From: Streptomyces sp. NRRL F-5126
GTDB taxonomy: Bacteria; Actinomycetota; Actinomycetes; Streptomycetales; Streptomycetaceae
Direction of reading: 5' to 3'
Length of the DNA stretch: 64,000 bases
Assembly: GCF_000721265.1 (NCBI RefSeq)
Contig: NZ_JOFZ01000015.1
Coordinates: 186,001 to 250,000, forward strand
The notes beneath the pieces were generated by a model that was given only the letters and a program-made list of their open reading frames with translations, did not search any database and was not told where the DNA came from. The translations under genes were made by a program, and so were the position numbers. Position 1 is the first letter of the stretch, and each line of letters starts with the position of its first letter. Below are positions 1-64,000 of the stretch, piece after piece.

Positions 1-811
1 GCGGCGCGACGGCCGTGGTCGGCAGCAGTCCGCTGCCGCCGGCCGTGGATTCCGGCAGTTCGGGGATGGTGAACCGCGGCACCTCGCCGAGACCGGCCCG
101 CTTGAGCAGGGCGCCGTACTGCCGGGAGACCTCGTCGACCATCTGGTGCGGCACCCGGTCGAGCACGGTCACGAGGGTCGCGTCGTACTCCTTGGCGGCG
201 CGCAGCAGGTGCCAGGGGATCGCGTCGGCGTACCTGGACGCGGTGGTGACCATCACCCAGACGTCCGCGGCGCAGATCAACTCGGCCGCGAGCAGCCGGT
301 TCTCCACGACGAGCGAGTCGACGTCCGGCGCGTCCAGGAGGGCGAGCCCGCGGGGCAGCCCGACCTCGGTCTCGACGACGAGCACGCCGCGTCCGTCGGT
401 CCCGCGTGACGGCGCGGGGATCTGCTCGCGGTCCTGGGGCAGCCACACGCGGGTGAAGCCGGGCAGGACGCGCGTTCCCGCGAACCAGTGGTGGTCCTCC
501 GGATGGCAGACCAGCACGGGCGTACGCGTGGTGGGCCGCAGCACGCCCGCCTCGGTGACCTGACGCCCCACCAGCGAATTGACGAGCGTGGACTTGCCGC
601 CGCCGGTGGAGCCGCCCACCACGGCCAGCAGCGGTGCATCGGGGTCCTTGAGGCGGGGCAGCAGGTAGTCGTCCAGTTGCGCGAGCAGCTCCCCCCGGCT
701 CTGCCGCGCGCGGGGGGCGCCCGGCAGGGGCAGCGGCAGACGCACGGCAGCGACACGGTCGCGCAGCGCGGAGAGTGCGTCGATCAGCTCAGGCCGTACA
801 TCCAAGGTCAC
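1..811 (-). CDS. Dynamin-like / 50S-type P-loop GTPase, C-terminal part outside window
   Basis: The gene is cut by the left edge of the window; about 270 N-terminal residues are visible. After a short helical lead, a Walker A/G1 loop, [10 protein letters not shown], lies near residues 66-75. It is followed by a threonine-rich switch region and a LLDAPDVDS stretch that matches the G3 motif of dynamin-family proteins. These features fit the actinobacterial dynamin-family GTPases, which are thought to act in membrane or cell-division processes; the substrate membrane is not known. I chose the GTG at 811 because the frame reads straight into the conserved region and no closer start fits. The next reading frame on this strand is much less protein-like. 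Confidence 0.78.
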
Positions 812-1124
812 CACATGCGAAGAATGCCCAATTTGATGCGTTTTTTGAAGCGTATAGCCACTTCTGCGCGCCGATAAGATCCGACTGGGTACCGTTCGGA
901 AGATCCGACCGGACAGATGGGACGAGTGGGGCGCAGGCATAACGAGTGCACAACACCCGGCGCGCGGAGGGAAAAAACCGCTGCGGGATCGGAACTCGCC
1001 TGCGAGTATCGGTTCGCTTCACCGAACCTCCACAACATGCCATGGAGGTGAAGCAAACGGGCCAGGGTGATCGGACCCCTATCCTTGTCCCGGCCGGTCC
1101 CAGGACCGGCGCCGGCACCACCCG
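812..1124. other. Intergenic region with stacked inverted repeats before a tRNA
   Basis: No gene is visible here. The region is more A/T-rich than its surroundings and must hold the promoter of the leftward GTPase gene and that of the tRNA. A direct repeat AAGATCCGAC occurs at 876-885 and 900-909. Three inverted repeats follow: ACTCGC/GCGAGT (994-1007), GGTTCG/CGAACC (1011-1028), and CTTCACC..TCCA pairing with TGGAGGTGAAG (1017-1053). The last two share bases and cannot both form. Confidence 0.5.
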
Positions 1125-1197
1125 GCCCCCGTAGCTCAGTGGATAGAGCAGGCGCCTTCTAAGCGCTTGGCCGCAGGTTCGAGTCCTGCCGGGGGCA
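1125..1197 (+). tRNA. tRNA-Arg (anticodon TCT)
   Basis: The 73-nt cloverleaf is complete. The acceptor arm is GCCCCCG paired with CGGGGGC, with discriminator A at 1197. The D arm is GCTC/GAGC, and the anticodon stem GGCGC/GCGCT carries loop CTTCTAA with anticodon TCT at 1158-1160. The T arm contains GGTTCGAGTCC. The CCA end is not encoded. The tRNA reads AGA, a rare codon in this high-GC genome. I saw no second copy of the tRNA 3' end in the window, so there is no sign of an inserted element here. Confidence 0.95.
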
Positions 1198-1357
1198 CAG
1201 ACGGCTCCGCCTCGCGCGCGGCCGAGGCCCCGGGTCCGGCGTGGGCCCACGGCGTACCGGCGCCAGGCCTTGTCACAGCCGTACGACTGTGTGCGTACTG
1301 TTCCGGGCATGGTCGGCATGGCGCGGTGCGACGGTTCGCGCGGGACGGGGGAACGCG

Positions 1358-1873
1358 GTGGGGGCGGCGGTACGTGACGTGGTGCGGGATGTGGTGACCG
1401 CTGTGGCGCCGCAGGAACTCCCCCTCCTCGACGGGTTGTCGGATCTCGACGAGGGCCGTGTGACGCAGTTCTTCGCGAGACCGGGCCGGCGCGCGGACCT
1501 GCTCGGGTTCGGGATCGACGAGGTCTCCGCCCTCGTTACCCCCGTGGTGTGGATGGCCGTGGACGAGACGGCCCGCCGTGCGGTGGGAGCCGTGGCCGAC
1601 TCATTCGTTCGGCGAGTCTCCGCAGGCCTGCGCCGCATGTCGGGCAGAGCGCCTCAGGACCCGCCTCCCGTACCGCCGTTGACGGCGGATCAGCTGTCCG
1701 CGGTGCATCGCCGCGTGCGGGAGCTGGCGGGTGCCTCGTCCGTCGGCAGGCCCCAGGCAGAGGCACTGGCCGACGCGGTCGTCTCCCGGCTGGCGCGTGA
1801 GCTGGGCGGCACACCGGATACGCGCCCCGCAGCCGGCGGGAGACAGGGGTCAGAACCGGAGCCGGGCGGCTGA
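1358..1873 (+). CDS. Hypothetical protein upstream of an M48 peptidase
   Basis: This encodes 171 residues with no family that I recognise. The N-terminal half is acidic (QELPLLDGLSDLDEG), and a middle stretch contains an FARPGRRADLLGFG segment and a helical, mildly hydrophobic region (VTPVVWMAVDETARRAV). The C-terminus is proline- and glycine-rich and looks disordered. There is no signal peptide. I chose GTG 1358 because a purine-rich GGGGGAA precedes it; in-frame starts further upstream run into low-complexity sequence next to the tRNA. The stop lies one base before the ATG of the peptidase gene, so the two are almost certainly co-transcribed and probably translationally coupled. A role as partner, substrate or inhibitor of the peptidase is possible but not shown. 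Confidence 0.62.
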   Translation: MGAAVRDVVRDVVTAVAPQELPLLDGLSDLDEGRVTQFFARPGRRADLLGFGIDEVSALVTPVVWMAVDETARRAVGAVADSFVRRVSAGLRRMSGRAPQDPPPVPPLTADQLSAVHRRVRELAGASSVGRPQAEALADAVVSRLARELGGTPDTRPAAGGRQGSEPEPGG

Positions 1874-1874
1874 G

Positions 1875-3164
1875 ATGGCCGGGGAGAAGGAGCGGAGGCT
1901 CGGCGACGGCACCACCCGGCGCTTCCTGCTCCTGATCTTCCTGCTGGTCGTGTCCAGCTATTCCCTGCTGTACGAGGTGGCCTCGCAATGGCGCGACCGT
2001 ACGGGCTACCGGCACTGCATGAGCGCTGCCGTCACCGGGCCCGACGGCAAGGCGCCGTTTTCCGGCGACGCCGAGGTGCTCGCCTTCGGCCACCGCGCCG
2101 AAGCGTGCGAGCACGCACTGCTGTACCCGGCGTTCCTCCAGGCACTCGGCGGCACGATACTGGTCCTGCTCGCCACCTTTGTCCTTTACCGCATGATTCC
2201 GCGATGGCGGTGGCGCGGCAGCCGTCTGCGCACGGTGAGCCCGGTGGCGGAAACCGAGCTGCACGACGACCTCTGCCGACTGTGCGAACGCGCCGGGCTC
2301 ACACGCCGTCCGCGATTCGCCGTCGATCCACGCGCGCTCTCGGCGGGGGCTGCGGTATTCGGCACGGGCAGGCGGGCGACGGTGTGCCTGCACGCCGGAC
2401 TGCTGGTGAGGCGGAGCTCCGACCCGCGCCAGTTCGAGGCGGTGGTCCTGCACGAACTCGCGCACGTCGCCAACGCCGATGCCGGGCTGGGTTACGCGAG
2501 TGTCGCGCTGGGCCGTGTCTTCCTGATCGCGGTGCTGCTGCCCTACCTCTTCTTCGAGTGCTGGCTCCTGTCGCGAGGCCACGTGCCGGGCTCGACCGCG
2601 CCGCTCTCGGCGGAACAGTCGCCCAAGGCAAAGGATCTGCTGTTCGCGGTCATGCTGGTGTTCCAGGTCCAGTGGGCTCGTGCCGACATCCTCAGACACC
2701 GTGAACTCTTCGCGGACAAGGAGGCGGTCGGATGGGGCGCCGACCCCGAGGTGTGGCGGGCAGCGGCACGGACCGCGGCCCGGCGGGCCGGCTCACCGCT
2801 GCTGAGGCCGGCGCACTGGATCTCGCTGCCCTGGCGCACTCACCCGGGCCGGCCGCTGCGGGCCAGGTCCCTGGAGCGGCCGTGGCTTGGCAACCTCACG
2901 GCCACCGTCCTCGCCGTAAGCGGAATCCTCAGCCTGGTGTACGCACTGGACGAGAGCCGGCAGCTCGGTTTTTCGTGGCCGCTGGACGGGCCCCTCTCGT
3001 TGATCGCGTTCGTGCTGATCTGGGCGACGGCGTACGCGGCCAAGCCGCGGCTGGACCCGGCGCTCGTCGCAGCCGTCCGCGAGCGGGTCACCCGCGCTTT
3101 CGACGACGCCGTCGAGCGGAAAGAGCGACGACGAAAGAGACGACGAGAGAACGGGCCGCGGTGA
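1875..3164 (+). CDS. M48-family membrane zinc metallopeptidase
   Basis: This 429-residue protein has the HELAH zinc motif with His193 and His197 as ligands. A downstream RELFADKEA, with Glu near residue 277, matches the third ligand of the M48 (HtpX/Ste24) family. A first membrane segment (FLLLIFLLVV) lies near residue 20, another near residues 90-110, and two more near the C-terminus, so the catalytic domain probably sits at the inner face of the membrane. HtpX-type enzymes cleave damaged membrane proteins; this one is larger than E. coli HtpX (about 290 residues) and has an extra loop between the first two membrane segments. ATG 1875 follows the stop of the small upstream gene by one base. 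The stop codon lies inside a 28-bp tandem repeat. Confidence 0.85.
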   Translation: MAGEKERRLGDGTTRRFLLLIFLLVVSSYSLLYEVASQWRDRTGYRHCMSAAVTGPDGKAPFSGDAEVLAFGHRAEACEHALLYPAFLQALGGTILVLLATFVLYRMIPRWRWRGSRLRTVSPVAETELHDDLCRLCERAGLTRRPRFAVDPRALSAGAAVFGTGRRATVCLHAGLLVRRSSDPRQFEAVVLHELAHVANADAGLGYASVALGRVFLIAVLLPYLFFECWLLSRGHVPGSTAPLSAEQSPKAKDLLFAVMLVFQVQWARADILRHRELFADKEAVGWGADPEVWRAAARTAARRAGSPLLRPAHWISLPWRTHPGRPLRARSLERPWLGNLTATVLAVSGILSLVYALDESRQLGFSWPLDGPLSLIAFVLIWATAYAAKPRLDPALVAAVRERVTRAFDDAVERKERRRKRRRENGPR

Positions 3165-3216
3165 ACCGGTCCCGCGCCGCCCCGGCGCGTGAACCGGTCC
3201 CGCGCCGCCCCGGCGC
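3161..3216. repeat. Two tandem copies of a 28-bp repeat
   Basis: The unit begins GTGAACCGGTCCCGCGCCGC and ends CCCGGCGC. It occurs at 3161-3188 and 3189-3216 with no difference between the copies. The first copy contains the stop codon of the M48 peptidase gene. The duplication looks recent. Confidence 0.9.
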
Positions 3217-3220
3217 ACTG

Positions 3221-3264
3221 CCCCCTACCGGGGTATCACCCTCGGATTGGCTCTCTGGTGTGAC
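3221..3264 (+). promoter_or_regulatory. Candidate promoter/operator of the two-component operon
   Basis: CCCCCTACCGGGGTA (3221-3235) holds the near-perfect inverted repeat CTACC-GG-GGTAt. It is followed by CAC, TTGGCTC and GGTGTGACG. The same arrangement occurs at 5345-5388 before the exporter operon. If TGTGAC (3259-3264) is the -10 element, the inverted repeat overlaps the -35 region, as is common for sites of NarL/LuxR-type response regulators. That regulator binding is inference. Confidence 0.55.
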
Positions 3265-3329
3265 GACCTGCCCGGCGCCGCCTCCCTACGTTGCTCTCCG
3301 TCATCTCGGACGGACGGAGGCCTAGGTTG

Positions 3330-4652
3330 GTGTCCATGATCTCAGTGGAGGCCGGTCCACCGCGCGCGCTGCTGGCGGGGGCGTCGCGCCGGTGGGTACG
3401 GCTGCTGCCGTGGGGCGTGGCGTTCGTGCTGTGCGTCGCGCTGCTGCCGACCACCATCCAGGTCCTCACCGCCGACTACGGGCTGAACGGCGGGGTCGCG
3501 AGCGCGCTGGCCGTCGCCCAGACGGCGCCGCTGCTGCTCGCCGTCGTCCGGCCGCTGCAGGCCTGGTACGTGGTCTTCGCGGCGGACGTGGCCGGGGCGA
3601 TCGCCCTGCTCACCGTCGACTTCCCGGCGCAGCGCCTGTGGCCTTTCCCACCCATGGAGATCGTCGGGTACGTCGGCCTGTGCCTCGCGCTCGGCCTGCG
3701 CGAGCGGCGCCGCACGCTGCTGCTCGTGTGGCTGGCGACGGCGGGCGCGAACGTCGGCCTGGTGTTCGCCGCGCCCCACGGCGCGAGCGGCATGAGCGTG
3801 CTGCTCACCATCCTCGGCGGCGCAGCACTCGTGCTCGGCGGCGCGCTGCGCGAGCGGTACGAGGCGCAGCGCAGGCTGGCCGAGCAGGAGACGATCAGCG
3901 AGGCCGAGCGCGGCCGGCGCACGCTGCTCGAGGAGCGTGCGCGCATCGCGCGCGAGCTGCACGACGTGGTGGCGCACCACATGTCGATCATCACGGTGCA
4001 GGCGGACACGGCGGCGTACCGGCTCGACGGGTTGCCGCCGAGGGTCCGCGAGGAGTTCACGTCCATCGCGGCCACCGCGCGCGAGTCGCTCGGCGAGATG
4101 CGGCGCCTGCTGGGCGTCCTGCGCAACGAGGAGGCGCGCGGCGAGCTCGCGCCCCAGCCGGGCCTGACGCGGATCGGGCAGCTCGTGGAGGCGACGGTGC
4201 GTGCGGGCGTGCCCGTCGAGTTCACCGGCTGCGATGCCGAGGTGGGCGAGGCCGTGGGCCTGTCCGCGTACCGCATCGTCCAGGAGGCGCTCGCGAACGT
4301 CGTGCGGCACGCGCCGGGTGCGCCGACGCGGGTGTCGGTGTCCGAGGCGGGTGCGCCGGGCAGTGCGCGGCTCATCGTCCTCGTCGTCAACGGGCCCCCG
4401 CCGCGGCCGCCCACCGCTCCCCTGGAGGACAGCGGCAGCACCGGGCACGGCCTCGTCGGCATGCGCGAACGGGTACGGCTGGTGGGCGGCGAACTGGACG
4501 CCGGGCCGCTGCCCGACGGCGGCTTCCGGGTGGCGGCACGGCTGCCGGTGGCGGGGACAGGGACCGAAGCGGGGACAGAGACCGAAGCGGGGGCCGGGAC
4601 CGAAGCGGGGGCCGGGACCGGTTCCGGCGACGACAGCGAGGGGACGGCATGA
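3330..4652 (+). CDS. Sensor histidine kinase, HisKA_3 (DesK/NarX) type
   Basis: This is a 440-residue membrane kinase. Residues about 18-175 form several hydrophobic segments with short loops, so the sensing part is mostly in the membrane. The HisKA_3 dimerisation box reads ERARIARELHDVVAHH, with His211 as the likely phosphorylated residue. The ATPase domain follows, with EALANVVRHA (N box, about residue 315) and GHGLVGMRERV (G box, about residue 372). GTG 3330 is preferred because GGAGG lies 9 nt upstream; ATG 3336 is an alternative. The C-terminus carries an 18-bp tandem repeat coding Gly/Thr/Glu/Ala. The regulator gene overlaps the stop by four bases (ATGA). Confidence 0.93.
   Translation: MSMISVEAGPPRALLAGASRRWVRLLPWGVAFVLCVALLPTTIQVLTADYGLNGGVASALAVAQTAPLLLAVVRPLQAWYVVFAADVAGAIALLTVDFPAQRLWPFPPMEIVGYVGLCLALGLRERRRTLLLVWLATAGANVGLVFAAPHGASGMSVLLTILGGAALVLGGALRERYEAQRRLAEQETISEAERGRRTLLEERARIARELHDVVAHHMSIITVQADTAAYRLDGLPPRVREEFTSIAATARESLGEMRRLLGVLRNEEARGELAPQPGLTRIGQLVEATVRAGVPVEFTGCDAEVGEAVGLSAYRIVQEALANVVRHAPGAPTRVSVSEAGAPGSARLIVLVVNGPPPRPPTAPLEDSGSTGHGLVGMRERVRLVGGELDAGPLPDGGFRVAARLPVAGTGTEAGTETEAGAGTEAGAGTGSGDDSEGTA
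4557..4628 (+). repeat. 18-bp minisatellite in the kinase C-terminus
   Basis: Four units of 18 bp lie at 4557, 4575, 4593 and 4611, of the type ACAGGGACCGAAGCGGGG. They encode GTGTEA, GTETEA, GAGTEA and GAGTGS. Because the unit is a multiple of three, copy-number changes keep the reading frame. The tail lies beyond the ATPase domain and is probably flexible. Confidence 0.9.
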
Positions 4653-5326
4653 CGATCCGGGTCATCATCGTCGACGACCAGGCCATGGTGCGGGCCGGCT
4701 TCGCCGCGCTGCTCGCCGCGCAGAGCGACATCGACGTGGTGGGCGAGGCACCGGACGGCGCGCAGGGCGTCGAGCTGAGCGGGCGCACCCACCCCGACGT
4801 CGTGCTGATGGACGTCCGCATGCCCGAGATGGACGGTCTTGAGGCCGCACGCCGCATCCTCGCGCCCCCGCCGGACGGTCGGCAGCACCGGCCGCGCGTG
4901 CTGATGCTCACCACGTTCGACGTCGACGACTACGTGTACGAGGCGCTGCGCGCCGGCGCCAGCGGGTTCCTGCTGAAGGACGCGCCGCCGGCCGACCTCG
5001 TCTCGGCGGTACGCGTCGTGGCGGCGGGCGACGCGCTGCTCGCGCCGTCCGTCACGCGCCGCCTCGTCGCCGACTTCGCCCGCCAGCGCCCCGCCGGCCG
5101 CGGCAAGCCCGCGCTGCGGCTGAAGGCCCTGACGCAGCGCGAGACCGAGGTCCTCACGCTGGTGGCGCGCGGCCTGTCCAACGCGGAGATCGCGCGCACG
5201 CTGGTGCTGGCCGAGCAGACGGTGAAGACGCACGTGAGCCGTGTCCTCACCAAGCTCGACCTGCGCGATCGCGCCCAGGCCGTCGTCTTCGCCTACGAAT
5301 CCGGTCTTGTGGCCCCGGGCGAGTAG
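4649..5326 (+). CDS. NarL/FixJ-family response regulator
   Basis: This 225-residue protein has an N-terminal receiver domain with acidic pocket VDD near residues 7-9 and phospho-acceptor Asp55 in VVLMDVRMPEMDG. The switch Thr lies in MLTTFDVDDYV and the conserved Lys in FLLKDAPP. A LuxR-type helix-turn-helix at about residues 155-215 reads LTQRETEVLTLVARGLSNAEIA. The start overlaps the kinase stop, so the two are translated together. It is expected to be phosphorylated by the adjacent kinase and to bind the inverted repeats at 3225-3236 and 5349-5360, thereby controlling its own operon and the next ABC exporter. That binding is inferred from motif position only. Confidence 0.95.
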   Translation: MTIRVIIVDDQAMVRAGFAALLAAQSDIDVVGEAPDGAQGVELSGRTHPDVVLMDVRMPEMDGLEAARRILAPPPDGRQHRPRVLMLTTFDVDDYVYEALRAGASGFLLKDAPPADLVSAVRVVAAGDALLAPSVTRRLVADFARQRPAGRGKPALRLKALTQRETEVLTLVARGLSNAEIARTLVLAEQTVKTHVSRVLTKLDLRDRAQAVVFAYESGLVAPGE

Positions 5327-5344
5327 GACAGCCCCGGCCGCCCA

Positions 5345-5388
5345 CCCCCTACCGGGGTAGCACGTCCACCTTGGCTCCGCGGTATGAC
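5345..5388 (+). promoter_or_regulatory. Candidate promoter/operator of the ABC exporter operon
   Basis: CCCCCTACCGGGGTAGCAC (5345-5363) contains the perfect inverted repeat CTACC-GG-GGTAG (5349-5360). It is followed by TTGGCTC and GGTATGACG, as at 3221. The shared spacing argues for one regulator acting at both sites, most likely the response regulator encoded just upstream. Confidence 0.6.
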
Positions 5389-5455
5389 GCCCGGCGCGAA
5401 GCCGCCCCCGCACACTCCACCGCGTCACCAGGAACGGATCACGGAGGAGTGGAAC

Positions 5456-6310
5456 ATGAGGCTACGCAGCGGCAAGCGGCGCGGTGCGGAACGCGGGGAT
5501 GGCCGCCCGGACGACCGGCCGGACACGACGGCCGCCGCATCCGGTCCCGCCGTCGAACTGCGCGGTGTCCAGCGGCGGTACGGGCGCGGGGCGGGCGCCG
5601 TGCACGCCCTCGCGGGCGTCGACCTGGCGCTGCCGCGCGCCACGTTCACCGCGGTCATGGGCCCGTCGGGGTCCGGCAAGTCCACCTTCCTGCAGTGCGC
5701 CGCCGGGCTCGACCGGCCGACTGCGGGGTCCGTGCGCCTCGGCGGCACGGAGATCACCGGCATGCGCGAGAACGAGCTCACCGAACTGCGCCGCGACCGC
5801 CTCGGCTTCGTCTTCCAGGCGTTCAACCTGCTGCCGTCGCTGACCGTGGAGCAGAACGTCCTGCTGCCCATGCGCCTCGCCGGGCGGCGCGGGGGCCACG
5901 GCCGGGCGTCCGCGGTACTCGCCCAGGTCGGGCTCGCCGGCATGGCGCGGCGCCGGCCGGCGGAGCTCTCCGGCGGGCAGCAGCAGCGGGTGGCCGTCGC
6001 CCGCGCCCTGGTCACCGCCCCTGACGTGGTCTTCGCCGACGAGCCCACCGGCGCGCTCGACACCGGCACGGCCGCCGAGGTGCTCGGCCTGCTGCGGCAC
6101 GCTGTCGACGCGCTCGGCGCGACCGTCGTCATGGTCACCCACGACCCGGCCGCGGCCGCCTGGGCCGATCGCGTGCTGTTCCTCGCCGACGGCGCCTTCG
6201 CCGACCGCCTGGAGCGGGGGTCGGCGGAGCGCATCGCGGCGCGGATGGCGGCGCTCACCGCCCGTTCCGCCGGTGCGCGCGCGACGGCGGGGACGGGGGC
6301 AGTGGCATGA
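5456..6310 (+). CDS. ABC transporter ATP-binding protein (MacB/LolD type)
   Basis: This 284-residue ATPase has Walker A GPSGSGKST, Q-loop FVFQAFNLLPSLTVEQN, signature LSGGQQQRVAVARAL, Walker B VVFADEPTGALD and H-loop VMVTHD. An N-terminal extension of about 35 polar residues precedes the domain. The ATG at 5456 is set by GGAGGAG a few bases upstream. The permease gene overlaps by four bases. ATPases of this group power FtsX-like permeases that move peptides, antibiotics or lipoproteins across or out of the membrane. The two-component system next door suggests a drug- or peptide-responsive exporter of the kind common in Gram-positive bacteria. Confidence 0.95.
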   Translation: MRLRSGKRRGAERGDGRPDDRPDTTAAASGPAVELRGVQRRYGRGAGAVHALAGVDLALPRATFTAVMGPSGSGKSTFLQCAAGLDRPTAGSVRLGGTEITGMRENELTELRRDRLGFVFQAFNLLPSLTVEQNVLLPMRLAGRRGGHGRASAVLAQVGLAGMARRRPAELSGGQQQRVAVARALVTAPDVVFADEPTGALDTGTAAEVLGLLRHAVDALGATVVMVTHDPAAAAWADRVLFLADGAFADRLERGSAERIAARMAALTARSAGARATAGTGAVA

Positions 6311-8871
6311 GGCGCCCCAACGGGCTCGCCCGCGCGGCCGTCCGCTTCAAACCCGCGTCGTTCGCCGGGACCTTCGTCGCGCTGATGATGTCCGCGCTGA
6401 TCGTCACGGCCTGCGGTGTGCTGCTCGAAACGAGCCTGCGCGCGTCGGTGCCGCCCGAGCGGTACGCGGGCGTGCCGGTCGTCGCCGCGGCGGACCAGTA
6501 CGAGTACACCGTCACGGGCAGCGGCGAGGACCGCGAGAAGGAGGCGACCCCGCTGCCGGACACCGCACGGGTGGACACCGCTCTCGCGGCGAAGGCCGCG
6601 AAGGCGCCGGGCGCGGCAGGCGCCGTCCCGGACTTCACGTTCCCCGTGCGCGCGGCGGACGCGGGCGCGCCGGACACAGGCGCGGCCGCGGGCTCGGCCG
6701 CCCGCACGCCGCGCGTCCAGGGCGGCGCACTCACCGCGCACGGCTGGGGCTCCCACGTCTTCACCGGTACCGCGCTGACCAGCGGATCGGCGCCGCACCA
6801 GGGCGAGGTCGTGCTCGACGCGGGCACGGCACGCGCGGCGAAGGCCGGCGTCGGCGACACCGTCGCACTGGGCACCGCCGCCGGGCGGCGGGACTTCCGC
6901 GTCGCGGGCATCGCCGAGGCCGGGCCCGGTGACACGGCACGGGACGGCGGCGGCACGGGCTCGCTCGCCTGGTTCTCCGACGCGCAGTCCCCCGTGCTCG
7001 CCGGCCACCCCGGCAAGGCGGACGCCATCGCCGTGACGGCCGACCGGGGCGCGGATACGGGCGCCCTCGCCGCTGCCGTGAAGAAGGCCCTGGCCGGCTC
7101 GGGCGCCGAGGTGCACACCGGCGACGGCCGCGGCGCCGTCGAGGCGCCGGGACTCGGCTACGCCAAGCAGACGCTCTTCGCGCTCGGCGGCTCCTTCGGC
7201 GGGATCGCCGCCATCGTCGCGGTCTTCACCGCGGCCGGGACCGTGGCCCTCTCCGTGTCCCAGCGCGCCCGCGAGTTCGCGCTGCTGCGCGCCGTCGGCG
7301 CCACCCCGCGGCAGATCCGCCGCGCGGTCGCCTCGGAGGCGCTGCTCGTCGCGCCGCTCGCCGGGATCGCCGGCTGCCTGCCCGGCATCGGGCTCGCGCA
7401 CTGGTGGTTCGGGCAGTTGCAGGACCGTGGCGCGATCCCGCAGGGCGTGCGCGTGCACGTGTCGGGGCTCCCGCTGCTCGCCGCCGTCGCCATCGGGCTG
7501 CTCACCGCGCTCGGCGCCGGCTGGGCGGCCGGGCGCAGGCCCGCGAGGACCAAGCCGGGGCAGGCGCTCGCCGATGCGTCGTTCGAGCGGCTCCGGCCGG
7601 GCGTGGTGCGTACGGTGCTGGGCGTCGGCGCCATCGTCGGCGGCTCGTTCCTGACCGGCCTCGCCGCCCGTTCCACGGGGGACGACGCGGCCGGCGCGGC
7701 CCTCGGCGTCGTCCTGTGCTTCATGCTCGCCGTCGGGCTGCTCGGGCCGCTGGTGGCGCGGGCGTGCGCGGGCCTCTTCGGCCTGCCGCTGCGGGCCGCC
7801 GGCCCGGCCGGCCGGCTCGCCGCCGCCAACTCCCGTGCCAACGCGCGCCGCCTCGCCTCCGTGGTCACCCCGATCGTGCTCGCCATGGCCTTCTCCTCGA
7901 CGCTCGTCTTCATGCACACCAGCGAGGACCACGCCGCGGGCGAGCAGCTGCGCGCGGGCATCACCGCGGACCATGTGGTCACGGGCCCGGCCGGGCTCCC
8001 GGTGGACGCGGCGGCGCAAGCCGCCCGGACGCCCGGCGTGGACGCGGCCGTCGGCCTGCTGGACACGCAGGTGCTTGTGCCTGTCGGCTCCGGCGAGTTC
8101 AAGTCGCTGCTGGGTGCGCCGACGCAGGGTGTCGCCGCCCCGGGCGCCGAACTCGCGCAGGTGCAGGACCTGGACGTGCGCGCGGGCAGCCTCGACCGGC
8201 TGGGCAAGGGCCGTGTCGCCATCGGCGAGACCCTGGCCGACTCGTCGCACGCGGGCGTCGGCGACCGGCTGCCGCTCTACCTGCCGGACGGCACGAAGGC
8301 GGCCCCGGAGGTCGTCGCGGTCTACGGGCGCGGGCTCGGCCTGGCCGCGGTGACCATGGACCGGGCGTCCCTGGCCGGGCACGTCACCTCGGGTTTCGAC
8401 GACACCCTGCTGGTGAACGGCGGATCGGTGACCTCGCTCTCCGCCCTCGGCAAGGTCACCGACGCATCCGGCTACGCCACGCAGCGGAGCCTCGACGACA
8501 GGCTGGGCGCCTGGTCCAACTACACGATGGCCGCGGTGCTCGGCGGCTTCGCCGCCGTCGCCGCCGTCAACACCCTGGTGATGACGGTGCTCGACCGCCG
8601 GCGCGAGCTGCGCACGCTGCGCCTCGTCGGCACCACACGGCGCCAGGTGCTGCGGATGCTGCATGGGGAGGGGCTGCTGGCGGCAGCGGCCGGTGTGGTG
8701 CTCGGCACGGCGATCGCCGCGGCGACGCTCATCCCGATGATGCGCGGCACGACGGGCGAGGCACCGTACGTGCCGCCGCTGGAGTACGGGGCCTTCGCGG
8801 CCGCTGCCGGCGGCCTGGCGCTGCTCGCGGTCACACTGCCCGCGCGTGCGGCACTGCGCCGCCGGGCGTAG
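6307..8871 (+). CDS. FtsX-like ABC transporter permease
   Basis: This 854-residue permease has one N-terminal membrane helix, a large external domain (about residues 45-275), and a first FtsX block of three helices containing SVSQRAREFALLRAVGATPRQIRRAV. A middle membrane pair is followed by a second external domain and a final FtsX block with VLDRRRELRTLRLVGTTRRQVLRML. This duplicated 4+4 layout is typical of the large actinobacterial permeases that work with a MacB-like ATPase. The start overlaps the ATPase stop (ATGA). A strong terminator hairpin follows the stop. Confidence 0.94.
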   Translation: MRRPNGLARAAVRFKPASFAGTFVALMMSALIVTACGVLLETSLRASVPPERYAGVPVVAAADQYEYTVTGSGEDREKEATPLPDTARVDTALAAKAAKAPGAAGAVPDFTFPVRAADAGAPDTGAAAGSAARTPRVQGGALTAHGWGSHVFTGTALTSGSAPHQGEVVLDAGTARAAKAGVGDTVALGTAAGRRDFRVAGIAEAGPGDTARDGGGTGSLAWFSDAQSPVLAGHPGKADAIAVTADRGADTGALAAAVKKALAGSGAEVHTGDGRGAVEAPGLGYAKQTLFALGGSFGGIAAIVAVFTAAGTVALSVSQRAREFALLRAVGATPRQIRRAVASEALLVAPLAGIAGCLPGIGLAHWWFGQLQDRGAIPQGVRVHVSGLPLLAAVAIGLLTALGAGWAAGRRPARTKPGQALADASFERLRPGVVRTVLGVGAIVGGSFLTGLAARSTGDDAAGAALGVVLCFMLAVGLLGPLVARACAGLFGLPLRAAGPAGRLAAANSRANARRLASVVTPIVLAMAFSSTLVFMHTSEDHAAGEQLRAGITADHVVTGPAGLPVDAAAQAARTPGVDAAVGLLDTQVLVPVGSGEFKSLLGAPTQGVAAPGAELAQVQDLDVRAGSLDRLGKGRVAIGETLADSSHAGVGDRLPLYLPDGTKAAPEVVAVYGRGLGLAAVTMDRASLAGHVTSGFDDTLLVNGGSVTSLSALGKVTDASGYATQRSLDDRLGAWSNYTMAAVLGGFAAVAAVNTLVMTVLDRRRELRTLRLVGTTRRQVLRMLHGEGLLAAAAGVVLGTAIAAATLIPMMRGTTGEAPYVPPLEYGAFAAAAGGLALLAVTLPARAALRRRA

Positions 8872-8903
8872 GAGGCCGGTTGCAGGAGGCCGGGTGCAGG
8901 ACG

Positions 8904-8947
8904 CACCGGCCCGCCCCGGTCGTGGTGACGGCCGGGGCGGGCCGGTG
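8904..8947. terminator. Bidirectional rho-independent-type hairpin
   Basis: A perfect 16-bp stem joins CACCGGCCCGCCCCGG (8904-8919) to its complement at 8932-8947 across a 12-nt loop. It lies between the convergent permease and GSDH genes and can serve both. There is no T-run, as usual in this GC range. Confidence 0.85.
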
Positions 8948-8962
8948 GGTGTTGCGGGCGCG

Positions 8963-11434
8963 TCAGCTCATCGTGAACGCGTCCAGGTCGAACAGGTCGC
9001 CGCTGCCTCCCTTGAAGACGAAGTACAGCTTGTGTGTCCCGCCCGGGTCGGTCACCGGTGCGCTGACGCTCTGGTAGGCGCCGCCGGTGTCACCGACCGT
9101 CGCCGTGCCGGCCAGCGGGCCGTCCGGCGCGTCGGTGTGCACCTCGATGGTGCCGCCCGCGCCGCTCGACGCCGCCCGGAAGTCGATCCCGCTGACCCCC
9201 TGGAGGTCGTACGGGTCGAACTCGATCCAGTCACCATCGCTGATCGACGTGACCGCCGTGCCCTGCGCGCCGTTGCCCGACGCCGTCTCGACGCCGGACT
9301 GCGAGCGGAAGAACTCCGCCTGCCTGCCCTTGGGCTGCAGCACGATCTGCGTCGTGCCGGTGAGGGCCGGGACCCCCGCCGTCGGGGAGGTGTCGGTGTA
9401 GCTCGCGGTGAAGATGCCGTAGAAGTCGTCGGCGTCGGTGTGGCCCGCCGTCGTCATGGTGAACGTGCCGCCGCACCCCGTGGCCTGGGAGAGGTTGTGG
9501 GAGTGCATGTCGTGGCCCAGCGAGTAGTTGACCTGGACCTTGGAGCAGTCCACCGGGGTGCCGTCCGGGTCGGTCGCGTCGATCTTCCACGCGACCTGGT
9601 CGCCGTCCTTGAACGTCAGCCCGTTCGGCGGCTGGGAGAACGACAGGACGGGCGCGGAGTTGCCCACCGTGATCAGGACGGCGGCGACACCCGTTCTGCC
9701 GCTCGGGTCGGACACCGTCAGCCTGGCGTGGTACTGGCCGTCGGCGGCGTAGGTGAACGACGGGGTGGCGCTGGTGGAGTCGGTCGTACCGTCGTTGTCG
9801 AAGTCCCACGCGTAGGTGAGCCGGTCGTTCTCCGGGTCGGTCGAACCCGTGCCGTCGAACGTGACGGTCAGCGGTGTCGTGCCCGAGGTGACGTCGGTCT
9901 TGATGGCCGCGGTCGGCGCCTTGTCGCCCGGCGCGTACTCGATCTTGTAGAGCCCGGCGTCGAGTGAGCCGCCGAACCAGGCGCTGCCGTAGTCGAGCAC
10001 GTAGAGCGAGCCGTCGGGCCCGAACTGCGTGTCGATGGGCTCGACCAGGTGGGCCCAGTCGTTGCCGTCGGTCAGCGTGTCGATCGACTGGATCTTCCCG
10101 CTGCTGTCGGAGGCGATCGGCTTGATCCAGTGGGCGCCGAACTCGTAGGCGAAGAACTTCCCGTCATAGCTCTCGGGGAACTTGGCCGCGGACTTCAGCC
10201 CCGGGTCGTAGTCGTAGACCGGTCCGCCCATCGGCGCGCCCTGGCCGCCGAGTTCGGGGAAGAGCGGGTTGCCGGCGTAGTGGTTCCAGATCCAGGCCGG
10301 CTGGGCCGGTGGCAGGTTCTTCAGGCCGGTGTTCAGCGGGGCGTCGTTCACCGGGTGTGCGCAGTCGAAGGGCTGCCCCGACTTGCCCGTGGCGAAGTCG
10401 TACTGCACGTACGGTGTGTTGTCGCCTATGCAGTACGGCCAGCCGAAGTAGCCGGGCTTGGTGATGCGGTTGTACTCGACGGTGTTCTCGGGACCGCGCT
10501 TCGGGTCCGCACTGCCGGCGTCCGGGCCGTAGTCGGCGAGGTAGACGACGTCGGTCTTCTTGTCGACGTGGAACCTGAAGGGGTTGCGGAAGCCCATCGC
10601 GTAGATCTCGGGGCGGGTCTTCGGTGTGCCCTTGGGGAACAGGTTGCCCTTCGGGATCGTGTAGGTGCCGTTGTTGTGCACCTTGATCCGCAGCAGCTTG
10701 CCCCGCAGGTCGTTGGTGTTGGCCGTGGAACGCTCGTTGTCGAAGACGGGGTTGCGGTCCGGCCGCCGGTCGATGGGGGCGTAGCCGTCGGACTCGAACG
10801 GGTTGGAGTCGTCGCCGGTGCTCAGCAGCAGGTTGCCGTGGCCGTCGAAGTGCATGTCGCCGGCGACGTGGCAGCACTGCCCGCGGTCGGTGTCGACCTG
10901 GAGGACCTTCTTCTCGCTCGACATGTCGAGCTTGCCGCCGGTGAAGGTGAACCGGGACACCTGGTTGTAGCCCTTGTACGGCGCGAAGTCGGCGGCGGTG
11001 CCGCTCTCCGGGGCGTCGGACATCGGCGTGTCGAGCCTCGGCGCGTAGTAGACGTACACCCAGTGGTTCTTGGCGAAGTGCGGGTCGAGCACGATGGTCT
11101 GCAGCCCGTCCTCGTCGTGGGTGTACACCGACAGCTTCGCCGCCACGTCGGTGAGACCGTCGAGGGTCGTGTGGTAGACGGTGCCGTCGCGGGAGGTGTG
11201 CAGTGCGCTCCCGTCGGGCAGCACCGCGAGCCCCATGGGCTCACCCACCTGGTCGGGCCCCTTGGCGAGGGTGACCTGCTGGAAGTCGGACGTCGCGGCG
11301 CTCGGCGCGGCAGCGGCCGAGGGGCCGGGTGCCTGGGAGTGTGCCTGCGCGGACGACGATCCGGCCACCGCGACCCCCACGCCGAGCATGGCGCTCAACG
11401 TGGCGGTGAGTAGCCGTCTCACTGGTGTACGCAC
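8963..11434 (-). CDS. Secreted PQQ-type sugar dehydrogenase (GSDH) propeller protein with PKD and CBM6-like domains
   Basis: This 823-residue exported protein has a Sec signal (VRTPVRRLLTATLSAMLGVG, cleavage near AQA-HS). Residues about 50-510 form a six-bladed propeller of the glucose/sorbosone dehydrogenase family, with blade motifs EPMGLAVLPDG, GDDSNPFESDG, EIYAMGFRNPFRF and FGPDGSLYVLDYG. A PKD domain (about 512-600, TYAWDFDNDG), an all-beta linker domain (about 600-710) and a C-terminal CBM6-like carbohydrate-binding domain (about 710-823, GDWIEFDPYDL) follow. GSDH enzymes oxidise sugar hydroxyls with PQQ, but PQQ use here is not shown. GTG 11434 is preceded by GAGGCAGGAAG. The gene diverges from the Tat-exported epimerase, and the pair probably acts on one sugar outside the cell. 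Confidence 0.88.
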   Translation of the reverse strand: MRTPVRRLLTATLSAMLGVGVAVAGSSSAQAHSQAPGPSAAAAPSAATSDFQQVTLAKGPDQVGEPMGLAVLPDGSALHTSRDGTVYHTTLDGLTDVAAKLSVYTHDEDGLQTIVLDPHFAKNHWVYVYYAPRLDTPMSDAPESGTAADFAPYKGYNQVSRFTFTGGKLDMSSEKKVLQVDTDRGQCCHVAGDMHFDGHGNLLLSTGDDSNPFESDGYAPIDRRPDRNPVFDNERSTANTNDLRGKLLRIKVHNNGTYTIPKGNLFPKGTPKTRPEIYAMGFRNPFRFHVDKKTDVVYLADYGPDAGSADPKRGPENTVEYNRITKPGYFGWPYCIGDNTPYVQYDFATGKSGQPFDCAHPVNDAPLNTGLKNLPPAQPAWIWNHYAGNPLFPELGGQGAPMGGPVYDYDPGLKSAAKFPESYDGKFFAYEFGAHWIKPIASDSSGKIQSIDTLTDGNDWAHLVEPIDTQFGPDGSLYVLDYGSAWFGGSLDAGLYKIEYAPGDKAPTAAIKTDVTSGTTPLTVTFDGTGSTDPENDRLTYAWDFDNDGTTDSTSATPSFTYAADGQYHARLTVSDPSGRTGVAAVLITVGNSAPVLSFSQPPNGLTFKDGDQVAWKIDATDPDGTPVDCSKVQVNYSLGHDMHSHNLSQATGCGGTFTMTTAGHTDADDFYGIFTASYTDTSPTAGVPALTGTTQIVLQPKGRQAEFFRSQSGVETASGNGAQGTAVTSISDGDWIEFDPYDLQGVSGIDFRAASSGAGGTIEVHTDAPDGPLAGTATVGDTGGAYQSVSAPVTDPGGTHKLYFVFKGGSGDLFDLDAFTMS

Positions 11435-11817
11435 GTACTTCCTGCCTCTCTTGGGACGCTGCGACGGACATCGCGCGAGCGGTCGCGTCGCGCGGGAACA
11501 GCGGGAACGGGGGGTGGGAAGCGGGGGCTCCGAGAGGGGCCCGTCCCTTGATGAAGTGTCACGAGCGTTGCGCCCTGACCATGGACTGTCAACCAGGTAC
11601 TGCCCGGTAGCAGCGTTTCATGGCCTCAAGTGGCCATATCTTTTGCTCGTACGGTGAAAAGCCACGGTGATGCGTGGTGAACTATCGATGGCCCTGGGCA
11701 TTAGTCGTCCCGCCTGAGGCCCGACACCCGGGGTGAGGGCGTCGAGGACGCCTCCCCCATCCATCACGGCCCGCCGCGGTCCACCGCGGCCCAGTGCTCC
11801 ACCAGTGAGGAGTGATG
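11435..11817. promoter_or_regulatory. Divergent promoter region with two spaced inverted repeats
   Basis: No gene is visible in these 383 bp. Two inverted repeats lie close together, each with a 6-nt spacer: ATGGCC-TCAAGT-GGCCAT (11620-11637) and CCACG-GTGATG-CGTGG (11662-11677). The 42-bp centre-to-centre distance is about four helix turns. They are candidate operators for the divergent dehydrogenase and epimerase genes. Confidence 0.45.
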
Positions 11818-12810
11818 ATGGGTCAGTTCGCCCATGACTTCGATCGCAGAGGTTTCCTGCGCGCGGCAGCCGCAGGCACCGTGGCCATCGGCGCGGCCAC
11901 CTTCGCGGGCGCCGTGCCCGCGGCGGCTGCCCAGAAGCCCGCCACCGACGCCGCTTCACGCGGCGCCTGCCTGACCATCCCCAAGGACGCCATCGGCATC
12001 CAGCTCTACAGCGTGCGCGACAAGGTCGGCCGACTCGGCTTCCGCGCCGTCTTCGAGGAGCTGTCGCGGATGGGGTACAAGGAGGTCGAGTTCGCCGGCT
12101 ACACGCAGGACACCTCCATACTCGGCCGGCAGATCACCGTGCCCGAGATCCGCACACTGCTCGACGACAACGGGTTGCGCGCCATCGGCAGCCACATCGG
12201 GATCGGCGCCTTCCGCAGCAACCTGCAGCAGGAACTGGACAACGCCGAGATCCTCGGCATGCCGAACATCGGTACGCCCAACGCCCCTTCGGACACCCCG
12301 ACGGTCGCGGGCTACAAGGCCGCCGCTGAGGAGTTCAACGGCTGGGGCGAGGCCGCCACGGCGCGCGGGCTCAAGCTCTACCAGCACAACCACTGGGCCG
12401 AGTGGGCCTTCGCCTCCGACCGGCCCGAGGTGCGCCTCTACGACGTCTTCATGGACAACACCGACCCGGCCCACGTCTACCTGGAGATGGACGTGTACTG
12501 GGCCTTCGTCGGCCAGTTCCGCTACCCGGGCTTCGATCCGGCCGCGTACGTCCGCAGGCACCCCTACCGGTACACGCTGTTCCACATGAAGGACGGCACG
12601 TCCGACCCGAACGCGGCCGACGGTTACGACATGACCGAATTCGGCGCCGGAGACATGCGCTACCAGCGCTTCATCCACGCGATCGGCCCCTTCGGCAACC
12701 ACCACGGGATCTGGGAGCAGGACAACGCACCCGGTACCCAGCCGGACCCGCCCGGCTCGCTCGGTGCGGCTCAGCACAGCTACACCGCGCTCGCGGACCT
12801 GCTCTCCTGA
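11818..12810 (+). CDS. Tat-exported sugar-phosphate isomerase/epimerase-like TIM barrel protein
   Basis: This protein of about 330 residues has a twin-arginine signal (FDRRGFLRAAAAGTVAIG) with an AAA cleavage site. An AP-endonuclease-2/xylose-isomerase-like TIM barrel follows: GIQLYSVRDKVG, GYKEVEFAGY, LRAIGSHIG, LKLYQHNHWAEWAF, VYLEMDVYWAF, YRYTLFHMKDGT. The His/Glu/Asp residues at the strand ends match the metal site of the family. Exported members of this family are found next to 3-keto-sugar and GSDH genes in many bacteria and may isomerise oxidised sugars. ATG 11818 is favoured by GAGGAG 5 nt upstream; ATG 11815 is possible. A strong terminator follows. Confidence 0.88.
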   Translation: MGQFAHDFDRRGFLRAAAAGTVAIGAATFAGAVPAAAAQKPATDAASRGACLTIPKDAIGIQLYSVRDKVGRLGFRAVFEELSRMGYKEVEFAGYTQDTSILGRQITVPEIRTLLDDNGLRAIGSHIGIGAFRSNLQQELDNAEILGMPNIGTPNAPSDTPTVAGYKAAAEEFNGWGEAATARGLKLYQHNHWAEWAFASDRPEVRLYDVFMDNTDPAHVYLEMDVYWAFVGQFRYPGFDPAAYVRRHPYRYTLFHMKDGTSDPNAADGYDMTEFGAGDMRYQRFIHAIGPFGNHHGIWEQDNAPGTQPDPPGSLGAAQHSYTALADLLS

Positions 12811-12826
12811 CCCGCTGCGCCCGGCG

Positions 12827-12876
12827 CCCCGTCTCCCTTTCTCCCCCGCTCTTGCCGGGGAGAAGGGGAGACGGGG
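12827..12876 (+). terminator. Long hairpin terminator
   Basis: A 20-bp stem (12827-12846 with 12857-12876) with a single G-T pair closes a 10-nt loop and ends in GGGG followed by TTTC. It follows the epimerase gene and also faces the end of the leftward LuxR gene. Confidence 0.88.
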
Positions 12877-12902
12877 TTTCGCATGCCCCGAGCGGGCTCG
12901 CG

Positions 12903-13142
12903 TCAGATCAGCCTGCGCCGCGCGGCCCAGGCGACGGCCTCGATGACGCTGCTGACGCCGATCTTGTCGCACACGCCGCGGCACCGCCGGCGCACCGTGC
13001 GGGGGCAGACGTTGAGCCGCCGGGCGACGGACTCGACCGGCAGGCCTGTCGCCAGCAGCGACAGCAGACGCACCTCGTCGCTGTGCAGGTACTCGTCGCC
13101 GGTCTGGGGCCGCCGGTCTGTCTGGTAGCTGAGCGCGGACAC
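12903..13142 (-). CDS. Small stand-alone LuxR-type HTH regulator
   Basis: This 79-residue protein is almost entirely a LuxR/GerE helix-turn-helix (HSDEVRLLSLLATGLPVESV then RRLNVCPRTVRRRCRGVCDK). It has no receiver or ligand-binding domain. The recognition helix is unusual: CPRTVRRRCRGV replaces the common TVKTHVSNI-type sequence. GTG 13142 is set by AGGAG close upstream. It lies between the exported epimerase and the giant GSDH protein and may regulate them. Its own promoter candidate is at 13253-13282. Confidence 0.75.
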   Translation of the reverse strand: MSALSYQTDRRPQTGDEYLHSDEVRLLSLLATGLPVESVARRLNVCPRTVRRRCRGVCDKIGVSSVIEAVAWAARRRLI

Positions 13143-13252
13143 TTCAGTCCTCCTTCGCCGTGTGCGGCCGGGCCGGGAACGCGGGGAAGGCCACCGCTCG
13201 GAGGCCTGGACCCGTGATCGACCGCAGGGTCGTCCAACGCTTAAAATCGTTT

Positions 13253-13282
13253 CAAGTAAACCTTTCGCATGCACACGGTCAA
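13253..13282 (-). promoter_or_regulatory. Candidate promoter of the small LuxR-type gene
   Basis: Read on the minus strand, TTGACC (13282-13277) is followed after 18 nt by TACTTG (13258-13253). This leaves a leader of about 100 nt before the GTG. The A/T-rich TTGAAACGATTTTAAG just downstream contains a TTTCAA-type core that is also seen near the ROK gene and before the sugar importer. Confidence 0.38.
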
Positions 13283-13402
13283 GAGTGACTCCGCCGATTG
13301 ATCCGAGTACGTCCTCGTCGGCACCAAATCTTCCGGCCTGTCCGGCTCGTGCAGAGCCGGGCCCGGGGCTGCCGCCCCGAGCCCGGCGCCGACCGCCTCC
13401 CT

Positions 13403-16400
13403 CTACAGGTCCCGCACCCGGATGTTGCGGAATTCGATCAGGTCGTTGTCACTGTGGTTCTGCAGCCCCACGTAGCCGCTGAAGAACTGACGCAGGTCCG
13501 TGGGCGGATCGCCCGCACGCGACGACGACTTGCCGGGGGTGTTGTCGAACTCGTTGATCACCACGCCGTTGCGGATGATCGTGTAGTGCTGTCCGACGAC
13601 CCGGATCTCGTAGTCGTTCCACTGGCCCTTCGGGGTCACCCTCGCCTGGTCGAGGCCGAGTGGGTCGAAGTTGTACACCGAGCCCGTCTTCTGCGGCTCG
13701 CTGCCGGTGCCGTCGTAGATCTGGATCTCGTTCCCGCAGTAGATCGCCACCCACTCGGGGGCCGAGCGGGCTGCTCCCGTCGTGCTGCAGCCCTCGGGCC
13801 GCTGGTCCAGTGGCGTGCGCGGGTCGGGGAACCTCACGAAGACACCGCTGTTGGCCCGGTTGTCGCCCGGAGCGGCGTCCCGGAACTGCAGCCTGATCGA
13901 GTAGTCCTTGAACGGCTGCTTGCTGTACCAGAGCATGCCCATGCCGCCGGAGCTGTGCAGGGTGCCGTCGGGCAGGAGCGAGAAGCTCCCCGCGCCCGCC
14001 TGGCTCCAGCCGGCCAGACTCTTCGCCGACCCGTCGAAGACGGGCCGGTATCCCGCGGTCTTGCCGATGGGCGATCGGGCGGCGTCCTTCTTGAGCGTCG
14101 CCGCTTCCTTGTTGTCGAGAACGCCGTCCTTGCGGAACTGGTTCACGAGGCCGTTCAGGTGGCTGACGAACGCGCCGTGGCTCGACCAGGTGGACTCGTC
14201 GTCGACCAGGTCGTTGATCGTGCACCCGCCGCCGGCCTTGTGGTTGGCCACGCCCGTGTCGCTGTCGAGCAGGTGCACCGTGGCGCGGGCGTCGGGCGCC
14301 GTGCAGCCCGCCGTCACGTCGATCTTGCCGGTGGACTGCTCGCCGTTGGCGTACATCACCTTCAGGGTGGCGTGGTAGGTGCCGTACGAGGCGTACGTGT
14401 GCACCGGGTCGGCCTCGTGCGACGGCCGGCTGCCGTCACCGAAGTCCCACTCCCAGGCGACGCCGCCCGCCTTCGCGGCCGAGAACTGGACCGTCCGCGG
14501 CTGCGTCTGCTTGACGACACGGCCCGCCGCGTCGCTCGGGTTCGGCGTGGCCGGGCCGCCGTGGTAGGCGACGCGGACCAGCTTCTGGTTCGGGTCGAGG
14601 CTGAAGAAGCCGCCGGCGTAGTCGAGCAGGTAGAGCGCGCCGTCGGGCCCGAACTTCGCGTCCATCCAGCTCTGGACCTTGTTGTCGCCCACCCCGCCGG
14701 GGAGGATCTTGCGCAGGTCCTCGCCGAAGGCCGGCTGGGAGTGGTCCTTGACCTGGTCGGGGGTGACGGTGACCGCGACACGGTTGTTCGCGTTGGACTC
14801 GTCACCGATGAACCACTTGTTGTCCCAGTACGCGGGCCAGGCGACGCCACTGCTGGTGTCGACCTCCGAGCGGTGGTAGGTGGGGCCGTCCATGATGGCC
14901 TGGCCGCCGCCCTTGAGGTACGGCTCGGTGTACTTCTCGTCGCTCTGCACGTACGTGGGCAGCCCGCTGCCGTCGTCGCGCTTCGGGTAGACCACACCGC
15001 CGCCCTGGGGCGAGTACCAGATCATGTTCTTGCTGATGGGCGGCAGGTCCACGAGGCCGGTGTTGCGCGGCGAGGTGTTCTTCGGGTGGTCGCAGTCGTA
15101 CCAGCCCGTCAGCACGCTCGCGTCGGTGTTGCTGCGGTCGCGGTACGGCTGCTTGTTGCCCATGCAGTACGGCCAGCCCTGGTTGCCCGCCGAGGTGATG
15201 ACGGTCGCCGTCTCGTACTTGGCCGGGCCGAGCTCCGGGTCGGGAGTCGGCGCGTCGGGACCGACCCAGCCCGCGGTGAGCCAGTTGTTCTTCTTGTCCC
15301 AGGCGATCCGGGCGATGTTGCGCACGCCCATCACGTAGATCTCCGGGCGGGTCTTGCCGCCGCCCTCCTCCTTGCCGGTGAAGAGGTTGCCCTCGGGGAT
15401 CGTGTACGTGCCGTCGGCCTCGGGGTGGATCCGCAGGATCTTGCCGTTGAGGTTGTTGGTGTTGCCGGCCGTGCGGCGTGCGTCCTGGAACGACAGGCCC
15501 TTGTAGTCCTTGGTCCAGTTGTTGCCGGAGTAGCCGGCGCCCGCGCCCAGCGAGGAGTTGTTGTCACCGACGCCGATGTAGAGGTTGCCCTTGTTGTCGA
15601 ACGTCATGCCGCCGCCGGCGTGGCAGCAGCTGTGGATCTGCGCGGTCCAGTGCAGCAGGTCCTTGCGGGTGGACTGGTCGATCGACTGCTTCTTGGCGTC
15701 GTAAGTCAGCCGCGAGACGGTTCTCTGGCCCGTCTGCTTGTCCCGGTCGATCGACTCGTGCGGCATCCAGTAGACGTAGATCCAGCCGTTCTGCTCGAAC
15801 TTGGGGTCCAGCGTGATGCCGACCAGGCCCTCCTCGTTCTTGACCAGCTCGTCGCCGCTGCCCCGGTTGCCCATCACGTCGAGCGTGGTGAGCAGCTTGA
15901 CCTTCTTGGTCTTGGGGTCCCACTGGTGGATCGTGCCGCAGCCGAGCCCCACCTTCGGGTCGCTCCAGTCGGGGATCGGGCCGCTCGGGCAGGCCGCCTT
16001 GCCGATGTAGAGGACCTTGCCGTCGGGGGCGACCGTCAGGCCGTGCGGCTCACCGATCTGGTCGAGCTGCCCCGGCTGGTTCTTGGCGGTGAGCCGTTCG
16101 ACCGAGTAGTTCGAGGCAATGGTCGCCTGGCAGTCGCCGCGCACCATGCCGGTCGTCCACTCGATGGCGCCGAGCAGATGGCTCTGGAACTTGGTGTCCG
16201 AGGTGTAGCTGTCCTCGGTGCGGCCCATACCGGTGTAGAAGGACCGGCCGCCGTCGTAGTCACGGCACCAGGAGATCGGGTGGAACGGGCCGTTGCCCGC
16301 CGGGCCCGGGTCGTAGGAGTTCTCCTCCACCTGGGCGACGGTCTGCACCTCGCCGTTCGGGTTCGGGTCCCAGTTCATCCACTGGTCGGACCGTTCCCAC

Positions 16401-17452
16401 TTCAGCGGCAGGCCCTTGTTCGCCGGGTGCTGCCGGTCGGTGACGTCCACGACCGCCTTCTGCACCTTCGTCTCCGGCGCGGGCGCCGGGTCGGCGCCGA
16501 ACAGCCGCAGCTCGGCCAACTGGATGAGCGGCTCACCGGAGTTGGCGGTGATGTCCAGCCGGTAGTACGGGTAGGCCGTGGTGTTGGTGAACTTGTACTG
16601 CTTGGTCTGGGCGCGGTCGGGGAAGCTCTGGCCGGTCTCGGTGTCCAGGGTCTTCCAGGACTTCCCGTCCTGCGAGCCCTGGAGACTCCAGTCCTTGGGG
16701 TCTCGGCCCGGGTAGTCGTTGCCCGACGTCAGCGCGTACTGGGACACGGCGACGGCGTGGTCCATCTTCGCCGTGACCCAGCCGGTCCTGTCGTGGGCCA
16801 GCCACTTGGTGGAGTTGCTGCCGTCGAACAGCTTGGCCTTGGTCTCGTTCGGCGGGTTGTCGTCGCTGGCCGTGACCTCCGCGACCTTCTCGGACGCGGG
16901 GAGGCCGGCGGCCGGGCGCGTGCCGATCAGGCCGGTGAACCAGTTGGAGTCGGCGTCCGCGCGCGCGGCGTCGTGGACGCCGACGAAGCCGCCGCCGCCC
17001 TTGACGTACGCCTGGAACGCGGACTCCTCGTCGGAGGTGAGGGACACGCCCTTGGCGGACAGGAAGACGACGCCCCGGTACTTGGCCAGGCTGTCGGCGG
17101 TGAAGACGGACGGGTCGTCCGACTCGTCGACGGAGAAGCCGTTCTTCTGCCCGAGCTCCTCGACCGCCGAGGCGGCGGCCTTGACGGGGTCGTCCTGCTT
17201 AGCGGCAGGACCGTGGAAGACCAGGACCTTCACCGAGGACGCGGCGGCGGTGCTCCGGCCTTCGGCCTTCGCGGTCCTGGGCTGCGCTTGTGCCTGCATG
17301 GTCGGCAGCGCGGCCAGCCCCAGTGCCAGCGCCGAGCTGGACAGCAGGACGACCGCACGGCGCCATGGCCGTGCGTTGCGGTGGGTCCGCACGCGGGGCG
17401 ACGGTGGTGCTCCGCTCCGTCGATACTGTGCGTACCGGTCTCTTCGGCCCAT
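13403..17452 (-). CDS. Giant secreted protein: ThuA (split by a discoidin domain) - GSDH propeller - PKD - helical module - DUF1080
   Basis: This 1349-residue exported protein has a long basic leader and a hydrophobic core (VVLLSSSALALGLAAL, cleavage near AQA). Residues about 73-190 and 300-400 are the two halves of a ThuA domain (KVLVFHGPA, FVGVHDAARA, then PISWCRDYDGGRSFYTGMG). An F5/8-type-C (discoidin) domain is inserted between them. A GSDH propeller spans about 410-870 (EPHGLTVAPDGKVLYIG, EIYVMGVRN, FGPDGALYLLDYAGG) and a PKD domain about 880-975. A helical module of about 60 residues follows (near 1010-1070), then a DUF1080 / 3-keto-disaccharide-hydrolase-like beta-sandwich (about 1080-1349). 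ThuA and DUF1080 are both tied to 3-keto-sugars. ATG 17452 has AAGGAG upstream. It lies 85 bp downstream of the laccase gene on the same strand, so both are probably one operon. Confidence 0.9.
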   Translation of the reverse strand: MGRRDRYAQYRRSGAPPSPRVRTHRNARPWRRAVVLLSSSALALGLAALPTMQAQAQPRTAKAEGRSTAAASSVKVLVFHGPAAKQDDPVKAAASAVEELGQKNGFSVDESDDPSVFTADSLAKYRGVVFLSAKGVSLTSDEESAFQAYVKGGGGFVGVHDAARADADSNWFTGLIGTRPAAGLPASEKVAEVTASDDNPPNETKAKLFDGSNSTKWLAHDRTGWVTAKMDHAVAVSQYALTSGNDYPGRDPKDWSLQGSQDGKSWKTLDTETGQSFPDRAQTKQYKFTNTTAYPYYRLDITANSGEPLIQLAELRLFGADPAPAPETKVQKAVVDVTDRQHPANKGLPLKWERSDQWMNWDPNPNGEVQTVAQVEENSYDPGPAGNGPFHPISWCRDYDGGRSFYTGMGRTEDSYTSDTKFQSHLLGAIEWTTGMVRGDCQATIASNYSVERLTAKNQPGQLDQIGEPHGLTVAPDGKVLYIGKAACPSGPIPDWSDPKVGLGCGTIHQWDPKTKKVKLLTTLDVMGNRGSGDELVKNEEGLVGITLDPKFEQNGWIYVYWMPHESIDRDKQTGQRTVSRLTYDAKKQSIDQSTRKDLLHWTAQIHSCCHAGGGMTFDNKGNLYIGVGDNNSSLGAGAGYSGNNWTKDYKGLSFQDARRTAGNTNNLNGKILRIHPEADGTYTIPEGNLFTGKEEGGGKTRPEIYVMGVRNIARIAWDKKNNWLTAGWVGPDAPTPDPELGPAKYETATVITSAGNQGWPYCMGNKQPYRDRSNTDASVLTGWYDCDHPKNTSPRNTGLVDLPPISKNMIWYSPQGGGVVYPKRDDGSGLPTYVQSDEKYTEPYLKGGGQAIMDGPTYHRSEVDTSSGVAWPAYWDNKWFIGDESNANNRVAVTVTPDQVKDHSQPAFGEDLRKILPGGVGDNKVQSWMDAKFGPDGALYLLDYAGGFFSLDPNQKLVRVAYHGGPATPNPSDAAGRVVKQTQPRTVQFSAAKAGGVAWEWDFGDGSRPSHEADPVHTYASYGTYHATLKVMYANGEQSTGKIDVTAGCTAPDARATVHLLDSDTGVANHKAGGGCTINDLVDDESTWSSHGAFVSHLNGLVNQFRKDGVLDNKEAATLKKDAARSPIGKTAGYRPVFDGSAKSLAGWSQAGAGSFSLLPDGTLHSSGGMGMLWYSKQPFKDYSIRLQFRDAAPGDNRANSGVFVRFPDPRTPLDQRPEGCSTTGAARSAPEWVAIYCGNEIQIYDGTGSEPQKTGSVYNFDPLGLDQARVTPKGQWNDYEIRVVGQHYTIIRNGVVINEFDNTPGKSSSRAGDPPTDLRQFFSGYVGLQNHSDNDLIEFRNIRVRDL

Positions 17453-17474
17453 TCTTGCTCCTTGACTCGATCCG

Positions 17475-17488
17475 ACAACGTCCGTTGT
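17475..17488. promoter_or_regulatory. Inverted repeat between laccase and giant-protein genes
   Basis: ACAACG-TC-CGTTGT is a perfect inverted repeat 23 bp before the start of the giant protein gene on the minus strand. It may be an internal operator or an RNA hairpin that changes expression of the downstream gene relative to laccase. Confidence 0.4.
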
Positions 17489-17537
17489 GGTCGTGGGGGG
17501 TGGAGCGGGGGGACGGGGCGTTCGCGGGCCGCGCCCG

Positions 17538-18527
17538 TCACATGCCGTGCGTGCCGCCGGGGACGGATCCGTCGGCCTCGGTCACCAGGAACGTGCCGTA
17601 CATCCCCATGTCCGCGTGGCTCTGGACGTGGCAGTGGTACATCCACATGCCGGCGCCGACGCCTTCGCCGGCGATCACCTGGAAGCCGAAGGAGTCGGCG
17701 GGTCCTGTCGTCTTGTTGTCGATGACGCGGCTGACGTCCTTGGGGCCCTGCAGTATCCCGGTGCGGTTGTCCACCCAGCGGTGGCCGTGCACGTGGAAGG
17801 TGTGGAAGAAGTCGCCGTGGGTGATCATGATGAACTCCACCCGCTCGCCACGCACGGCCTTGAAGGTGGGGGTGTCGGGGGCGATCCTGTTGTTGATCGT
17901 CATGTTGTTGAACACGACCGTGAACTGCTTGTCGGGCAGCACATCGCCCTTGCGCCGCACCACGACGGGGCCGTACAGGCCCTGCTTGATCCCCTCGGTG
18001 CCGTGCCTGGTACCGACGTTGTGGTCGTGGTAGTGCCAATAGCCGGCGCTGCCGGGCCGCCAGGTGCCGTCGTGGCTCTTGCCGGGTGTGTGGGTGCGCC
18101 AGACGTAGGTGCGTCTGGCGCCCGGCTGGACGACGCTGTCGTTCATCAGGGTGCCGTCGCTCGCGACGTCGTAGTCCAGGCCGTGCACGTGCAGGCTGGC
18201 GGCGACGTCGAGGTTGTTGACCACCTCGATGTTCATGGTGTCGCCCTCGGTCAGCTCGATGAGCGGGCCGGGGATCGTCGCCTTGCCGGGCTCAAGGCCG
18301 TAGCCCATCTCCCCGTTCGGCAGCTTCTCCATGTACAGCGTCAGGTCGCGTACCTGACCGCCCTTGCCGCCTTTGCCGTTGCCGTTTCCGTTGCCGCTTC
18401 CGTTGCCCGTGGGGTCGGCCGCGGCGGCGGAGCCGAGCAGGGTGGGGACGGCGGCCGCCGCCGCTGCCCCGATGGCGAACGACCGCCGGGAGATGGGGCG
18501 TCGAGCGTCCGCGCCTGAGTCCGTCAT
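17538..18527 (-). CDS. Two-domain small laccase (multicopper oxidase), Tat-exported
   Basis: This 329-residue protein has a Tat signal ([17 protein letters not shown]) and then a Gly/Asn-rich stretch. Two cupredoxin domains carry all four copper motifs: [23 protein letters not shown] and [14 protein letters not shown]. Length and motif order match the trimeric small laccases of Streptomyces (SLAC, EpoA), which oxidise phenols and reduce O2 to water. ATG 18527 is followed at once by the Tat region. The gene diverges from a cupredoxin protein and lies upstream of the giant GSDH protein. The small laccase may supply or take up electrons for extracellular oxidation; that link is inference. Confidence 0.95.
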
Positions 18528-18938
18528 CGCTCTCCAATCCGCGACAGGCGCGTGCGCCTGCGGGCGTTTCGTGGTCGTGAGGTGCGCCGCTTCGGGCAAC
18601 ACAGCTTCCGTACGCGGCGGTTGGCAGTGACATGCCGGGCATTCGGCCCCGCGGGGCCGGCGGAGCGTGGCACGGGCGGATCCGCGGTCAGGGTGACGGA
18701 CCGCACCCAGGAACGGCCTCACCGTAACGGCGCCGCACGAGTTTTTCCAGACCCAGGTCAAAGTTCGTCGGATTGCGGGCATAGACCTTGGCGAACCATC
18801 AAAAGAGAGCTAGCTTCCGAACGTTGTCACGCGCGAGCTCCGCGTGACACCCACCCGGCCCGGCGGCTGGTCATCCACCCGGCGGAACCGCCGATCCGTG
18901 CGCGGTACCGCAACAAGCGATTCGCGAAAGGTGCAGCG
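18528..18938. promoter_or_regulatory. Divergent control region of the copper-protein genes
   Basis: These 411 bp hold no gene that I can support. A perfect inverted repeat, TGTCACGCG-CGAGCTC-CGCGTGACA, lies at 18825-18849, about 90 bp before the cupredoxin GTG. The A/T-richer stretch 18740-18825 is the likely promoter zone. I see no clear CsoR- or CopY-type copper box. Confidence 0.5.
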
Positions 18939-20870
18939 GTGTTCAGAAGACTGCTCCATGCCCAGACGGATCCGCCCCCCTCAGGCTCGGCGCGACGGCA
19001 CACGTTCAGCAGGCATCCGGTGCTGGTGGCGCTGGTGGCCGTACTGCTCACGGCGTTCTCGCTGGCCGCGCCGGCCGCGTACGCGGCGGTCAGCCGCGGC
19101 GGCGCCCAGGCGGCCACGGCAGCGCCCGAACAGGTGCTCACCTGGACCGCGGGAGACAACTACCTGGGATACATGTCCGCCCCCACCACCGCGGTGGCCG
19201 GGCCGGCGACGATCGTGTTCGAGAACAGCGCGGCGACCGGCAACACGACCGGGCTGCCACACACGCTGACGTTCGACACCTCGAACCCCGACTACAACAA
19301 CGACGTCAGCCTCAACATCCAGGCGAGCCCGTCGGACTCCAGTGGTGGCAGGCACACGGCCGAGGTCACCCTGACCCCCGGTGTCTACCGCTACTTCTGC
19401 ACGATGCCCGGACACATCATGTCGGGCGAGCTGACCGTCACGGCCGCCCCTGGCGATGACGACACGACGGCACCCGACGCCTCGGCCTCGGTGTCGGGGA
19501 CGAAGGACGCCAATGGCGACTACGTCGGCGGCGCGACCGTGACCGTGACCGCCTCCGACGCCGACTCGGGCGTCGCCAAGGTGGAGTACGCGCTCGACGG
19601 CGGCGCCTTCACGCCGTACACCGACCCCGTCCAGGTGGACACCGCGGGCGACCACTCGCTCTCGTACCGGGCGACCGACAAGGCCGGCAACACCTCGGAC
19701 GCCAAGTCCGTCTCGTTCACCGTCGTCGCCGCACCGCCCGAGGACACGACCGCACCCGACACCTCCGCCACCGTCTCAGGCACCAAGGACGACGCCGGCG
19801 ACTACGTCGGCAGCGCGACCGTGACCGTCACCGCCTCCGACGCCGACTCGGGCGTCGCCAAGGTGGAGTACGCCCTCGACGGCGGCGCCTTCACGCCGTA
19901 CACCGACCCCGTCCAGGTGGACACCGCGGGCGACCACTCGCTCTCGTACCGGGCCACCGACAAGGCCGGCAACACCTCAGGCGCGAAGGCCGTCTCGTTC
20001 ACCGTGGTCGTCGCCGCACCGCCCGAGGACACGACCGCACCCGACACCTCCGCCACCGTCTCGGGCACCAAGGACGACTCCGGCGCCTACGTCGCCAACG
20101 CGACGGTGACCGTCACCGCGTCCGACACGGAGTCGGGCGTCGCCACCATCGAGTACGCGCTCGACGGAGGTGCCTACGCGGACTACACCGCGCCCGTGCT
20201 CGTCAGCGACACGGGCGACCACACGTTCTCCTACCGGGCGACGGACAAGGCCGGGAACACCTCGGACGCCAAGTCCGTGTCGTTCACCGTGGCCGCCGCC
20301 CCGCCGCAGGACACGACCGCACCCGACACCTCCGCCACCGTCTCGGGCACCAAGGACGACTCCGGCGACTATGTCGGCAGCGCGAGCGTGGCGGTGAGCG
20401 CCTCGGACGCCGGCTCCGGCGTGGCCGGCATCGAGTACTCGCTCGACGGCGGCCCCTACCTGCCGTACTCGGCGCCGGTGGCGATCAACAGGTCGGGAGA
20501 CCACACCTTCCTGTACCGGGCCACCGACAGGGCCGGCAACACGTCCGGCGCCAAGTCGCTCTCCCTGACCGTCGTCGACAGCAAGCCGCCCACCAACTGC
20601 CCGGAGACGGATGACCGTTCCACGGTGTTCGCCGGCACGGTGGACACCGGCGTCCCCAACCGCGTGACCGCGAACGGCTGCACGATCAACGAGCTGATCG
20701 AGGACCACCGGGCCTGGGCCAACCACGGCACGTTCGTCTCGCAGGTCGGCAAGCTCGTCGCGCGACTGCGCCACGAGGGTGTCATCGACCAGCGGGAAAC
20801 GGCTCAGATCAAGAAGGCGGCCGGACGCTCCGACGTGGGCAAGCCGCACGCGGCTCACGCACAGAGGTGA
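18939..20870 (+). CDS. Secreted cupredoxin protein with four OmpL47/Ig-like repeats
   Basis: This 643-residue exported protein has a hydrophobic signal helix near residues 27-45 (VLVALVAVLLTAFSLAAPA). A plastocyanin-like domain (about 60-170) has copper ligands His108, Cys154, His159 and Met161 (PHTLTF and YFCTMPGHIM). Four tandem repeats of about 94 residues follow, each with a KVEYALDGGAFTPYTDPV-like core and SYRATDKAGNTS, of the OmpL47-type/Ig-like class. A C-terminal helical module of about 60 residues (GCTINELIEDHRAWANHGTF) is also found in the giant GSDH protein. GTG 18939 has GAAAGG about 7 nt upstream. The cupredoxin could shuttle electrons to or from the divergently encoded laccase; the repeats probably form a spacer. 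Confidence 0.87.
   Translation: MFRRLLHAQTDPPPSGSARRHTFSRHPVLVALVAVLLTAFSLAAPAAYAAVSRGGAQAATAAPEQVLTWTAGDNYLGYMSAPTTAVAGPATIVFENSAATGNTTGLPHTLTFDTSNPDYNNDVSLNIQASPSDSSGGRHTAEVTLTPGVYRYFCTMPGHIMSGELTVTAAPGDDDTTAPDASASVSGTKDANGDYVGGATVTVTASDADSGVAKVEYALDGGAFTPYTDPVQVDTAGDHSLSYRATDKAGNTSDAKSVSFTVVAAPPEDTTAPDTSATVSGTKDDAGDYVGSATVTVTASDADSGVAKVEYALDGGAFTPYTDPVQVDTAGDHSLSYRATDKAGNTSGAKAVSFTVVVAAPPEDTTAPDTSATVSGTKDDSGAYVANATVTVTASDTESGVATIEYALDGGAYADYTAPVLVSDTGDHTFSYRATDKAGNTSDAKSVSFTVAAAPPQDTTAPDTSATVSGTKDDSGDYVGSASVAVSASDAGSGVAGIEYSLDGGPYLPYSAPVAINRSGDHTFLYRATDRAGNTSGAKSLSLTVVDSKPPTNCPETDDRSTVFAGTVDTGVPNRVTANGCTINELIEDHRAWANHGTFVSQVGKLVARLRHEGVIDQRETAQIKKAAGRSDVGKPHAAHAQR
19458..20577 (+). repeat. 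Four tandem ~282-bp coding repeats
   Basis: The units start at 19458, 19740, 20025 and 20307, with lengths of 282, 285, 282 and about 270 bp. Copies 1 and 2 are nearly identical at the DNA level over long stretches, while copies 3 and 4 have drifted. This suggests repeated unequal crossing-over, the newest between copies 1 and 2. Confidence 0.9.
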
Positions 20871-20876
20871 GGTGAG

Positions 20877-20918
20877 GTGCGGGCGCGGGGCCGCGCCACC
20901 GCGGCCCCGCGCCCGCAC
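20877..20918 (+). terminator. 19-bp perfect hairpin terminator
   Basis: The stem GTGCGGGCGCGGGGCCGCG (20877-20895) pairs without mismatch with 20900-20918 across the 4-nt loop CCAC. It follows the cupredoxin stop by 6 nt. Confidence 0.9.
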
Positions 20919-21094
20919 GGACCGACGCAGCAGGCAGGCGGGGCTTCAACCCGCCTTTGTCCACTGCGAGATAAAAGTTCAACCGGTGTCCGCACAACTT
21001 CTTTCGTGTTCGACACCACGATGGTACGGTCCTTTTGAAAGTGGCACCCCGAACTGCCGGGCGTGCAGGCGTATTTCCACGACGGGAGGGCGGC

Positions 21095-22285
21095 GTGAGG
21101 CGAATGACGGCTCGACCGGCCAATGTCCATCAGGCCAGGCTGCTGCGCCTGCTGCGCGACCTCGGTCCGCAGTCCCGAGTCGCCCTGGGCAACCAGGTCG
21201 AACTGTCGCGCTCCAAGCTCGCGGTCGAGATCGACCGGCTGCTTGAGACGGGCCTCGCCGTCCAGGACGGCCTCGCCGCCTCCCGCGGCGGCCGCCGCTC
21301 GCACAACGTCAGGATCGCCCCGTCGCTGCGCTTCCTCGGCGTGGACATCGGCGCCACCTCGGTGGACGCCGCCGTCACCAACGCGGAGCTCGAGGTGCTC
21401 GGCCACCTGTCCGAACCCCTCGACGTGCGCGAGGGCCCGGTCGTCGTTTTCGAGCGGGTGCTCGCCCTGGCCGCCAAGTTGCGCGAGGCCGGCCTCGCCG
21501 AGCACTTCGACGGCGCCGGCATCGGGCTGCCCGGGCCCGTCAGGTTTCCCGAGGGCGTCCCGGTCGCACCGCCGATCATGCCGGGGTGGGACGGGTTCCC
21601 CGTCCGCGAGGCGCTGAGCCAGGAGCTCGGCTGCCCCGTCCTCGTCGACAACGACGTGAACCTGATGGCGCTCGGCGAGCAGCAGGCCGGTGTCGCACGG
21701 TCCGCGCGCGACTTCCTGTGCGTCAAGGTCGGCACCGGCATCGGCTGCGGCATCGTCGTCGGCGGCGCGGTCCACCGCGGTGTCACCGGCAGCGCGGGCG
21801 ACATCGGGCACATCCAGGTGGACCCGAACGGCCCGCAGTGTGCCTGCGGCAACGTCGGCTGCCTCGAAGCACACTTCGGCGGCCACGCCCTCGTGCGCGA
21901 CGCGACCGCGCTCGCCGAGTCGGGCCGTTCCGCGGAGCTGGCGGCGCGGCTCGAAGCGGCCGGGCGGCTGATCCCGCAGGACGTGGCGGCGGCCGCCGGC
22001 GCAGGTGACACGGCGGCCCTGGAGATGATCCGGGCCGGCGGCACCCGCACCGGACAGGTCATCGCGGGCCTCGTCAGCTTCTTCAACCCCGGACTCGTGG
22101 TCATCGGGGGCGGCCTCACGGGGCTCGGCCACACTCTGCTCGCCGCCATCCGCACCCAGGTCTACCGGCAGTCCCTGCCGCTGGCGACCGGCAACCTGCC
22201 GATCGTCCTCGGCGAACTCGGCCAGATCGCCGGCGTCGTCGGCGCCACCCGTCTCATCAGCGACCACGTCTTCTCGCCGGCCTGA
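21095..22285 (+). CDS. ROK-family transcriptional regulator
   Basis: This protein of about 396 residues has an N-terminal MarR-like winged helix (VHQARLLRLLRDLGPQSRVA) and a ROK sugar-kinase-like domain. The nucleotide-binding motif is FLGVDIGATSVDAAV. The zinc-binding motif CACGNVGCLEAH and the sugar-contact region GDIGHIQVDP are present. ROK repressors release DNA when a sugar or sugar phosphate binds. The next genes encode a Gfo/Idh/MocA enzyme and a sugar importer, so the effector is probably the imported sugar or cyclitol. GTG 21095 sits 4 nt after GGGAGGG; ATG 21104 is an alternative. The upstream 224 bp contain CTTTTGAAAG, a candidate autoregulatory site. Confidence 0.9.
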   Translation: MRRMTARPANVHQARLLRLLRDLGPQSRVALGNQVELSRSKLAVEIDRLLETGLAVQDGLAASRGGRRSHNVRIAPSLRFLGVDIGATSVDAAVTNAELEVLGHLSEPLDVREGPVVVFERVLALAAKLREAGLAEHFDGAGIGLPGPVRFPEGVPVAPPIMPGWDGFPVREALSQELGCPVLVDNDVNLMALGEQQAGVARSARDFLCVKVGTGIGCGIVVGGAVHRGVTGSAGDIGHIQVDPNGPQCACGNVGCLEAHFGGHALVRDATALAESGRSAELAARLEAAGRLIPQDVAAAAGAGDTAALEMIRAGGTRTGQVIAGLVSFFNPGLVVIGGGLTGLGHTLLAAIRTQVYRQSLPLATGNLPIVLGELGQIAGVVGATRLISDHVFSPA

Positions 22286-22321
22286 CGCCCCCGAGCGCGG
22301 CCGGATCCCGTTCCCCCGCGA

Positions 22322-22343
22322 ACGGACGCGTTCCCGCGTCCGT
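22322..22343. terminator. Short hairpin between ROK and oxidoreductase genes
   Basis: ACGGACGCG-TTCC-CGCGTCCGT is a perfect 9-bp stem with a 4-nt loop, 37 nt after the ROK stop. It may reduce read-through or act as an operator. Confidence 0.45.
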
Positions 22344-22372
22344 CACCCGCGCCCACAAGACCAGGAGCGCCT

Positions 22373-23629
22373 ATGGACAGTCAGCACCGCCCGCCCGAGA
22401 TCGGGGTGGGCATGGTCGGATACGCATTCATGGGCCAGGCGCACTCTCATGCCTGGCGCACCGTCGCCTCCGCCTTCGACCTGCCCATGCGCCCGGTCAT
22501 GGCCGCCCTCGGAGGGCGCGAGCAGGCGGCACTTCAGCAAGCGGCCGCGCGTCTGGGCTGGGCCGCGACCGAGACCGACTGGCGCGCCCTGATCGCACGC
22601 CCCGACGTTGCGCTCGTGGACATCTGCACCCCGGGTTCGAGCCACGCCGAGATCGCCATCGCGGCGCTGGAGGCGGGCAAGCACGTGTTGTGCGAGAAGC
22701 CGCTCGCCAACACCGTCGAGGAGGCGGAGGCCATGGCGGCCGCCGCGGCCTCGGCCGCACGCCGCGGTGTGCGCTCGATGGTGGGGTTCAGCTACCGGCG
22801 CGCACCGGCGCTCGCGTTCGCCCGCCGGCTGATCGCCGACGGCCGCCTCGGCACCCTGCGGCACGTACGCACCCAGTACCTCCAGGACTGGATCGTCGAT
22901 CCCGAATTCCCGCTGGTGTGGCGGCTGAAACGCGAGCACGCCGGCTCCGGCGCGCTCGGCGACCTCGGCGCCCACATCGTCGACCTGGCCCAGTTCCTCG
23001 TCGGCGAGCCGCTTTCGGGTGTCGCAGCCCTGACGGAGACGTTCGTACGCGAACGCCCGCTGCCCGCTGCCTCGGCGGGACTCGCGGCCACCCCCGACGG
23101 GACGGCCGCGCGCGGGCCCGTGACGGTGGACGACGCGGCGCTGTTCCTCGGCAGGTTCCCCGGCGGCGCGGTCGCCTCGTTCGAGGCCACCAGGGTCGCC
23201 TCCGGCCGGAAGAACGCGCTGCGCATCGAGATCAACGGAGACCGGGGCAGCCTCGCCTTCGACATGGAACGCATGAACGAGCTGGAGTTCCACGACCACA
23301 CGGAGCCGGCCGCGACGGCGGGCTTCCGCCGGATCCTCGCCACCGAACCCGACCACCCCTACCTCGAAGGGTGGTGGCCGCCGGGCCACGGACTCGGCTA
23401 CGACCACACCTTCGTGCACCAGATGCGCGACCTGATCCACGCCATCGGCGAGGACCGCGACCCGGAGCCGTCCTTCGCGGACGGCCTGCGGGTGCAGCGG
23501 GTGCTGGCCGCGGTGGAGGACAGCGCCGCGAACGGCAGCGCCTGGACGCCCGTCGATCACACGGGCACAGCGCCGGACGGCCCGCCGCCACCGCCCAGGA
23601 CCGACACCCCTGTCACGGTCGCTCCCTGA
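22373..23629 (+). CDS. Gfo/Idh/MocA-family NAD(P)-dependent oxidoreductase
   Basis: This is a 418-residue enzyme. The N-terminal Rossmann fold begins VGMVGYAFMGQAHSHAW, a family variant of the GxGxxG loop. The conserved Glu108-Lys109-Pro110 lies in VLCEKPLAN. The C-terminal alpha/beta domain carries GALGDLGAHIVDLAQFLVG, with the His/Asp of the active site. Members oxidise or reduce inositol, glucose, 3-keto-glycosides and their derivatives. ATG 22373 has AGGAG at good spacing. The gene stands between the ROK regulator and the sugar importer. The closest named use is oxidation of inositol or a glycoside at C3; the exact substrate cannot be read from the sequence. Confidence 0.9.
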   Translation: MDSQHRPPEIGVGMVGYAFMGQAHSHAWRTVASAFDLPMRPVMAALGGREQAALQQAAARLGWAATETDWRALIARPDVALVDICTPGSSHAEIAIAALEAGKHVLCEKPLANTVEEAEAMAAAAASAARRGVRSMVGFSYRRAPALAFARRLIADGRLGTLRHVRTQYLQDWIVDPEFPLVWRLKREHAGSGALGDLGAHIVDLAQFLVGEPLSGVAALTETFVRERPLPAASAGLAATPDGTAARGPVTVDDAALFLGRFPGGAVASFEATRVASGRKNALRIEINGDRGSLAFDMERMNELEFHDHTEPAATAGFRRILATEPDHPYLEGWWPPGHGLGYDHTFVHQMRDLIHAIGEDRDPEPSFADGLRVQRVLAAVEDSAANGSAWTPVDHTGTAPDGPPPPPRTDTPVTVAP

Positions 23630-24063
23630 AACAGGAGGACTTCAAGAAATACTCGCGAGTATCCGCTCGCCGAACAATTCGTATTCGCCGGCGGGGGAGG
23701 GCGGAACGCAATACCGCCCTGCCCCGGAACGGGTTTCGCCAATCATTCACGGCCGAAGTCCCGTAATCGGCCGCGCCGCCGCCGTCCCGTACGCACGAGG
23801 TCGGAGTTCCCAGGTCGACGACGTGCGGGCGGGGTGTGCGCCGAAACCGATTGCCGCGAACCGTTACAGGAGTTGCCGCTTCCGGCCAGGAATGCAACCA
23901 AAGGCTCGCGAACCCTTTTCAAACAACGCTTCAAATACTACCTTCCTCTCAGCTCGACAGGCGGCCGTGAGCGGCCTGTTTCCGATCAGCGAGATCGACA
24001 AGTCGACGAACCGCCATGGCGCCCGCACAGGGCCCGCGGACACCGCATCACACAGGGAGACCC
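23630..24063. promoter_or_regulatory. Long leader/promoter region of the sugar importer operon
   Basis: These 434 bp hold no gene. They contain a perfect 14-bp palindrome ATACTCGCGAGTAT (23649-23662) only 20 bp after the preceding stop. A hairpin AGGGCGG/CCGCCCT lies at 23698-23720. An A/T-rich stretch with TTTTCAAACAACGCTTCAAA lies near 23913-23938 and is the likely promoter-operator zone of the importer. The TTTCAA core recurs before the ROK gene. Confidence 0.5.
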
Positions 24064-25578
24064 ATGAGTGCCCCGCTGCTCGAGATGCAAGGCGTCGTCA
24101 AGGAGTTCCCCGGCGTCCGGGCCCTCGACGGCGTCGACCTCGACGTGGTCGCCGGAGAGGTGCACTGCCTGCTGGGCCAGAACGGCGCCGGCAAATCGAC
24201 CCTCATCAAAGTCCTCGCGGGCGCCCACAGGACCGACGAGGGACGCATCGCCTGGGAGGGCGAGCCGGTGGCCCTGACGAGCCCGACCGCCGCCATGAGG
24301 CACGGCATCGCCACCATCTACCAGGAACTCGACCTGGCCGACGGCCTGTCCGTGGCGGAGAACATCTACCTGGGCCACGAGCAGGCCCGCATGGGCTTCA
24401 CCCAGCGCTCGCGGATGCACGAGGCGACCCGGCGGCTCCTGCGCCGGCTCGGCCATCCGGAGATCCCCGCCACCCGCGAGGTCGGCGAACTGTCCGCCGC
24501 CGGCAAGCAACTCGTGTCCATGGCGCGCGCGCTCTCCCACCAGGCCCGGCTCATCATCATGGACGAGCCGTCCGCGGTGCTCGCCCACGACGAGGTGGAC
24601 AACCTCTTCCGGATCATCGCCGACCTCACCGCCGCGGGCGTCGCCGTGGTCTACATCTCCCACCGCATGGAGGAGATCCGCCGCATCGGCGACCGCGTCA
24701 CCGTCCTCAAGGACGGCCGCACCGTCGCCAGGGGGCTGCCCGCGCGCACCACCCCCACGTCCGAGCTCGTCGCGCTGATGACCGGACGCACCGTCGAGTC
24801 CGTCTTCCCGCCGCGGCGCGGCGGCGGCGAAGGGTCCGAGGAGCGCCAGGTGCTCCTGGACGTCGAACACCTCAGCCTCCCGGGGAAGTTCGAGGACGTC
24901 TCCCTCACGGTCGGGGCCGGCGAGATCGTCGGGCTCGCGGGCCTGGTCGGCTCGGGGCGCTCGGAGATCCTCGAAACGGTCTACGGCGCACGGCGCCCGG
25001 CCTCGGGGCGCGTCAGCGTGGCCGGCACCGCGCTGCGGCCCGGCTCCATCGCCGCCGCTGTCCGGGCAGGCGTCGGCCTCGCGCCGGAGGAGCGCAAGAG
25101 CCAGGCGCTGTTCCTGCACTCCTCCATCGCCCACAACGTGTCCATGTCCTCGCTGCGGCGGTTCGCCCACGCCGGGTTCATGGACGCGCGCACCGAACTG
25201 GAGGCCACGGCGGATGCCGTACGCAAGCTCGACCTGCGGCCGCCCGACCCGACCCGGCCGGTGCGCACGCTCTCCGGCGGCAACCAGCAGAAGGCCGTCG
25301 TCGCCAGGTGGCTGCTCACGGACTGCCGGCTCCTGCTGCTCGACGAGCCCACGCGCGGCGTGGACGTCGGGGCGCGGGCCGAGTTGTACGCGCTGATCAG
25401 GCGCCTCGCGGATGCCGGGGTCGGCGTGCTCCTCGTCTCCAGCGAGGTGCCCGAGGTCCTGGGTCTCTCGGACCGCGTACTCGTCCTGCGCGAGGGGCGG
25501 GTGGTCACTGAGGCCGCGGCGCGTGACCTCGACGAATCGATCGTGCTCGACCTCGTGATGGAAGGGAGCTCCGCATGA
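24064..25578 (+). CDS. Sugar ABC importer ATPase, two fused ATP-binding domains (RbsA/MglA type)
   Basis: This 504-residue protein has two ABC domains. The first has Walker A GQNGAGKST and a signature region degenerate to ELSAAGKQLVSMARAL with IIMDEPSAVL. The second has a non-canonical P-loop position (GLVGSGRSE), which is normal for RbsA, and a canonical signature TLSGGNQQKAVVARWL with LLLDEPTRGVD. This pattern is diagnostic for CUT2-class importers of ribose, xylose, galactose or inositol. The ATG lies 3-9 nt after an AGGGAGA element. It overlaps the permease start by four bases. Confidence 0.95.
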   Translation: MSAPLLEMQGVVKEFPGVRALDGVDLDVVAGEVHCLLGQNGAGKSTLIKVLAGAHRTDEGRIAWEGEPVALTSPTAAMRHGIATIYQELDLADGLSVAENIYLGHEQARMGFTQRSRMHEATRRLLRRLGHPEIPATREVGELSAAGKQLVSMARALSHQARLIIMDEPSAVLAHDEVDNLFRIIADLTAAGVAVVYISHRMEEIRRIGDRVTVLKDGRTVARGLPARTTPTSELVALMTGRTVESVFPPRRGGGEGSEERQVLLDVEHLSLPGKFEDVSLTVGAGEIVGLAGLVGSGRSEILETVYGARRPASGRVSVAGTALRPGSIAAAVRAGVGLAPEERKSQALFLHSSIAHNVSMSSLRRFAHAGFMDARTELEATADAVRKLDLRPPDPTRPVRTLSGGNQQKAVVARWLLTDCRLLLLDEPTRGVDVGARAELYALIRRLADAGVGVLLVSSEVPEVLGLSDRVLVLREGRVVTEAAARDLDESIVLDLVMEGSSA

Positions 25579-26636
25579 GCCGGCAGACCAGTCCCCCCGG
25601 CGGGAGCGGTCCGCTGCCCGCGGCCGCCCAGAAAGCCGCGCCCGGATCCGCCGGGAAAACCGGCTCGTCACCGGGCGGACCGGGCGGGCCCGCGTTCCTC
25701 GGCCACATGGGCAGGGTGCGCAACCTCGGCCTGTTCGCGGTGCTCGTCCTGCTCTGCGTCGTCGGCGCGCTGACCTCGGACAACTTCGCGACCAGCCAGA
25801 ACGCCCTGGTCATCCTCAGCAGCGCGGCCGTCATCGGCGTCATCACGATCGGCCAGTCCTTCGTCATCATCGGCGGCGGCATCGACCTGTCCGTCGGCGC
25901 GATCGTGGCGCTCGCGTCCGTGTGGTGCACCACGGTGGCCACGCAGTCCTACGGGCTCGGCGGGATGATCCTCTGCGCGCTGGTGGTGGGCGCCGTCGTG
26001 GGCCTCGTCAACGGCGTGATCATCGCCTACGGCCGCATCGTCGCGTTCATCACGACGATCGCCATGATGGCGAGCGCACGCGGGCTGGCGGAACGTATCT
26101 CCGACCGGCAGTCGCAGGTCGTCACGGTCCAGTCGTTCAACTCGATCGCGTCGACCAGGTTCCTCGGCATCCCGCTGCTGGTCTACATCCTGGCGGTCGC
26201 CGTGGCCGCCGGGTGGGTGCTGCTCAACCGCACCACCTTCGGCCGCAGGACGTTCGCCATCGGCGGCAACCAGGAGGCGGCGCGCCTCGCAGGACTCGGC
26301 GTGCGGCGCCACACCCTGCTGCTGTACGTCCTGTCAGGGCTGTGCTGCGGCATCGCCGCGGTCATGCTGACCGCCCGTACCACCTCGGGCGCCAGCAACC
26401 TCGGCAACCTGTACGAACTGGACTCGATCGCCGCGGTGATCATCGGCGGCACGCTGCTGACCGGCGGCCGCGGCTCGCTCGTCGGCTCGATCCTGGGCGT
26501 TCTGGTGTTCACCACGATCACCAACATCTTCGTCCTGAACAACCTGACGACCGACATCCAGCAGATCGCCAAGGGCCTGATCATCGTCGCCGCCGTGCTG
26601 ATCCAGCGACGCGGCCGCAAAGGCGCCACCCCATAG
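25575..26636 (+). CDS. Sugar ABC importer permease (RbsC type)
   Basis: This 353-residue membrane protein has about nine hydrophobic segments after a Gly/Pro-rich N-terminal tail of about 45 residues. The conserved CUT2 permease motif (GGGIDLSVGAIVALASV) and the cytoplasmic coupling region (FAIGGNQEAARLAGLGVRRH) are present. It forms the membrane channel with the RbsA-type ATPase, whose gene it overlaps (ATGA). The substrate-binding protein follows after 26 bp. Confidence 0.95.
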   Translation: MSRQTSPPGGSGPLPAAAQKAAPGSAGKTGSSPGGPGGPAFLGHMGRVRNLGLFAVLVLLCVVGALTSDNFATSQNALVILSSAAVIGVITIGQSFVIIGGGIDLSVGAIVALASVWCTTVATQSYGLGGMILCALVVGAVVGLVNGVIIAYGRIVAFITTIAMMASARGLAERISDRQSQVVTVQSFNSIASTRFLGIPLLVYILAVAVAAGWVLLNRTTFGRRTFAIGGNQEAARLAGLGVRRHTLLLYVLSGLCCGIAAVMLTARTTSGASNLGNLYELDSIAAVIIGGTLLTGGRGSLVGSILGVLVFTTITNIFVLNNLTTDIQQIAKGLIIVAAVLIQRRGRKGATP

Positions 26637-26662
26637 ACCCCGTGACTGGAAGGACGAGCGAG

Positions 26663-27730
26663 ATGGACAAGCGCGGACGCGGCGGCCTCGACCGCAGAAG
26701 CCTCCTGTTCAGCGGTGCGGCACTCGGCGGCGGAGCCCTGGTCGCCGGCTGCACGAGCAACAAGAGCCCCGACGACTCCTCGGGCAACCTGAACGCGGCG
26801 GCCAAGGCCGGCACCGACAACGACAAGCCGGGCAAGCAGGTCACCATCGGCTTCTCGGCCCCCGCGGCCGACCACGGCTGGATGGCCGCCATCTCCAAGA
26901 ACGCCTCGGCACAGGCCAAGCAGTACTCCGACGTGCACCTGGAGGTCGTCGAGGGCACCAACGACGTCAACGCCCAGATCAGCCAGGTCCAGACGCTGAT
27001 CGGCAAGAAGGTCGACATCCTGGTAATCCTGCCCTTCGACGGCAAGGCGCTGACGGCCGTGGCCCAGCAGGCGATGGACGCGGGCATCCCCGTCGTCAAC
27101 GTCGACCGAGTCTTCGACACGCCGCTCGCGTACCGGACGTGGATCGGCGGCGACAACTTCGGCATGGGCCTCAACGCCGGCCTCTACATCGGCAAGACCC
27201 TCAAGGCGAAGGGCGTCTCCAAGCCCGTGATCGGCGAGATCGCCGGCATCGACAACCTGGAACTCACCAAGCAGCGCAGCGCAGGACTCAAGAAGGGCCT
27301 GGCCAAGTACGGCTTCACCGTCGGCATCCGGCAGGCCGCCGACTTCACCGCGGACTCGGGACAGCAGGTGATGAGCAACGTGCTGCAGGCACGCTCCCAC
27401 CTCGACGCGGTGTGGAACCACGACGACGACCAGGGCATCGGCGTGGAGGCGGCCATCAAGCAGGCCGGACGCAGCGAGTTCTTCATGGTCGGCGGCGCAG
27501 GCTCCAAGCACGTGATGCAGGAGATCAAGGCGGACAACTCCGTGGTCAAGGCCACGGTCGTCTACCCCTCGAACATGTCCGCGTCGGCCATCAGGCTCGC
27601 CAGGCTCATGGCCCAGCACAAGGCCATCGGCGACCTCGTCGGGCAGGACCTGCCGTCCTCGGTGACCCTGTACTCGGCGACCGTCACCAAGGACAACGTC
27701 GACCAGTACCTGCCCGGCGCCTTCAGCTGA
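26663..27730 (+). CDS. Sugar ABC importer substrate-binding lipoprotein (RbsB type)
   Basis: This 355-residue lipoprotein has a Tat-like leader (LDRRSLLFSGAALGGGAL) ending in the lipobox LVAGC, with Cys30 as the lipidated residue. A periplasmic-binding-protein-1-like fold follows (TIGFSAPAADHGWMAAISKN, VDILVILPFDGKAL, GIPVVNVDR, AVWNHDDDQGIGVEAAIKQAG). The ligand contacts that would tell inositol from ribose are not clear by eye. Export by Tat implies folding before export, which is common for such lipoproteins in Streptomyces. The operon continues into the ThuA gene. Confidence 0.94.
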   Translation: MDKRGRGGLDRRSLLFSGAALGGGALVAGCTSNKSPDDSSGNLNAAAKAGTDNDKPGKQVTIGFSAPAADHGWMAAISKNASAQAKQYSDVHLEVVEGTNDVNAQISQVQTLIGKKVDILVILPFDGKALTAVAQQAMDAGIPVVNVDRVFDTPLAYRTWIGGDNFGMGLNAGLYIGKTLKAKGVSKPVIGEIAGIDNLELTKQRSAGLKKGLAKYGFTVGIRQAADFTADSGQQVMSNVLQARSHLDAVWNHDDDQGIGVEAAIKQAGRSEFFMVGGAGSKHVMQEIKADNSVVKATVVYPSNMSASAIRLARLMAQHKAIGDLVGQDLPSSVTLYSATVTKDNVDQYLPGAFS

Positions 27731-27774
27731 TCCGGCGCACACCGTTTCGGAAACCAGGTCACGAAAGGTTGATG

Positions 27775-28575
27775 ATGTCCCGTAGAAACATCTTCGCGCT
27801 GCTCTCGGCGGCCGCTCTGGCCCTGCCGCTGGCGGCCACAAGCGCCGCCACCGCGCAGGCGGGCACACCGGCGTACAACGTGCTGGTGTTCTCGAAGACC
27901 ACCGGATTCCGCCACGACTCCATCCCCGACGGCGTCGCGGCCATCCAGAAGCTCGGCCGGGAACACCACTTCAACGTCGACACGACCGAGGACGCCACGG
28001 TGTTCAACGACACCGGCCTGGCGAAGTACCAGTCGGTCGTGTTCCTGTCCACCACGGGCGACCCACTGGACCAGCAGGCCGAGAAGGACGCCTTCCAGCG
28101 CTACATCGAGCAGGGCGGCGGCTACGTCGGCATCCACGCCGCCGCCGACTCCGGCTACACCTGGTCCTGGTACGGCGGCCTGGTCGGCGCGTACTTCAAC
28201 GACCACCCGTCGCCCCAGCCGGCGACGGTCGACGTCGTGGGCAGGGGCACCGCGGCCACCAGGGGCCTGCCGAACCGCTGGAAGCGCACCGACGAGTGGT
28301 ACAACTACCGCTCCAACCCGCGCGAGAACGTGCGGGTACTGGCCACCCTTGACGAGCGGACGTACGACCCGGTCGGCTACAACGGCGGCTCGATGGGCGC
28401 GGACCACCCGATCGCCTGGTGCCATCCGTACGACGGTGGCCGCGCCTTCTACACGGGCATGGGCCACACCAAGGAGAGCTACACCGACCCGCTGTTCCTC
28501 TCGCACATCCTCGGCGGCATCGAGATGACGGCCGGTGCGGCGAAGTTCAACTGCGATCCGGAGCACACCGGCTGA
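27775..28575 (+). CDS. Secreted ThuA-domain protein
   Basis: This protein of about 266 residues has a signal peptide (IFALLSAAALALPLAATSAA, cleavage near AQA). A ThuA domain fills the rest: YNVLVFSKTTGFRHDSI, GGGYVGIHAAADSGYTWSWYG, HPIAWCHPYDGGRAFYTGMGH. ThuA-like proteins belong to the glutamine-amidotransferase-like fold, and some act on 3-keto-trehalose or other 3-keto-sugars. It resembles the two split ThuA halves of the giant protein at 13403-17452. ATG 27775 has GAAAGG 6 nt upstream; ATG 27772 is an alternative. It is the last gene of the importer block before a 123-bp gap with short repeats. Confidence 0.88.
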   Translation: MSRRNIFALLSAAALALPLAATSAATAQAGTPAYNVLVFSKTTGFRHDSIPDGVAAIQKLGREHHFNVDTTEDATVFNDTGLAKYQSVVFLSTTGDPLDQQAEKDAFQRYIEQGGGYVGIHAAADSGYTWSWYGGLVGAYFNDHPSPQPATVDVVGRGTAATRGLPNRWKRTDEWYNYRSNPRENVRVLATLDERTYDPVGYNGGSMGADHPIAWCHPYDGGRAFYTGMGHTKESYTDPLFLSHILGGIEMTAGAAKFNCDPEHTG

Positions 28576-28581
28576 TCCGAA

Positions 28582-28626
28582 AACACACGGATCACACGGG
28601 TCACACGGATCACTCGGATCACACGG
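28582..28626. repeat. Five 9-bp tandem repeats
   Basis: Units of the type ATCACACGG lie at 28582, 28591, 28600, 28609 and 28618 with one or two changes each. They sit between the ThuA and cyclase genes and are not coding. They could form iterated protein sites or be a slippage product. Confidence 0.75.
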
Positions 28627-28698
28627 GACAGCGACATCGACGGCGACGAACGAGACGGCCGGGGCGCGAGTGCGCCCCGGCCCGATGGAGGTGACGAT

Positions 28699-29874
28699 AT
28701 GCCAGGTCAGCGCAGTCGTACGGGTGTCTGGTTGGTGGGGGCGCGCGGATCGGTGGCCACCACGGTCGTCGCCGGCACCGCGGCCCTGCGTGCGGGTCTT
28801 GCCGGGACGGCGGGGTGTGTCACCGAGCAGCCGGACTTTCCGGACGCCGGGCTGCCCGCACTGTCCGACCTGGTCTTCGGGGGCCACGACGTGGCCTGCA
28901 CGCCGCTTCCGAAGCGGGCCGAGCAGCTCGTCGAGGCGGGCGTGCTGCCGCACGGGCTGCCTGCGGGCATCCAGGACGACCTGGCCGCCGCCGACGCGGA
29001 GATACGCCAGGCTCCGCTCCCCGACGGCGCCACGAGCCAGGGGGACGCCGTCGCGGCGATACGCGATGACATCGTTGCCTTCCGCGAGCGGCACGGCCTC
29101 GCGCGGGTCGTCGTCGTCAACGTGTCGTCGACGGAACCGGTGCTCGCTTCGCACCCCGCGCACGACTCGGCCGCGGCCCTGCGCGCGGCCCTCGCCGCCG
29201 GTGAGGACGTGCTGCCGCCCAGTTCCCTCTACGCGCTCGCCGCGATCACGGCCGGGTGCGCGCACGTCGACTTCACGCCGTCGCCCGGCATGCGGATCCC
29301 CGCGCTGCGCGAGCTGGCTGAGGAGGCCGGCGTGCCGTACGCGGGCAACGACGGCAAGACGGGTGAGACCCTGCTCAAGGCCACACTCGGGCCGATGTTC
29401 GCCGCCCGGGGCCTGCGGGTGAGGGCCTGGTCGGGCACCAACCTGCTGGGCGGCGGCGACGGCGAGACGCTCGCCGACCCGGCGGCGAGCGCCAGCAAGG
29501 AGGTCTCCAAGCAGCACGTGCTCGGCCGGACGCTGGGGCACCCCGTGGAGGGCGAGGTCCACATCGACTACGTGCCCGCGCTCGGCGACTGGAAGACCGC
29601 CTGGGACCACGTGGCGTTCGACGGGTTCCTCGGCGTGCGGATGAACCTGCAGTTCACCTGGGTCGGCTGCGACTCGGCGCTGGCCGCGCCCCTGGTGATC
29701 GACCTCGCCCGGCTGACCGCTCGCGCCCACGAGCGCGAGGTGTCGGGCCCGCTGGGCGAGTTGGGCTTCTTCTTCAAGGACCCGATCGGCACGGACGAGC
29801 ACGCGGTGATGGCCCAGTACGAGACGCTGCGTGCCTTCGCCTCCGGGCTCGGGGACGTCGGGGGCGATCGGTGA
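28699..29874 (+). CDS. myo-Inositol-1-phosphate synthase family protein
   Basis: This 391-residue protein has an N-terminal NAD-binding Rossmann loop (TGVWLVGARGSVATTVV). The MIPS core motifs are ARVVVVNVSSTEP, VPYAGNDGKTGETLLK (catalytic-site lysine region), NLLGGGDGETL and FVGVR/NLQFTWVGCDSALAAPLVIDLARL. It is of the bacterial MIPS length class. These enzymes turn glucose-6-phosphate into inositol-3-phosphate by NAD-linked oxidation, cyclisation and reduction. GGAGGTGA precedes the ATG at textbook spacing. It opens a chain of genes in which every stop overlaps or touches the next start (UbiA, epimerase, EboA, EboB, EboE, EboF). In cyanobacterial ebo clusters the cyclase is a dehydroquinate-synthase-like EboD; none is present here. 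Confidence 0.9.
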   Translation: MPGQRSRTGVWLVGARGSVATTVVAGTAALRAGLAGTAGCVTEQPDFPDAGLPALSDLVFGGHDVACTPLPKRAEQLVEAGVLPHGLPAGIQDDLAAADAEIRQAPLPDGATSQGDAVAAIRDDIVAFRERHGLARVVVVNVSSTEPVLASHPAHDSAAALRAALAAGEDVLPPSSLYALAAITAGCAHVDFTPSPGMRIPALRELAEEAGVPYAGNDGKTGETLLKATLGPMFAARGLRVRAWSGTNLLGGGDGETLADPAASASKEVSKQHVLGRTLGHPVEGEVHIDYVPALGDWKTAWDHVAFDGFLGVRMNLQFTWVGCDSALAAPLVIDLARLTARAHEREVSGPLGELGFFFKDPIGTDEHAVMAQYETLRAFASGLGDVGGDR

Positions 29875-30824
29875 CCCGCCGGTCCGCGCCCCGACCCGGC
29901 GCGGGTGCCGCCCGGCGTCTGCGTGACCTCGCCGAGCTGGTGCGCGCACCGGCCGCGCTCACCGTGCCGGGCGACGTACTGGCAGGGGCGGCCGCCGCGG
30001 GCCGCAGCCCCGGCCTGCCGGTGGCCGGCCTCGCCGCCTCGTCGGTCTGCCTTTACTGGGCCGGGATGGCGCTCAACGACTGGGCCGACCGCGATCTGGA
30101 CGCCGTCGAGCGCCCCGAGCGGCCGATCCCCTCCGGCCGTGTGACGGCGCCGGTCGCGCTGTCCACCGCCGTGGGCCTCACCGCCGCGGCCCTGGGGCTC
30201 GCCGCGGCCGCGGAGGGCCGCCGCGCGATGACGGTCGGTGTGCCGCTCGCGGCGACGGTGTGGGCCTACGACCTGTGGGCCAAGCCGCGCGCGGCGGGGC
30301 CCGCGGTGATGGCGGCCGCCCGCGGTCTCGACGTGCTGCTCGGCGCGGGCGTCGGCCGCACACGGCCCGCCCTGCCGGCGGCCGCGACCATCGCGGGACA
30401 CACCCTGGCCGTCACCGCGCTCAGCCGTGCGGAGGTCAGCGGCGCCGACCCGTGGCTGCCGGGGGCGGCGCTCGCCGCCACCGGGGCCGTCACGGCCGCG
30501 GTGGCGCTGCGCGGCGCACGGGCAGCGGGTGCAGCGGGTGCAGCGGGGACGATGCGGGCCGGGCAGCGCGCGGGCCGCGCTGCCCGGCCGGCCGTCGCCT
30601 GCGGGCTCGCCGCGTACGGTGCCACCGCGGGCCTCGCGCAGGCCCGCGCCGTCGCCGATCCCTCCCCGGGCAGGGTGCGCGGGGCCGTCGGCGCGGGCAT
30701 ACTCGGCCTGATCCCGCTGCAGGCCGCGCTCGCCGCGTCCGCGGGCGCGCGGCGCCCCGCGCTCGCGCTGGCCGCCGTCTTCGCGCCCGCCCGCGCCCTG
30801 TCGAGGCGGGTGTCGCCGACATGA
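29871..30824 (+). CDS. eboC: UbiA-type prenyltransferase (EboC / SCO3242-like)
   Basis: This 317-residue integral membrane protein has eight or nine hydrophobic segments. The first Asp-rich motif, NDWADRDLDAVERPERPIPSGR-like at about residues 67-88, matches the NDxxDxxxD prenyl-diphosphate site of UbiA enzymes. The second motif is weak. EboC proteins are proposed to prenylate or otherwise help move a small precursor across the membrane. The start is GTG in a GTGA overlap with the cyclase stop, and its own stop overlaps the next ATG. Confidence 0.9.
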   Translation: MTRRSAPRPGAGAARRLRDLAELVRAPAALTVPGDVLAGAAAAGRSPGLPVAGLAASSVCLYWAGMALNDWADRDLDAVERPERPIPSGRVTAPVALSTAVGLTAAALGLAAAAEGRRAMTVGVPLAATVWAYDLWAKPRAAGPAVMAAARGLDVLLGAGVGRTRPALPAAATIAGHTLAVTALSRAEVSGADPWLPGAALAATGAVTAAVALRGARAAGAAGAAGTMRAGQRAGRAARPAVACGLAAYGATAGLAQARAVADPSPGRVRGAVGAGILGLIPLQAALAASAGARRPALALAAVFAPARALSRRVSPT

Positions 30825-31744
30825 CCGCGCCACGCGACGCCGGCCGCGCGCCGGACGAGCCCCTCCTGCGCTACGGGTTCGGCACCAACGGCTTCGCCAA
30901 CCACCGCCTTGAGGACGCGCTCACCGTCATCGCCGAACTCGGCTACGACGGCGTGGCGCTCACCCTCGACCACCACCACCTCGACCCGTTCGCGCCCGGC
31001 CTCGCCGCCCGTACGGCCGCGCTCGCACGGTGGCTCGACCGGCTCGGTCTCGGCGTCATCATCGAGACCGGGGCCCGCTACCTGCTCGACCCCTGGCACA
31101 AGCACGAGCCGACCCTGCTCGCGTCCGAAGGCCGGGAACTGCGCGTCGAGTTCCTGCGCCGTGCGGTGGCGGTCGGCGCCGACCTCGGCGCGCAGGCCGT
31201 CTCCTTCTGGGCCGGGGTCAGGCCCCCGGAGCTCGACCCGCGCACGGCATGGGACCGGCTGGTCGCCGGGTGCGCCGAGGTCGTCGACACCGCGGCCCGG
31301 GCGGGCGTCACGCTGGGCTTCGAGCCCGAGCCCGGGATGCTCGTGGAGAGCCTCGACGGGTACGGCAGGCTCGCGGCGGCGCTCGGCGACCCCGCCCCGT
31401 TCGGCCTGACCCTCGACATCGGCCACTGCCGCTGCCTGGAGCCGTACCCGGTGCCCGAGTGCGTGCGCCGTGCCGGGGGCCGGCTGGTGAACGTGCAGAT
31501 CGACGACATGCGCCGTGGCACCCACGAGCACCTGGAGTTCGGCACCGGGGAGATCGACTTCCCGCCGGTGCTCGACGCCCTGGACGAGGTCGGCTACCGC
31601 GGCCTCGTCGCCGTCGAACTGCCCAGGCACAGCCACGACGCGCCGGGGACGGCCCGCCGCTCCCTGGACTTCCTGCGGTCGTGCGACCCGGCGGCCCACC
31701 CTGCGGCCCGCCGCACGGCCCGCCGAGAGGAGGAGACGGCATGA
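30821..31744 (+). CDS. Sugar-phosphate isomerase/epimerase-like TIM barrel protein
   Basis: This 307-residue cytoplasmic protein has an AP-endonuclease-2-like TIM barrel: YGFGTNGFANHRLEDAL, LGVIIETGARYLLDP, VTLGFEPEPGMLVESLDGY, FGLTLDIGHCRCLEP and GYRGLVAVELPRHSHDAP. The Glu, Asp, His and Glu residues at the ends of strands form the expected metal site. It overlaps the UbiA stop and the EboA start, so it is a fixed member of the operon. Its product could feed the cyclase or prenyltransferase step. The exact reaction is unknown. Confidence 0.87.
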   Translation: MTAPRDAGRAPDEPLLRYGFGTNGFANHRLEDALTVIAELGYDGVALTLDHHHLDPFAPGLAARTAALARWLDRLGLGVIIETGARYLLDPWHKHEPTLLASEGRELRVEFLRRAVAVGADLGAQAVSFWAGVRPPELDPRTAWDRLVAGCAEVVDTAARAGVTLGFEPEPGMLVESLDGYGRLAAALGDPAPFGLTLDIGHCRCLEPYPVPECVRRAGGRLVNVQIDDMRRGTHEHLEFGTGEIDFPPVLDALDEVGYRGLVAVELPRHSHDAPGTARRSLDFLRSCDPAAHPAARRTARREEETA

Positions 31745-32436
31745 CCCCCGACCGCCTCAGAGCCGCCTTGGCAGGACGGATGACCGCGCAGGGCTCCGCG
31801 TGGCTCGCGGGCGCGTGCGCCGCCGCGGCAGCCGACCCCGAGACCGTCCGCTCCCTGTTCCCGCCAGCCGGACGCCGCTGCGGACGCGGCCCGCTGGACC
31901 CCGCAGACCCGCACGGCTGGAGCGTGGACGACGCGGCCCGCGCCCTGCTGCTCACCGCGCTGCCGTTGACCGGCGGTCGGCTGCTCGACGAGATCGGCGG
32001 GCTGTACCGCACGGGCGACGCCGCGGAACGGCGCGCCGTACTGCGGGCGTTGCCGCTGCTGCCCGTCGGTGACGGCGCGCTGCCCCTGGTACGCGACGCG
32101 CTGCGCACCAACGACACCCGCCTGATCGCCGCCGCGCTCGGCGACTACGCGACGGCCCACCTGGACGCGGAGGCCTACCGGCAGGCCGTGCTCAAGTGTG
32201 TCTTCACCGGCATCCCGCTGGCCGCGGTGCCCGGCCTGCCCGCACGGGAAGACGCCCGGCTGGCCCGCATGATGGGCGCGTTCGCCCTTGAGCGGGCCGC
32301 CGCCGGGCGCGAGACACCCGCCGACATCCGGCCGATCCTGGCACGCTTCCCCGAGGCCACGGCCCCCGGCGGCCAGGACCGCCCCGCTGACGTTCCCACG
32401 TCGGCCACCGAACCCCGCAGCTCCCGGGAGGCGTGA
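31741..32436 (+). CDS. eboA: EboA-domain protein
   Basis: This 231-residue helical protein has no signal peptide. The diagnostic EboA stretch lies near residues 95-165: RRAVLRALPLLPVGDGALPL, then RTNDTRLIAAALGDYATAHLD, then RQAVLKCVFTGIPL. EboA is a marker of the conserved ebo gene cluster linked to precursor export in scytonemin synthesis. Its biochemical role is not known; the HEAT-like helices suggest a scaffold. The start overlaps the epimerase stop (ATGA), and its TGA shares a base with the ATG of the TatD gene. Confidence 0.85.
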   Translation: MTPDRLRAALAGRMTAQGSAWLAGACAAAAADPETVRSLFPPAGRRCGRGPLDPADPHGWSVDDAARALLLTALPLTGGRLLDEIGGLYRTGDAAERRAVLRALPLLPVGDGALPLVRDALRTNDTRLIAAALGDYATAHLDAEAYRQAVLKCVFTGIPLAAVPGLPAREDARLARMMGAFALERAAAGRETPADIRPILARFPEATAPGGQDRPADVPTSATEPRSSREA

Positions 32437-33308
32437 TGCGCATCTTCGACCCGCACATCCACATGTCCTCGCGCACCACCGACGACTACGAGGCGATGCA
32501 CGCCGCCGGCGTGCGCGCCCTGGTGGAACCCGCGTTCTGGCTCGGCCAGCCGCGCACCTCCGTGGGCAGCTTCCTCGACCACTTCGACTCCCTGATCGGC
32601 TGGGAGCCCTTCCGTGCCGCACAGTTCGGCATCCGGCACCACTGCACCATCGCGCTCAACCCCAAGGAGGCCAACGACCCGCGCTGCGCCGAGGTGCTGG
32701 GTGAGTTGCCGCGCTACCTGCCCAAGGACGGGGTGGTCGCCGTCGGCGAGGTCGGCTACGACTCGATGACGCCCGAGGAGGACGAGGCGTTCGCCGCACA
32801 GCTCCAGCTCGCCGTCGCCCACGACCTGCCCGCGCTGGTCCACACCCCGCACCGCGACAAGGCCGCGGGCGTCGAGCGCACACTCGCCGTGGTGAAGGAG
32901 TCGGGGCTCGCCCCCGAACGCGTCGTCGTCGACCACCTCAACGAGGTGACCGTGCGCCAAGTCGCCGATACAGGCTGCTGGATGGGCTTCTCCATCTACC
33001 CGGACACCAAGATGGACGAGCGCCGCATGGTCGCCGTCCTGCGCGAGTTCGGCACCGAGCGGATCCTCGTCAACTCGGCGGCGGACTGGGGGCGCAGCGA
33101 CCCGCTCAAGACGCGCAGGACCGGGGACGCCATGCTCGCCGCCGGCTTCACCGACGACGAGGTGGACGCTGTCCTGTGGCGCAATCCGGTCACCTTCTAC
33201 GGCCAGAGCGGCAAGCTGGAGCTCGACGAACCCCCACTCGGGGCTGCCAGTGGCGGCGCCACCTTCGAGGGCAACTCCGTGCTGCGCGGCGTCCGAGCGG
33301 AGGTGTGA
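32436..33308 (+). CDS. eboB: TatD-family metal-dependent hydrolase (EboB)
   Basis: This 290-residue metal-dependent hydrolase begins MRIFDPHIHMSSRT with the HxH metal motif. Conserved His residues follow in LVHTPHRDKA and VVDHLNEVT, and a C-terminal Asp in NSAADWG completes the TatD-type site. Relatives hydrolyse phosphoester or lactone bonds. ATG 32436 is 4 nt after GGGAGG and overlaps the EboA stop (TGATG). Its placement between EboA and EboE matches the cyanobacterial ebo order. Confidence 0.87.
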   Translation: MRIFDPHIHMSSRTTDDYEAMHAAGVRALVEPAFWLGQPRTSVGSFLDHFDSLIGWEPFRAAQFGIRHHCTIALNPKEANDPRCAEVLGELPRYLPKDGVVAVGEVGYDSMTPEEDEAFAAQLQLAVAHDLPALVHTPHRDKAAGVERTLAVVKESGLAPERVVVDHLNEVTVRQVADTGCWMGFSIYPDTKMDERRMVAVLREFGTERILVNSAADWGRSDPLKTRRTGDAMLAAGFTDDEVDAVLWRNPVTFYGQSGKLELDEPPLGAASGGATFEGNSVLRGVRAEV

Positions 33309-33310
33309 CC

Positions 33311-34477
33311 GTGCGTCTGCTGCATCCCGACGGCACACTCGTCCACCTGGCGTACTGCACCAACGTGCACCCCGCCGAGGACCTAGACGGCGTCCTCGCC
33401 CAACTGGCCTTCCACGCCGAGCCCGTACGCGAACGGCTCGACGTACCGGTACTCGGCCTGGGGCTGTGGCTCGCGCGCGACGCAGCGGCGGCACTCGCGG
33501 CCGACGGCAGCGCGGTCGGCAGGCTCCGCCGGGAGCTCGACGCGCGCGGCCTGGAGGTCGTCACACTGAACGGCTTCCCCTACCGCGGCTTCCACGACCC
33601 CGTCGTCAAGCACGCCGTCTACCGGCCCGACTGGACCACACGGGACCGGCTGCACTACACACTCGACCTCGCCCGTGTGCTCTCCGCCCTGCTCCCCGAC
33701 GACGCGGCCCACGGCAGCGTCTCCACCGTGCCGCTGGGCTGGCGGACCCCGTGGACGGCCGGGCAGGCGGACGAGGCGGCCAGGGCCCTGGACAAGCTGG
33801 CCGCCGGGCTCGCGGCCCTCGAAACCGAGACCGGCCGTACGGTCGGGGTCGGCCTGGAGCCCGAGCCCGGATGCGTCGTCGAGACCACGGCCCAGGCCGC
33901 CCGCCACCTGGCCGGCGTGGACACCGACCGCATCGGCGTCTGCCTGGACGCCTGCCACCTCGCCGTCGCCTTCGAGGAACCCGCCGCCGCCCTCGCCCGC
34001 CTGGACGCGGCGGCGCTGCGGGTGGTCAAGGCGCAGGCGTCCTGCGCCTTGCAGGCCGGCGATCCCTCCGACCCGGCGGCTCGTGACGCGCTGGCCGCCT
34101 TCGCCGAACCCCGCTTCCTGCACCAGGTGCGCGAGCGCGGCCCCGCGCCCCTGGCCGTGGACGACCTCGACGCCGCCCTGGCCGGCGAGTTGCCCGGCCA
34201 GGACGCCTGGCGCGTCCACTTCCACGTGCCGCTGCACGCCGACCCGGAACCCCCGCTGACCACGACACGGCCCGAACTTGAGGCGACCCTCGCCGCCCTC
34301 CTCGGCGGGGACACCGCCCGCACCGCGCATGTGGAGGCCGAGACGTACACCTGGGGCGTGCTCCCCGAGGACCGCCGGCCGCACGGGCCCGGCGCGCTCG
34401 CCGACGGCATTGCCGCCGAACTCGCCTTCACCCGTGACCACTTGCTCTCCCTCGGCCTGAAGGAGGCCGCCGCATGA
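33311..34477 (+). CDS. eboE: EboE-like TIM-barrel metabolite-traffic protein
   Basis: This 388-residue protein opens with the family-typical VHLAYCTNVHPAEDLDGV. It continues with a barrel containing EVVTLNGFPYRGFHDPVVKH, VGLEPEPGCVVETT, IGVCLDACHLAVAFEEPA and HFHVPLHADPEPPLTTT. This matches EboE proteins. The EPEPG and DACH motifs are shared with the metal-dependent epimerases. GTG 33311 is 7 nt after GGAGG; GTG 33305, overlapping the EboB stop, is also in frame. The stop overlaps the next gene's ATG. Confidence 0.86.
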   Translation: MRLLHPDGTLVHLAYCTNVHPAEDLDGVLAQLAFHAEPVRERLDVPVLGLGLWLARDAAAALAADGSAVGRLRRELDARGLEVVTLNGFPYRGFHDPVVKHAVYRPDWTTRDRLHYTLDLARVLSALLPDDAAHGSVSTVPLGWRTPWTAGQADEAARALDKLAAGLAALETETGRTVGVGLEPEPGCVVETTAQAARHLAGVDTDRIGVCLDACHLAVAFEEPAAALARLDAAALRVVKAQASCALQAGDPSDPAARDALAAFAEPRFLHQVRERGPAPLAVDDLDAALAGELPGQDAWRVHFHVPLHADPEPPLTTTRPELEATLAALLGGDTARTAHVEAETYTWGVLPEDRRPHGPGALADGIAAELAFTRDHLLSLGLKEAAA

Positions 34478-35880
34478 GCCCCGCGCCACTGCTCGTACTC
34501 GACGTCGTCGGCCTCACCCCCCGGCTGCTCGCCCACATGCCGCGGCTGCGCGCCCTGGGCGAGACGGGCTTCACCGCCCGCCTGGACACCGCGTTCCCCG
34601 CCGTCACCTGCACCGTGCAGTCCACCCTGCTCACCGGGCAGCCCGCGACCGGCCACGGCATCGTCGGCAACGGCTGGTACTTCCGCGAGCTGGGCGAAGT
34701 GATGCTGTGGCGGCAGCACAACGCCCTCGTCGGCGGCGAGAAGGTGTGGGAGGCGGCGCGGCGCTCGCACCCCGGCTACCGCGTCGCCAACATCTGCTGG
34801 TGGTACGCCATGGGGGCAGACGTCGACCTGACCGTCACACCGCGACCCGTCTACTACTCCGACGGCCGCAAGGAGCCTGACTGCTACACGTATCCCCCGC
34901 AGCTGCACGACGAACTCACCGCGAAACTCGGCACGTTCCCCCTGTTCACCTACTGGGGCCCGACGGCCTCCCTCACGTCCTCGCGCTGGATCGCCGACGC
35001 GGCCCGGCACGTCCTGACCACCGAGGCACCCGACCTGGTCCTCGCCTACATCCCCCACCTCGACTACGACCTCCAGCGCTACGGCCCCGACGACCCGCGC
35101 GCGGCAGCCGCGGCGGCCGACGTCGACCGCGTACTCGCCCCGCTGCTCGACGCCGCCGCCGCACGCTCCGTCACCGTCGTCGCCCTCTCCGAGTACGGCA
35201 TCACCAACGTGTCGAGGGCCGTGGACATCAACCGCGTGCTGCGCAGGGCCGGGCTCCTGCACGTCCACACCCAGGACGGCATGGAGTACCTCGACCCGTG
35301 GACGTCGTCCGCCTTCGCCGTCGCCGACCACCAGGTCGCCCACGTCTACGTCGCCGACCCCGCCGACACGGAGCGCGTGCGCGAACTCCTGGCCGGTACA
35401 CAGGGCGTGGCGGACGTGCTCACCGAGGCCGGCAAGAAGGCCCACGGCATCGACCACCCGCGCGCCGGCGACCTCGTCGCCGTCGCCGAACCCGACGCGT
35501 GGTTCACGTACTACTACTGGCTCGACGACGACCGCGCGCCCGACTTCGCCCGCCTCGTCGAGATCCACCGCAAGCCGGGATACGACCCGGCGGAGCTGTT
35601 CATGGACCCGAAGGACCCCAAGGTCAAGCTGCGCGCCGCCGCGGCGCTCGCCCGCAAGAAGCTGGGCATGCGCTACCGCATGAGCGTCGTCCCGCTGGAC
35701 CCGTCCCCGGTGCGCGGCAGCCACGGCCGGCTGCCCGGCCGCCCCGAGGACGGCCCCGTACTGCTGTGCTCCCGTCCCGCCGAGGCCCGCGACCACTACG
35801 ACGCCACCGAGGTCAAGGACCTGCTGCTGCGCCTGGCGGAGATGGGGCACGGGCCGGTGCGACGGCACCGTACAGCGTGA
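34474..35880 (+). CDS. eboF: Nucleotide pyrophosphatase/phosphodiesterase-type alkaline phosphatase fold protein (EboF-like)
   Basis: This 468-residue protein of the alkaline phosphatase superfamily has metal-binding Asp in [14 protein letters not shown], a nucleophile Thr in [41 protein letters not shown] and an [17 protein letters not shown] region. These match the NPP/type I phosphodiesterase family. No signal peptide is seen, so it appears to act inside the cell. In ebo clusters this position is held by EboF, and a phosphate or diphosphate bond is the likely target. It is the last gene in the tight overlap chain. Confidence 0.87.
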
Positions 35881-35911
35881 CAGAACCGATGAACCACCGG
35901 GAGGAACCCAG

Positions 35912-36919
35912 ATGCCACGCCCCATCACCCTGTTCACCGGCCAGTGGGCCGACATGCCGTTCGAGGAGGTGTGCCGGCTCGCGTCGAAGTGGGGGTACGA
36001 CGGGCTGGAGATCGCCTGCTGGGGCGACCACTTCGAGGTCGGCAAGGCTCTTGCCGACGAGGACTACATCCCGCGCCGCCGCGCCCTGCTGGAGAAGTAC
36101 AACCTGCGGTGCTGGGCGCTCTCCTGCCACCTGACGGGCCAGGCCGTGTGCGACCACCCCATCGACGAGCGCCACAAGGGCATCCTCCCCGCCCGTATCT
36201 GGGGCGACGGCGAGCCGGAGGGCGTAAGGCAGCGCGCCGCGCAGGAGATCAAGGACACCGCCCGGGCCGCGGCCGCCTTCGGTGTGAAGACGGTCATCGG
36301 CTTCACGGGCTCGTCGATCTGGCACACGGTGGCGATGTTCCCGCCCGTACCGCCGGAGATGATCGAACGCGGCTATGCGGACTTCGCCGACCGCTGGAAC
36401 CCCATCCTGGACGTCTTCGACGAGGTCGGCGTGCGCTTCGCGCACGAGGTGCACCCCTCGGAGATCGCCTACGACTACTGGACGACGGTGCGCACCCTGG
36501 AGGCGATCGGCCACCGGGAGGCGTTCGGCCTCAACTTCGACCCGTCACACTTCGTCTGGCAGGACCTGGACCCGGCCGGCTTCCTGTGGGACTTCAGGGA
36601 CCGCATCTACCACGTGGACTGCAAGGAGTCGGTCAAACGCTTCAACGGCCGCAACGGGCGGCTCGGCTCCCACCTGCCGTGGGCGGACCCGCGCCGAGGC
36701 TGGGACTTCGTGTCCACCGGGCACGGGGACGTCCCGTGGGAGGCGTGCTTCCGTGTGCTCAACTCCATCGGCTACGAAGGACCGATCTCGGTGGAGTGGG
36801 AGGACGCGGGCATGGACCGCCTGGTCGGCGCGCCCGACGCGCTGAGGTTCATCCGCAGGCTCACCGCGATCGAGCCGTCGGAACGGTCCTTCGACTCGGC
36901 GTTCTCCTCCGGCAACTGA
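35912..36919 (+). CDS. Sugar-phosphate isomerase/epimerase-like TIM barrel protein
   Basis: This 335-residue protein is a third family member in the window. Metal-site motifs are [76 protein letters not shown] and [14 protein letters not shown]. The close match to inositol-2-dehydrogenase-associated and 3-keto-sugar epimerases is in the [10 protein letters not shown] and FDPSHF stretches. GGGAGGA precedes the ATG, 31 bp after EboF, so it probably ends the operon. It may process the same substrate as the upstream Gfo/Idh/MocA enzyme. Confidence 0.9.
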
Positions 36920-36942
36920 GGTACACCGCGCGGCGATCGGGG

Positions 36943-37503
36943 CTACCGGTAGTCCTCCGGGTGTCCCTGCATCCAGGCGTTGACCTTGTCCCGTGTGGCG
37001 GTCAGCAGCTGCTTGTGCTGCTTGAGGCTGGGGAAGGAGAAGTCCCCTTTGAAGTCGTGCTGCATCGCCCGGATCCGGGCGATCGGCGCGGCGAAGTGCG
37101 CGTGGCCCTTCGGGCTCGCCTTCATCGAGTCGTAGAGGTCGTCGAGGTTGTTCACCAGGCGGGTGAGGAAGTACTCGCAGTTCCCCGGGGTCGTGCAGCC
37201 GTCGTTGTAGGTGGCCTGGAGTACGGCGAAGGAGTCACGCACCGCCGGCACCTGCGAACCGGGCGCGCGTTCCGTCGTCGGATAGCCCGCCGTCCCCGAG
37301 GGGCTCGGGGAGCCGGAACCCGTGGCGCCGCTGTCACCGGCGACGATCGGCGCGGCCGAGGCGGGCGCGCGGACCGCGGCGGGCGAGGTGGTGGCGTCCG
37401 CGGCCGGTGACGACGTCCCGCCGTGCCCGGCCGAGCAGGCCGTGAGCAGCGACGCCGCGAGCAGTATCGGCGCCATGCGGCGCACGGTTCGTGCGGTGTC
37501 CAT
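36943..37503 (-). CDS. Small lipoprotein of unknown function
   Basis: This 186-residue protein has a signal (RRMAPILLAASLLTACS) whose lipobox LLTAC gives a lipidated Cys near residue 23. A Ser/Ala/Gly-rich spacer of about 60 residues and a helical C-terminal domain follow (DSFAVLQATYNDGCTTPGNC, LVNNLDDLYDSMKASPKGHA, PIARIRAMQHDFKGDF). I do not recognise the domain. The two Cys in GCTTPGNC may form a disulphide. It runs convergent to the epimerase gene with only 23 bp between, and diverges from the pirin gene. Confidence 0.75.
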   Translation of the reverse strand: MDTARTVRRMAPILLAASLLTACSAGHGGTSSPAADATTSPAAVRAPASAAPIVAGDSGATGSGSPSPSGTAGYPTTERAPGSQVPAVRDSFAVLQATYNDGCTTPGNCEYFLTRLVNNLDDLYDSMKASPKGHAHFAAPIARIRAMQHDFKGDFSFPSLKQHKQLLTATRDKVNAWMQGHPEDYR

Positions 37504-37647
37504 GGATCCCCCCGGATGTGATCGCTCCACGGAGGCTACCGCGCAAGGTCCTGGCCGACCTCGTTGAGGTGACCGTCATGCACGTCGCGGCGTCAGCGCC
37601 TACTCTTGTTGAATCACAAACGACATGGCGGGCGGAGGCGGCGCACG

Positions 37648-38991
37648 GTGAGCAATACCGAGATCGATTTCACCGAGCTGCGTTGCGGGACAGTGTCCGA
37701 GGAGGAGTCCGCGAGGGGCGGATCCCAGGTGGAGGTCCTCTCGGCGAGGGACGTGCCGCTGGGCGGCCCACGGGCGATGACCGTACGGCGTACGTTGCCG
37801 CAGCGAGCCCGTACCTTGATCGGGGCCTGGTGCTTCGCCGACCACTACGGCCCCGACGACGTCGCCAGGACCGGCGGCATGGACGTGGCCCCTCACCCCC
37901 ACACGGGTCTGCAGACGGTCAGCTGGCTGTTCAGTGGCGAGATCGAGCACCGGGACAGTCTCGGGACCCATGCCTTCGTGGTGCCCGGGGAGCTGAACCT
38001 CATGACAGGCGGGTACGGCATCAGCCACTCGGAGGTCTCCACCGCCGGCACCACCGTCCTGCACGGCGTACAACTCTGGCTGGCGCTTCCCGAAGGGCAT
38101 CGGGCCACCGCCGGCAAGTTCGAGCACCACGTTCCGAGCGCGATCCCATTCGACGGGGGCGAAGCAAGGGTGTTTCTCGGCTCCCTCGCGGGCGGCACCT
38201 CACCAGTCCCCACCTTCAGCCCGCTTCTCGGCGCCGAACTCACTCTGGAACCGCGGGCCGAGACGACCTTGGCCATCGATCCCGGGTTCGAGCACGGCCT
38301 GCTCGTCGACCACGGGGACGTACTCATGGCGGGGACGCCGCTACGCCCGTCGGAGCTCGGCTACCTCGCGCCGGGCGGCGCAACGCTGACCCTCAAGAAC
38401 CCCACCGATCGTGCGGCCCGCATGATCCTGCTCGGAGGGGCGCCGTTCGAGGAGCAGAGCGTGATGTGGTGGAACTTCGTCGCACGCAGCCACGACGAGA
38501 TCGTCCAGGCCAGGGACGCGTGGCAGAGCGCGGCCGACCGCTTCGGCCACGTCGATGGCTACGAGGGAGACCGCCTTCTTGCGCCTGCCCTGCCGAATGC
38601 CACCATCACCCCACGCAAGAACCCTCGCTCCCAACCTCGTGGAAGGTCCCCGATGACGCAGTCCAGCAGCCGTGTGGTCGAACGAGTGGATGACAAGCAC
38701 CGCTACGAAATCCTCGTCGACGGGGAACTCGCCGGGTTCGCCGCGTTCCGCGACCGCGACGCGCAGCGGGTTTTCCATCACACCGAGATCGACGACGCCC
38801 ACGCCGGGCAGGGCCTCGCCTCCCATCTCGTGCAGCAGGCCCTGACCGACGCGCGGAACGCCGGCAAGCGCATCGTGCCCGTCTGCCCCTATGTGGCGAG
38901 GTTCATCCGGAAACACGATGAATTCGCCGACGTCACCGATCCGGTCACCGAAGACGTGCTGACGTGGATCGGTTCCGTCCTCGGGGACTGA
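37648..38991 (+). CDS. Pirin-like protein fused in frame to a YidJ-type GNAT acetyltransferase
   Basis: A single open frame of 447 codons joins two proteins that are usually separate. Residues about 20-320 are a pirin bicupin: VEVLSARDVPLGG, GAWCFADHYGP, MDVAPHPHTGLQTVSWLFSG (metal-site His-x-His) and ELNLMTGGYGISHSEVS. Residues about 336-447 are a small acetyltransferase of the YidJ/CG-type: ILVDGELAGFAAFRDRD, VFHHTEIDDAHAGQGLASHL and VPVCPYVARFI. The linker ends GRSP, and a GGAAGG Shine-Dalgarno-like element stands 7 nt before an internal ATG at 38653. The acetyltransferase could therefore also be made on its own. Start GTG 37648 follows GGAGG. Confidence 0.86.
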   Translation: MSNTEIDFTELRCGTVSEEESARGGSQVEVLSARDVPLGGPRAMTVRRTLPQRARTLIGAWCFADHYGPDDVARTGGMDVAPHPHTGLQTVSWLFSGEIEHRDSLGTHAFVVPGELNLMTGGYGISHSEVSTAGTTVLHGVQLWLALPEGHRATAGKFEHHVPSAIPFDGGEARVFLGSLAGGTSPVPTFSPLLGAELTLEPRAETTLAIDPGFEHGLLVDHGDVLMAGTPLRPSELGYLAPGGATLTLKNPTDRAARMILLGGAPFEEQSVMWWNFVARSHDEIVQARDAWQSAADRFGHVDGYEGDRLLAPALPNATITPRKNPRSQPRGRSPMTQSSSRVVERVDDKHRYEILVDGELAGFAAFRDRDAQRVFHHTEIDDAHAGQGLASHLVQQALTDARNAGKRIVPVCPYVARFIRKHDEFADVTDPVTEDVLTWIGSVLGD

Positions 38992-39053
38992 CCGGCCTCG
39001 CGTCTCAACGTCCGCCGTCGTGACCGAAGTTCACCGGTTGCCAACCGCGTCGC

Positions 39054-40103
39054 TCACGGACGCAGGACGATCTTTCCCACATGTCCCCTGCGTGCCAGCT
39101 CCTGCTGCGCGTCGGCCGCCCGCTCCAGTGGGAACGTGCCGGCGATGACGGGCCGTACCGCGCCCCGGCGCGCCAGGTCCATGAGCAGGCCGAAGTGGGT
39201 CGGTGTGTGCATCGCCGACCCGATCACCTGCGCGTTGTGCAGGTAGAGGCGGCGCACATCGAACCGCAGGTCGTACCCGCCGAGCGCCCCGGCGACGACC
39301 CAGCGGCCCCCTTCGCGCAGCAGCGGGAGGCCTTCTCCCACCAGCTCGCCGGCCACGACGTCGAGCGCGACGTCGATCCCGTCAGGGGCGGCGGCGCGCA
39401 CCTGCTCGGCGACGTCCCGCGCCCGGTCGACGACGGCATGGGCGCCGGCGTCGTGCACCGCGCCGATCTTGACCCCGCTGCTGACGGCGACCACCCGCGC
39501 GCCGCGGGCCCGGGCGATCTGCACCAGCGCGAGGCCGACACCGCCGGACGCGCCCGAGACGAGCGCCGTCTCCCCCTCCCGCAGCCGGCCGCGCGCGATC
39601 ATGCCGAGCGCCGTGCCGTACGCGGTCGGCAACGCGGCGAGCTGGTCGTCCGCGAGCGGGGAGCCGGTCATGTCGTGCACGCGCTCCACCGGCGCGGTCA
39701 CGTACTCGGCGTACCCGCCGTCGCGTTCGCTCCCCATCAGGCCCACCGGGTTGGCGTCGGGCCCGTCACCGTCGTAGATCGCGGGGTCGACGACCACGCG
39801 GCGGCCGGCGAGGCTCTCCGCGACACCGGCGCCGACTGCCGCGACCCGGCCGGCCACGTCGGCGCCCTGGATGCGCGGGAAGTCGATGGGCCCTCGCCAG
39901 CCCGACAGCGTCTTGGGCGCACCCGGGCGGCCATAGGCACCCTCGCGGGTCCACAGGTCGGTGTTGTTCAGCGCCACCGCGCCGACCCGCACCAGCACCT
40001 CTCCCGCCCGCGGCGCGGGCACGGACACCTCGGCCGCCTCAAGGACCTCGGGCCCCCCGTGCCGCGTGATGCGCACCGCGCGCATGGTCTCGGGCACCGC
40101 CAT
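39054..40103 (-). CDS. Zinc-binding-dehydrogenase family (MDR) quinone oxidoreductase-like enzyme
   Basis: This 349-residue protein has a GroES-like N-terminal domain (GEVLVRVGAVALNNTDLWTR) and an NADPH-binding domain with TALVSGASGGVGLALVQIARARG. The structural zinc Cys residues of alcohol dehydrogenases are absent, as in quinone oxidoreductases. Such enzymes reduce quinones or enones with NADPH. GGAGG is well placed before ATG 40103. It is divergent from a TetR gene, with two operator half-palindromes between them, so it is the probable target of that repressor. Confidence 0.9.
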   Translation of the reverse strand: MAVPETMRAVRITRHGGPEVLEAAEVSVPAPRAGEVLVRVGAVALNNTDLWTREGAYGRPGAPKTLSGWRGPIDFPRIQGADVAGRVAAVGAGVAESLAGRRVVVDPAIYDGDGPDANPVGLMGSERDGGYAEYVTAPVERVHDMTGSPLADDQLAALPTAYGTALGMIARGRLREGETALVSGASGGVGLALVQIARARGARVVAVSSGVKIGAVHDAGAHAVVDRARDVAEQVRAAAPDGIDVALDVVAGELVGEGLPLLREGGRWVVAGALGGYDLRFDVRRLYLHNAQVIGSAMHTPTHFGLLMDLARRGAVRPVIAGTFPLERAADAQQELARRGHVGKIVLRP

Positions 40104-40125
40104 CGTCCGACCTCCTCGCAACTAT

Positions 40126-40171
40126 ACTGATCTGTGAACCTTCTGCTCGACACCACGGTACACCGATCAGT
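40126..40171. promoter_or_regulatory. Paired TetR-type operators in a divergent promoter
   Basis: ACTGATCTGT (40126-40135) and ACCGATCAGT (40162-40171) share the palindromic core ACnGATCnGT and are 36 bp apart. They lie between the TetR and dehydrogenase genes. One operator faces each gene, which suggests a repressor that controls both. Confidence 0.72.
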
Positions 40172-40185
40172 GAAGGGCGCACATC

Positions 40186-40770
40186 ATGCAGGAACCGCGG
40201 CCCATGACACCGGCAGGCCACCGCATCGTGGACGCAGCCGAGGAGCTGTTCTACAACCGGGGGATCACGGCCGTGGGCGTGGACCTGATCGCCGAGCACT
40301 CGGGGGTCACGAAGCGGACGTTGTACAACCGGTTCGGCTCGAAAGACCACCTGGTGGCGGCCTACCTCACGCAACGCGACGAGCGCTGGCGCTCACTGGT
40401 CCGCGCCACCATCGACGCCTGTGACGGCGCCGCCGACGCCGTCACCGCCCCCTTCGAGGCGCTGCGCACCTGGTGCGGGACGAACACGCGGGGCTGCGCG
40501 TTCATCAACGCCCTGGCCGAACTCCCGGATCCCGCGCACCCCGGTCACCGCATCGCCGCGAGCCAGAAGCTGTGGCTGCGCGACCTCTTCGAAGACCTCG
40601 CCACGACGGCGGGCTGCGCCCACCCGGCCGCGCTCGCCACCCGCCTCCTGGTCCTGCACGAGGGCGCCCTGGCCGCGCGGCCCCTCCCCCTCGACACCCT
40701 CACCGGCACCACGGCCCTCGCCAGAGCCCTGGTCGAAGGCGCACTTGGCACCCCTGGCCGCCTGCGATGA
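40186..40770 (+). CDS. TetR/AcrR-family repressor
   Basis: This 194-residue protein has an N-terminal helix-turn-helix (RIVDAAEELFYNRGITAVGV then LIAEHSGVTKRTLYNRFGSK). A C-terminal ligand-binding region is typical of the family (FEALRTWCGTNTRGCAFINALAELP), and the two Cys in it could sense oxidation or electrophiles. The divergent quinone oxidoreductase-like gene supports this kind of inducer. The ATG is 15 nt after the second ACCGATCAGT operator. Confidence 0.93.
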   Translation: MQEPRPMTPAGHRIVDAAEELFYNRGITAVGVDLIAEHSGVTKRTLYNRFGSKDHLVAAYLTQRDERWRSLVRATIDACDGAADAVTAPFEALRTWCGTNTRGCAFINALAELPDPAHPGHRIAASQKLWLRDLFEDLATTAGCAHPAALATRLLVLHEGALAARPLPLDTLTGTTALARALVEGALGTPGRLR

Positions 40771-40819
40771 CGCGAAGTACTGTGCATGGGCTGTGTCGCG
40801 ACGAACGGTACGGACAAGG

Positions 40820-41446
40820 ATGAGTGTGGGCGAGGCAGGCGGGCCACGCGGCGGGACGGAGCGGTGGGACGGGGAGTTGGGGGACGCCGTCGCGCGGGCG
40901 CAAGGCGGCGATGACGCCGCTTTCGAGGTCGTGTACCGGATGGTGCACCCCAGGCTGCTGGGCTATCTGCGCGGGCTCGTCGGCAATGAGGCGGAGGACG
41001 TGGCGTCGGATGCCTGGCTGGAGATCGCCCGCGATCTGGGCCGGTTCAAGGGTGACGGCGCGGGCTTTCGCGGCTGGAGCGCGACCATCGCACGCCATCG
41101 GGCGCTCGACCACCTGCGGCGGCGTCGCAGCCGCCCCGTCACCAGCGCGCTCGATCCGGACCTCCTGGACGTTCCGGGACCGGACGACGTGTACGACCAG
41201 GCCTTCGAGGGCCTGTCCACCGAGCGCGCGCTCAGGCTGGTCCGCACCCTGCCTCGCGACCAGGCCGAGGCTGTGCTGCTGCGCGTCGTCGTCGGCCTCG
41301 ACGGCCCGTCCGCCGCGCGTGTGCTCGGCAAGCGTCCCGGCGCCGTACGCAGTGCCACCTCCCGCGGGCTGAAGCGGCTGGCGCGCCAACTCGGCGGCGC
41401 CGAGGAGACGAGAGCACAACCCCTTACGCTGAGGCGGTCGATATGA
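40820..41446 (+). CDS. ECF-family RNA polymerase sigma factor
   Basis: This 208-residue protein has region 2 with VYRMVHPRLLGYLRGLVGN, EDVASDAWLEIARDLGRF and FRGWSATIARHRALDHLRRR, and region 4 with RTLPRDQAEAVLLRVVVGLD and ARVLGKRPGAVRSATSRGLKRL. ATG 40820 overlaps a weak AAGG; GTG 40826 fits the ribosome site slightly better. The following gene encodes a single-pass membrane protein that could be its anti-sigma factor. I see no matching -35/-10 pair for self-control upstream. Confidence 0.9.
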   Translation: MSVGEAGGPRGGTERWDGELGDAVARAQGGDDAAFEVVYRMVHPRLLGYLRGLVGNEAEDVASDAWLEIARDLGRFKGDGAGFRGWSATIARHRALDHLRRRRSRPVTSALDPDLLDVPGPDDVYDQAFEGLSTERALRLVRTLPRDQAEAVLLRVVVGLDGPSAARVLGKRPGAVRSATSRGLKRLARQLGGAEETRAQPLTLRRSI

Positions 41447-41516
41447 GCGGCGCGACGCCCAGCGCGTAGGACAACAGGCGAGTGCGGGAATCACACGAGG
41501 ACGGACGGCAGCAGGC

Positions 41517-42380
41517 ATGGGCACCCACGACAGCGAGGGCGGAACGTACGCCCGTCATTCCGCTGGCCCGACCGGCCCAAGGCCCGAACCAGCCGAACCG
41601 ACCACCCCCGCCGACCTGGAGGCGGCACTCGGCAGCGCCATGTGCGACGAGACGCTGGACGCACACGCGCAGCAGCAGGCCGTCGCCGCCTACCGCGCGG
41701 CCCGCGACGCGGGCCTGCACACGCAGGCACGCACGCGCACGAGTGACGACTGGCGCTCGCCGCGCACAACGGTGCGGCGCTCGGTGAGGATCGCCGTGGC
41801 CGTGTTGCTCGCGAGCCTGGCCCTGGGTGGCGCGGCGTTCGCCGCGATCGAGTTGCCCGGGTCTTCCGGTGGAACACACCACGAGGGTCCGAGGCCGTCA
41901 GGCCCCGGACCCTCCGCATCCTCAAAACCCTCCCCGCCCACACACTCGGGCACGGCGACCACGGCAGGGCCGGGCAGTGCCTCGCCCTCCGGCTCCGCCG
42001 GCACCGCCGTTGGCCCGCGGTCCGAGGGCCGCCCGCCGACGGCCGAGGACGTCCAGGCCCACTGCCGCGCGTACGCGTCGGTCAAGGGGAACGGCAAGGC
42101 ACTGGACTCGGCGGGCTGGCAGCGGTTCATCGCGGCCGCCGGCGGCGAGGACCATGTGTCCGCCTACTGTGCACAAGTGCTGCCCGGCTCCGGCTCCGGG
42201 AAGCAGCAGGACGGCAAGGGGAGGACGAAGGCGGAGCCGAAGAGCACGCCGGCGAGCGAGAAGCCCGGGCAGGCGAAGCAGGAGGGCCACGGCAACTCGG
42301 CGGCGAGCACGGCGCCGAGCCATTCTCCGCAGGGGCAGGGAGCCGGGGTGTCGCGCGGCGGAGGTCCCGGCGCCCGGTGA
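41517..42380 (+). CDS. Single-pass membrane protein, probable anti-sigma partner
   Basis: This 287-residue protein has a cytoplasmic N-terminal part of about 85 residues, one hydrophobic helix (VRIAVAVLLASLALGGAAFAA, near residue 90), and a long Ser/Pro/Gly-rich outer region holding a compact domain (EDVQAHCRAYASVKGNGKAL to HVSAYCAQVLPG). The two Cys there may pair. The zinc-finger HxxxCxxC motif of ZAS anti-sigma factors is absent. Its place 70 bp after an ECF sigma gene is the only strong argument for an anti-sigma role. The C-terminal Lys/Gly-rich tail looks disordered. Confidence 0.68.
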   Translation: MGTHDSEGGTYARHSAGPTGPRPEPAEPTTPADLEAALGSAMCDETLDAHAQQQAVAAYRAARDAGLHTQARTRTSDDWRSPRTTVRRSVRIAVAVLLASLALGGAAFAAIELPGSSGGTHHEGPRPSGPGPSASSKPSPPTHSGTATTAGPGSASPSGSAGTAVGPRSEGRPPTAEDVQAHCRAYASVKGNGKALDSAGWQRFIAAAGGEDHVSAYCAQVLPGSGSGKQQDGKGRTKAEPKSTPASEKPGQAKQEGHGNSAASTAPSHSPQGQGAGVSRGGGPGAR

Positions 42381-42590
42381 CCGGCCGGGGAAGGTCGGCC
42401 ACCGGGCGCCCGGGCGAGCCGGCGCGGGCCGCATCCCTGAACGCGGGGGCGGGCCCGAGCATCCTGCGGTGGACTCAACTCGCCTGCGCCTGCCGGCGTC
42501 GAACACGCAACGGTTAGGATCGATCGGCCCAGGCGACCGCATCACCCGGCGGCAGACCGGCCGTACTTCGATGTCGCGGAGCGATTCAGC

Positions 42591-42956
42591 GTGAGCGTAG
42601 TCCCTGATTATGTGTTCATCCTGCCCGTGGTGATCATCGCGGCATGGATCCTGTCGTGGTGGGGGTCCCGGCGGGTCCGGTGGATCCTGCTGTCGGCCGC
42701 GGCCGTCGTCTCCGTGCTCTGCGTCGCCTTCGGCCTGCATGCGATGGGGCCGTCCGCCGACCCGCGGACCGTCGGCTGTTCACCGGCCATCGAGTGCGTG
42801 GACGCGCGTCCGCTCTACCTGCTCGCGGCCGGACTGCTCGGTGCCGGGTGCTGCCTCGTCCTGCTGATCCTGACGCTGGTGGGCGAGGCGATCAGGATCT
42901 GGCGGGCGGACCGGGAGGACCGCGAGGACCGGGAGGACGGCCCCGCGGACGGATGA
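42591..42956 (+). CDS. Small three-helix membrane protein
   Basis: This 121-residue protein has hydrophobic segments near residues 5-24 (YVFILPVVIIAAWILSWW), 30-50 (WILLSAAAVVSVLCVAFGL) and 74-98. It ends in an Arg/Asp/Glu-repeat tail (DREDREDREDG). Two Cys in VGCSPAIEC are likely external. I do not recognise a family. GTG 42591 is the only start with a purine-rich element in reach (GGAG). Confidence 0.58.
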   Translation: MSVVPDYVFILPVVIIAAWILSWWGSRRVRWILLSAAAVVSVLCVAFGLHAMGPSADPRTVGCSPAIECVDARPLYLLAAGLLGAGCCLVLLILTLVGEAIRIWRADREDREDREDGPADG

Positions 42957-43156
42957 GGACGTGGAGCACCCCGTCCGCAGTCCCGGCCGCGAGTTTCCGT
43001 CAGACACCAACTCCTCTTGTTTTAGCGTGACTTGTTCCACCAAAGTGTGTATTCGTGGGGATGTACGCGGCGCGGAAATGCCTTACAGTCAGCGCCGAAC
43101 CGGCGATCGGTCCGCCTGGATGCGGCCCGAGCCGGCAACGGGGGGAGTACCGCTTC

Positions 43157-45496
43157 ATGGATCAGATGGTGCTCAAGGCCCAGCAGTGGGTCAACGCGAC
43201 GTACGCCGGTGTGCCGGAGTACAACCCGTGCACCGAGAACGGGATGACCGGCTGGGACACGATCTACAGCCTCATCCGGGCGCTCCAGCACGAGCTCGGC
43301 ATCACCGCCCTGTCCGACAACTTCGGCCCGACGACCTGGGCGGACCTACAGGCCTACGGCCCGGTCGGCGCGAGTTCCAGCAACATGAACATGCGGACCA
43401 TCGTGGAGGCCGCCCTCTACTGCAAGGGCTACAGCGGCGGCGAGATCGACGGCGCCTTCGGCCTGGACACCTGCGGCGGACTGGGCTCGCTGATCTCGGA
43501 CATGGGCATCGCGTCGCACTACGGCAGCCTGGTCGCCAACGCGGATCCGAAGGTCTTCAGGGCCCTGATGTCCATGGACGCCTACGTGCAGACGTACGGC
43601 GGCTCGGACATGATCCAGACCTGCCAGCGGTGGCTGAACGACGCGTACTACAGCAGGGGCCAGTTCTTCGTCGGCCCGTGTGACGGGCACTTCTCCCGCA
43701 ATGTCCAGCAGTCCCTGGTCCTGGGCATCCAGTACCAGATGGGCCTGACGGACTCCCAGGTGACCGGCACCATCGGACCCGCCACCGAAGGGGCGCTGAA
43801 GACGACCGCGTACGTCTCCAACGGCTCGACGGGCAACTGGGTCCAGCTCTTCCAGTGCGCTGTCGCCTTCAACGGCTACGACAACCACTGGGGGGACAAC
43901 GGCGGGACGTACGGCTCCGATCTGGCCGCCACGGTGACGGCCTTCCAGAAGTTCAGCGCGCTCACCGCCAACGGCACGGGCGACTACGACACGTGGATGT
44001 CGCTGCTGGTGTCGACCGGCGACCCGGACCGCAAGGGCATCGCGTTCGACTGCATGTACCCGCTGAACCCCACGACGATCAAGACGGTGAAGGGCAACGG
44101 GTACTCGATCGCCGGCCGCTACCTCACCGGCGGCACCAGCAAGGTGCTGACCAACTCCGAGATCGCGCTCATCTTCGACAACGGCATGTCCTTCTTCCCG
44201 ATCTACCAGGAGGAGGGCAACCAGCTGAGCGACTTCGGCTACGACAAGGGCAAAGCGGCCGCACAGGCCGCGTACCAGGCTGCCGAGAGCTTCGGCATCC
44301 CGGCCGGTACGGTCATCTACTTCTCCGTGGACTTCGACGCCACCGACGCGGACATCGACAGCGCGATCATCCCGCACTTCAAGGGCGTCAACGACGGAAT
44401 GCCCATCATCGGGACGTACACGATCGGCGTGTACGGGTGCCGCAACGTCTGCAGCCGCCTCTCGGACGCCGGCCTCACCAACCGCAGTTTCGTCAGCGGT
44501 ATGTCCACCGGCTACAGCGGCAACCTCGGCTACCCGCTCCCGGACAACTGGGCCTTCGACCAGATCAAGGACTTCACCCTGGCCTCCGGCACCAGCGGCG
44601 CGGTGGAGATCGACAACGACATCGCCTCCGGCCGGGACCTCGGTCTCGACAGCGTGACCCGGCCGCGCGACCCCAACGACGGCTTCTACACCTATCTGAT
44701 CTGGCTGGAGGCCAGGGCCGGCCAGTGGATCGCGCAGGGGAACAACAGCAGGTCGGCCACCCTGCTGGTCTCGCAGTACCTGCGCGTGCGCGACGGGCTG
44801 AACAAGCAGTCCTTCGCCGACGACGTCTTCGGCTCGCTCGACCAGGGCTTCATCGACTTCGTCAACGGCTATGCCGACATGCCGTTCGCGGCCCCGCTGC
44901 GCGACCCCGGCTACCTGTGGGACTCCGACCCCGACCACTTCGGCGCGTCGTTCGGCGCCGTCGTCAGCCACGGCCGCGTCTCGGACCTCACGGACTGCAA
45001 CCTGGCCGACTTCGGCTCCTGGGGCGGCGACCTGGTCAGCGTCCTGGGGCAGTTCCACCAGAGCGGGCGCTCCGACGACCAGGCCTACGACTACGCCATG
45101 GGCAAGATGTTCAACCGGGACGACAACACGTTCTTCTCGCTCAGCGACTTCCTTGCCAACATGGACGCCTGGGTTCTCGGCTACCCGGCCCAGCAGGGCT
45201 CCACTCAGCCGCTGTCGACGGGCTTCAAGTCGGCCTACGCGTCTGTGGCGTCGTCCGGCAAGCGGTGCACGGACTTCTACCGGATCCGGTTCAACAGCGA
45301 CCCGGACACCCTGGGAGACGCCGCCATCAGCGCCATCGGCCGCGGCGACGACCAGACCAACCTCATCCGGGCCGCTTTCTGGCTCGACCAGTTCGGGTCG
45401 ATCACGTGCCCGACCCCGCAGTCGATGTCCGACGCCTCGATCTCCGCCGTGGCGACGGCGTTCCGGGACGCCGTTCTCCAGAACTGTTCCCTCTGA
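43157..45496 (+). CDS. DUF1906 (Rv2525c-like) glycoside-hydrolase-fold protein with peptidoglycan-binding-like repeats
   Basis: This is a 779-residue protein. Residues 1-285 contain three or four peptidoglycan-binding-like units (KAQQWVNATYAGVPEYN, LQHELGITALSDNFGPTTWA, GIQYQMGLTDSQVTGTIGP). Residues about 288-510 form a DUF1906 TIM-like domain: GIAFDCMYPLNPTTIKTVKG, YSIAGRYLTGG, FGIPAGTVIYFSVDFDATD, IIGTYTIGVYGCRNVCSRL and VEIDNDIASGRDLG. The last 270 residues form a separate domain with DFGSWGGDLVSVLGQFHQSG that I do not recognise. No signal peptide is seen at ATG 43157, which has GGGGGAG upstream. The next gene encodes a Tat-exported protein. DUF1906 relatives are thought to act on cell-wall glycans. 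Confidence 0.85.
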   Translation: MDQMVLKAQQWVNATYAGVPEYNPCTENGMTGWDTIYSLIRALQHELGITALSDNFGPTTWADLQAYGPVGASSSNMNMRTIVEAALYCKGYSGGEIDGAFGLDTCGGLGSLISDMGIASHYGSLVANADPKVFRALMSMDAYVQTYGGSDMIQTCQRWLNDAYYSRGQFFVGPCDGHFSRNVQQSLVLGIQYQMGLTDSQVTGTIGPATEGALKTTAYVSNGSTGNWVQLFQCAVAFNGYDNHWGDNGGTYGSDLAATVTAFQKFSALTANGTGDYDTWMSLLVSTGDPDRKGIAFDCMYPLNPTTIKTVKGNGYSIAGRYLTGGTSKVLTNSEIALIFDNGMSFFPIYQEEGNQLSDFGYDKGKAAAQAAYQAAESFGIPAGTVIYFSVDFDATDADIDSAIIPHFKGVNDGMPIIGTYTIGVYGCRNVCSRLSDAGLTNRSFVSGMSTGYSGNLGYPLPDNWAFDQIKDFTLASGTSGAVEIDNDIASGRDLGLDSVTRPRDPNDGFYTYLIWLEARAGQWIAQGNNSRSATLLVSQYLRVRDGLNKQSFADDVFGSLDQGFIDFVNGYADMPFAAPLRDPGYLWDSDPDHFGASFGAVVSHGRVSDLTDCNLADFGSWGGDLVSVLGQFHQSGRSDDQAYDYAMGKMFNRDDNTFFSLSDFLANMDAWVLGYPAQQGSTQPLSTGFKSAYASVASSGKRCTDFYRIRFNSDPDTLGDAAISAIGRGDDQTNLIRAAFWLDQFGSITCPTPQSMSDASISAVATAFRDAVLQNCSL

Positions 45497-45513
45497 GGAA
45501 TCGAGGAGCCGAG

Positions 45514-46566
45514 ATGACTTCCATGAACTCCAAGGTCAGCCGCAGACAGGTGCTGGTACTCGGCGGCCTGACGCTCGGCGTTGGCGTCGTCAACGTCGCC
45601 GGCCTCGGCGGCACGGCATATGCCGATTCCACGGCCGATTCGCCGGCCGGCGGCGTGACGCTGGTACCGGTCGGTGCGAGCCCGGTCGTGGTGCTGCCCG
45701 GGGTCGGCGTCCAACCCGCCGCCTTCCCGAGGCAGTTGGCTGTCCAGGTACAGCACGCCGGCACCGGCCTCCCGGCCGGGACACAGGTCGCGATCACCTA
45801 CGACCCCCGCCTGTACGCCCCGCTGCCCACCGCCATGGTGACCAGCGGCCGCCACCGATTGCCCGCCACGAGCAAGACCACCACCGACCCCAGGACGACC
45901 CTGGCGACCTGCACGGTCACCCTGACCGACGCGCTGCCCGCCGGCAGCGAACCCGTGGTCGTCGTGGGAACCGCCAACCCGGCGCTCTACCCGCTCGACC
46001 TGGTCGTCGCACCCGCGGGCGCGACCGCCGCGGTGGGCCGCGAGAACAGGAAGCCGACCGGCAGGCGCAGCCTCAAGTCCCACCGGCCCAAGGCGTTCGG
46101 CGGCGTCGCCACGCCATGGGGCATCGAGGTCAGCGGCGTGTGGGAGCGCTACGAGTGGGCGGACGGCAAGCGCTGGTACTACTACCCGGCCCGGGTCACC
46201 CTGCACAACGTCGGACCCGGCACCGCCCCGGCGGCCGCGGCGATCTCCGTCGCACTGGACCCCCGGATCGTACGGGACGTCAGGATCACCGGCGCCCGGC
46301 TCGACCACAAGGCGCACGACGCGGGCGTACGGCAGCTGTCGAGCAGACGGACCGCGTCGCTGTTCGAAACCCACTGGACCACCCGGGTGCGCCTCAAGGC
46401 CGGCGAACGGCTCGACCTCGCCGTGAAGGTGACGACGCACAGGCCGGCACGTGACCTGCCGACGATCAAGCACCCCGCGGTGACACTGATCGACACCGGC
46501 AACCACGTCACCCAGCGGAGGACCGGTCTGCCCTCGCTGTCGCGCACCGACTCGAGGTGGCAGTAG
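45514..46566 (+). CDS. Tat-exported protein of unknown function
   Basis: This 350-residue protein has an N-terminal Tat signal (VSRRQVLVLGGLTLGVGVV, cleavage near AYA). An all-beta protein follows with repeated Ig-like stretches (PRQLAVQVQHAGTGLPAGTQ, VTLTDALPAGSEPVVVVGT, RVTLHNVGPGTAPAAA). I do not recognise a catalytic motif. It starts 17 bp after the DUF1906 gene with GAGGAG upstream, so both are co-transcribed. A structural role or a protein that carries the leaderless DUF1906 protein is possible but only inferred. Confidence 0.78.
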   Translation: MTSMNSKVSRRQVLVLGGLTLGVGVVNVAGLGGTAYADSTADSPAGGVTLVPVGASPVVVLPGVGVQPAAFPRQLAVQVQHAGTGLPAGTQVAITYDPRLYAPLPTAMVTSGRHRLPATSKTTTDPRTTLATCTVTLTDALPAGSEPVVVVGTANPALYPLDLVVAPAGATAAVGRENRKPTGRRSLKSHRPKAFGGVATPWGIEVSGVWERYEWADGKRWYYYPARVTLHNVGPGTAPAAAAISVALDPRIVRDVRITGARLDHKAHDAGVRQLSSRRTASLFETHWTTRVRLKAGERLDLAVKVTTHRPARDLPTIKHPAVTLIDTGNHVTQRRTGLPSLSRTDSRWQ

Positions 46567-46716
46567 CCGACCGGTCGCGGCGCGTCCGCTCCCCGTGCGG
46601 CGCACACGTGTCGCCACTCGTTCCCCGAACGTTCAACTCCGCGTCCGTGTGCGGGCTGTGTGCCGTCCCTAGGGTCCCTGTGAAGTCGTGAAGCAGCGAC
46701 AACGGGGAAGGGACTC

Positions 46717-47667
46717 ATGGACACGCTCCTCGCCGTCCGGGCTCGCGGGGTCACCAAGTGCTTCGGTGACGTCGTCGCGCTCGACGGCATCGATCTGGAC
46801 GTGGCGCCGGGCCGCATCCACGGCCTGGCCGGGCCCAACGGCGCGGGCAAGACGACGCTGCTCGGTCTGCTGCTCGGCCTGGCCGTGGCCGACAGCGGCG
46901 GCATCGAGGTCCTGGGGACGCCTGCCGGGCGGGCGCTCGCCGCGCCCGACGGCGTCGCCGGCTTCGTGGACGGGCCCGGCCTCTACCCCTCGCTCACCGC
47001 CCGGCAGAACCTCGCCGCACTGGCCGCCCTGCGCGGCGGCGGCGCGCGGACAGCCGGGATCGACGACGTGCTCGGCCAGGTCGGGCTCGCCGACGTGGCA
47101 GACGACCGGGCCCGCGGCTTCTCCCTCGGCATGCGCCAGCGGCTCGGGCTCGCCGCCGCCCTGCTCACCAGGCCCCGGCTGCTCGTACTCGACGAACCGG
47201 CCAACGGACTCGACCCCGCGGGCACCAGGCATGTGCACGGTGTGCTGACCCGGCTCGCGTCGGACGGCACCGCTGTCGTGCTCTCCAGCCACCGCATGGA
47301 CGACCTCGAAGCGCTGTGTTCCGACGTCACCATCATCGCCACGGGGCGCGTGGTCTTCTCAGGCCCGCTGGAAAAGCTCGCCGCCGAAAACCCCGAACTC
47401 GACTACCGGCTCCTCACGTCGGACCCCGCGGCCGCCCGCAGGCTCGCCGCCGGTACGGAAGGGGTGCGGGTCGCAGGGGCCGCCGACGGCGCCGGGGCGC
47501 CCCACGGCGGGGAAGCCCTCGTCGTGCGCGCGCTGGTGCCCGCCCTGGACGAGCTGGTGGTGAGGCTCGTGCGCGCGGGCATCGCGCTGCGCGAGCTGGC
47601 ACCGGTGGTGTCACCACTTGAGGCCGCGTTCCTCGCCCTCACCGAGCAGCAGGAGGACGCGCGATGA
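46717..47667 (+). CDS. ABC exporter ATP-binding protein (CcmA/DrrA type)
   Basis: This 316-residue ATPase has Walker A GPNGAGKTT, signature FSLGMRQRLGLAAALL, Walker B LLVLDEPANGLDPAG and H-loop VLSSHRMDDLE. The C-terminal extension of about 100 residues is typical of DrrA/CcmA export ATPases. It overlaps the permease gene by four bases. The exporter is co-transcribed with a secreted phosphoesterase gene. GGGGAAGGGA is well placed before the ATG. Confidence 0.93.
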   Translation: MDTLLAVRARGVTKCFGDVVALDGIDLDVAPGRIHGLAGPNGAGKTTLLGLLLGLAVADSGGIEVLGTPAGRALAAPDGVAGFVDGPGLYPSLTARQNLAALAALRGGGARTAGIDDVLGQVGLADVADDRARGFSLGMRQRLGLAAALLTRPRLLVLDEPANGLDPAGTRHVHGVLTRLASDGTAVVLSSHRMDDLEALCSDVTIIATGRVVFSGPLEKLAAENPELDYRLLTSDPAAARRLAAGTEGVRVAGAADGAGAPHGGEALVVRALVPALDELVVRLVRAGIALRELAPVVSPLEAAFLALTEQQEDAR

Positions 47668-49067
47668 CCGCGCCGACGCCCACGCCCATGGCCGCATCGA
47701 CCGCGACTCCCCCGTCAGCACCGGATCAGGCTGCCGCCGCACGGCCCGTGCCGGTGGCGCGGGTCTACCGCTTCGAGCTCGTCAAACTCGTGTCGCAGTG
47801 GCGTATTCGGCTGCTCGTGCTCGCCTGCTGGGTCGCGCCCGCCGTCTTCGTTGCCGCGGTGAGCCGGCAGGGCACACTGCCCGTCGACACGCTCTTCGGC
47901 CGGTGGATGCACGCCACCGGGTGGGCCGGGCCGCTGGTGGTGCTCGGCTTCGCGGGCACCTGGGCGCTGCCGCTGCTTACCTCGGTGGTCGCGGGGGACG
48001 TGTTCGCAGGCGAGGACCGGCTCGGCACCTGGCGGCACCTGCTCGTGGCGGTGCGCTCGCCCCGGCGCATCTTCGCGGCGAAGGCGCTGGCAGGACTCAC
48101 CGTCATCCTGCTGCTCGTCGCGGGGCTGGCCTGCTCCTCCGCGGCCGGCGGGCTCGTGTCCGTCGGCGACCAGCCACTGGTCGGCCTGGACGGCCACCTG
48201 CTCGCGCCGGGGGACGCCGCCGCGCACGTCCTGCTCGCCTGGGTGTGCGTGCTCGCGCCGACGCTGGCGCTCGCCGCGATCGGTCTGCTCGGGTCCGTGG
48301 TCCTGTGGCGGTCCCCGATGGGCCTGCTGCTGCCGGCGCTCGTCGCCCTCGCGATGCAACTCGCCCAGATGCTGCCGCTGCCCGTCGCCGTACGGCTCGC
48401 GCTGCCCGGCTACGCGTTCATCGCCTGGAACGGCCTGTTCACCCGCCCCGCGCAGCTCGGCCCGCTCCTGATCGGCGTCGCGGTCTGCCTGGTGTGGGCC
48501 GCGGCGGCGACGGCGCTGGCCCTTCTGCTCTTCCTGCGGCGCGACTTCACCAACCCATCCGACGGGAGCTCGGGGCGCCGCGCCGTCACCGCGGGGCTGC
48601 TGCCGCTCGCCGGGCTCGTTGCCCTGACGGTGGCCGTACTCGCGGCGGCGACTCCCGCGACACTGACGGGGTCGGGGATCCGGCAGGCCGGGGTGGAGCG
48701 CTCGCTCGCCACGGCGTTCGCGCACCTCTACCGGATGCAGACCGGTCAGCTGAACCGGCCCGCCGTCACGGAGGCGCAGCTGAGGGCGACGGCGGCGTGC
48801 ACGAAGGGCGACGTCAGCGACGGCGCCCAGGGTGCGGGCAACGACTGGCACTGCGTGGTCACCTGGCACCTTCCCGGCGTCGAGGCCACCGGCACGGCGG
48901 TCTACCAACTCGACGTCACCTCCGACGGGCGGTTCGTCGCCGACGGCGACGGGCCGAAGGAAGTCAACGGCTACTTCCTGGTGCGGACTCCGGAAGGGGA
49001 CGCGCCGAACCCGCTGTGGCAGTTCGACGGGAACGTCGAGCTGCTCGACCACCCTCTGAAGGGATGA
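47664..49067 (+). CDS. ABC exporter permease with C-terminal extracytoplasmic domain
   Basis: This 467-residue protein has a Thr/Pro/Ala-rich N-terminal tail, then an ABC-2-like block of six hydrophobic segments (LLVLACWVAPAVFVAAVS to VCLVWAAAATALALLLF). A seventh helix (TAGLLPLAGLVALTVAVLAA, near residues 308-328) leads to an outer domain of about 130 residues with TAACTKGDVSDGAQGAGNDW and YQLDVTSDGRFVADGDGP. That domain looks like a small beta-rich lipoprotein-type fold. It overlaps the ATPase stop and is 4 nt before the phosphoesterase gene. Confidence 0.9.
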   Translation: MTAPTPTPMAASTATPPSAPDQAAAARPVPVARVYRFELVKLVSQWRIRLLVLACWVAPAVFVAAVSRQGTLPVDTLFGRWMHATGWAGPLVVLGFAGTWALPLLTSVVAGDVFAGEDRLGTWRHLLVAVRSPRRIFAAKALAGLTVILLLVAGLACSSAAGGLVSVGDQPLVGLDGHLLAPGDAAAHVLLAWVCVLAPTLALAAIGLLGSVVLWRSPMGLLLPALVALAMQLAQMLPLPVAVRLALPGYAFIAWNGLFTRPAQLGPLLIGVAVCLVWAAAATALALLLFLRRDFTNPSDGSSGRRAVTAGLLPLAGLVALTVAVLAAATPATLTGSGIRQAGVERSLATAFAHLYRMQTGQLNRPAVTEAQLRATAACTKGDVSDGAQGAGNDWHCVVTWHLPGVEATGTAVYQLDVTSDGRFVADGDGPKEVNGYFLVRTPEGDAPNPLWQFDGNVELLDHPLKG

Positions 49068-49071
49068 CCCC

Positions 49072-51828
49072 ATGCAGGTCACACGCCGCAGGCGTGCCAA
49101 GAAGAAACCCGTCCTGCTCGCAAGACGCGCCGGGCGCCGGATACCCCTCGTGACGGCGGGCATCACCGCCGCCGCCCTGGCCGCCACGGGCACCGCCTTC
49201 GCCCAGACGCACCAGTTCGGCACCCAGCAGGTCGGCCTGATCACCCACAAGGGGCAGGTCATCTCCAGCGACCAGTACCTCGCCCCGTACGGCAAGCGCC
49301 TCGTCATGAACGACGGCAAGATCATGTCGTCCACGGTCAGCCCGGACGGCACGCACCTCGCCGCCTCGGTGACCGACGGCGGGATGGCGCTGTCCATCGT
49401 CGACCTGAAGACGTGGAAGACGCAGCAGCTCGTCGGCGACTCCGCCACGGCCGACCTGCGCATCAGCGGCAACGACGTGGGTCAGGAGGGCCCCACGTAC
49501 TCACCCGACGGCAAGCACCTGTGGCTGGGCAGGACCGACGGCTACACCCGGTTCACCGTCGGCGAGGACGGCTCCGTCTCCGATCCGGTGGACATCCCGA
49601 TCCCGGCGGACGGGGCGAAGCACGCGCTGGCCTCCGCCGCCGTGTTCTCGTCCGACGGGGCCACCGTGTACGCGGCGGTCAACGGCCAGAACCGGGTCGT
49701 GGCCATCAACGCGGCCACCGGCGCCATCGAGCACAGCTGGACGGTGGGCAACGCGCCGCGCGGTGTAGTCCTGGCCGGTCACAAGCTGTACGTCAGCAAC
49801 GAGGGCGGACGCCCGGCGCGGCCCGGCGAGTCGACGATCAACTCGTACCACACGCAGGTGCCGGCGAACCCGGTGACGGGTGCCACGACGACGGGCACGG
49901 TCAGTGTCATCGACCTGAGGAAGCCGTCCGCCGCTGTCAAGAGCATCGACGTCGGCCTGCACCCGACCGCTCTGTACGCGAAGAAGGGCGCGGTGTTCGT
50001 CACGGACACCGCGACCAACGACGTGTCCGTCATCAAGACGGCCAACGACAAGGTCGTGCAGACGATCTCGACCACGCCGTGGCCCGAGGCTTCGGTGGGT
50101 TACGAGCCGGACGCGGTGACGCTCACCGACGACGGCCATCTGCTGGTCACGCTGGGCCGCGCCGACGCGGTCGCCGTGTACCGGTACAAGTCGCCCCAGG
50201 AGCCGGTCAGTTATGTCGGCCTGCTCCCGACGGACTACTTCCCCGCCGAGATCGCCACTGTCGGCAACCAGGTGGTGGTGTCCAACACCCGTGGCATCGA
50301 CGCCCGCCGTCCCACCACCAAGGGCGGCCACGGCACCCACGACACCACGGCCAGCCTGACCCGGTTCACACTGCCCGGCGACAAGACCATCAAGGCCGAG
50401 ACGCGCAAGGTGTTCCAGCAGAACGGCTGGACCAGGAACTCGGTGGAGCTCGCCAAGTCCAAGGGCAGGCACAAGCCGAAGCCGGTGCCCGTCCCCGCGC
50501 GGATCGGCGACCCCTCGACGATCAAGCACGTCTTCCTGATCGTCAAGGAGAACCGCACCTACGACCAGGTGCTCGGCGACATCCCCAAGGGCAACGGCGA
50601 CGCGTCGCTTACCCAGTTCGGCGAGAACGTGACACCGAACCAGCACGCGCTGGCCAACCAGTTCGGGCTGTACGACAACACCTACGACATCGGCACGAAC
50701 TCGGCCGAGGGCCACAACTGGCTGATGCAGGCCGACAACCCCGAGTACACCGAGTCGTCGGCCGGCGAGTACCTGCGCTCCTACGACACCGAGGACGACG
50801 CACTCGGCCACCAGAAGTCCGGCTTCCTGTGGACGGGCGCCCAGGCCGCCGGCAAGTCCGTACGCGACTTCGGCGAGTTCCAGCAGTTCCTGACGAAGCC
50901 GGCCGGCGCGAGCTGGCAGAACCTGTACTGCGACGCCAACAACATGCGGGCGACCGGTGACCCCACCGCCTACCCGCTGGTCTCGTCCTCACCGATCCCG
51001 TCGCTCAACGACGTGTCGGTGCACGGGTTCCCGAAGTTCGACACCAGCGTTCCCGACGTGTACCGGGAGCAGATCTGGAAGCAGGACTTCGAGAAGAACG
51101 GCCCCGCGAACCTGAACATGTTCTGGCTGTCCAGCGACCACACCGGCGGCCCCGCGAGCCCGGCCGCACAGGTCGCCGACAACGACCTCGCGGTCGGCAG
51201 GATGGTCGACGAGATCTCCCACAGCAAGTACTGGAAGGACTCGGCGATCTTCGTCGTCGAGGACGACTCGCAGGCGGGGCTCGACCACGTCGACGGCCAC
51301 CGTGCCCCCATCCAGATCATCAGCCCCTACGCCAGGCACGGCGTCGTGGACGACCACTACTACTCGCAGATCACGATGATCCGCACCATCGAGCAGATCC
51401 TCGGGATCCACCCGATGAACCAGAAGGACAGCGCGGCCACCCCCATGACCGGGGCCTTCACCAGGAAGCCGAACTACGCGCCGTTCAAGGCACTGGCCAA
51501 CAGGACGTCGCTGACCGACGGCCTGGCGACCGCGCCCTCCTGCGGTGTGGACACCCCGGCGCCCCAGGACCCGAAGGCGGCGGCCGTGCCGGCGACGAAG
51601 GTCCCGGCGGACATGAAGCCGCTCGCGAAGCAGTGGGACACCTGGAAGTCGCACCAGCGGCTGACCGGGCCCAACGCCGTGGCCGACTACGCCGACCCCG
51701 AGCAGATGAACCACCTCACCTGGTACGAGACGCACAACTGGAAGAAGCCGTACCCGGGCGAGAAGAAGATCTACTCGCCCGGTGACGTGCCGGGCGCCTA
51801 CATCCCGTCGTCGGACTCAGACGGCTGA
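49072..51828 (+). CDS. Secreted YncE-type beta-propeller / phosphoesterase fusion
   Basis: This 918-residue exported protein has a very basic leader (RRRRAKKKPVLLARRAGRR) and then a hydrophobic segment with cleavage near AFA. Residues about 55-440 form a YncE-like seven-bladed propeller with repeated blade motifs (SPDGTHLAASV, TDTATNDVSVIKTANDKVVQ). Residues about 470-830 are an alkaline-phosphatase-fold phosphoesterase of the phospholipase C/acid phosphatase class: HVFLIVKENRTYDQVLGDI, NTYDIGTNSAEGHNWLM, MFWLSSDHTGG, AIFVVEDDSQAGLDHVDGHR. Proteins of this layout are annotated in actinomycetes as YncE/alkaline phosphatase proteins. It starts 4 nt after the exporter permease, so phosphate or phospholipid processing may be tied to that exporter. 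Confidence 0.9.
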   Translation: MQVTRRRRAKKKPVLLARRAGRRIPLVTAGITAAALAATGTAFAQTHQFGTQQVGLITHKGQVISSDQYLAPYGKRLVMNDGKIMSSTVSPDGTHLAASVTDGGMALSIVDLKTWKTQQLVGDSATADLRISGNDVGQEGPTYSPDGKHLWLGRTDGYTRFTVGEDGSVSDPVDIPIPADGAKHALASAAVFSSDGATVYAAVNGQNRVVAINAATGAIEHSWTVGNAPRGVVLAGHKLYVSNEGGRPARPGESTINSYHTQVPANPVTGATTTGTVSVIDLRKPSAAVKSIDVGLHPTALYAKKGAVFVTDTATNDVSVIKTANDKVVQTISTTPWPEASVGYEPDAVTLTDDGHLLVTLGRADAVAVYRYKSPQEPVSYVGLLPTDYFPAEIATVGNQVVVSNTRGIDARRPTTKGGHGTHDTTASLTRFTLPGDKTIKAETRKVFQQNGWTRNSVELAKSKGRHKPKPVPVPARIGDPSTIKHVFLIVKENRTYDQVLGDIPKGNGDASLTQFGENVTPNQHALANQFGLYDNTYDIGTNSAEGHNWLMQADNPEYTESSAGEYLRSYDTEDDALGHQKSGFLWTGAQAAGKSVRDFGEFQQFLTKPAGASWQNLYCDANNMRATGDPTAYPLVSSSPIPSLNDVSVHGFPKFDTSVPDVYREQIWKQDFEKNGPANLNMFWLSSDHTGGPASPAAQVADNDLAVGRMVDEISHSKYWKDSAIFVVEDDSQAGLDHVDGHRAPIQIISPYARHGVVDDHYYSQITMIRTIEQILGIHPMNQKDSAATPMTGAFTRKPNYAPFKALANRTSLTDGLATAPSCGVDTPAPQDPKAAAVPATKVPADMKPLAKQWDTWKSHQRLTGPNAVADYADPEQMNHLTWYETHNWKKPYPGEKKIYSPGDVPGAYIPSSDSDG

Positions 51829-51833
51829 TCCCC

Positions 51834-51858
51834 GATCACTGATCACTGATCACTGATC
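51834..51858. repeat. 7-bp tandem repeat after the phosphoesterase gene
   Basis: GATCACT is repeated at 51834, 51841 and 51848 and followed by GATC. It begins 6 nt after the stop. It is probably a slippage product; no function is visible. Confidence 0.8.
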
Positions 51859-51874
51859 GAGGCCGGTACCGGGA

Positions 51875-51906
51875 GCCCCCGGGCGGTGTCACCGCCGCCC
51901 GGGGGC
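51875..51906. terminator. Hairpin terminator between convergent genes
   Basis: GCCCCCGGGCGG (51875-51886) pairs perfectly with 51895-51906 across an 8-nt loop. The stop codon of the leftward GntR gene lies in the loop, so one arm is part of that coding region. Confidence 0.82.
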
Positions 51907-52572
51907 CTCGTCCGGTATGCCCGTGAGCCTGCGCACCGCGTCCTGCATGTGCTCGTCCATCAGGTACAGCAGCCGCGCCTCGTCGCCCGCCCTGATGGCG
52001 TCGATGATCGCCGCGTGCTCCTCGACCATGACCTCGGGGACCGGGTACTTGTCCTGGAGCGCCGCGATGCACATGCGGGTCTCGACGAACAGCGTCTCCG
52101 CCATGCGCCGCAGCCGCACGCTGCCCGACTCGGTCACGAGGACGTGGTGCAGTTCGGTGTCGGCGGCGCTGAGCGCGGCGTGGTCGCCGCGCCTCGCCGC
52201 GTCCGCCATCGCGTCGTGCACCCGGGCCAGGCGGTCGGCCGAGGCCGCCCGGTCCCCGCGGAGGATGAGGCGGCAGGCCGCCGACTCGACGGCCGTACGC
52301 GCGAGGTATATGTCCCGCACGTCGTCCTCCGTCAGCGTCGTCACGAACACCCCGCGGTGCGGCTCGCTGTAGGCGATGCCCTGCTGGACGAGGCGCTGCA
52401 TCGCCTCGCGCAGCGGGCCCCGGCTCACGCCGAGCTCGCCCGCCAGCTCGGCCTCGCCGAGCTGTGAGCCGGGCGCGAGCGTGCCGTCCATGATCGCCTC
52501 GGTGAGCTGGTGGGCGATCGAGATGGCGGCGGGCTCCCGCTTGACGCGCTCCAGCCGTCTGCCTCCCGGCAT
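51889..52572 (-). CDS. GntR/FCD-family transcriptional regulator
   Basis: This 227-residue protein has a winged helix (HQLTEAIMDGTLAPGSQLGE then GVSRGPLREAMQRLVQQGI) and an FCD effector domain with metal-site His and Asp residues (ARVHDAMADAARRGDHAALS, HHVLVTESG, EEHAAIIDAIRAGDEA). FCD regulators bind organic acids. The downstream catabolic genes have two identical-class sites in their divergent promoters (53399-53420 and 58358-58379), whose TTGT-TG-ACAA core is typical of this family. ATG 52572 has AAGGAG upstream. It follows the isomerase gene in the same operon. Confidence 0.92.
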   Translation of the reverse strand: MPGGRRLERVKREPAAISIAHQLTEAIMDGTLAPGSQLGEAELAGELGVSRGPLREAMQRLVQQGIAYSEPHRGVFVTTLTEDDVRDIYLARTAVESAACRLILRGDRAASADRLARVHDAMADAARRGDHAALSAADTELHHVLVTESGSVRLRRMAETLFVETRMCIAALQDKYPVPEVMVEEHAAIIDAIRAGDEARLLYLMDEHMQDAVRRLTGIPDEAPGRR

Positions 52573-52601
52573 GACTGATCTCCTTCTCCGGTGCCGCCCT
52601 G

Positions 52602-53348
52602 CTACTCGGCGGCGGTGACAGGGGCGCGGCGGAACAGCCGGCCCAGGCCTTCGCGCGGCGTGGTGTCCCCCACCAGCCGCAGGCCTTCCCAGACAGTGAC
52701 CTGGTTGGCCGTGAGGACGGGCTTGGCCACCGCGGCGTCCAGCTCGTCGAGCCAGGCCGCCGTGTGCAGCGCGGTGTCCGGCAACAGCACCGCCTCGGCC
52801 TCGGGGTGGTCGTTGCCGCGCGCGAGCTGAAGCACCTGGTCGCGACCGAGCGTACCGACCTCGGCCGCGGTGATGATGCCGCGCCCCGACACCCGCACCA
52901 CCTCGGTCCCCGAGTCCGCGAGGAAACGGACGAAGTACTCGGCGACGTCGTCCGGGTACGTGGCGCCGATGGCGACCCTGCGCACGCCAAGGGCGCGGAT
53001 CGCGTGCACGAAGGCGAAGGACGTGCTGGACGCGGGGACGCCGGCGGCCTGGGCGAGCTCCTCGACCTGCTGGCTCGCGCCCCGGCGCCCGTAGATGAAG
53101 CTGGCGCTCGTACAGGCCCACACCACCGCGTCGACGGCCTGCCTCTTCAGCTCCACCAGGCCCTCGGTGAGCCGGCCGATGGAGCCCATCTCCAGGAGCG
53201 CGTCCACGCGGTGGGCGTCCTCCCCCATGTCCGTGTGCACCAGGGGCAGGCGCACGGCGCCGCCCGCCCTGTCCTGGAGCAGCGGGTAGTCGTCCTCCGC
53301 CGAGTGTCCCGGGTAGAGGAATCCCACTGTCGCCGCGCGGTCAGCCAT
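52602..53348 (-). CDS. Asp/Glu-racemase-superfamily protein (maleate isomerase / arylmalonate decarboxylase type)
   Basis: This 248-residue protein has the catalytic-Cys motif VVWACTSASFIYG (Cys79) near the end of the second strand of the fold. The matching second-half motif is LLPDTALHTA, in which the position usually held by a second Cys is Asp191. Maleate isomerases and racemases need two Cys, so this enzyme may be a decarboxylase or a one-Cys isomerase. The GntR regulator lies 29 bp downstream, and the promoter region carries a 22-bp operator shared with the SSADH/aminotransferase divergon. Confidence 0.88.
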   Translation of the reverse strand: MADRAATVGFLYPGHSAEDDYPLLQDRAGGAVRLPLVHTDMGEDAHRVDALLEMGSIGRLTEGLVELKRQAVDAVVWACTSASFIYGRRGASQQVEELAQAAGVPASSTSFAFVHAIRALGVRRVAIGATYPDDVAEYFVRFLADSGTEVVRVSGRGIITAAEVGTLGRDQVLQLARGNDHPEAEAVLLPDTALHTAAWLDELDAAVAKPVLTANQVTVWEGLRLVGDTTPREGLGRLFRRAPVTAAE

Positions 53349-53398
53349 GCGTGAACGCCCTTTCGAGCAGGGCGGATCGCGGTACGCGCTCCGCAGCT

Positions 53399-53436
53399 GT
53401 AGATTGTTGACAATCCTACGGTCGCCGCCCTAACGT
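53399..53436. promoter_or_regulatory. GntR-type operator with overlapping divergent promoters
   Basis: The 22-bp site at 53399-53420 carries the core ATTGT-TG-ACAAT followed by CCTACG. For the rightward gene, TTGACA (53407-53412) and TAACGT (53431-53436) stand 18 bp apart and form a good promoter. For the leftward gene, TAGGAT (53418-53413) looks like a -10 element. A repressor bound here would block both. The site differs from 58358-58379 at one base only. Confidence 0.8.
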
Positions 53437-53495
53437 GTCAATCGGAATCCGGCGGCTGCCGGTGCCCGGTGGAAGCGGCGACCGAAGGACTGCCC

Positions 53496-54509
53496 ATGCC
53501 AACGACCGGTCTCCCCGTCGTCGCGGTGCTCGCGGAGCAGGAGCCGCCCGTCGTCGAGCGGCTCGCGGGCGCCGCGCGCGTGCTGCGCGTCGGCGAGCGC
53601 GACCTCGCGGGCGCGCTGGCGCAGGCGGACGTCCTGCTCGTGTGGGACTTCCTGACGGGCGCGCTGCCCGCGGCCTGGCCCGAGCACGGCGGCCCGCGCT
53701 GGGTGCACACCGCGAGCGCGGGCGTCGACCGGCTGCTGTTCTCGCCGCTGCGCGAGTCGGACACCCTGGTCACGAACTCGCGCGGGGTGTTCGAGCGGCC
53801 GATCGCCGAGTACGTCGCCGGGCTCGTGCTCGCCATGGCGAAGGACCTGCCGGGCACGCTGGAGCGGCAGCGCACCCGCGAGTGGCGCCACCGCGTCACC
53901 GAATCCGTCGCGGGCACCCGCGCCGTCGTGGTCGGCGGCGGCCCCGTCGGGCGGGCCGTGGCCCGCCTGCTGGGCGCCCTCGGCCTGCGCGTCGAGCTGG
54001 TCTCCCGCACGGCGCGGGACGGCGATCCCGAGTTCGGCCGCGTGCACGGCTTCGGCGACCTGGCCGCGCTGCTGCCGGCCGCCGACTGGGTCGTGTGCGC
54101 GGCGCCGCTGACCGGGCAGACGGCGGACATGTTCGACGCGTCGGCCTTCGCCCGCATGAAGAGCGGCGCCCGGTTCGTCAACGTAGGCCGGGGACCGCTC
54201 GTCGTCGAGGAGGACCTGCTGGACGCGTTGCGCACCGGCGCGCTCGGCGGCGCGGCGCTCGACGTGTTCCGGCAGGAGCCGCTGCCCGCGGACAGCCCGC
54301 TGTGGGACGCTCCCGGGATGCTGGTGTCCCCGCACATGTCGGGCGACACCCGCAGCTGGCTCGACGACCTCGCGGACGTGTTTCTCGGCAACTTCGAGCG
54401 CTGGGTCGCCGGGCGGCCACTGCTCAACATCGTGGACAAGGAACTGGGGTACGTGCCCGTGGCCGGCCGGCCCGGCGCCGCCCCGCGGACCGAGGAGGGC
54501 ACGCCATGA
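53496..54509 (+). CDS. D-2-hydroxyacid dehydrogenase (NAD-dependent)
   Basis: This 337-residue protein is of the D-isomer 2-hydroxyacid dehydrogenase family. It has the NAD-binding loop AVVVGGGPVGRAVARLLGALG and the catalytic set Arg232 (NVGRGPLV), Glu261 (FRQEPLP) and His280 (SPHMSG). The substrate 2-oxo acid is unknown; related enzymes act on glyoxylate, phenylpyruvate or 2-oxoglutarate. The GAAGGA element before ATG 53496 is well placed. The amidase gene overlaps its stop by four bases. Confidence 0.92.
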   Translation: MPTTGLPVVAVLAEQEPPVVERLAGAARVLRVGERDLAGALAQADVLLVWDFLTGALPAAWPEHGGPRWVHTASAGVDRLLFSPLRESDTLVTNSRGVFERPIAEYVAGLVLAMAKDLPGTLERQRTREWRHRVTESVAGTRAVVVGGGPVGRAVARLLGALGLRVELVSRTARDGDPEFGRVHGFGDLAALLPAADWVVCAAPLTGQTADMFDASAFARMKSGARFVNVGRGPLVVEEDLLDALRTGALGGAALDVFRQEPLPADSPLWDAPGMLVSPHMSGDTRSWLDDLADVFLGNFERWVAGRPLLNIVDKELGYVPVAGRPGAAPRTEEGTP

Positions 54510-55984
54510 CAGGAATCGGCGACCAGGCCGTGCGTACCGCCGGCACCACGCGGACGGCGGACGACCTCTGCTCCCGCACGGCGACCGAACTCCTCGACGG
54601 CTACCGGGACCTGTCCCTTTCGCCCGTCCGGGTCACCGAGGCCGTGCTCGCGCGCATCGCGGAACTCGACCCGCTCGTCAACGCGTTCTGCCTGGTCGAC
54701 GAGGAGGCGGCGCGGCGTGACGCGGCGGCCTCGCAGGAGCGCTGGCGGCGCGGCGAGCCGCTCGGGCTGCTCGACGGCGTGCCCGTCTCGATCAAGGACC
54801 TGCTGCTCACCAGGGGCTGGCCCACACTGCGCGGCTCGCTCAGTACGGACCCGGCCGCGCCGTGCGAGCAGGACGCGCCGTCCGTCGCGCGGATGCGCGA
54901 GCACGGCGCTGTGTTCGTCGGCAAGACGACGACGCCCGAGTTCGGCTGGAAGGGCGTCACGGACGGGCCGCTGACCGGTGTGACCCGCAACCCCTGGAAC
55001 CCGTCGCGCACTTCGGGCGGATCGAGCGGCGGCAGCGCGGCCGCCGTCGCACTCGGGCTCGGGCCGCTGTCGGTGGGCACCGACGGCGGCGGGTCGGTGC
55101 GCATCCCCGCCTCGTTCTGCGGTGTGTTCGGATTCAAGCCGACCTACGGCCGCGTCCCGCTCTACCCGGCGAGCCCCTTCGGCACGCTCGCGCACGCGGG
55201 CCCGCTGGCCCGTACGGTCGAGGACGCGGCGCTCATGATGGACGTGCTGTGCGGGCCGGACGACCGCGACTGGTCCGGGCTCCCGCCGTACGAGGGCAGC
55301 TTCCGCGACCGGCTCGGCGAGGCGAACGGCGGCAGTGTGCGCGGCCTGCGGGTCGCCTGGAGCACGTCACTCGCGGGCACGGCCGCCGAGCCGGACGTGG
55401 CCGCGCGGGTGCGGCACGCGGCGGAGCTGCTGGCAGGTCTGGGCGCCGAGGTCGAGGAGGCGGCGCCGGCCTTCGCCGACCCGGTGGCCGCCTACCACAC
55501 GCTGTGGTTCTCGGGCGCGGCGAAGGTCGTGGAACACCTGACGCCCGAGCAGTTCGCCCGACTCGACCCGGGTCTCGCGGAGATCTGCCGCCAGGGCGCG
55601 GCGATGAGCGCGCTCGACTACCTCGGCGCCGTGGACGCGCGCATGGCGCTCGGCGTGGAGATGGGCCGCTTCCACCGCGCGTACGACCTGCTCGTGGTCC
55701 CGACACTGCCGGGCACGGCGTTCGAGGCGGGCCACGAGGTGCCGCCGGGCAGCGGCCACGGGCGGTGGACGGGCTGGACGCCCTTCACGTACCCGTTCAA
55801 CCTCACGCAGCAGCCCGCGGCCACCGTGCCGTGCGGGCCCGGCGCGGACGGGCTGCCCGTCGGCGTCCAGCTCGTCGCGGCACGCAACAGGGACGACGTG
55901 GTGCTGCGGGCGTCCCACGCCCTGTTCGAGGCGCTGGCCGCGGAGGGCACGGTCTCGGCCGCGCCGGTGGACCCGCGCGGCTGA
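54506..55984 (+). CDS. Amidase of the Ser-cisSer-Lys signature family
   Basis: This 492-residue enzyme has all three catalytic residues: Lys97 (VPVSIKDLL), cis-Ser173 (GGSSGGS) and nucleophile Ser197 (TDGGGSVRIPAS). Family members release ammonia or an amine from amides, as in aryl amides, acylamides or ureas. The start overlaps the dehydrogenase stop, and GAGGAGGG lies upstream. A palindromic terminator follows at 56010. Together with the isomerase and aminotransferase, it suggests breakdown of an amide to an amino acid or dicarboxylate. Confidence 0.93.
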   Translation: MTGIGDQAVRTAGTTRTADDLCSRTATELLDGYRDLSLSPVRVTEAVLARIAELDPLVNAFCLVDEEAARRDAAASQERWRRGEPLGLLDGVPVSIKDLLLTRGWPTLRGSLSTDPAAPCEQDAPSVARMREHGAVFVGKTTTPEFGWKGVTDGPLTGVTRNPWNPSRTSGGSSGGSAAAVALGLGPLSVGTDGGGSVRIPASFCGVFGFKPTYGRVPLYPASPFGTLAHAGPLARTVEDAALMMDVLCGPDDRDWSGLPPYEGSFRDRLGEANGGSVRGLRVAWSTSLAGTAAEPDVAARVRHAAELLAGLGAEVEEAAPAFADPVAAYHTLWFSGAAKVVEHLTPEQFARLDPGLAEICRQGAAMSALDYLGAVDARMALGVEMGRFHRAYDLLVVPTLPGTAFEAGHEVPPGSGHGRWTGWTPFTYPFNLTQQPAATVPCGPGADGLPVGVQLVAARNRDDVVLRASHALFEALAAEGTVSAAPVDPRG

Positions 55985-56009
55985 GTGCGCCCTCGCGGGC
56001 GTGACCTGT

Positions 56010-56037
56010 GGGGCCCCGGGCCGAGGCCCGGGGCCCC
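56010..56037. terminator. 12-bp palindromic terminator
   Basis: GGGGCCCCGGGC (56010-56021) and its complement (56026-56037) surround the 4-nt loop CGAG. It lies 26 nt after the amidase stop and can also serve the leftward DUF3830 gene. Confidence 0.85.
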
Positions 56038-56169
56038 TGGAGGCCTCGCGCAGGCCTCACCGCCCGCCCTCATGCGTCGCGTCGTGGCCGGCGCGCGTCG
56101 CGCCACCGCCCAAGGGGCGCCCCCGCGCGGAGAGTCGGGCCCGCGCGGGCGGCGTACGGACTCGTGCGT

Positions 56170-56670
56170 TCAGGCGGCGCGCCTGAACGTCAGGGACTCG
56201 CCGAGCACGCCCGACAGCCACAAATCCTGTGCGGCCTCGGCCATCCGGTCGAGGCCCTCGGTGATCGTCGCGAAGATGTTCGCGGGCACGAAGCCGGTGT
56301 CCGGGTTCAGCAGCAGGTTGTTGCGCTCGTAGAACACCGCCAGGTCGACGATGGACTCCTCGGCCTGCGGCCTGCCGCCCTGCGTGTAGCCGTGGGAGCT
56401 GGTGTTCAGCTGCCACTTGGCGAACGAGAAGTAGGCGACGTCACCCGGGATGGGCGTGATCGTCGGATTCTCCGTGCCGGGCTCCTCGGCGGCGAACGCC
56501 GGCACCAGCGTGTAGATCTCGTTGCGCGCGTACTTGCCGTGGAAGACGTCCTTGCCGAGCGGCAGGGCGTTCCACACGGCCTCGCACGTGCGCGGCGCCT
56601 GGCCGTCGAGGAGCTTGGCCACGCAGCTGACGCCGCGCTTCTCCAGCGCGATCTCGATGTAACGGTCCAC
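56170..56670 (-). CDS. DUF3830-family (cyclophilin-like) protein
   Basis: This 166-residue protein spans a compact fold matching DUF3830: ALEKRGVSCVAKLLDGQAPR, TCEAVWNALPLGKDVFHGKY, RNEIYTLVPA, IPGDVAYFSF and YERNNLLLNPDTGF. The start is GTG 56670 after a GGGGACAA element. DUF3830 genes often stand near amidases and Asp/Glu-racemase-like genes, as here; no reaction is assigned. It is leftward and shares its strand with the SSADH gene upstream, but a terminator at 56806 separates them. Confidence 0.85.
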   Translation of the reverse strand: MDRYIEIALEKRGVSCVAKLLDGQAPRTCEAVWNALPLGKDVFHGKYARNEIYTLVPAFAAEEPGTENPTITPIPGDVAYFSFAKWQLNTSSHGYTQGGRPQAEESIVDLAVFYERNNLLLNPDTGFVPANIFATITEGLDRMAEAAQDLWLSGVLGESLTFRRAA

Positions 56671-56805
56671 TTGTCCCCACTCTCCGTCTCCGGGTGTCGG
56701 CTCACGTACTCCGCTGCTCCGGCCGCCGGACTCCGGTACGGGTACCGGCGCCTTGCTCGCGGCGCGGCTTTTCAAGGCCCCTCGGTGCGGGCGGTGCCGG
56801 CTCGT

Positions 56806-56832
56806 CGGCCGGGGCGCCCACCGCCCCGGCCG
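56806..56832 (-). terminator. Hairpin terminator of the semialdehyde dehydrogenase gene
   Basis: An 11-bp perfect GC stem (56806-56816 with 56822-56832) surrounds a 5-nt loop. On the minus strand the hairpin starts one base after the stop codon. Confidence 0.8.
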
Positions 56833-56833
56833 G

Positions 56834-58306
56834 TCAGGACGCCGGCATCGCCAGGTAGCGCGTTTCGAGGAACTCCTCGATGCCGGCCCTGCCGCCCTCG
56901 CGGCCGAGGCCCGACTGCTTCACCCCGCCGAAGGGGGCCGCCGGATTGGAGACCACGCCCTTGTTGAGGCCGATCATCCCGGTGTCGAGCCGCTCGGAGA
57001 TCCGGAAGGCGCGCCTGAGGCTCTCCGTGTACAGGTACGAGACGAGGCCGTACGGCGTCGCGTTGGCCGCCGCCACCGCCTCGTCCTCGTCGCTGAACGA
57101 GACGACGGGGGCGACGGGCCCGAAGATCTCCTCGTGCAGCATCGGTGCGTCGGCGGGCACGTCGACGAGGACGGTCGGCGCGTAGAAGTAGCCGTCTCCG
57201 GGGGCGGGTTCGCCGCCCGTCAGCGCCTTGGCGCCGGCGTCGAGCGCCTGCCCGACGAGCCTGCCGACCTTGCCGCGGCCGTCCTCGTCGATCAGCGGGC
57301 CCACCTCGACGCCGGGCTCCGTGCCGCGCCCGACGGCCATGGCGCCCATCCGCTCGGCGAGCCGCCGCGTGAACTCGGGGGCGACGCTCTCGTGCACGTA
57401 GAGCCGGTTGGCGGCGGTGCAGGCCTCGCCGATGTTGCGCATCTTGGCCTGCACCGCGCCCTCGACGGCGGCGTCCAGGTCGGCGTCCTCGCAGACGATG
57501 AACGGGGCGTTGCCGCCGAGTTCCAGCGACACGCGCAGCACCTGCTCGGCGCTCTGCGCGATCAGCAGCCTGCCGACGGCCGTGGAGCCCGTGAAGGACA
57601 GCTTGCGCAGCCGCCCGTCGCGCAGCAGCGGCTCGACGACGTCGCCGGGCCTGCTGCTCGTGACGACGTTCAGCACGCCGCCGGGGAGCCCGGCCTCCGC
57701 CATGATCCCGGCGAGCGCGAGCATCGACAGCGGGGTCTGCTCGGCGGGCTTGACGATCATCGTGCAGCCGGCCGCGACGGCGGGGCCGATCTTCCGGGTG
57801 CCCATGGCGAGGGGGAAGTTCCACGGTGTGACCAGCAGCGCGGGCCCCACCGGGCGCCGCATGACGAGCAGCCGGTCCTTGCCGTCGGGGGAGGTCGCGT
57901 ACCCGCCGTCGATGCGCACGGCCTCCTCGGCGAACCACCGGAAGAACTCGGCGGCGTACGCGACCTCGCCGCGCGCCTCCGCCAGCGGCTTGCCCATCTC
58001 CAGGGTCATCAGCAGCGCGAGGTCGTCGATCCGCTCGCGGATCAGCTCGTAGGACCTGCGCAGGATCTCGCCTCGCTCGCGCGGCGGCCTGGCCGCCCAG
58101 GACTCCTGGGCCTCGTGCGCGGCGGTGAGCGCGTCCAGGGCGTCGTCCGTGCCCGCGTCCGCGACGGTGCGCAGCGGGCGCGCGACGGACGGGTCCTCCA
58201 CCTCGAACACGTCCCCCGAGGCGGCGGGACGCCAGTCACCCGCGATGTACAGCCCGGCGGGGACCGCGTCCACCACCGCGCGCTCGTGCTCTGCCTGTGC
58301 GGTCAC
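56834..58306 (-). CDS. NAD(P)-dependent succinate-semialdehyde dehydrogenase family
   Basis: This 490-residue aldehyde dehydrogenase has general base Glu262 (VSLELGGNAP) and nucleophile Cys296 (NIGEACTAANR). The GFTGSTAVG-type cofactor loop (KLSFTGSTAVGRLL) and PWNFPLAMGTRKIGPAVAAG are present. The GEAC loop and the length fit GabD-like enzymes acting on succinate or glutarate semialdehyde. GTG 58306 has GGGGAGAA upstream. It diverges from an omega-aminotransferase with a GntR site between, a classic pair for GABA-type breakdown. Confidence 0.93.
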   Translation of the reverse strand: MTAQAEHERAVVDAVPAGLYIAGDWRPAASGDVFEVEDPSVARPLRTVADAGTDDALDALTAAHEAQESWAARPPRERGEILRRSYELIRERIDDLALLMTLEMGKPLAEARGEVAYAAEFFRWFAEEAVRIDGGYATSPDGKDRLLVMRRPVGPALLVTPWNFPLAMGTRKIGPAVAAGCTMIVKPAEQTPLSMLALAGIMAEAGLPGGVLNVVTSSRPGDVVEPLLRDGRLRKLSFTGSTAVGRLLIAQSAEQVLRVSLELGGNAPFIVCEDADLDAAVEGAVQAKMRNIGEACTAANRLYVHESVAPEFTRRLAERMGAMAVGRGTEPGVEVGPLIDEDGRGKVGRLVGQALDAGAKALTGGEPAPGDGYFYAPTVLVDVPADAPMLHEEIFGPVAPVVSFSDEDEAVAAANATPYGLVSYLYTESLRRAFRISERLDTGMIGLNKGVVSNPAAPFGGVKQSGLGREGGRAGIEEFLETRYLAMPAS

Positions 58307-58357
58307 TGTGTTCTCCCCGGCTCGTGGACAACGGCGCCCGTCCATGCTTGCATGAGT

Positions 58358-58379
58358 GTAGGTTGTTGACAATCCTACG
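58358..58379. promoter_or_regulatory. Second GntR-type operator
   Basis: The site GTAGG-TTGTTGACAA-TCCTACG repeats the 53399 site with one changed base. It lies between the SSADH and aminotransferase genes. TTGACA at 58366-58371 can be a rightward -35, but the -10 is not clear. TAGGAT (58377-58372) may serve the leftward gene. Confidence 0.8.
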
Positions 58380-58416
58380 ATCGAGGTTCTCCCGCCCGGT
58401 ACCCGAAGGAGCGAAC

Positions 58417-59685
58417 ATGGCCACACTCTCTCCCGTCCTCAAGCAGGCCACGCCCGTGCTCGCGGCCCGGGGCGAAGGCGTGTACGTGTACGACGAGGCG
58501 GGCCGCGCCCACCTGGACTTCACCGCCGGCATCGGCGTGACGAGCACAGGCCACTGCCACCCTCGTGTCGTCGAGGCCGCGCAGCGCCAGGTCGCCACGC
58601 TCGTGCACGGCCAGTACACGACGGTCATGCACCGGCCGCTGCTCACGCTCACGGAGCGGCTCGGCGAGGTGCTGCCCGCAGGGCTCGACTCGCTGTTCTA
58701 CGTCAACTCGGGCAGCGAGGCGGTCGAGGCCGCCATGCGCCTGGCGAGGCAGGCCACCGGGCGGCCCAACATCGTCGTCTTCCAGGGCTCCTTCCACGGA
58801 CGCACCATCGGCGCCGCGTCGCTGACGACGTCCGCCTCCAAGTACAGGTCGGGGTTCGGGCCGCTGATGCCGGGCGTCGCGATCGCGCCGTTCCCCAACG
58901 CCTTCCACTACGGGTGGGACGAGGAGACCGCGACGAGGTTCGCGCTGCGTGAGCTCGACCAACTGCTGGCGACCGTCTCCGCGCCGGCCGACACCGCGGC
59001 GTTCTTCGTCGAGCCGGTGCTGGGCGAGGGCGGGTATGTGCCGGCCAACACCGCGTTCCTGCGCGGCCTGCGGGAGCGCGCGGACCGCCACGGCATCCTC
59101 CTCGTCCTCGACGAGGTGCAGACGGGCTTCGGCCGCACGGGGATGTTCTGGGGCCACGAGCACTTCGCGGGCAGGCCCGACATCGTGGTCACCGCGAAGG
59201 GGCTGGCCAGCGGCTTCCCGCTGTCCGCCATCGCCGCGCCCACGGCGCTCATGGAGAAGGCGTGGCCCGGCTCGCAGGGCGGCACGTACGGCGGCAACGC
59301 GGTCGCGTGCGCGGCGGCGATCGCCACGCTCGACGTGATCCAGGACGAGAAGCTCGTCGAGAACGCGGCGGGGCGCGGCAAGGAGCTGCTCGCTGGGCTG
59401 CGCGAGGTCGCGGCGCGGCACGCGCCGGCGTCGGGGCCCGGCATCGGCGACGTGCGGGGGCTCGGACTGATGGCAGGCAGCGAGTTCGTGACGGCGGACG
59501 GCGAGCCCGACGGCTCGACGGCCGCGGCCGCCCAGGCGGCGGCGTCGCGCCGCGGGCTGCTACTGCTCACCTGCGGGGCGCAGGGCCAGGTCGTGCGCAT
59601 GATCCCGCCACTCGTCGTCACGGCGGAGCAGGTACGCGAGGGGCTGGCCCTGTGGGGCGACGCGGTCGCCGACGCGCTGTCCTGA
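58417..59685 (+). CDS. Class-III omega-aminotransferase (GABA transaminase-like)
   Basis: This 422-residue PLP enzyme has Lys261 (VVTAKGLASGFPLSA) as the cofactor lysine. FEPGI-class motifs are present: YVNSGSEAVEAAMRLAR, GSFHGRTIG, FFVEPVLGEGGY, LLVLDEVQTGFGRTG. These match GabT-like and acetylornithine-type transaminases. It moves an amino group from an omega-amino acid to 2-oxoglutarate, giving a semialdehyde that the divergently encoded dehydrogenase would oxidise. GAAGGAG lies before the ATG. Confidence 0.93.
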   Translation: MATLSPVLKQATPVLAARGEGVYVYDEAGRAHLDFTAGIGVTSTGHCHPRVVEAAQRQVATLVHGQYTTVMHRPLLTLTERLGEVLPAGLDSLFYVNSGSEAVEAAMRLARQATGRPNIVVFQGSFHGRTIGAASLTTSASKYRSGFGPLMPGVAIAPFPNAFHYGWDEETATRFALRELDQLLATVSAPADTAAFFVEPVLGEGGYVPANTAFLRGLRERADRHGILLVLDEVQTGFGRTGMFWGHEHFAGRPDIVVTAKGLASGFPLSAIAAPTALMEKAWPGSQGGTYGGNAVACAAAIATLDVIQDEKLVENAAGRGKELLAGLREVAARHAPASGPGIGDVRGLGLMAGSEFVTADGEPDGSTAAAAQAAASRRGLLLLTCGAQGQVVRMIPPLVVTAEQVREGLALWGDAVADALS

Positions 59686-60083
59686 CGCGAGCGCCGCGCG
59701 GGGATCGTGCGGGCGTCCCGCCCGGGCGCGCGTGAAGCTGCCGCCACCTGGCGGAGAACCGCCGCACCGAACGGCCGCGCGGGCGCCCGGCACGGGCGCG
59801 GGTAGCGCTCGCCTGCCGGGCAGACCGCCGAAAGCCCGGGCACCGCCGGGCGAGCCGCGCGGAACACCACCGGTGCACCCGGGCGCCGGAGTACGGGCAG
59901 CCGCACGTCAGAACGCGTCCGTCTCCGCCGCCGGGCAGGCCGCCGGAAGCCCGGGCACCGCCGGGCGGGCCGCGCGGAACACCACCGGTGCACCCGGGCG
60001 CCGGAGTACGGGCAGCCGCACGTCAGAACGCGTCCGTCTCCGCCCGGCCAGGCACGGCGGCGCCGAGGGAGTTGACGCCAACC
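59686..60083. other. Gap with 115-bp tandem duplication
   Basis: This 398-bp gap has no supported gene. A short hairpin GCGCCCG-GCA-CGGGCGC (59783-59799) may end the aminotransferase transcript. Most of the rest is the tandem duplication at 59815-60044. Confidence 0.7.
59815..60044. repeat. Tandem duplication, 2 x 115 bp
   Basis: Copy 1 (59815-59929) and copy 2 (59930-60044) differ at only three positions near their left ends; the last about 85 bp are identical. Each copy contains CACCGGTGCACCCGG-like short inverted repeats. It lies 40 bp before the ATG of the flavo-Fe-S gene, so it may have doubled a promoter or regulator site. Confidence 0.92.
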
Positions 60084-63062
60084 ATGGCCGACCAGCATCG
60101 TCTCCACACCGGGGCGGGGAAAACCGGGGCGCACGCCCCGCAGGCGCTCCAGGCGGCGCTGCGCGCCGCCGTCACGCGCGGGAGCGTGGACTTCGGGCCG
60201 AGGCGCCGCGCGGAGTACGCGCAGGACGCGTCCAACTACCGGCAGGTGCCCGTGGCGGTGGTCATGCCGGCGGACGCGGACGAGGTCATCGCGGCCGTGG
60301 CGGCGTGCCGCGCGCACGGGACGGCCGTCACGCTGCGCGGCGGCGGCACCAGCATCGCGGGCCAGGCCGTGGGCGACGGCGTCGTCATCGACACCTCGCG
60401 CCACCTGAACCGGATCCTGTCGGTCGATCCCGAGGCACGTACCGCGACCGTCGAGCCCGGTGTCGTGCTCGACCGGCTGCAGGACGCCTGCCGCCCGCAC
60501 GGCCTGCGGTTCGGCCCCGACCCCTCGACGCACTCGCGGTGCACCGTCGGCGGGATGATCGGCAACAACGCGTGCGGCACGCACTCGGTGGCCTGGGGCC
60601 GCACGGCGGACAACATCGTCGCGCTCGACGTGCTCACGTACGACGGCACGCGCATGCGCGTCGGCAGGCTCGGCGCCCGCGAGCTGGACGAGGCCGTCGC
60701 CGCGGGCGGCCGAAGCGGGGAGATCCACGCCGCCCTGCGCGACCTGCGCGACGGCAACCTCGCCCTGCTGCGCACCGAGTTCGGCCGGTTCAGGCGCCAG
60801 GTGTCCGGGTACGGGCTCGAGCACCTGCTGCCCGAGCGCGGTTTCGACGTGGCGGCGGCCCTGGTCGGCACGGAGGGCACCTGCGTGGTGGTGCTGTCCG
60901 CGACGGTACGGCTCGTGCCGCTCCCCCGGCGCCGCACCCTGGTGGCGCTCGGCTTCCCCGACCTGCCCGCAGCGGGCGACGCGGCGCGCGCCGTGCTGCG
61001 CCACGATCCCATCGCGTGCGAGGGCCTCGGCGCCGAGCAGGTCGCCGCGCTGCGCAGGAACGTGCCCGACGCGGAGCCCGAGCGGCTGCTGCCCGAGGGG
61101 CGCGGCTGGCTGCTGTGCGAGTTCGGTGACGCGGGCCCGGCGGCCGGCGACGAGGAGCAGGCGGCGGCGCTCGCGCGCGACACCGGCGCCGTCGGCGTCA
61201 GGCTGGTGACCGACCCCGGCGAGCAGGCGGCCCTGTGGCGCGTCAGGGAGGAGAGCTCGGGCCTCGCCACCCGCGCGCCCGACGGCACGGAGGCGTGGCC
61301 CGGCTGGGAGGACTCCGCCGTGCCCGTGGAGCACCTCGGCGACTACCTGCGCGACTTCGAGCAGCTCATGGCCCGCCACGGCCTGCACGGCACGCCGTAC
61401 GGCCACTTCGGCGAGGGTTGCGTGCACATCAGGATCGACTTCGACCACACCACGCGCGAAGGCGTCCGCGTCTTCATGGCGTTCATGGCGGACGCCGCCC
61501 GGCTGGTCGCGCGCCACGGCGGGACCCTGTCGGGCGAGCACGGCGACGGCCAGGCGCGCGCCCAGTTCCTGCCCCTCGTCCACAGCCCGGCCGCCATCGA
61601 CGCGTTCAACGCCTTCAAGGCGGTCTGGGACCCGGACGGCGGCCTCAACCCGGGCATCCTCGTCCACCCGCGCCCGGCCGACGAGCGCCTGCGAGTGCGG
61701 GCGGGCCACCGCCCCGCGCTGCCGCTCGCCACGACGCTGGCCCTGTCCGAGGACGGCGGTGACCTGAGCCGGGCGCTGCGCCGCTGCGTGGGAGTGGCGA
61801 AGTGCCGCACGTCGTCGGGCGGCGTGATGTGCCCGAGCTACCGCGTCACCGGCGACGAGAAGGACTCCACCAGGGGCCGGGCGCGCGTGCTGTACGAGAT
61901 GGTGCAGGGCGACGTCGTCACGGACGGCTGGCGCGCGGAGGAGGTGCGGGACGCGCTCGACCTGTGCCTGTCCTGCAAGGGGTGCAAGAGCGACTGCCCG
62001 GTCGGCGTCGACATGGCCACGTACAAGGCGGAGTTCCTGCACCGGCACTACCGGCGCAGGGTGCGGCCGCGCGCCCACTACTCGCTCGGCTGGCTGCCGC
62101 TGTGGGCGAGGCTCGCGGCCACGGCACCGCGCCTGGCCAACCGGGTGACGGGCAGCAGGCTGCCCGCGGCCGCGCTGAAGGCCGCCGGCGGCATCGCCGC
62201 GCAGCGGCCCGTGCCGCGCTTCGCGCCGACGCGCTTTCGCCGGTGGTTCGAGTCCAGGCCCGCGGCCGGGCGCGCGCCCGCGCCGGGCGGGGACCCGGGC
62301 CGGCAGGTGCTGCTGTGGCCCGACACGTTCACGGAGTTCTTCACGCCCGAGGTGGGCCGGGCAGCCGTCGAGGTGCTCGAACACGCCGGTTTCGAGGTGC
62401 TGCTGCCGTCCGACCGGCTGTGCTGCGGCCTCACCTGGCTGACGACGGGACAGCTCGGCGTGGCCAAGAGGGTGCTCGGACGGACGCTGGACGCCGTCGA
62501 CCCGTACCTCGCGCGCGGCATCCCCCTGGTGGGCCTCGAACCGAGCTGCACCTCCCTCTTCCGCTCGGACGCCGTGGAGCTCCTCGCGGACGACCCGCGC
62601 GCACGGCGGGCGGCGGAGTCGACGGTGACGCTCGCGGAGCTCCTCGACAGGAGGGCGCCCGGCACGGACTTCGGGCACCTGGGGCGCGCCGCCGTCACCC
62701 AGACCCACTGCCACCAGCACGCGACGCTGGGCAGCGCGGCCGACGACCGGCTGCTGGCCAGGATCGGCGTCGGAAACGAGCGCCTGGACTCCGGGTGCTG
62801 CGGCCTCGCGGGGAACTTCGGCTTCGAGAAGGAGCACTACGGGGTGTCCGTGGCCGTCGCCGAGAACGCCCTGCTGCCCGCCTTGCGGGAGACGCCCGAT
62901 GACCATGTGGTCCTCGCGGACGGCTTCAGCTGCCGCACCCAGATCTCCCAGCTGTCGGGGCGGCGCCCCGTGCACCTGGCCGAGCTGCTGCGGGACGGCG
63001 TACGCGCGGCGGCCCTCAGTCCTGGCGTGCCGCCCGGCGAAGGGCGAGGACCAGCGCGTTGA
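60084..63062 (+). CDS. FAD/Fe-S D-2-hydroxyglutarate (D-lactate-type) dehydrogenase, YdiJ-like
   Basis: This 992-residue enzyme has an FAD-binding PCMH-type domain (about 35-300: VTLRGGGTSIAGQAVGDG, SRCTVGGMIGNNACG), a FAD-oxidase C-terminal domain (about 300-560, with TLSGEHGDGQARAQFL), and two Fe-S motifs. The first is near residue 570 (CVGVAKCRTSSGGVMCP) and the second near 630 (CLSCKGCKSDCPVGVD). Two CCG-type domains follow (LCCGLTWLTTGQL and SGCCGLAGNFGFE). This order and length match E. coli YdiJ, a D-2-hydroxyglutarate dehydrogenase. Upstream ATG 60084 has GAGGGAG, though 12 nt away. Its 3' end overlaps the LysR gene on the other strand by 47 bp. Confidence 0.9.
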   Translation: MADQHRLHTGAGKTGAHAPQALQAALRAAVTRGSVDFGPRRRAEYAQDASNYRQVPVAVVMPADADEVIAAVAACRAHGTAVTLRGGGTSIAGQAVGDGVVIDTSRHLNRILSVDPEARTATVEPGVVLDRLQDACRPHGLRFGPDPSTHSRCTVGGMIGNNACGTHSVAWGRTADNIVALDVLTYDGTRMRVGRLGARELDEAVAAGGRSGEIHAALRDLRDGNLALLRTEFGRFRRQVSGYGLEHLLPERGFDVAAALVGTEGTCVVVLSATVRLVPLPRRRTLVALGFPDLPAAGDAARAVLRHDPIACEGLGAEQVAALRRNVPDAEPERLLPEGRGWLLCEFGDAGPAAGDEEQAAALARDTGAVGVRLVTDPGEQAALWRVREESSGLATRAPDGTEAWPGWEDSAVPVEHLGDYLRDFEQLMARHGLHGTPYGHFGEGCVHIRIDFDHTTREGVRVFMAFMADAARLVARHGGTLSGEHGDGQARAQFLPLVHSPAAIDAFNAFKAVWDPDGGLNPGILVHPRPADERLRVRAGHRPALPLATTLALSEDGGDLSRALRRCVGVAKCRTSSGGVMCPSYRVTGDEKDSTRGRARVLYEMVQGDVVTDGWRAEEVRDALDLCLSCKGCKSDCPVGVDMATYKAEFLHRHYRRRVRPRAHYSLGWLPLWARLAATAPRLANRVTGSRLPAAALKAAGGIAAQRPVPRFAPTRFRRWFESRPAAGRAPAPGGDPGRQVLLWPDTFTEFFTPEVGRAAVEVLEHAGFEVLLPSDRLCCGLTWLTTGQLGVAKRVLGRTLDAVDPYLARGIPLVGLEPSCTSLFRSDAVELLADDPRARRAAESTVTLAELLDRRAPGTDFGHLGRAAVTQTHCHQHATLGSAADDRLLARIGVGNERLDSGCCGLAGNFGFEKEHYGVSVAVAENALLPALRETPDDHVVLADGFSCRTQISQLSGRRPVHLAELLRDGVRAAALSPGVPPGEGRGPAR

Positions 63063-63921
63063 TCGCCGGGTCGCCTCCGCTGCCGGCCCGCACCGCGATC
63101 GAGACCGTACGGGTGAGCTGCAGGTCCTCCACGGGCCGCAGCGTCACGTCGGCCGCGAGCTGCTCCACGACGAGCCGCGGCACGAGCGAGACCCCGAGCC
63201 CCGCCTGGACGAGCGCGAGCACCACCGAGTAGTCGTCGCTGGTGAAGTCGAAGCGCGGGTTGAACCCGGCGGCCTCGCACGCGCGCTCCAGCACCGTGCG
63301 CAGTGAGTCGTCCCTGCGCGGCGCGACCCAGTGCTCGTCCCGCAGCGCCGCGAGGGGACGCGCGCCCTCGTCGGCCGCGTGCGGGTGGCGCGGCGGCAGC
63401 GCGAGCAGCACGGGCTCGCGGATCACGGGCCGCAGCTCGATCCCCGCGTGCGGCAGCCGCGGCAGCAGGTTGTACTCGTACACCAGCGCGACGTCGATGC
63501 GGCGGGCCCGGAGCTCGACCAGGCTCTGCTCCGGCTCCTGCTCGCCGAGCTCCACATTGAGGTCCGGGTGGTACGCCTGGCACGCGGCGATCGCCGGCGC
63601 CGCGATCGCGCCCGCCGCGCTCGGGAAGGCGCCGAGCCGCACCGTGCCGCGCACCCCCTGCTCAAGCGCGGACACCTCGGCGCGCGCCCGCTCCATCTGG
63701 GCCAGGATGATCTCGGTGTGCGCCACCAGGACGTGCGCGGCCTCCGTCAGCAGCAGGCGCCTGCCGTCCCGGATGAACAGCGTGGTGTGCGCCTCCCGTT
63801 CGAGCAGCGCGAGCTGCTGGGACACCGCAGACGGGGTCAGCGCGCACGCCTCGGCCGCGGCGGCGATCGTGCCGTGCGCGGCGAGCTCTCGAAGCAGCCT
63901 CAGCCGCCGTACCTCGAACAT
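63016..63921 (-). CDS. LysR-family transcriptional regulator
   Basis: This 301-residue protein has an N-terminal winged helix (LRELAAHGTIAAAAEACALT then PSAVSQQLALLEREAHTTLF) and the usual two-lobe effector domain (RLGAFPSAAGAIAAPAIAAC, IDVALVYEYNLL, VQAGLGVSLVPRLV). The gene is convergent with the flavo-Fe-S gene and overlaps its end by 47 bp. It may control the cluster's last operon or a gene beyond the right edge. The ATG at 63921 has no strong ribosome site, which is common among LysR genes in actinomycetes. Confidence 0.92.
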   Translation of the reverse strand: MFEVRRLRLLRELAAHGTIAAAAEACALTPSAVSQQLALLEREAHTTLFIRDGRRLLLTEAAHVLVAHTEIILAQMERARAEVSALEQGVRGTVRLGAFPSAAGAIAAPAIAACQAYHPDLNVELGEQEPEQSLVELRARRIDVALVYEYNLLPRLPHAGIELRPVIREPVLLALPPRHPHAADEGARPLAALRDEHWVAPRRDDSLRTVLERACEAAGFNPRFDFTSDDYSVVLALVQAGLGVSLVPRLVVEQLAADVTLRPVEDLQLTRTVSIAVRAGSGGDPAINALVLALRRAARQD

Positions 63922-64000
63922 GTAGGAACACTAACGGCATGTCCGAAAAAATCTTGCTGGTCCTGCGGCCCGGCACGGTTCCACACTGGCGCTAGGCAGC
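63922..64000. other. Right-edge intergenic sequence
   Basis: These 79 bases are A/T-richer than average near 63925-63957 and may hold the LysR promoter or a divergent promoter. An 18-codon frame from 63939 is too short and has no ribosome site. Confidence 0.5.

Follow-up and report, generated by a model that had tools for sequence, protein, structure and literature searches.

An ebo cluster of Streptomyces with a MIPS-type cyclase in the place of EboD, linked to a keto-sugar block and a ROK-family regulator

In the actinobacterial ebo clusters examined, EboD is usually swapped for a MIPS-type cyclase, and the cluster described here lies in one run of genes with a sugar importer, keto-sugar enzymes and a ROK-family regulator. 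The window, meaning the whole 64,000-nucleotide stretch of DNA analysed, holds 14 named genes of this locus between 21095 and 36919, all on the + strand and each matching its family in profile and Pfam searches. For all 14, family matches and coordinates agree with the preliminary description, which had recognised the importer, keto-sugar enzymes, MIPS-type cyclase, UbiA enzyme and ebo genes as a same-direction locus. That observation is real but understated, as it mentioned neither the missing EboD, with MIPS in its place, nor the related secreted-enzyme genes that continue the set upstream to about 8963. The named genes are:

21104..22285, + strand: ROK-family regulator (alternative start 21095; PF00480, 193 bits)
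22373..23629, + strand: Gfo/Idh/MocA dehydrogenase, levoglucosan-dehydrogenase-like (NF052479, 374 bits; PDB 4h3v 579 and 6a3f 322 bits)
24064..25578, + strand: RbsA-type ABC ATPase (alternative start 24016; PF00005 twice)
25575..26636, + strand: RbsC-type permease (PF02653)
26663..27730, + strand: RbsB-type sugar-binding protein with a lipoprotein-like N-terminus (PF13407; best PDB matches 4joq, 106 bits, and 2ioy, 100 bits)
27772..28575, + strand: secreted single-domain ThuA with a signal-peptide-like N-terminus (PF06283, 260 bits)
28699..29874, + strand: MIPS-type cyclase (PF07994, 181 bits; PF01658, 112 bits; PDB 1u1i, 230 bits)
29871..30824, + strand: UbiA-family prenyltransferase of the SCO3242 family, counterpart of EboC (NF045897, 358 bits, cut-off 260)
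30821..31744, + strand: TIM1, an actinobacterial ebo gene with a predicted ketose-3-epimerase fold (PF01261; AF2 model, pLDDT 85)
31741..32436, + strand: EboA (NF035938, 164.7 bits, cut-off 50)
32433..33308, + strand: EboB, TatD-like hydrolase (PF01026; HMM of non-actinobacterial EboB, 413 bits)
33305..34477, + strand: EboE (alternative start 33311; NF035939, 432 bits, cut-off 250)
34474..35880, + strand: EboF, phosphodiesterase/pyrophosphatase (PF01663, 228 bits; HMM of non-actinobacterial EboF, 637 bits)
35912..36919, + strand: TIM2, SCO6571/3-keto-glucal-hydratase-like (PDB 2zds, which is SCO6571, 617 bits; 8ro4, 154 bits)

Overlaps of 4 bp lie at seven junctions, namely RbsA/RbsC and each step of the series MIPS>UbiA>TIM1>EboA>EboB>EboE>EboF. 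The tight joining noted earlier holds; nine joined genes are counted against the eight claimed, and the choice of start codon decides the figure (EboE, for example, may begin at 33305 or 33311). The gap between Gfo and RbsA is 434 bp (386 if RbsA starts at 24016); those of ThuA-MIPS and EboF-TIM2 are 123 bp and 31 bp in the window. Consensus scans for sigma-70 promoters and terminators gave nothing beyond chance, and the sole Rfam match at the curated threshold was a tRNA at 1125; three sub-threshold archaeal snoRNA matches from a permissive Rfam scan of 20800-37000 were taken as chance.

Most of the congener loci examined have this gene set around ebo, which is more than chance and bears out the earlier view of one conserved, probably co-regulated locus. 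At 52 of 67 near-full-length loci of the genus, ebo has RbsC, RbsB, Gfo and TIM2 for neighbours, so that importer and ebo are not apart in most relatives within the genus. Across 101 genus genomes, counted with kinship ignored and with the partial EboE matches of G008 and G081 included, EboE and TIM2, the latter marking the importer block, occur together in 68, EboE alone in 5, TIM2 alone in 3 and neither in 25. Linkage, palindrome and cyclase swap are computed results, and the linkage together with the likely co-regulation deserves high confidence. In the wider actinobacterial draws, a keto-sugar gene lies in the fetched stretch of at least 23 of 40 clusters, a lower bound, as L113-L121 fell outside the GSDH, ThuA and 3-keto-hydrolase profile searches; gene calls in fetched loci came from a simple codon-score script that missed some genes. 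The class loci were 40 picked by hand, at one to three per genus, out of the 70 matching genomes from other genera; the phylum draw gave nine loci, of which L121 belongs to the window's genus, and 10 of 48 matching plasmid records were taken in, including 8 of 16 non-actinobacterial ones. Around 88 non-actinobacterial loci, neighbours at E<=1e-4 comprise GSDH at 2, ThuA at 5, 3-keto hydrolase at 8, Gfo at 10 and TIM2 at none; this rarity rules out keto-sugar enzymes beside ebo as a general rule and, with the actinobacterial count, shows that the coupling is not general.

A ROK gene lies upstream of RbsA in all 20 hand-picked relatives' loci, 79-82% identical, and a 23-bp palindrome of the pattern CTTTGTCC-N7-RG-N2-RAAG precedes both ROK and a secreted-enzyme gene. 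The features concerned, with the relocated enzyme genes of the window, are:

8963..11389, - strand: secreted GSDH-PKD-CBM6 protein with a GSDH-type propeller (own GSDH HMM, 610 bits; PF07995, PKD, PF03422)
11815..12810, + strand: TIM barrel (PF01261) with a Tat-like signal, judged from the N-terminal sequence (own c8sec HMM, 351 bits)
13403..17392, - strand: secreted ThuA-F5/8C-GSDH-PKD-3-keto-disaccharide hydrolase (PF06283, PF00754, PF07995, PF00801, PF06439)
17538..18527, - strand: multicopper-oxidase-domain protein (PF07731, PF07732)
18741..18763, - strand: ROK-operator-like palindrome (24.7 bits, the top place in the 64-kb window in a matrix scan; two mismatches to the pattern)
20955..20977, + strand: ROK-operator-like palindrome upstream of ROK (22.7 bits in the matrix scan; one mismatch)

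Counterparts of the genes at 8963-11389, 11815-12810 and 13403-17392 are parts of a common congener operon and have been relocated in the window genome; the TIM barrel is the counterpart of c8sec, which in relatives lies downstream of ebo. The multicopper-oxidase gene is downstream of the second operator-like site, and its membership of the system is uncertain. In relatives, the matrix scan placed the palindrome before ROK in 20/20 cases and before the secreted GSDH/ThuA gene in 35/49, figures that are partly circular because 20 ROK and 34 GSDH sites had served to train the matrix; the rate was 0.0 in shuffled copies of the two groups and 0/156 in other upstream gaps examined. In the window, which took no part in training, the two sites scored 24.7 and 22.7 bits against 12.5 bits for the next place. 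The palindrome is probably a ROK operator, and its presence before both ROK and a target gene would place the locus among ROK-regulated ones. It was found before none of 47 MIPS genes and none of 20 RbsA genes in the matrix scan and was missing at 14 of 49 GSDH starts, so that ebo may have its own promoter; the bare 8-base core is present in one MIPS upstream gap. The exact pattern matched in 83 of 101 genomes, partly via a recurring sequence, and alone does not part ebo from non-ebo genomes in this genome-wide search; the window genome has no exact match because of the mismatches in its sites. The usual congener arrangement has MIPS-ebo downstream of the GSDH/ThuA gene at a median distance of 115 bp; this gap and that of about 270 bp between TIM2 and GSDH allow three transcription units.

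Joint inheritance or movement within Actinomycetota might alone have brought together two modules with no joint function, a reading that the separate gaps, the lack of a palindrome before MIPS and the three genomes with TIM2 and no EboE would suit. The ebo loci that have no importer would suit it too; their neighbours are an NRPS-type gene (L111 as annotated; L033, L034 and L055 from the order of genes) or genes for P450, FAD oxidoreductase and IMPase. However, gene order and strand vary widely among loci, the window included, and the parts stay together; a palindrome likewise accompanies the enzyme set that has moved; and the importer block accompanies ebo at 52 of 58 loci with MIPS vs 0 of 9 without. 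A merely shared neighbourhood is accordingly unlikely, and a jointly regulated keto-sugar and ebo locus is preferred.

Among the 72 ebo loci of the window's genus, MIPS occurs at 60 and EboD at none; the 71 loci of the genus sample exclude nine EboE-positive genomes, G002, G008, G017, G028, G041, G050, G073, G081 and G099, where the EboE place is partial or near a contig end. In 40 actinobacterial clusters from the phylum and class draws, MIPS occurs at 38 and EboD at none; in the best 80 of 588 candidate loci from outside Actinomycetota, weighted to Bacteroidota and Cyanobacteria, EboD occurs at 74 and MIPS at none. By single-sequence phmmer, EboD matches at E<=1e-40 appear in only 3 of the 101 genus genomes, at 143-149 bits, and the EboDs of those 74 non-actinobacterial loci score 341-442 bits; an EboD-grade protein was found in none of the 101, and the cluster is therefore filed as an ebo variant. 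The cyclase has both Pfam domains and the active-site residues of the myo-inositol-1-phosphate synthase superfamily, with Lys 220/267/271/299/360 and Asn248 kept in 57-58 of 58 genus sequences, an intact active site (positions mapped on 1u1i; we take these lysines and the asparagine to have their active-site roles). It is far from the mycothiol Ino1 model (TIGR03450, 49.9 bits, cut-off 638), and a further MIPS gene is present in the window genome, as a separate PF01658 gene on G000:C8; two ebo-less genomes have one MIPS gene each. EboE and ebo-type MIPS occur together in 70 of the 101 genomes, EboE alone in 3, MIPS alone in 1 and neither in 27. It is reasonably likely that MIPS does EboD's job. 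Were it instead feeding inositol to another step, AroB or another cyclase would carry out the EboD reaction; in keeping with this, adjacent MIPS is missing at 12 of the 72 genus loci (for three, L047, L066 and L079, the contig ends just upstream), so that some loci manage without an ebo-adjacent cyclase, and G014, whose only PF01658 gene, like that of G068, is not of ebo type, has a 149-bit EboD match. Yet MIPS and EboD are mutually exclusive in the loci sampled, EboE is present in 70 of 71 genomes bearing ebo-type MIPS, and EboD-grade proteins are missing throughout the genus sample, which makes this alternative improbable. A search of the free-licence PMC literature, with subscription papers outside it, found no report of a MIPS-EboD swap, and the word "inositol" is absent from the main text of the ebo papers checked there.

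The keto-sugar block is likely to serve keto-sugar catabolism, judging from its families, and the importer more likely feeds this pathway than cyclitol synthesis. Gfo falls below the levoglucosan dehydrogenase cut-off (374 vs 650 bits), the ATPase is AraG/XylG/RbsA-like and below the equivalog cut-offs, TIM2 appears near 2-hydroxy-3-keto-glucal hydratase, to judge by its relative 8ro4, and the ligand of RbsB is not readable from its PDB matches. The preliminary description had an imported sugar or inositol turned into an exported product by MIPS, UbiA and Ebo enzymes; conserved adjacency and the kinship of Gfo to scyllo-inositol/L-glucose dehydrogenase (5ya8, 229 bits) lend this something, and a cyclitol product stays plausible, but the imported sugar as its precursor is an unlikely reading, since glucose-6-phosphate, the substrate of the MIPS family, needs no dedicated importer, the importer block is accompanied by degradative-looking 3-keto-glycoside enzymes (secreted ThuA and 3-keto-disaccharide hydrolase outside, Gfo and the 3-keto hydratase-like TIM2 inside), and the importer is missing at NRPS- and P450-type ebo loci.

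The preferred model, somewhat favoured overall, couples a ROK-controlled module for 3-keto-glycoside uptake and breakdown to a variant ebo cluster whose product would be a prenylated cyclitol derived from glucose-6-phosphate; we infer this product, the enzyme activities and the physiological coupling. ROK would bind the palindromes before its own gene and the secreted-enzyme gene until released by a sugar; the secreted GSDH, ThuA and 3-keto-disaccharide hydrolase proteins would attack a glycoside at the surface, RbsABC would take in the product, Gfo would oxidise or reduce at C3, and TIM2 would hydrate or epimerise the 3-keto intermediate. In the ebo branch, the cyclase, in EboD's role, would convert glucose-6-phosphate to inositol phosphate, TIM1 and EboE would epimerise or dehydrate it, EboF would remove the phosphate and the UbiA enzyme would add a prenyl chain to give a lipid-linked cyclitol. 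The AF2 model of TIM1 has UlaE as its top Foldseek match (3cqj, E 1.5e-15), in line with the predicted fold; for EboA (Nostoc sequence, AF2 pLDDT 95.8), Foldseek gave no match at E<=0.001, and VIA middling helical-repeat matches only. The weakest step, and a doubtful one, is that this lipid has a part in chemistry at the surface or in the periplasm and that its synthesis goes with the switching-on of the keto-sugar system. The case for a prenylated cyclitol as the ebo product is evenly balanced: in vitro, an EboC homologue from a flavobacterium attaches farnesyl groups to quinolines (PMC9235831), and this suggests that the acceptor is aromatic rather than a cyclitol, and the UbiA enzyme's score under the EboC equivalog model (NF035940, 124 vs a cut-off of 250 bits) would count against the model. 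As a speculation, with little probability, the ebo product might everywhere be a six-carbon, glucose-6-phosphate-derived cyclitol on a prenyl chain; EboD would then be a synthase of the inosose type and not, as has been proposed, a sedoheptulose-7-phosphate cyclase, and Actinomycetota would use MIPS and TIM1. In the present locus, ROK control would have the lipid made when it is needed, and the lipid would act in the oxidation of sugars by secreted enzymes, either as a carrier at the surface or as a redox partner.

Ebo clusters span many phyla, even plastids, and the cyclase swap is a clue to their product: unrelated cyclase folds, cleanly split between the sampled groups, point to a cyclitol and to glucose-6-phosphate as a candidate substrate, where the literature has proposed sedoheptulose-7-phosphate. 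The putative operator suggests a route to the growth condition that switches such a locus on, and together the two open the ebo product to tests in Streptomyces strains in common laboratory use. As far as the accessible parts of PMC5133447 and PMC6282210 go, eboABCDEF is known in cyanobacteria, Bacteroidota and eustigmatophyte plastids; like it, the window has homologues of EboA, EboB, EboE and EboF packed tightly into one operon with a gene of the UbiA family, and unlike it, the window has no EboD, a MIPS-fold cyclase, the additional TIM-barrel gene TIM1, a UbiA enzyme of the NCBI SCO3242 family and a linked ROK/importer/keto-sugar block. At the edge of the CDA antibiotic cluster of S. coelicolor, SCO3242 and SCO3243 appear in the accessible text of PMC3610822 as "putative transferase" and "myo-inositol phosphate synthase", so that there, by gene number, as in the window, an SCO3242-family prenyltransferase gene and a MIPS gene are neighbours. 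The plasmid locus L111 (annotated) has the whole series MIPS-UbiA-TIM1-EboA-EboB-EboE-EboF, in that order, next to a condensation-domain gene and, unlike the window, no importer or keto-sugar block. In comparison with the 3-keto-glycoside pathways, described in the accessible parts of their reports as LacABC with DUF1080 in Caulobacter (PMC9007349), DgpA-type C3 oxidation (PMC11239390) and 3-keto-glycoside lyases (PMC13273386), the window, known from sequence alone, shares a Gfo/Idh-type dehydrogenase, a TIM-barrel keto-sugar enzyme and a secreted PF06439 domain, and differs in its predicted ROK regulation, its ThuA and GSDH domains, its RbsABC importer and its coupling to ebo.

The ebo block of the window is a variant of the known cluster, and is filed as such because the usual sugar-phosphate cyclase, EboD, was looked for and is missing. 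Annotation gives all eight non-actinobacterial plasmid loci that were read a '3-dehydroquinate synthase' within the cluster, which is EboD, and gives two Streptomyces plasmid loci an 'inositol-3-phosphate synthase' in its stead. Among the best 80 of 588 candidate loci in named non-actinobacterial genomes, EboD occurs in 74, the myo-inositol-phosphate-synthase-type cyclase (MIPS) in none, and TIM1, the TIM-barrel gene inside the ebo block, in none at E<=1e-12, with one weak match (L175, 41 bits) at E<=1e-4; the EboD-less loci are L126, L134, L136, L186, L192 and L198, the last two being short contigs. Of the 72 genus loci, among them that of the window, 60 hold MIPS, 71 TIM1 and none EboD, and the 40 ebo clusters drawn from the phylum and class hold MIPS in 38, TIM1 in 36 and EboD in none; L120 and L218 lack MIPS, and L218 has no gene at all between the Gfo/Idh/MocA dehydrogenase (Gfo) and the prenyltransferase UbiA. 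One EboD searched against the 101 genus genomes gave three matches at E<=1e-40, of 143-149 bits, and the EboDs of the 74 loci (best 80 of 588) scored 341-442 bits by single-sequence phmmer.

Ebo-type MIPS (E<=1e-20) is present in 71 of the 101 genomes and is accompanied by EboE in 70 of these; the sole exception, G090, holds only 82-residue fragments. Three genomes have EboE without ebo-type MIPS, namely G014, G050 (82% complete) and G068, and none was found anywhere in G014 and G068. The host genome of the window (7.18 Mb) carries another PF01658 gene, presumably a housekeeping copy, and each of the two ebo-less genomes checked carries a single one. The active-site residues of MIPS, which have catalytic roles and were mapped onto A. 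fulgidus Ino1 (1u1i), are kept in 57-58 of 58 genus sequences. The substrate of the MIPS family is glucose-6-phosphate. A MIPS-fold enzyme where EboD is missing would most simply be read as one of two routes to a similar cyclitol, which would make glucose-6-phosphate the more likely substrate.

The preliminary description had linked a sugar importer (RbsA-RbsC-RbsB) to the ebo genes, which is right and stronger than was claimed. EboE is found in 73 of the 101 genomes (in 71 above the family cut-off), and the commonest order at 71 EboE places is RbsA-RbsC-RbsB-Gfo-TIM2, then GSDH-PKD-CBM6-ThuA-3-keto hydrolase in one or two secreted proteins, then MIPS-UbiA-TIM1-EboA-EboB-EboE-EboF-TIM barrel. 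Among the 67 genus loci of at least 18 kb, MIPS is present in 58, of which 52 have RbsC, RbsB, Gfo and TIM2 together, a set found in none of the nine MIPS-less loci; 20 of 20 hand-chosen loci place the ROK regulator upstream of RbsA. Across the 101 genomes, EboE and TIM2 (E<=1e-60) co-occur in 68, EboE stands alone in five, TIM2 in three and neither in 25 (Fisher p 1e-15, relatedness uncorrected). Wider actinobacterial draws yielded 49 loci, made up of 40 ebo clusters and nine lone EboE-like genes; a keto-sugar gene accompanies 23 of the 40 (roughly 20 kb fetched each), with varying orders and strands. The keto-sugar coupling is strong in the genus and partial across the wider phylum.

In the window, whose EboE is nearest, among named relatives, to that of Streptomyces montanisoli (94% identity), which makes Streptomyces the probable genus, the 14 genes previously described were all found on one strand, with 4-bp overlaps at RbsA/RbsC and chaining the seven genes from MIPS through EboF. 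Profiles made from relatives extend this list by the first three entries below, and the parts of the common congener operon are retained, but rearranged; the last two entries are genes that flank a palindrome:

8963-11389, minus strand, secreted GSDH-PKD-CBM6 protein (profiles from relatives)
11815-12810, plus strand, TIM-barrel protein with a Tat-like signal (profiles from relatives)
13403-17392, minus strand, secreted protein of 1329 residues with ThuA, GSDH and 3-keto-disaccharide hydrolase domains (profiles from relatives)
17538-18527, multicopper-oxidase-domain gene, on one flank of the palindrome at 18741
19020-20870, OmpL47/Ig-like, copper-binding-like gene, on its other flank

A word search of intergenic stretches returned CTTTGTCC before ROK and before GSDH, which extends to a 23-bp palindrome, CTTTGTCC-N7-RG-N2-RAAG. 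A matrix built from 54 sites (20 ROK, 34 GSDH) places it at 20 of 20 ROK and 35 of 49 GSDH starts, counts that are partly circular as the matrix was trained there; shuffled copies of both groups gave 0.0. In groups outside the training, the scan found none before RbsA (0/20), Gfo (0/37), RbsB (0/28), MIPS (0/47) or the downstream TIM barrel (0/24). The window, also outside the training, has its best place at 18741 (24.7 bits), adjoining the moved secreted enzymes, and its second at 20955 (22.7 bits), before ROK, the next score being 12.5 bits. In the usual arrangement, MIPS-ebo lies a median of 115 bp downstream of the GSDH/ThuA gene and is co-directional with it (48 loci), which makes read-through from the palindrome-bearing promoter likely.

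Other arrangements were seen elsewhere. Four MIPS-type ebo loci without the importer (L033, L034, L055, L111) adjoin a condensation-domain (NRPS-type) gene, recognized by annotation in L111 and by gene order in the others, and an ornithine-carbamoyltransferase-like gene, as at the edge of the CDA cluster. A second ebo type has a P450 gene and no adjacent MIPS or importer (L032, L038, L039, L042, L047, L051, L064, L092, L097); L039, L042, L064, L092 and L097 also hold FAD oxidoreductase, inositol-monophosphatase-like and gamma-glutamyltranspeptidase genes. Lone EboE-like TIM-barrel genes stand by RbsA/RbsC-type importer genes, other ebo genes being absent, in L212, L221, L224 and L226, and in L227-L231 the match to the EboE model stops after roughly its first two thirds, and no neighbouring ebo genes were detected. 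Three of the ten annotated ebo loci read have oxidative enzymes of the extracellular or membrane kind nearby: ScyD/ScyE and a multicopper oxidase (L112), a PQQ dehydrogenase (L109) and a LodA/GoxA-type oxidase (L106); in L103 a c-type cytochrome and a dehydrogenase lie some 9 kb away. The ScyD/ScyE-family gene of L112 (8221-9423), whose family takes its name from scytonemin enzymes, lies on a Streptomyces plasmid immediately upstream of the MIPS-type ebo cluster there. This anecdotal proximity bears solely on the speculative reading of the ebo lipid as a partner of surface oxidation.

For the ebo product, PMC5133447 proposes a cyclitol derived from sedoheptulose-7-phosphate, plus prenyl transfer, and PMC6282210 proposes that ebo has a part in carrying a scytonemin precursor into the periplasm. 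The model of TIM1 (pLDDT 85) shows the fold of a ketose-3-epimerase, which fits a predicted action on a keto-cyclitol. Counter to the cyclitol reading, the natural prenyl acceptor may be aromatic, since an EboC homologue farnesylated quinolines in vitro, according to PMC9235831. The candidate chemistry of the product is now narrower. EboA (L129:4978-5682, a Nostoc sequence) is predicted with high confidence to be all-helical, and its model found no convincing match among solved structures. A single open frame holds TIM1 and EboA in L118, L208, L217, L225 and L235, in agreement with the fusion mentioned in PMC5133447.

Among the keto-sugar enzymes, Gfo is closest to 4h3v, a structure with no function given, and next to 6a3f, a levoglucosan dehydrogenase; the best NCBI family for Gfo is the levoglucosan model, with a score under the cut-off. 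The nearest structures to TIM2 are those of SCO6571 (2zds) and 2-hydroxy-3-keto-glucal hydratase (8ro4), and secreted proteins of the locus bear ThuA and 3-keto-disaccharide hydrolase domains. Together, Gfo, TIM2 and the secreted domains resemble the 3-keto-glycoside routes of Caulobacter lactose use and of C-glycoside cleavage, as outlined in PMC9007349 and PMC13273386, respectively.
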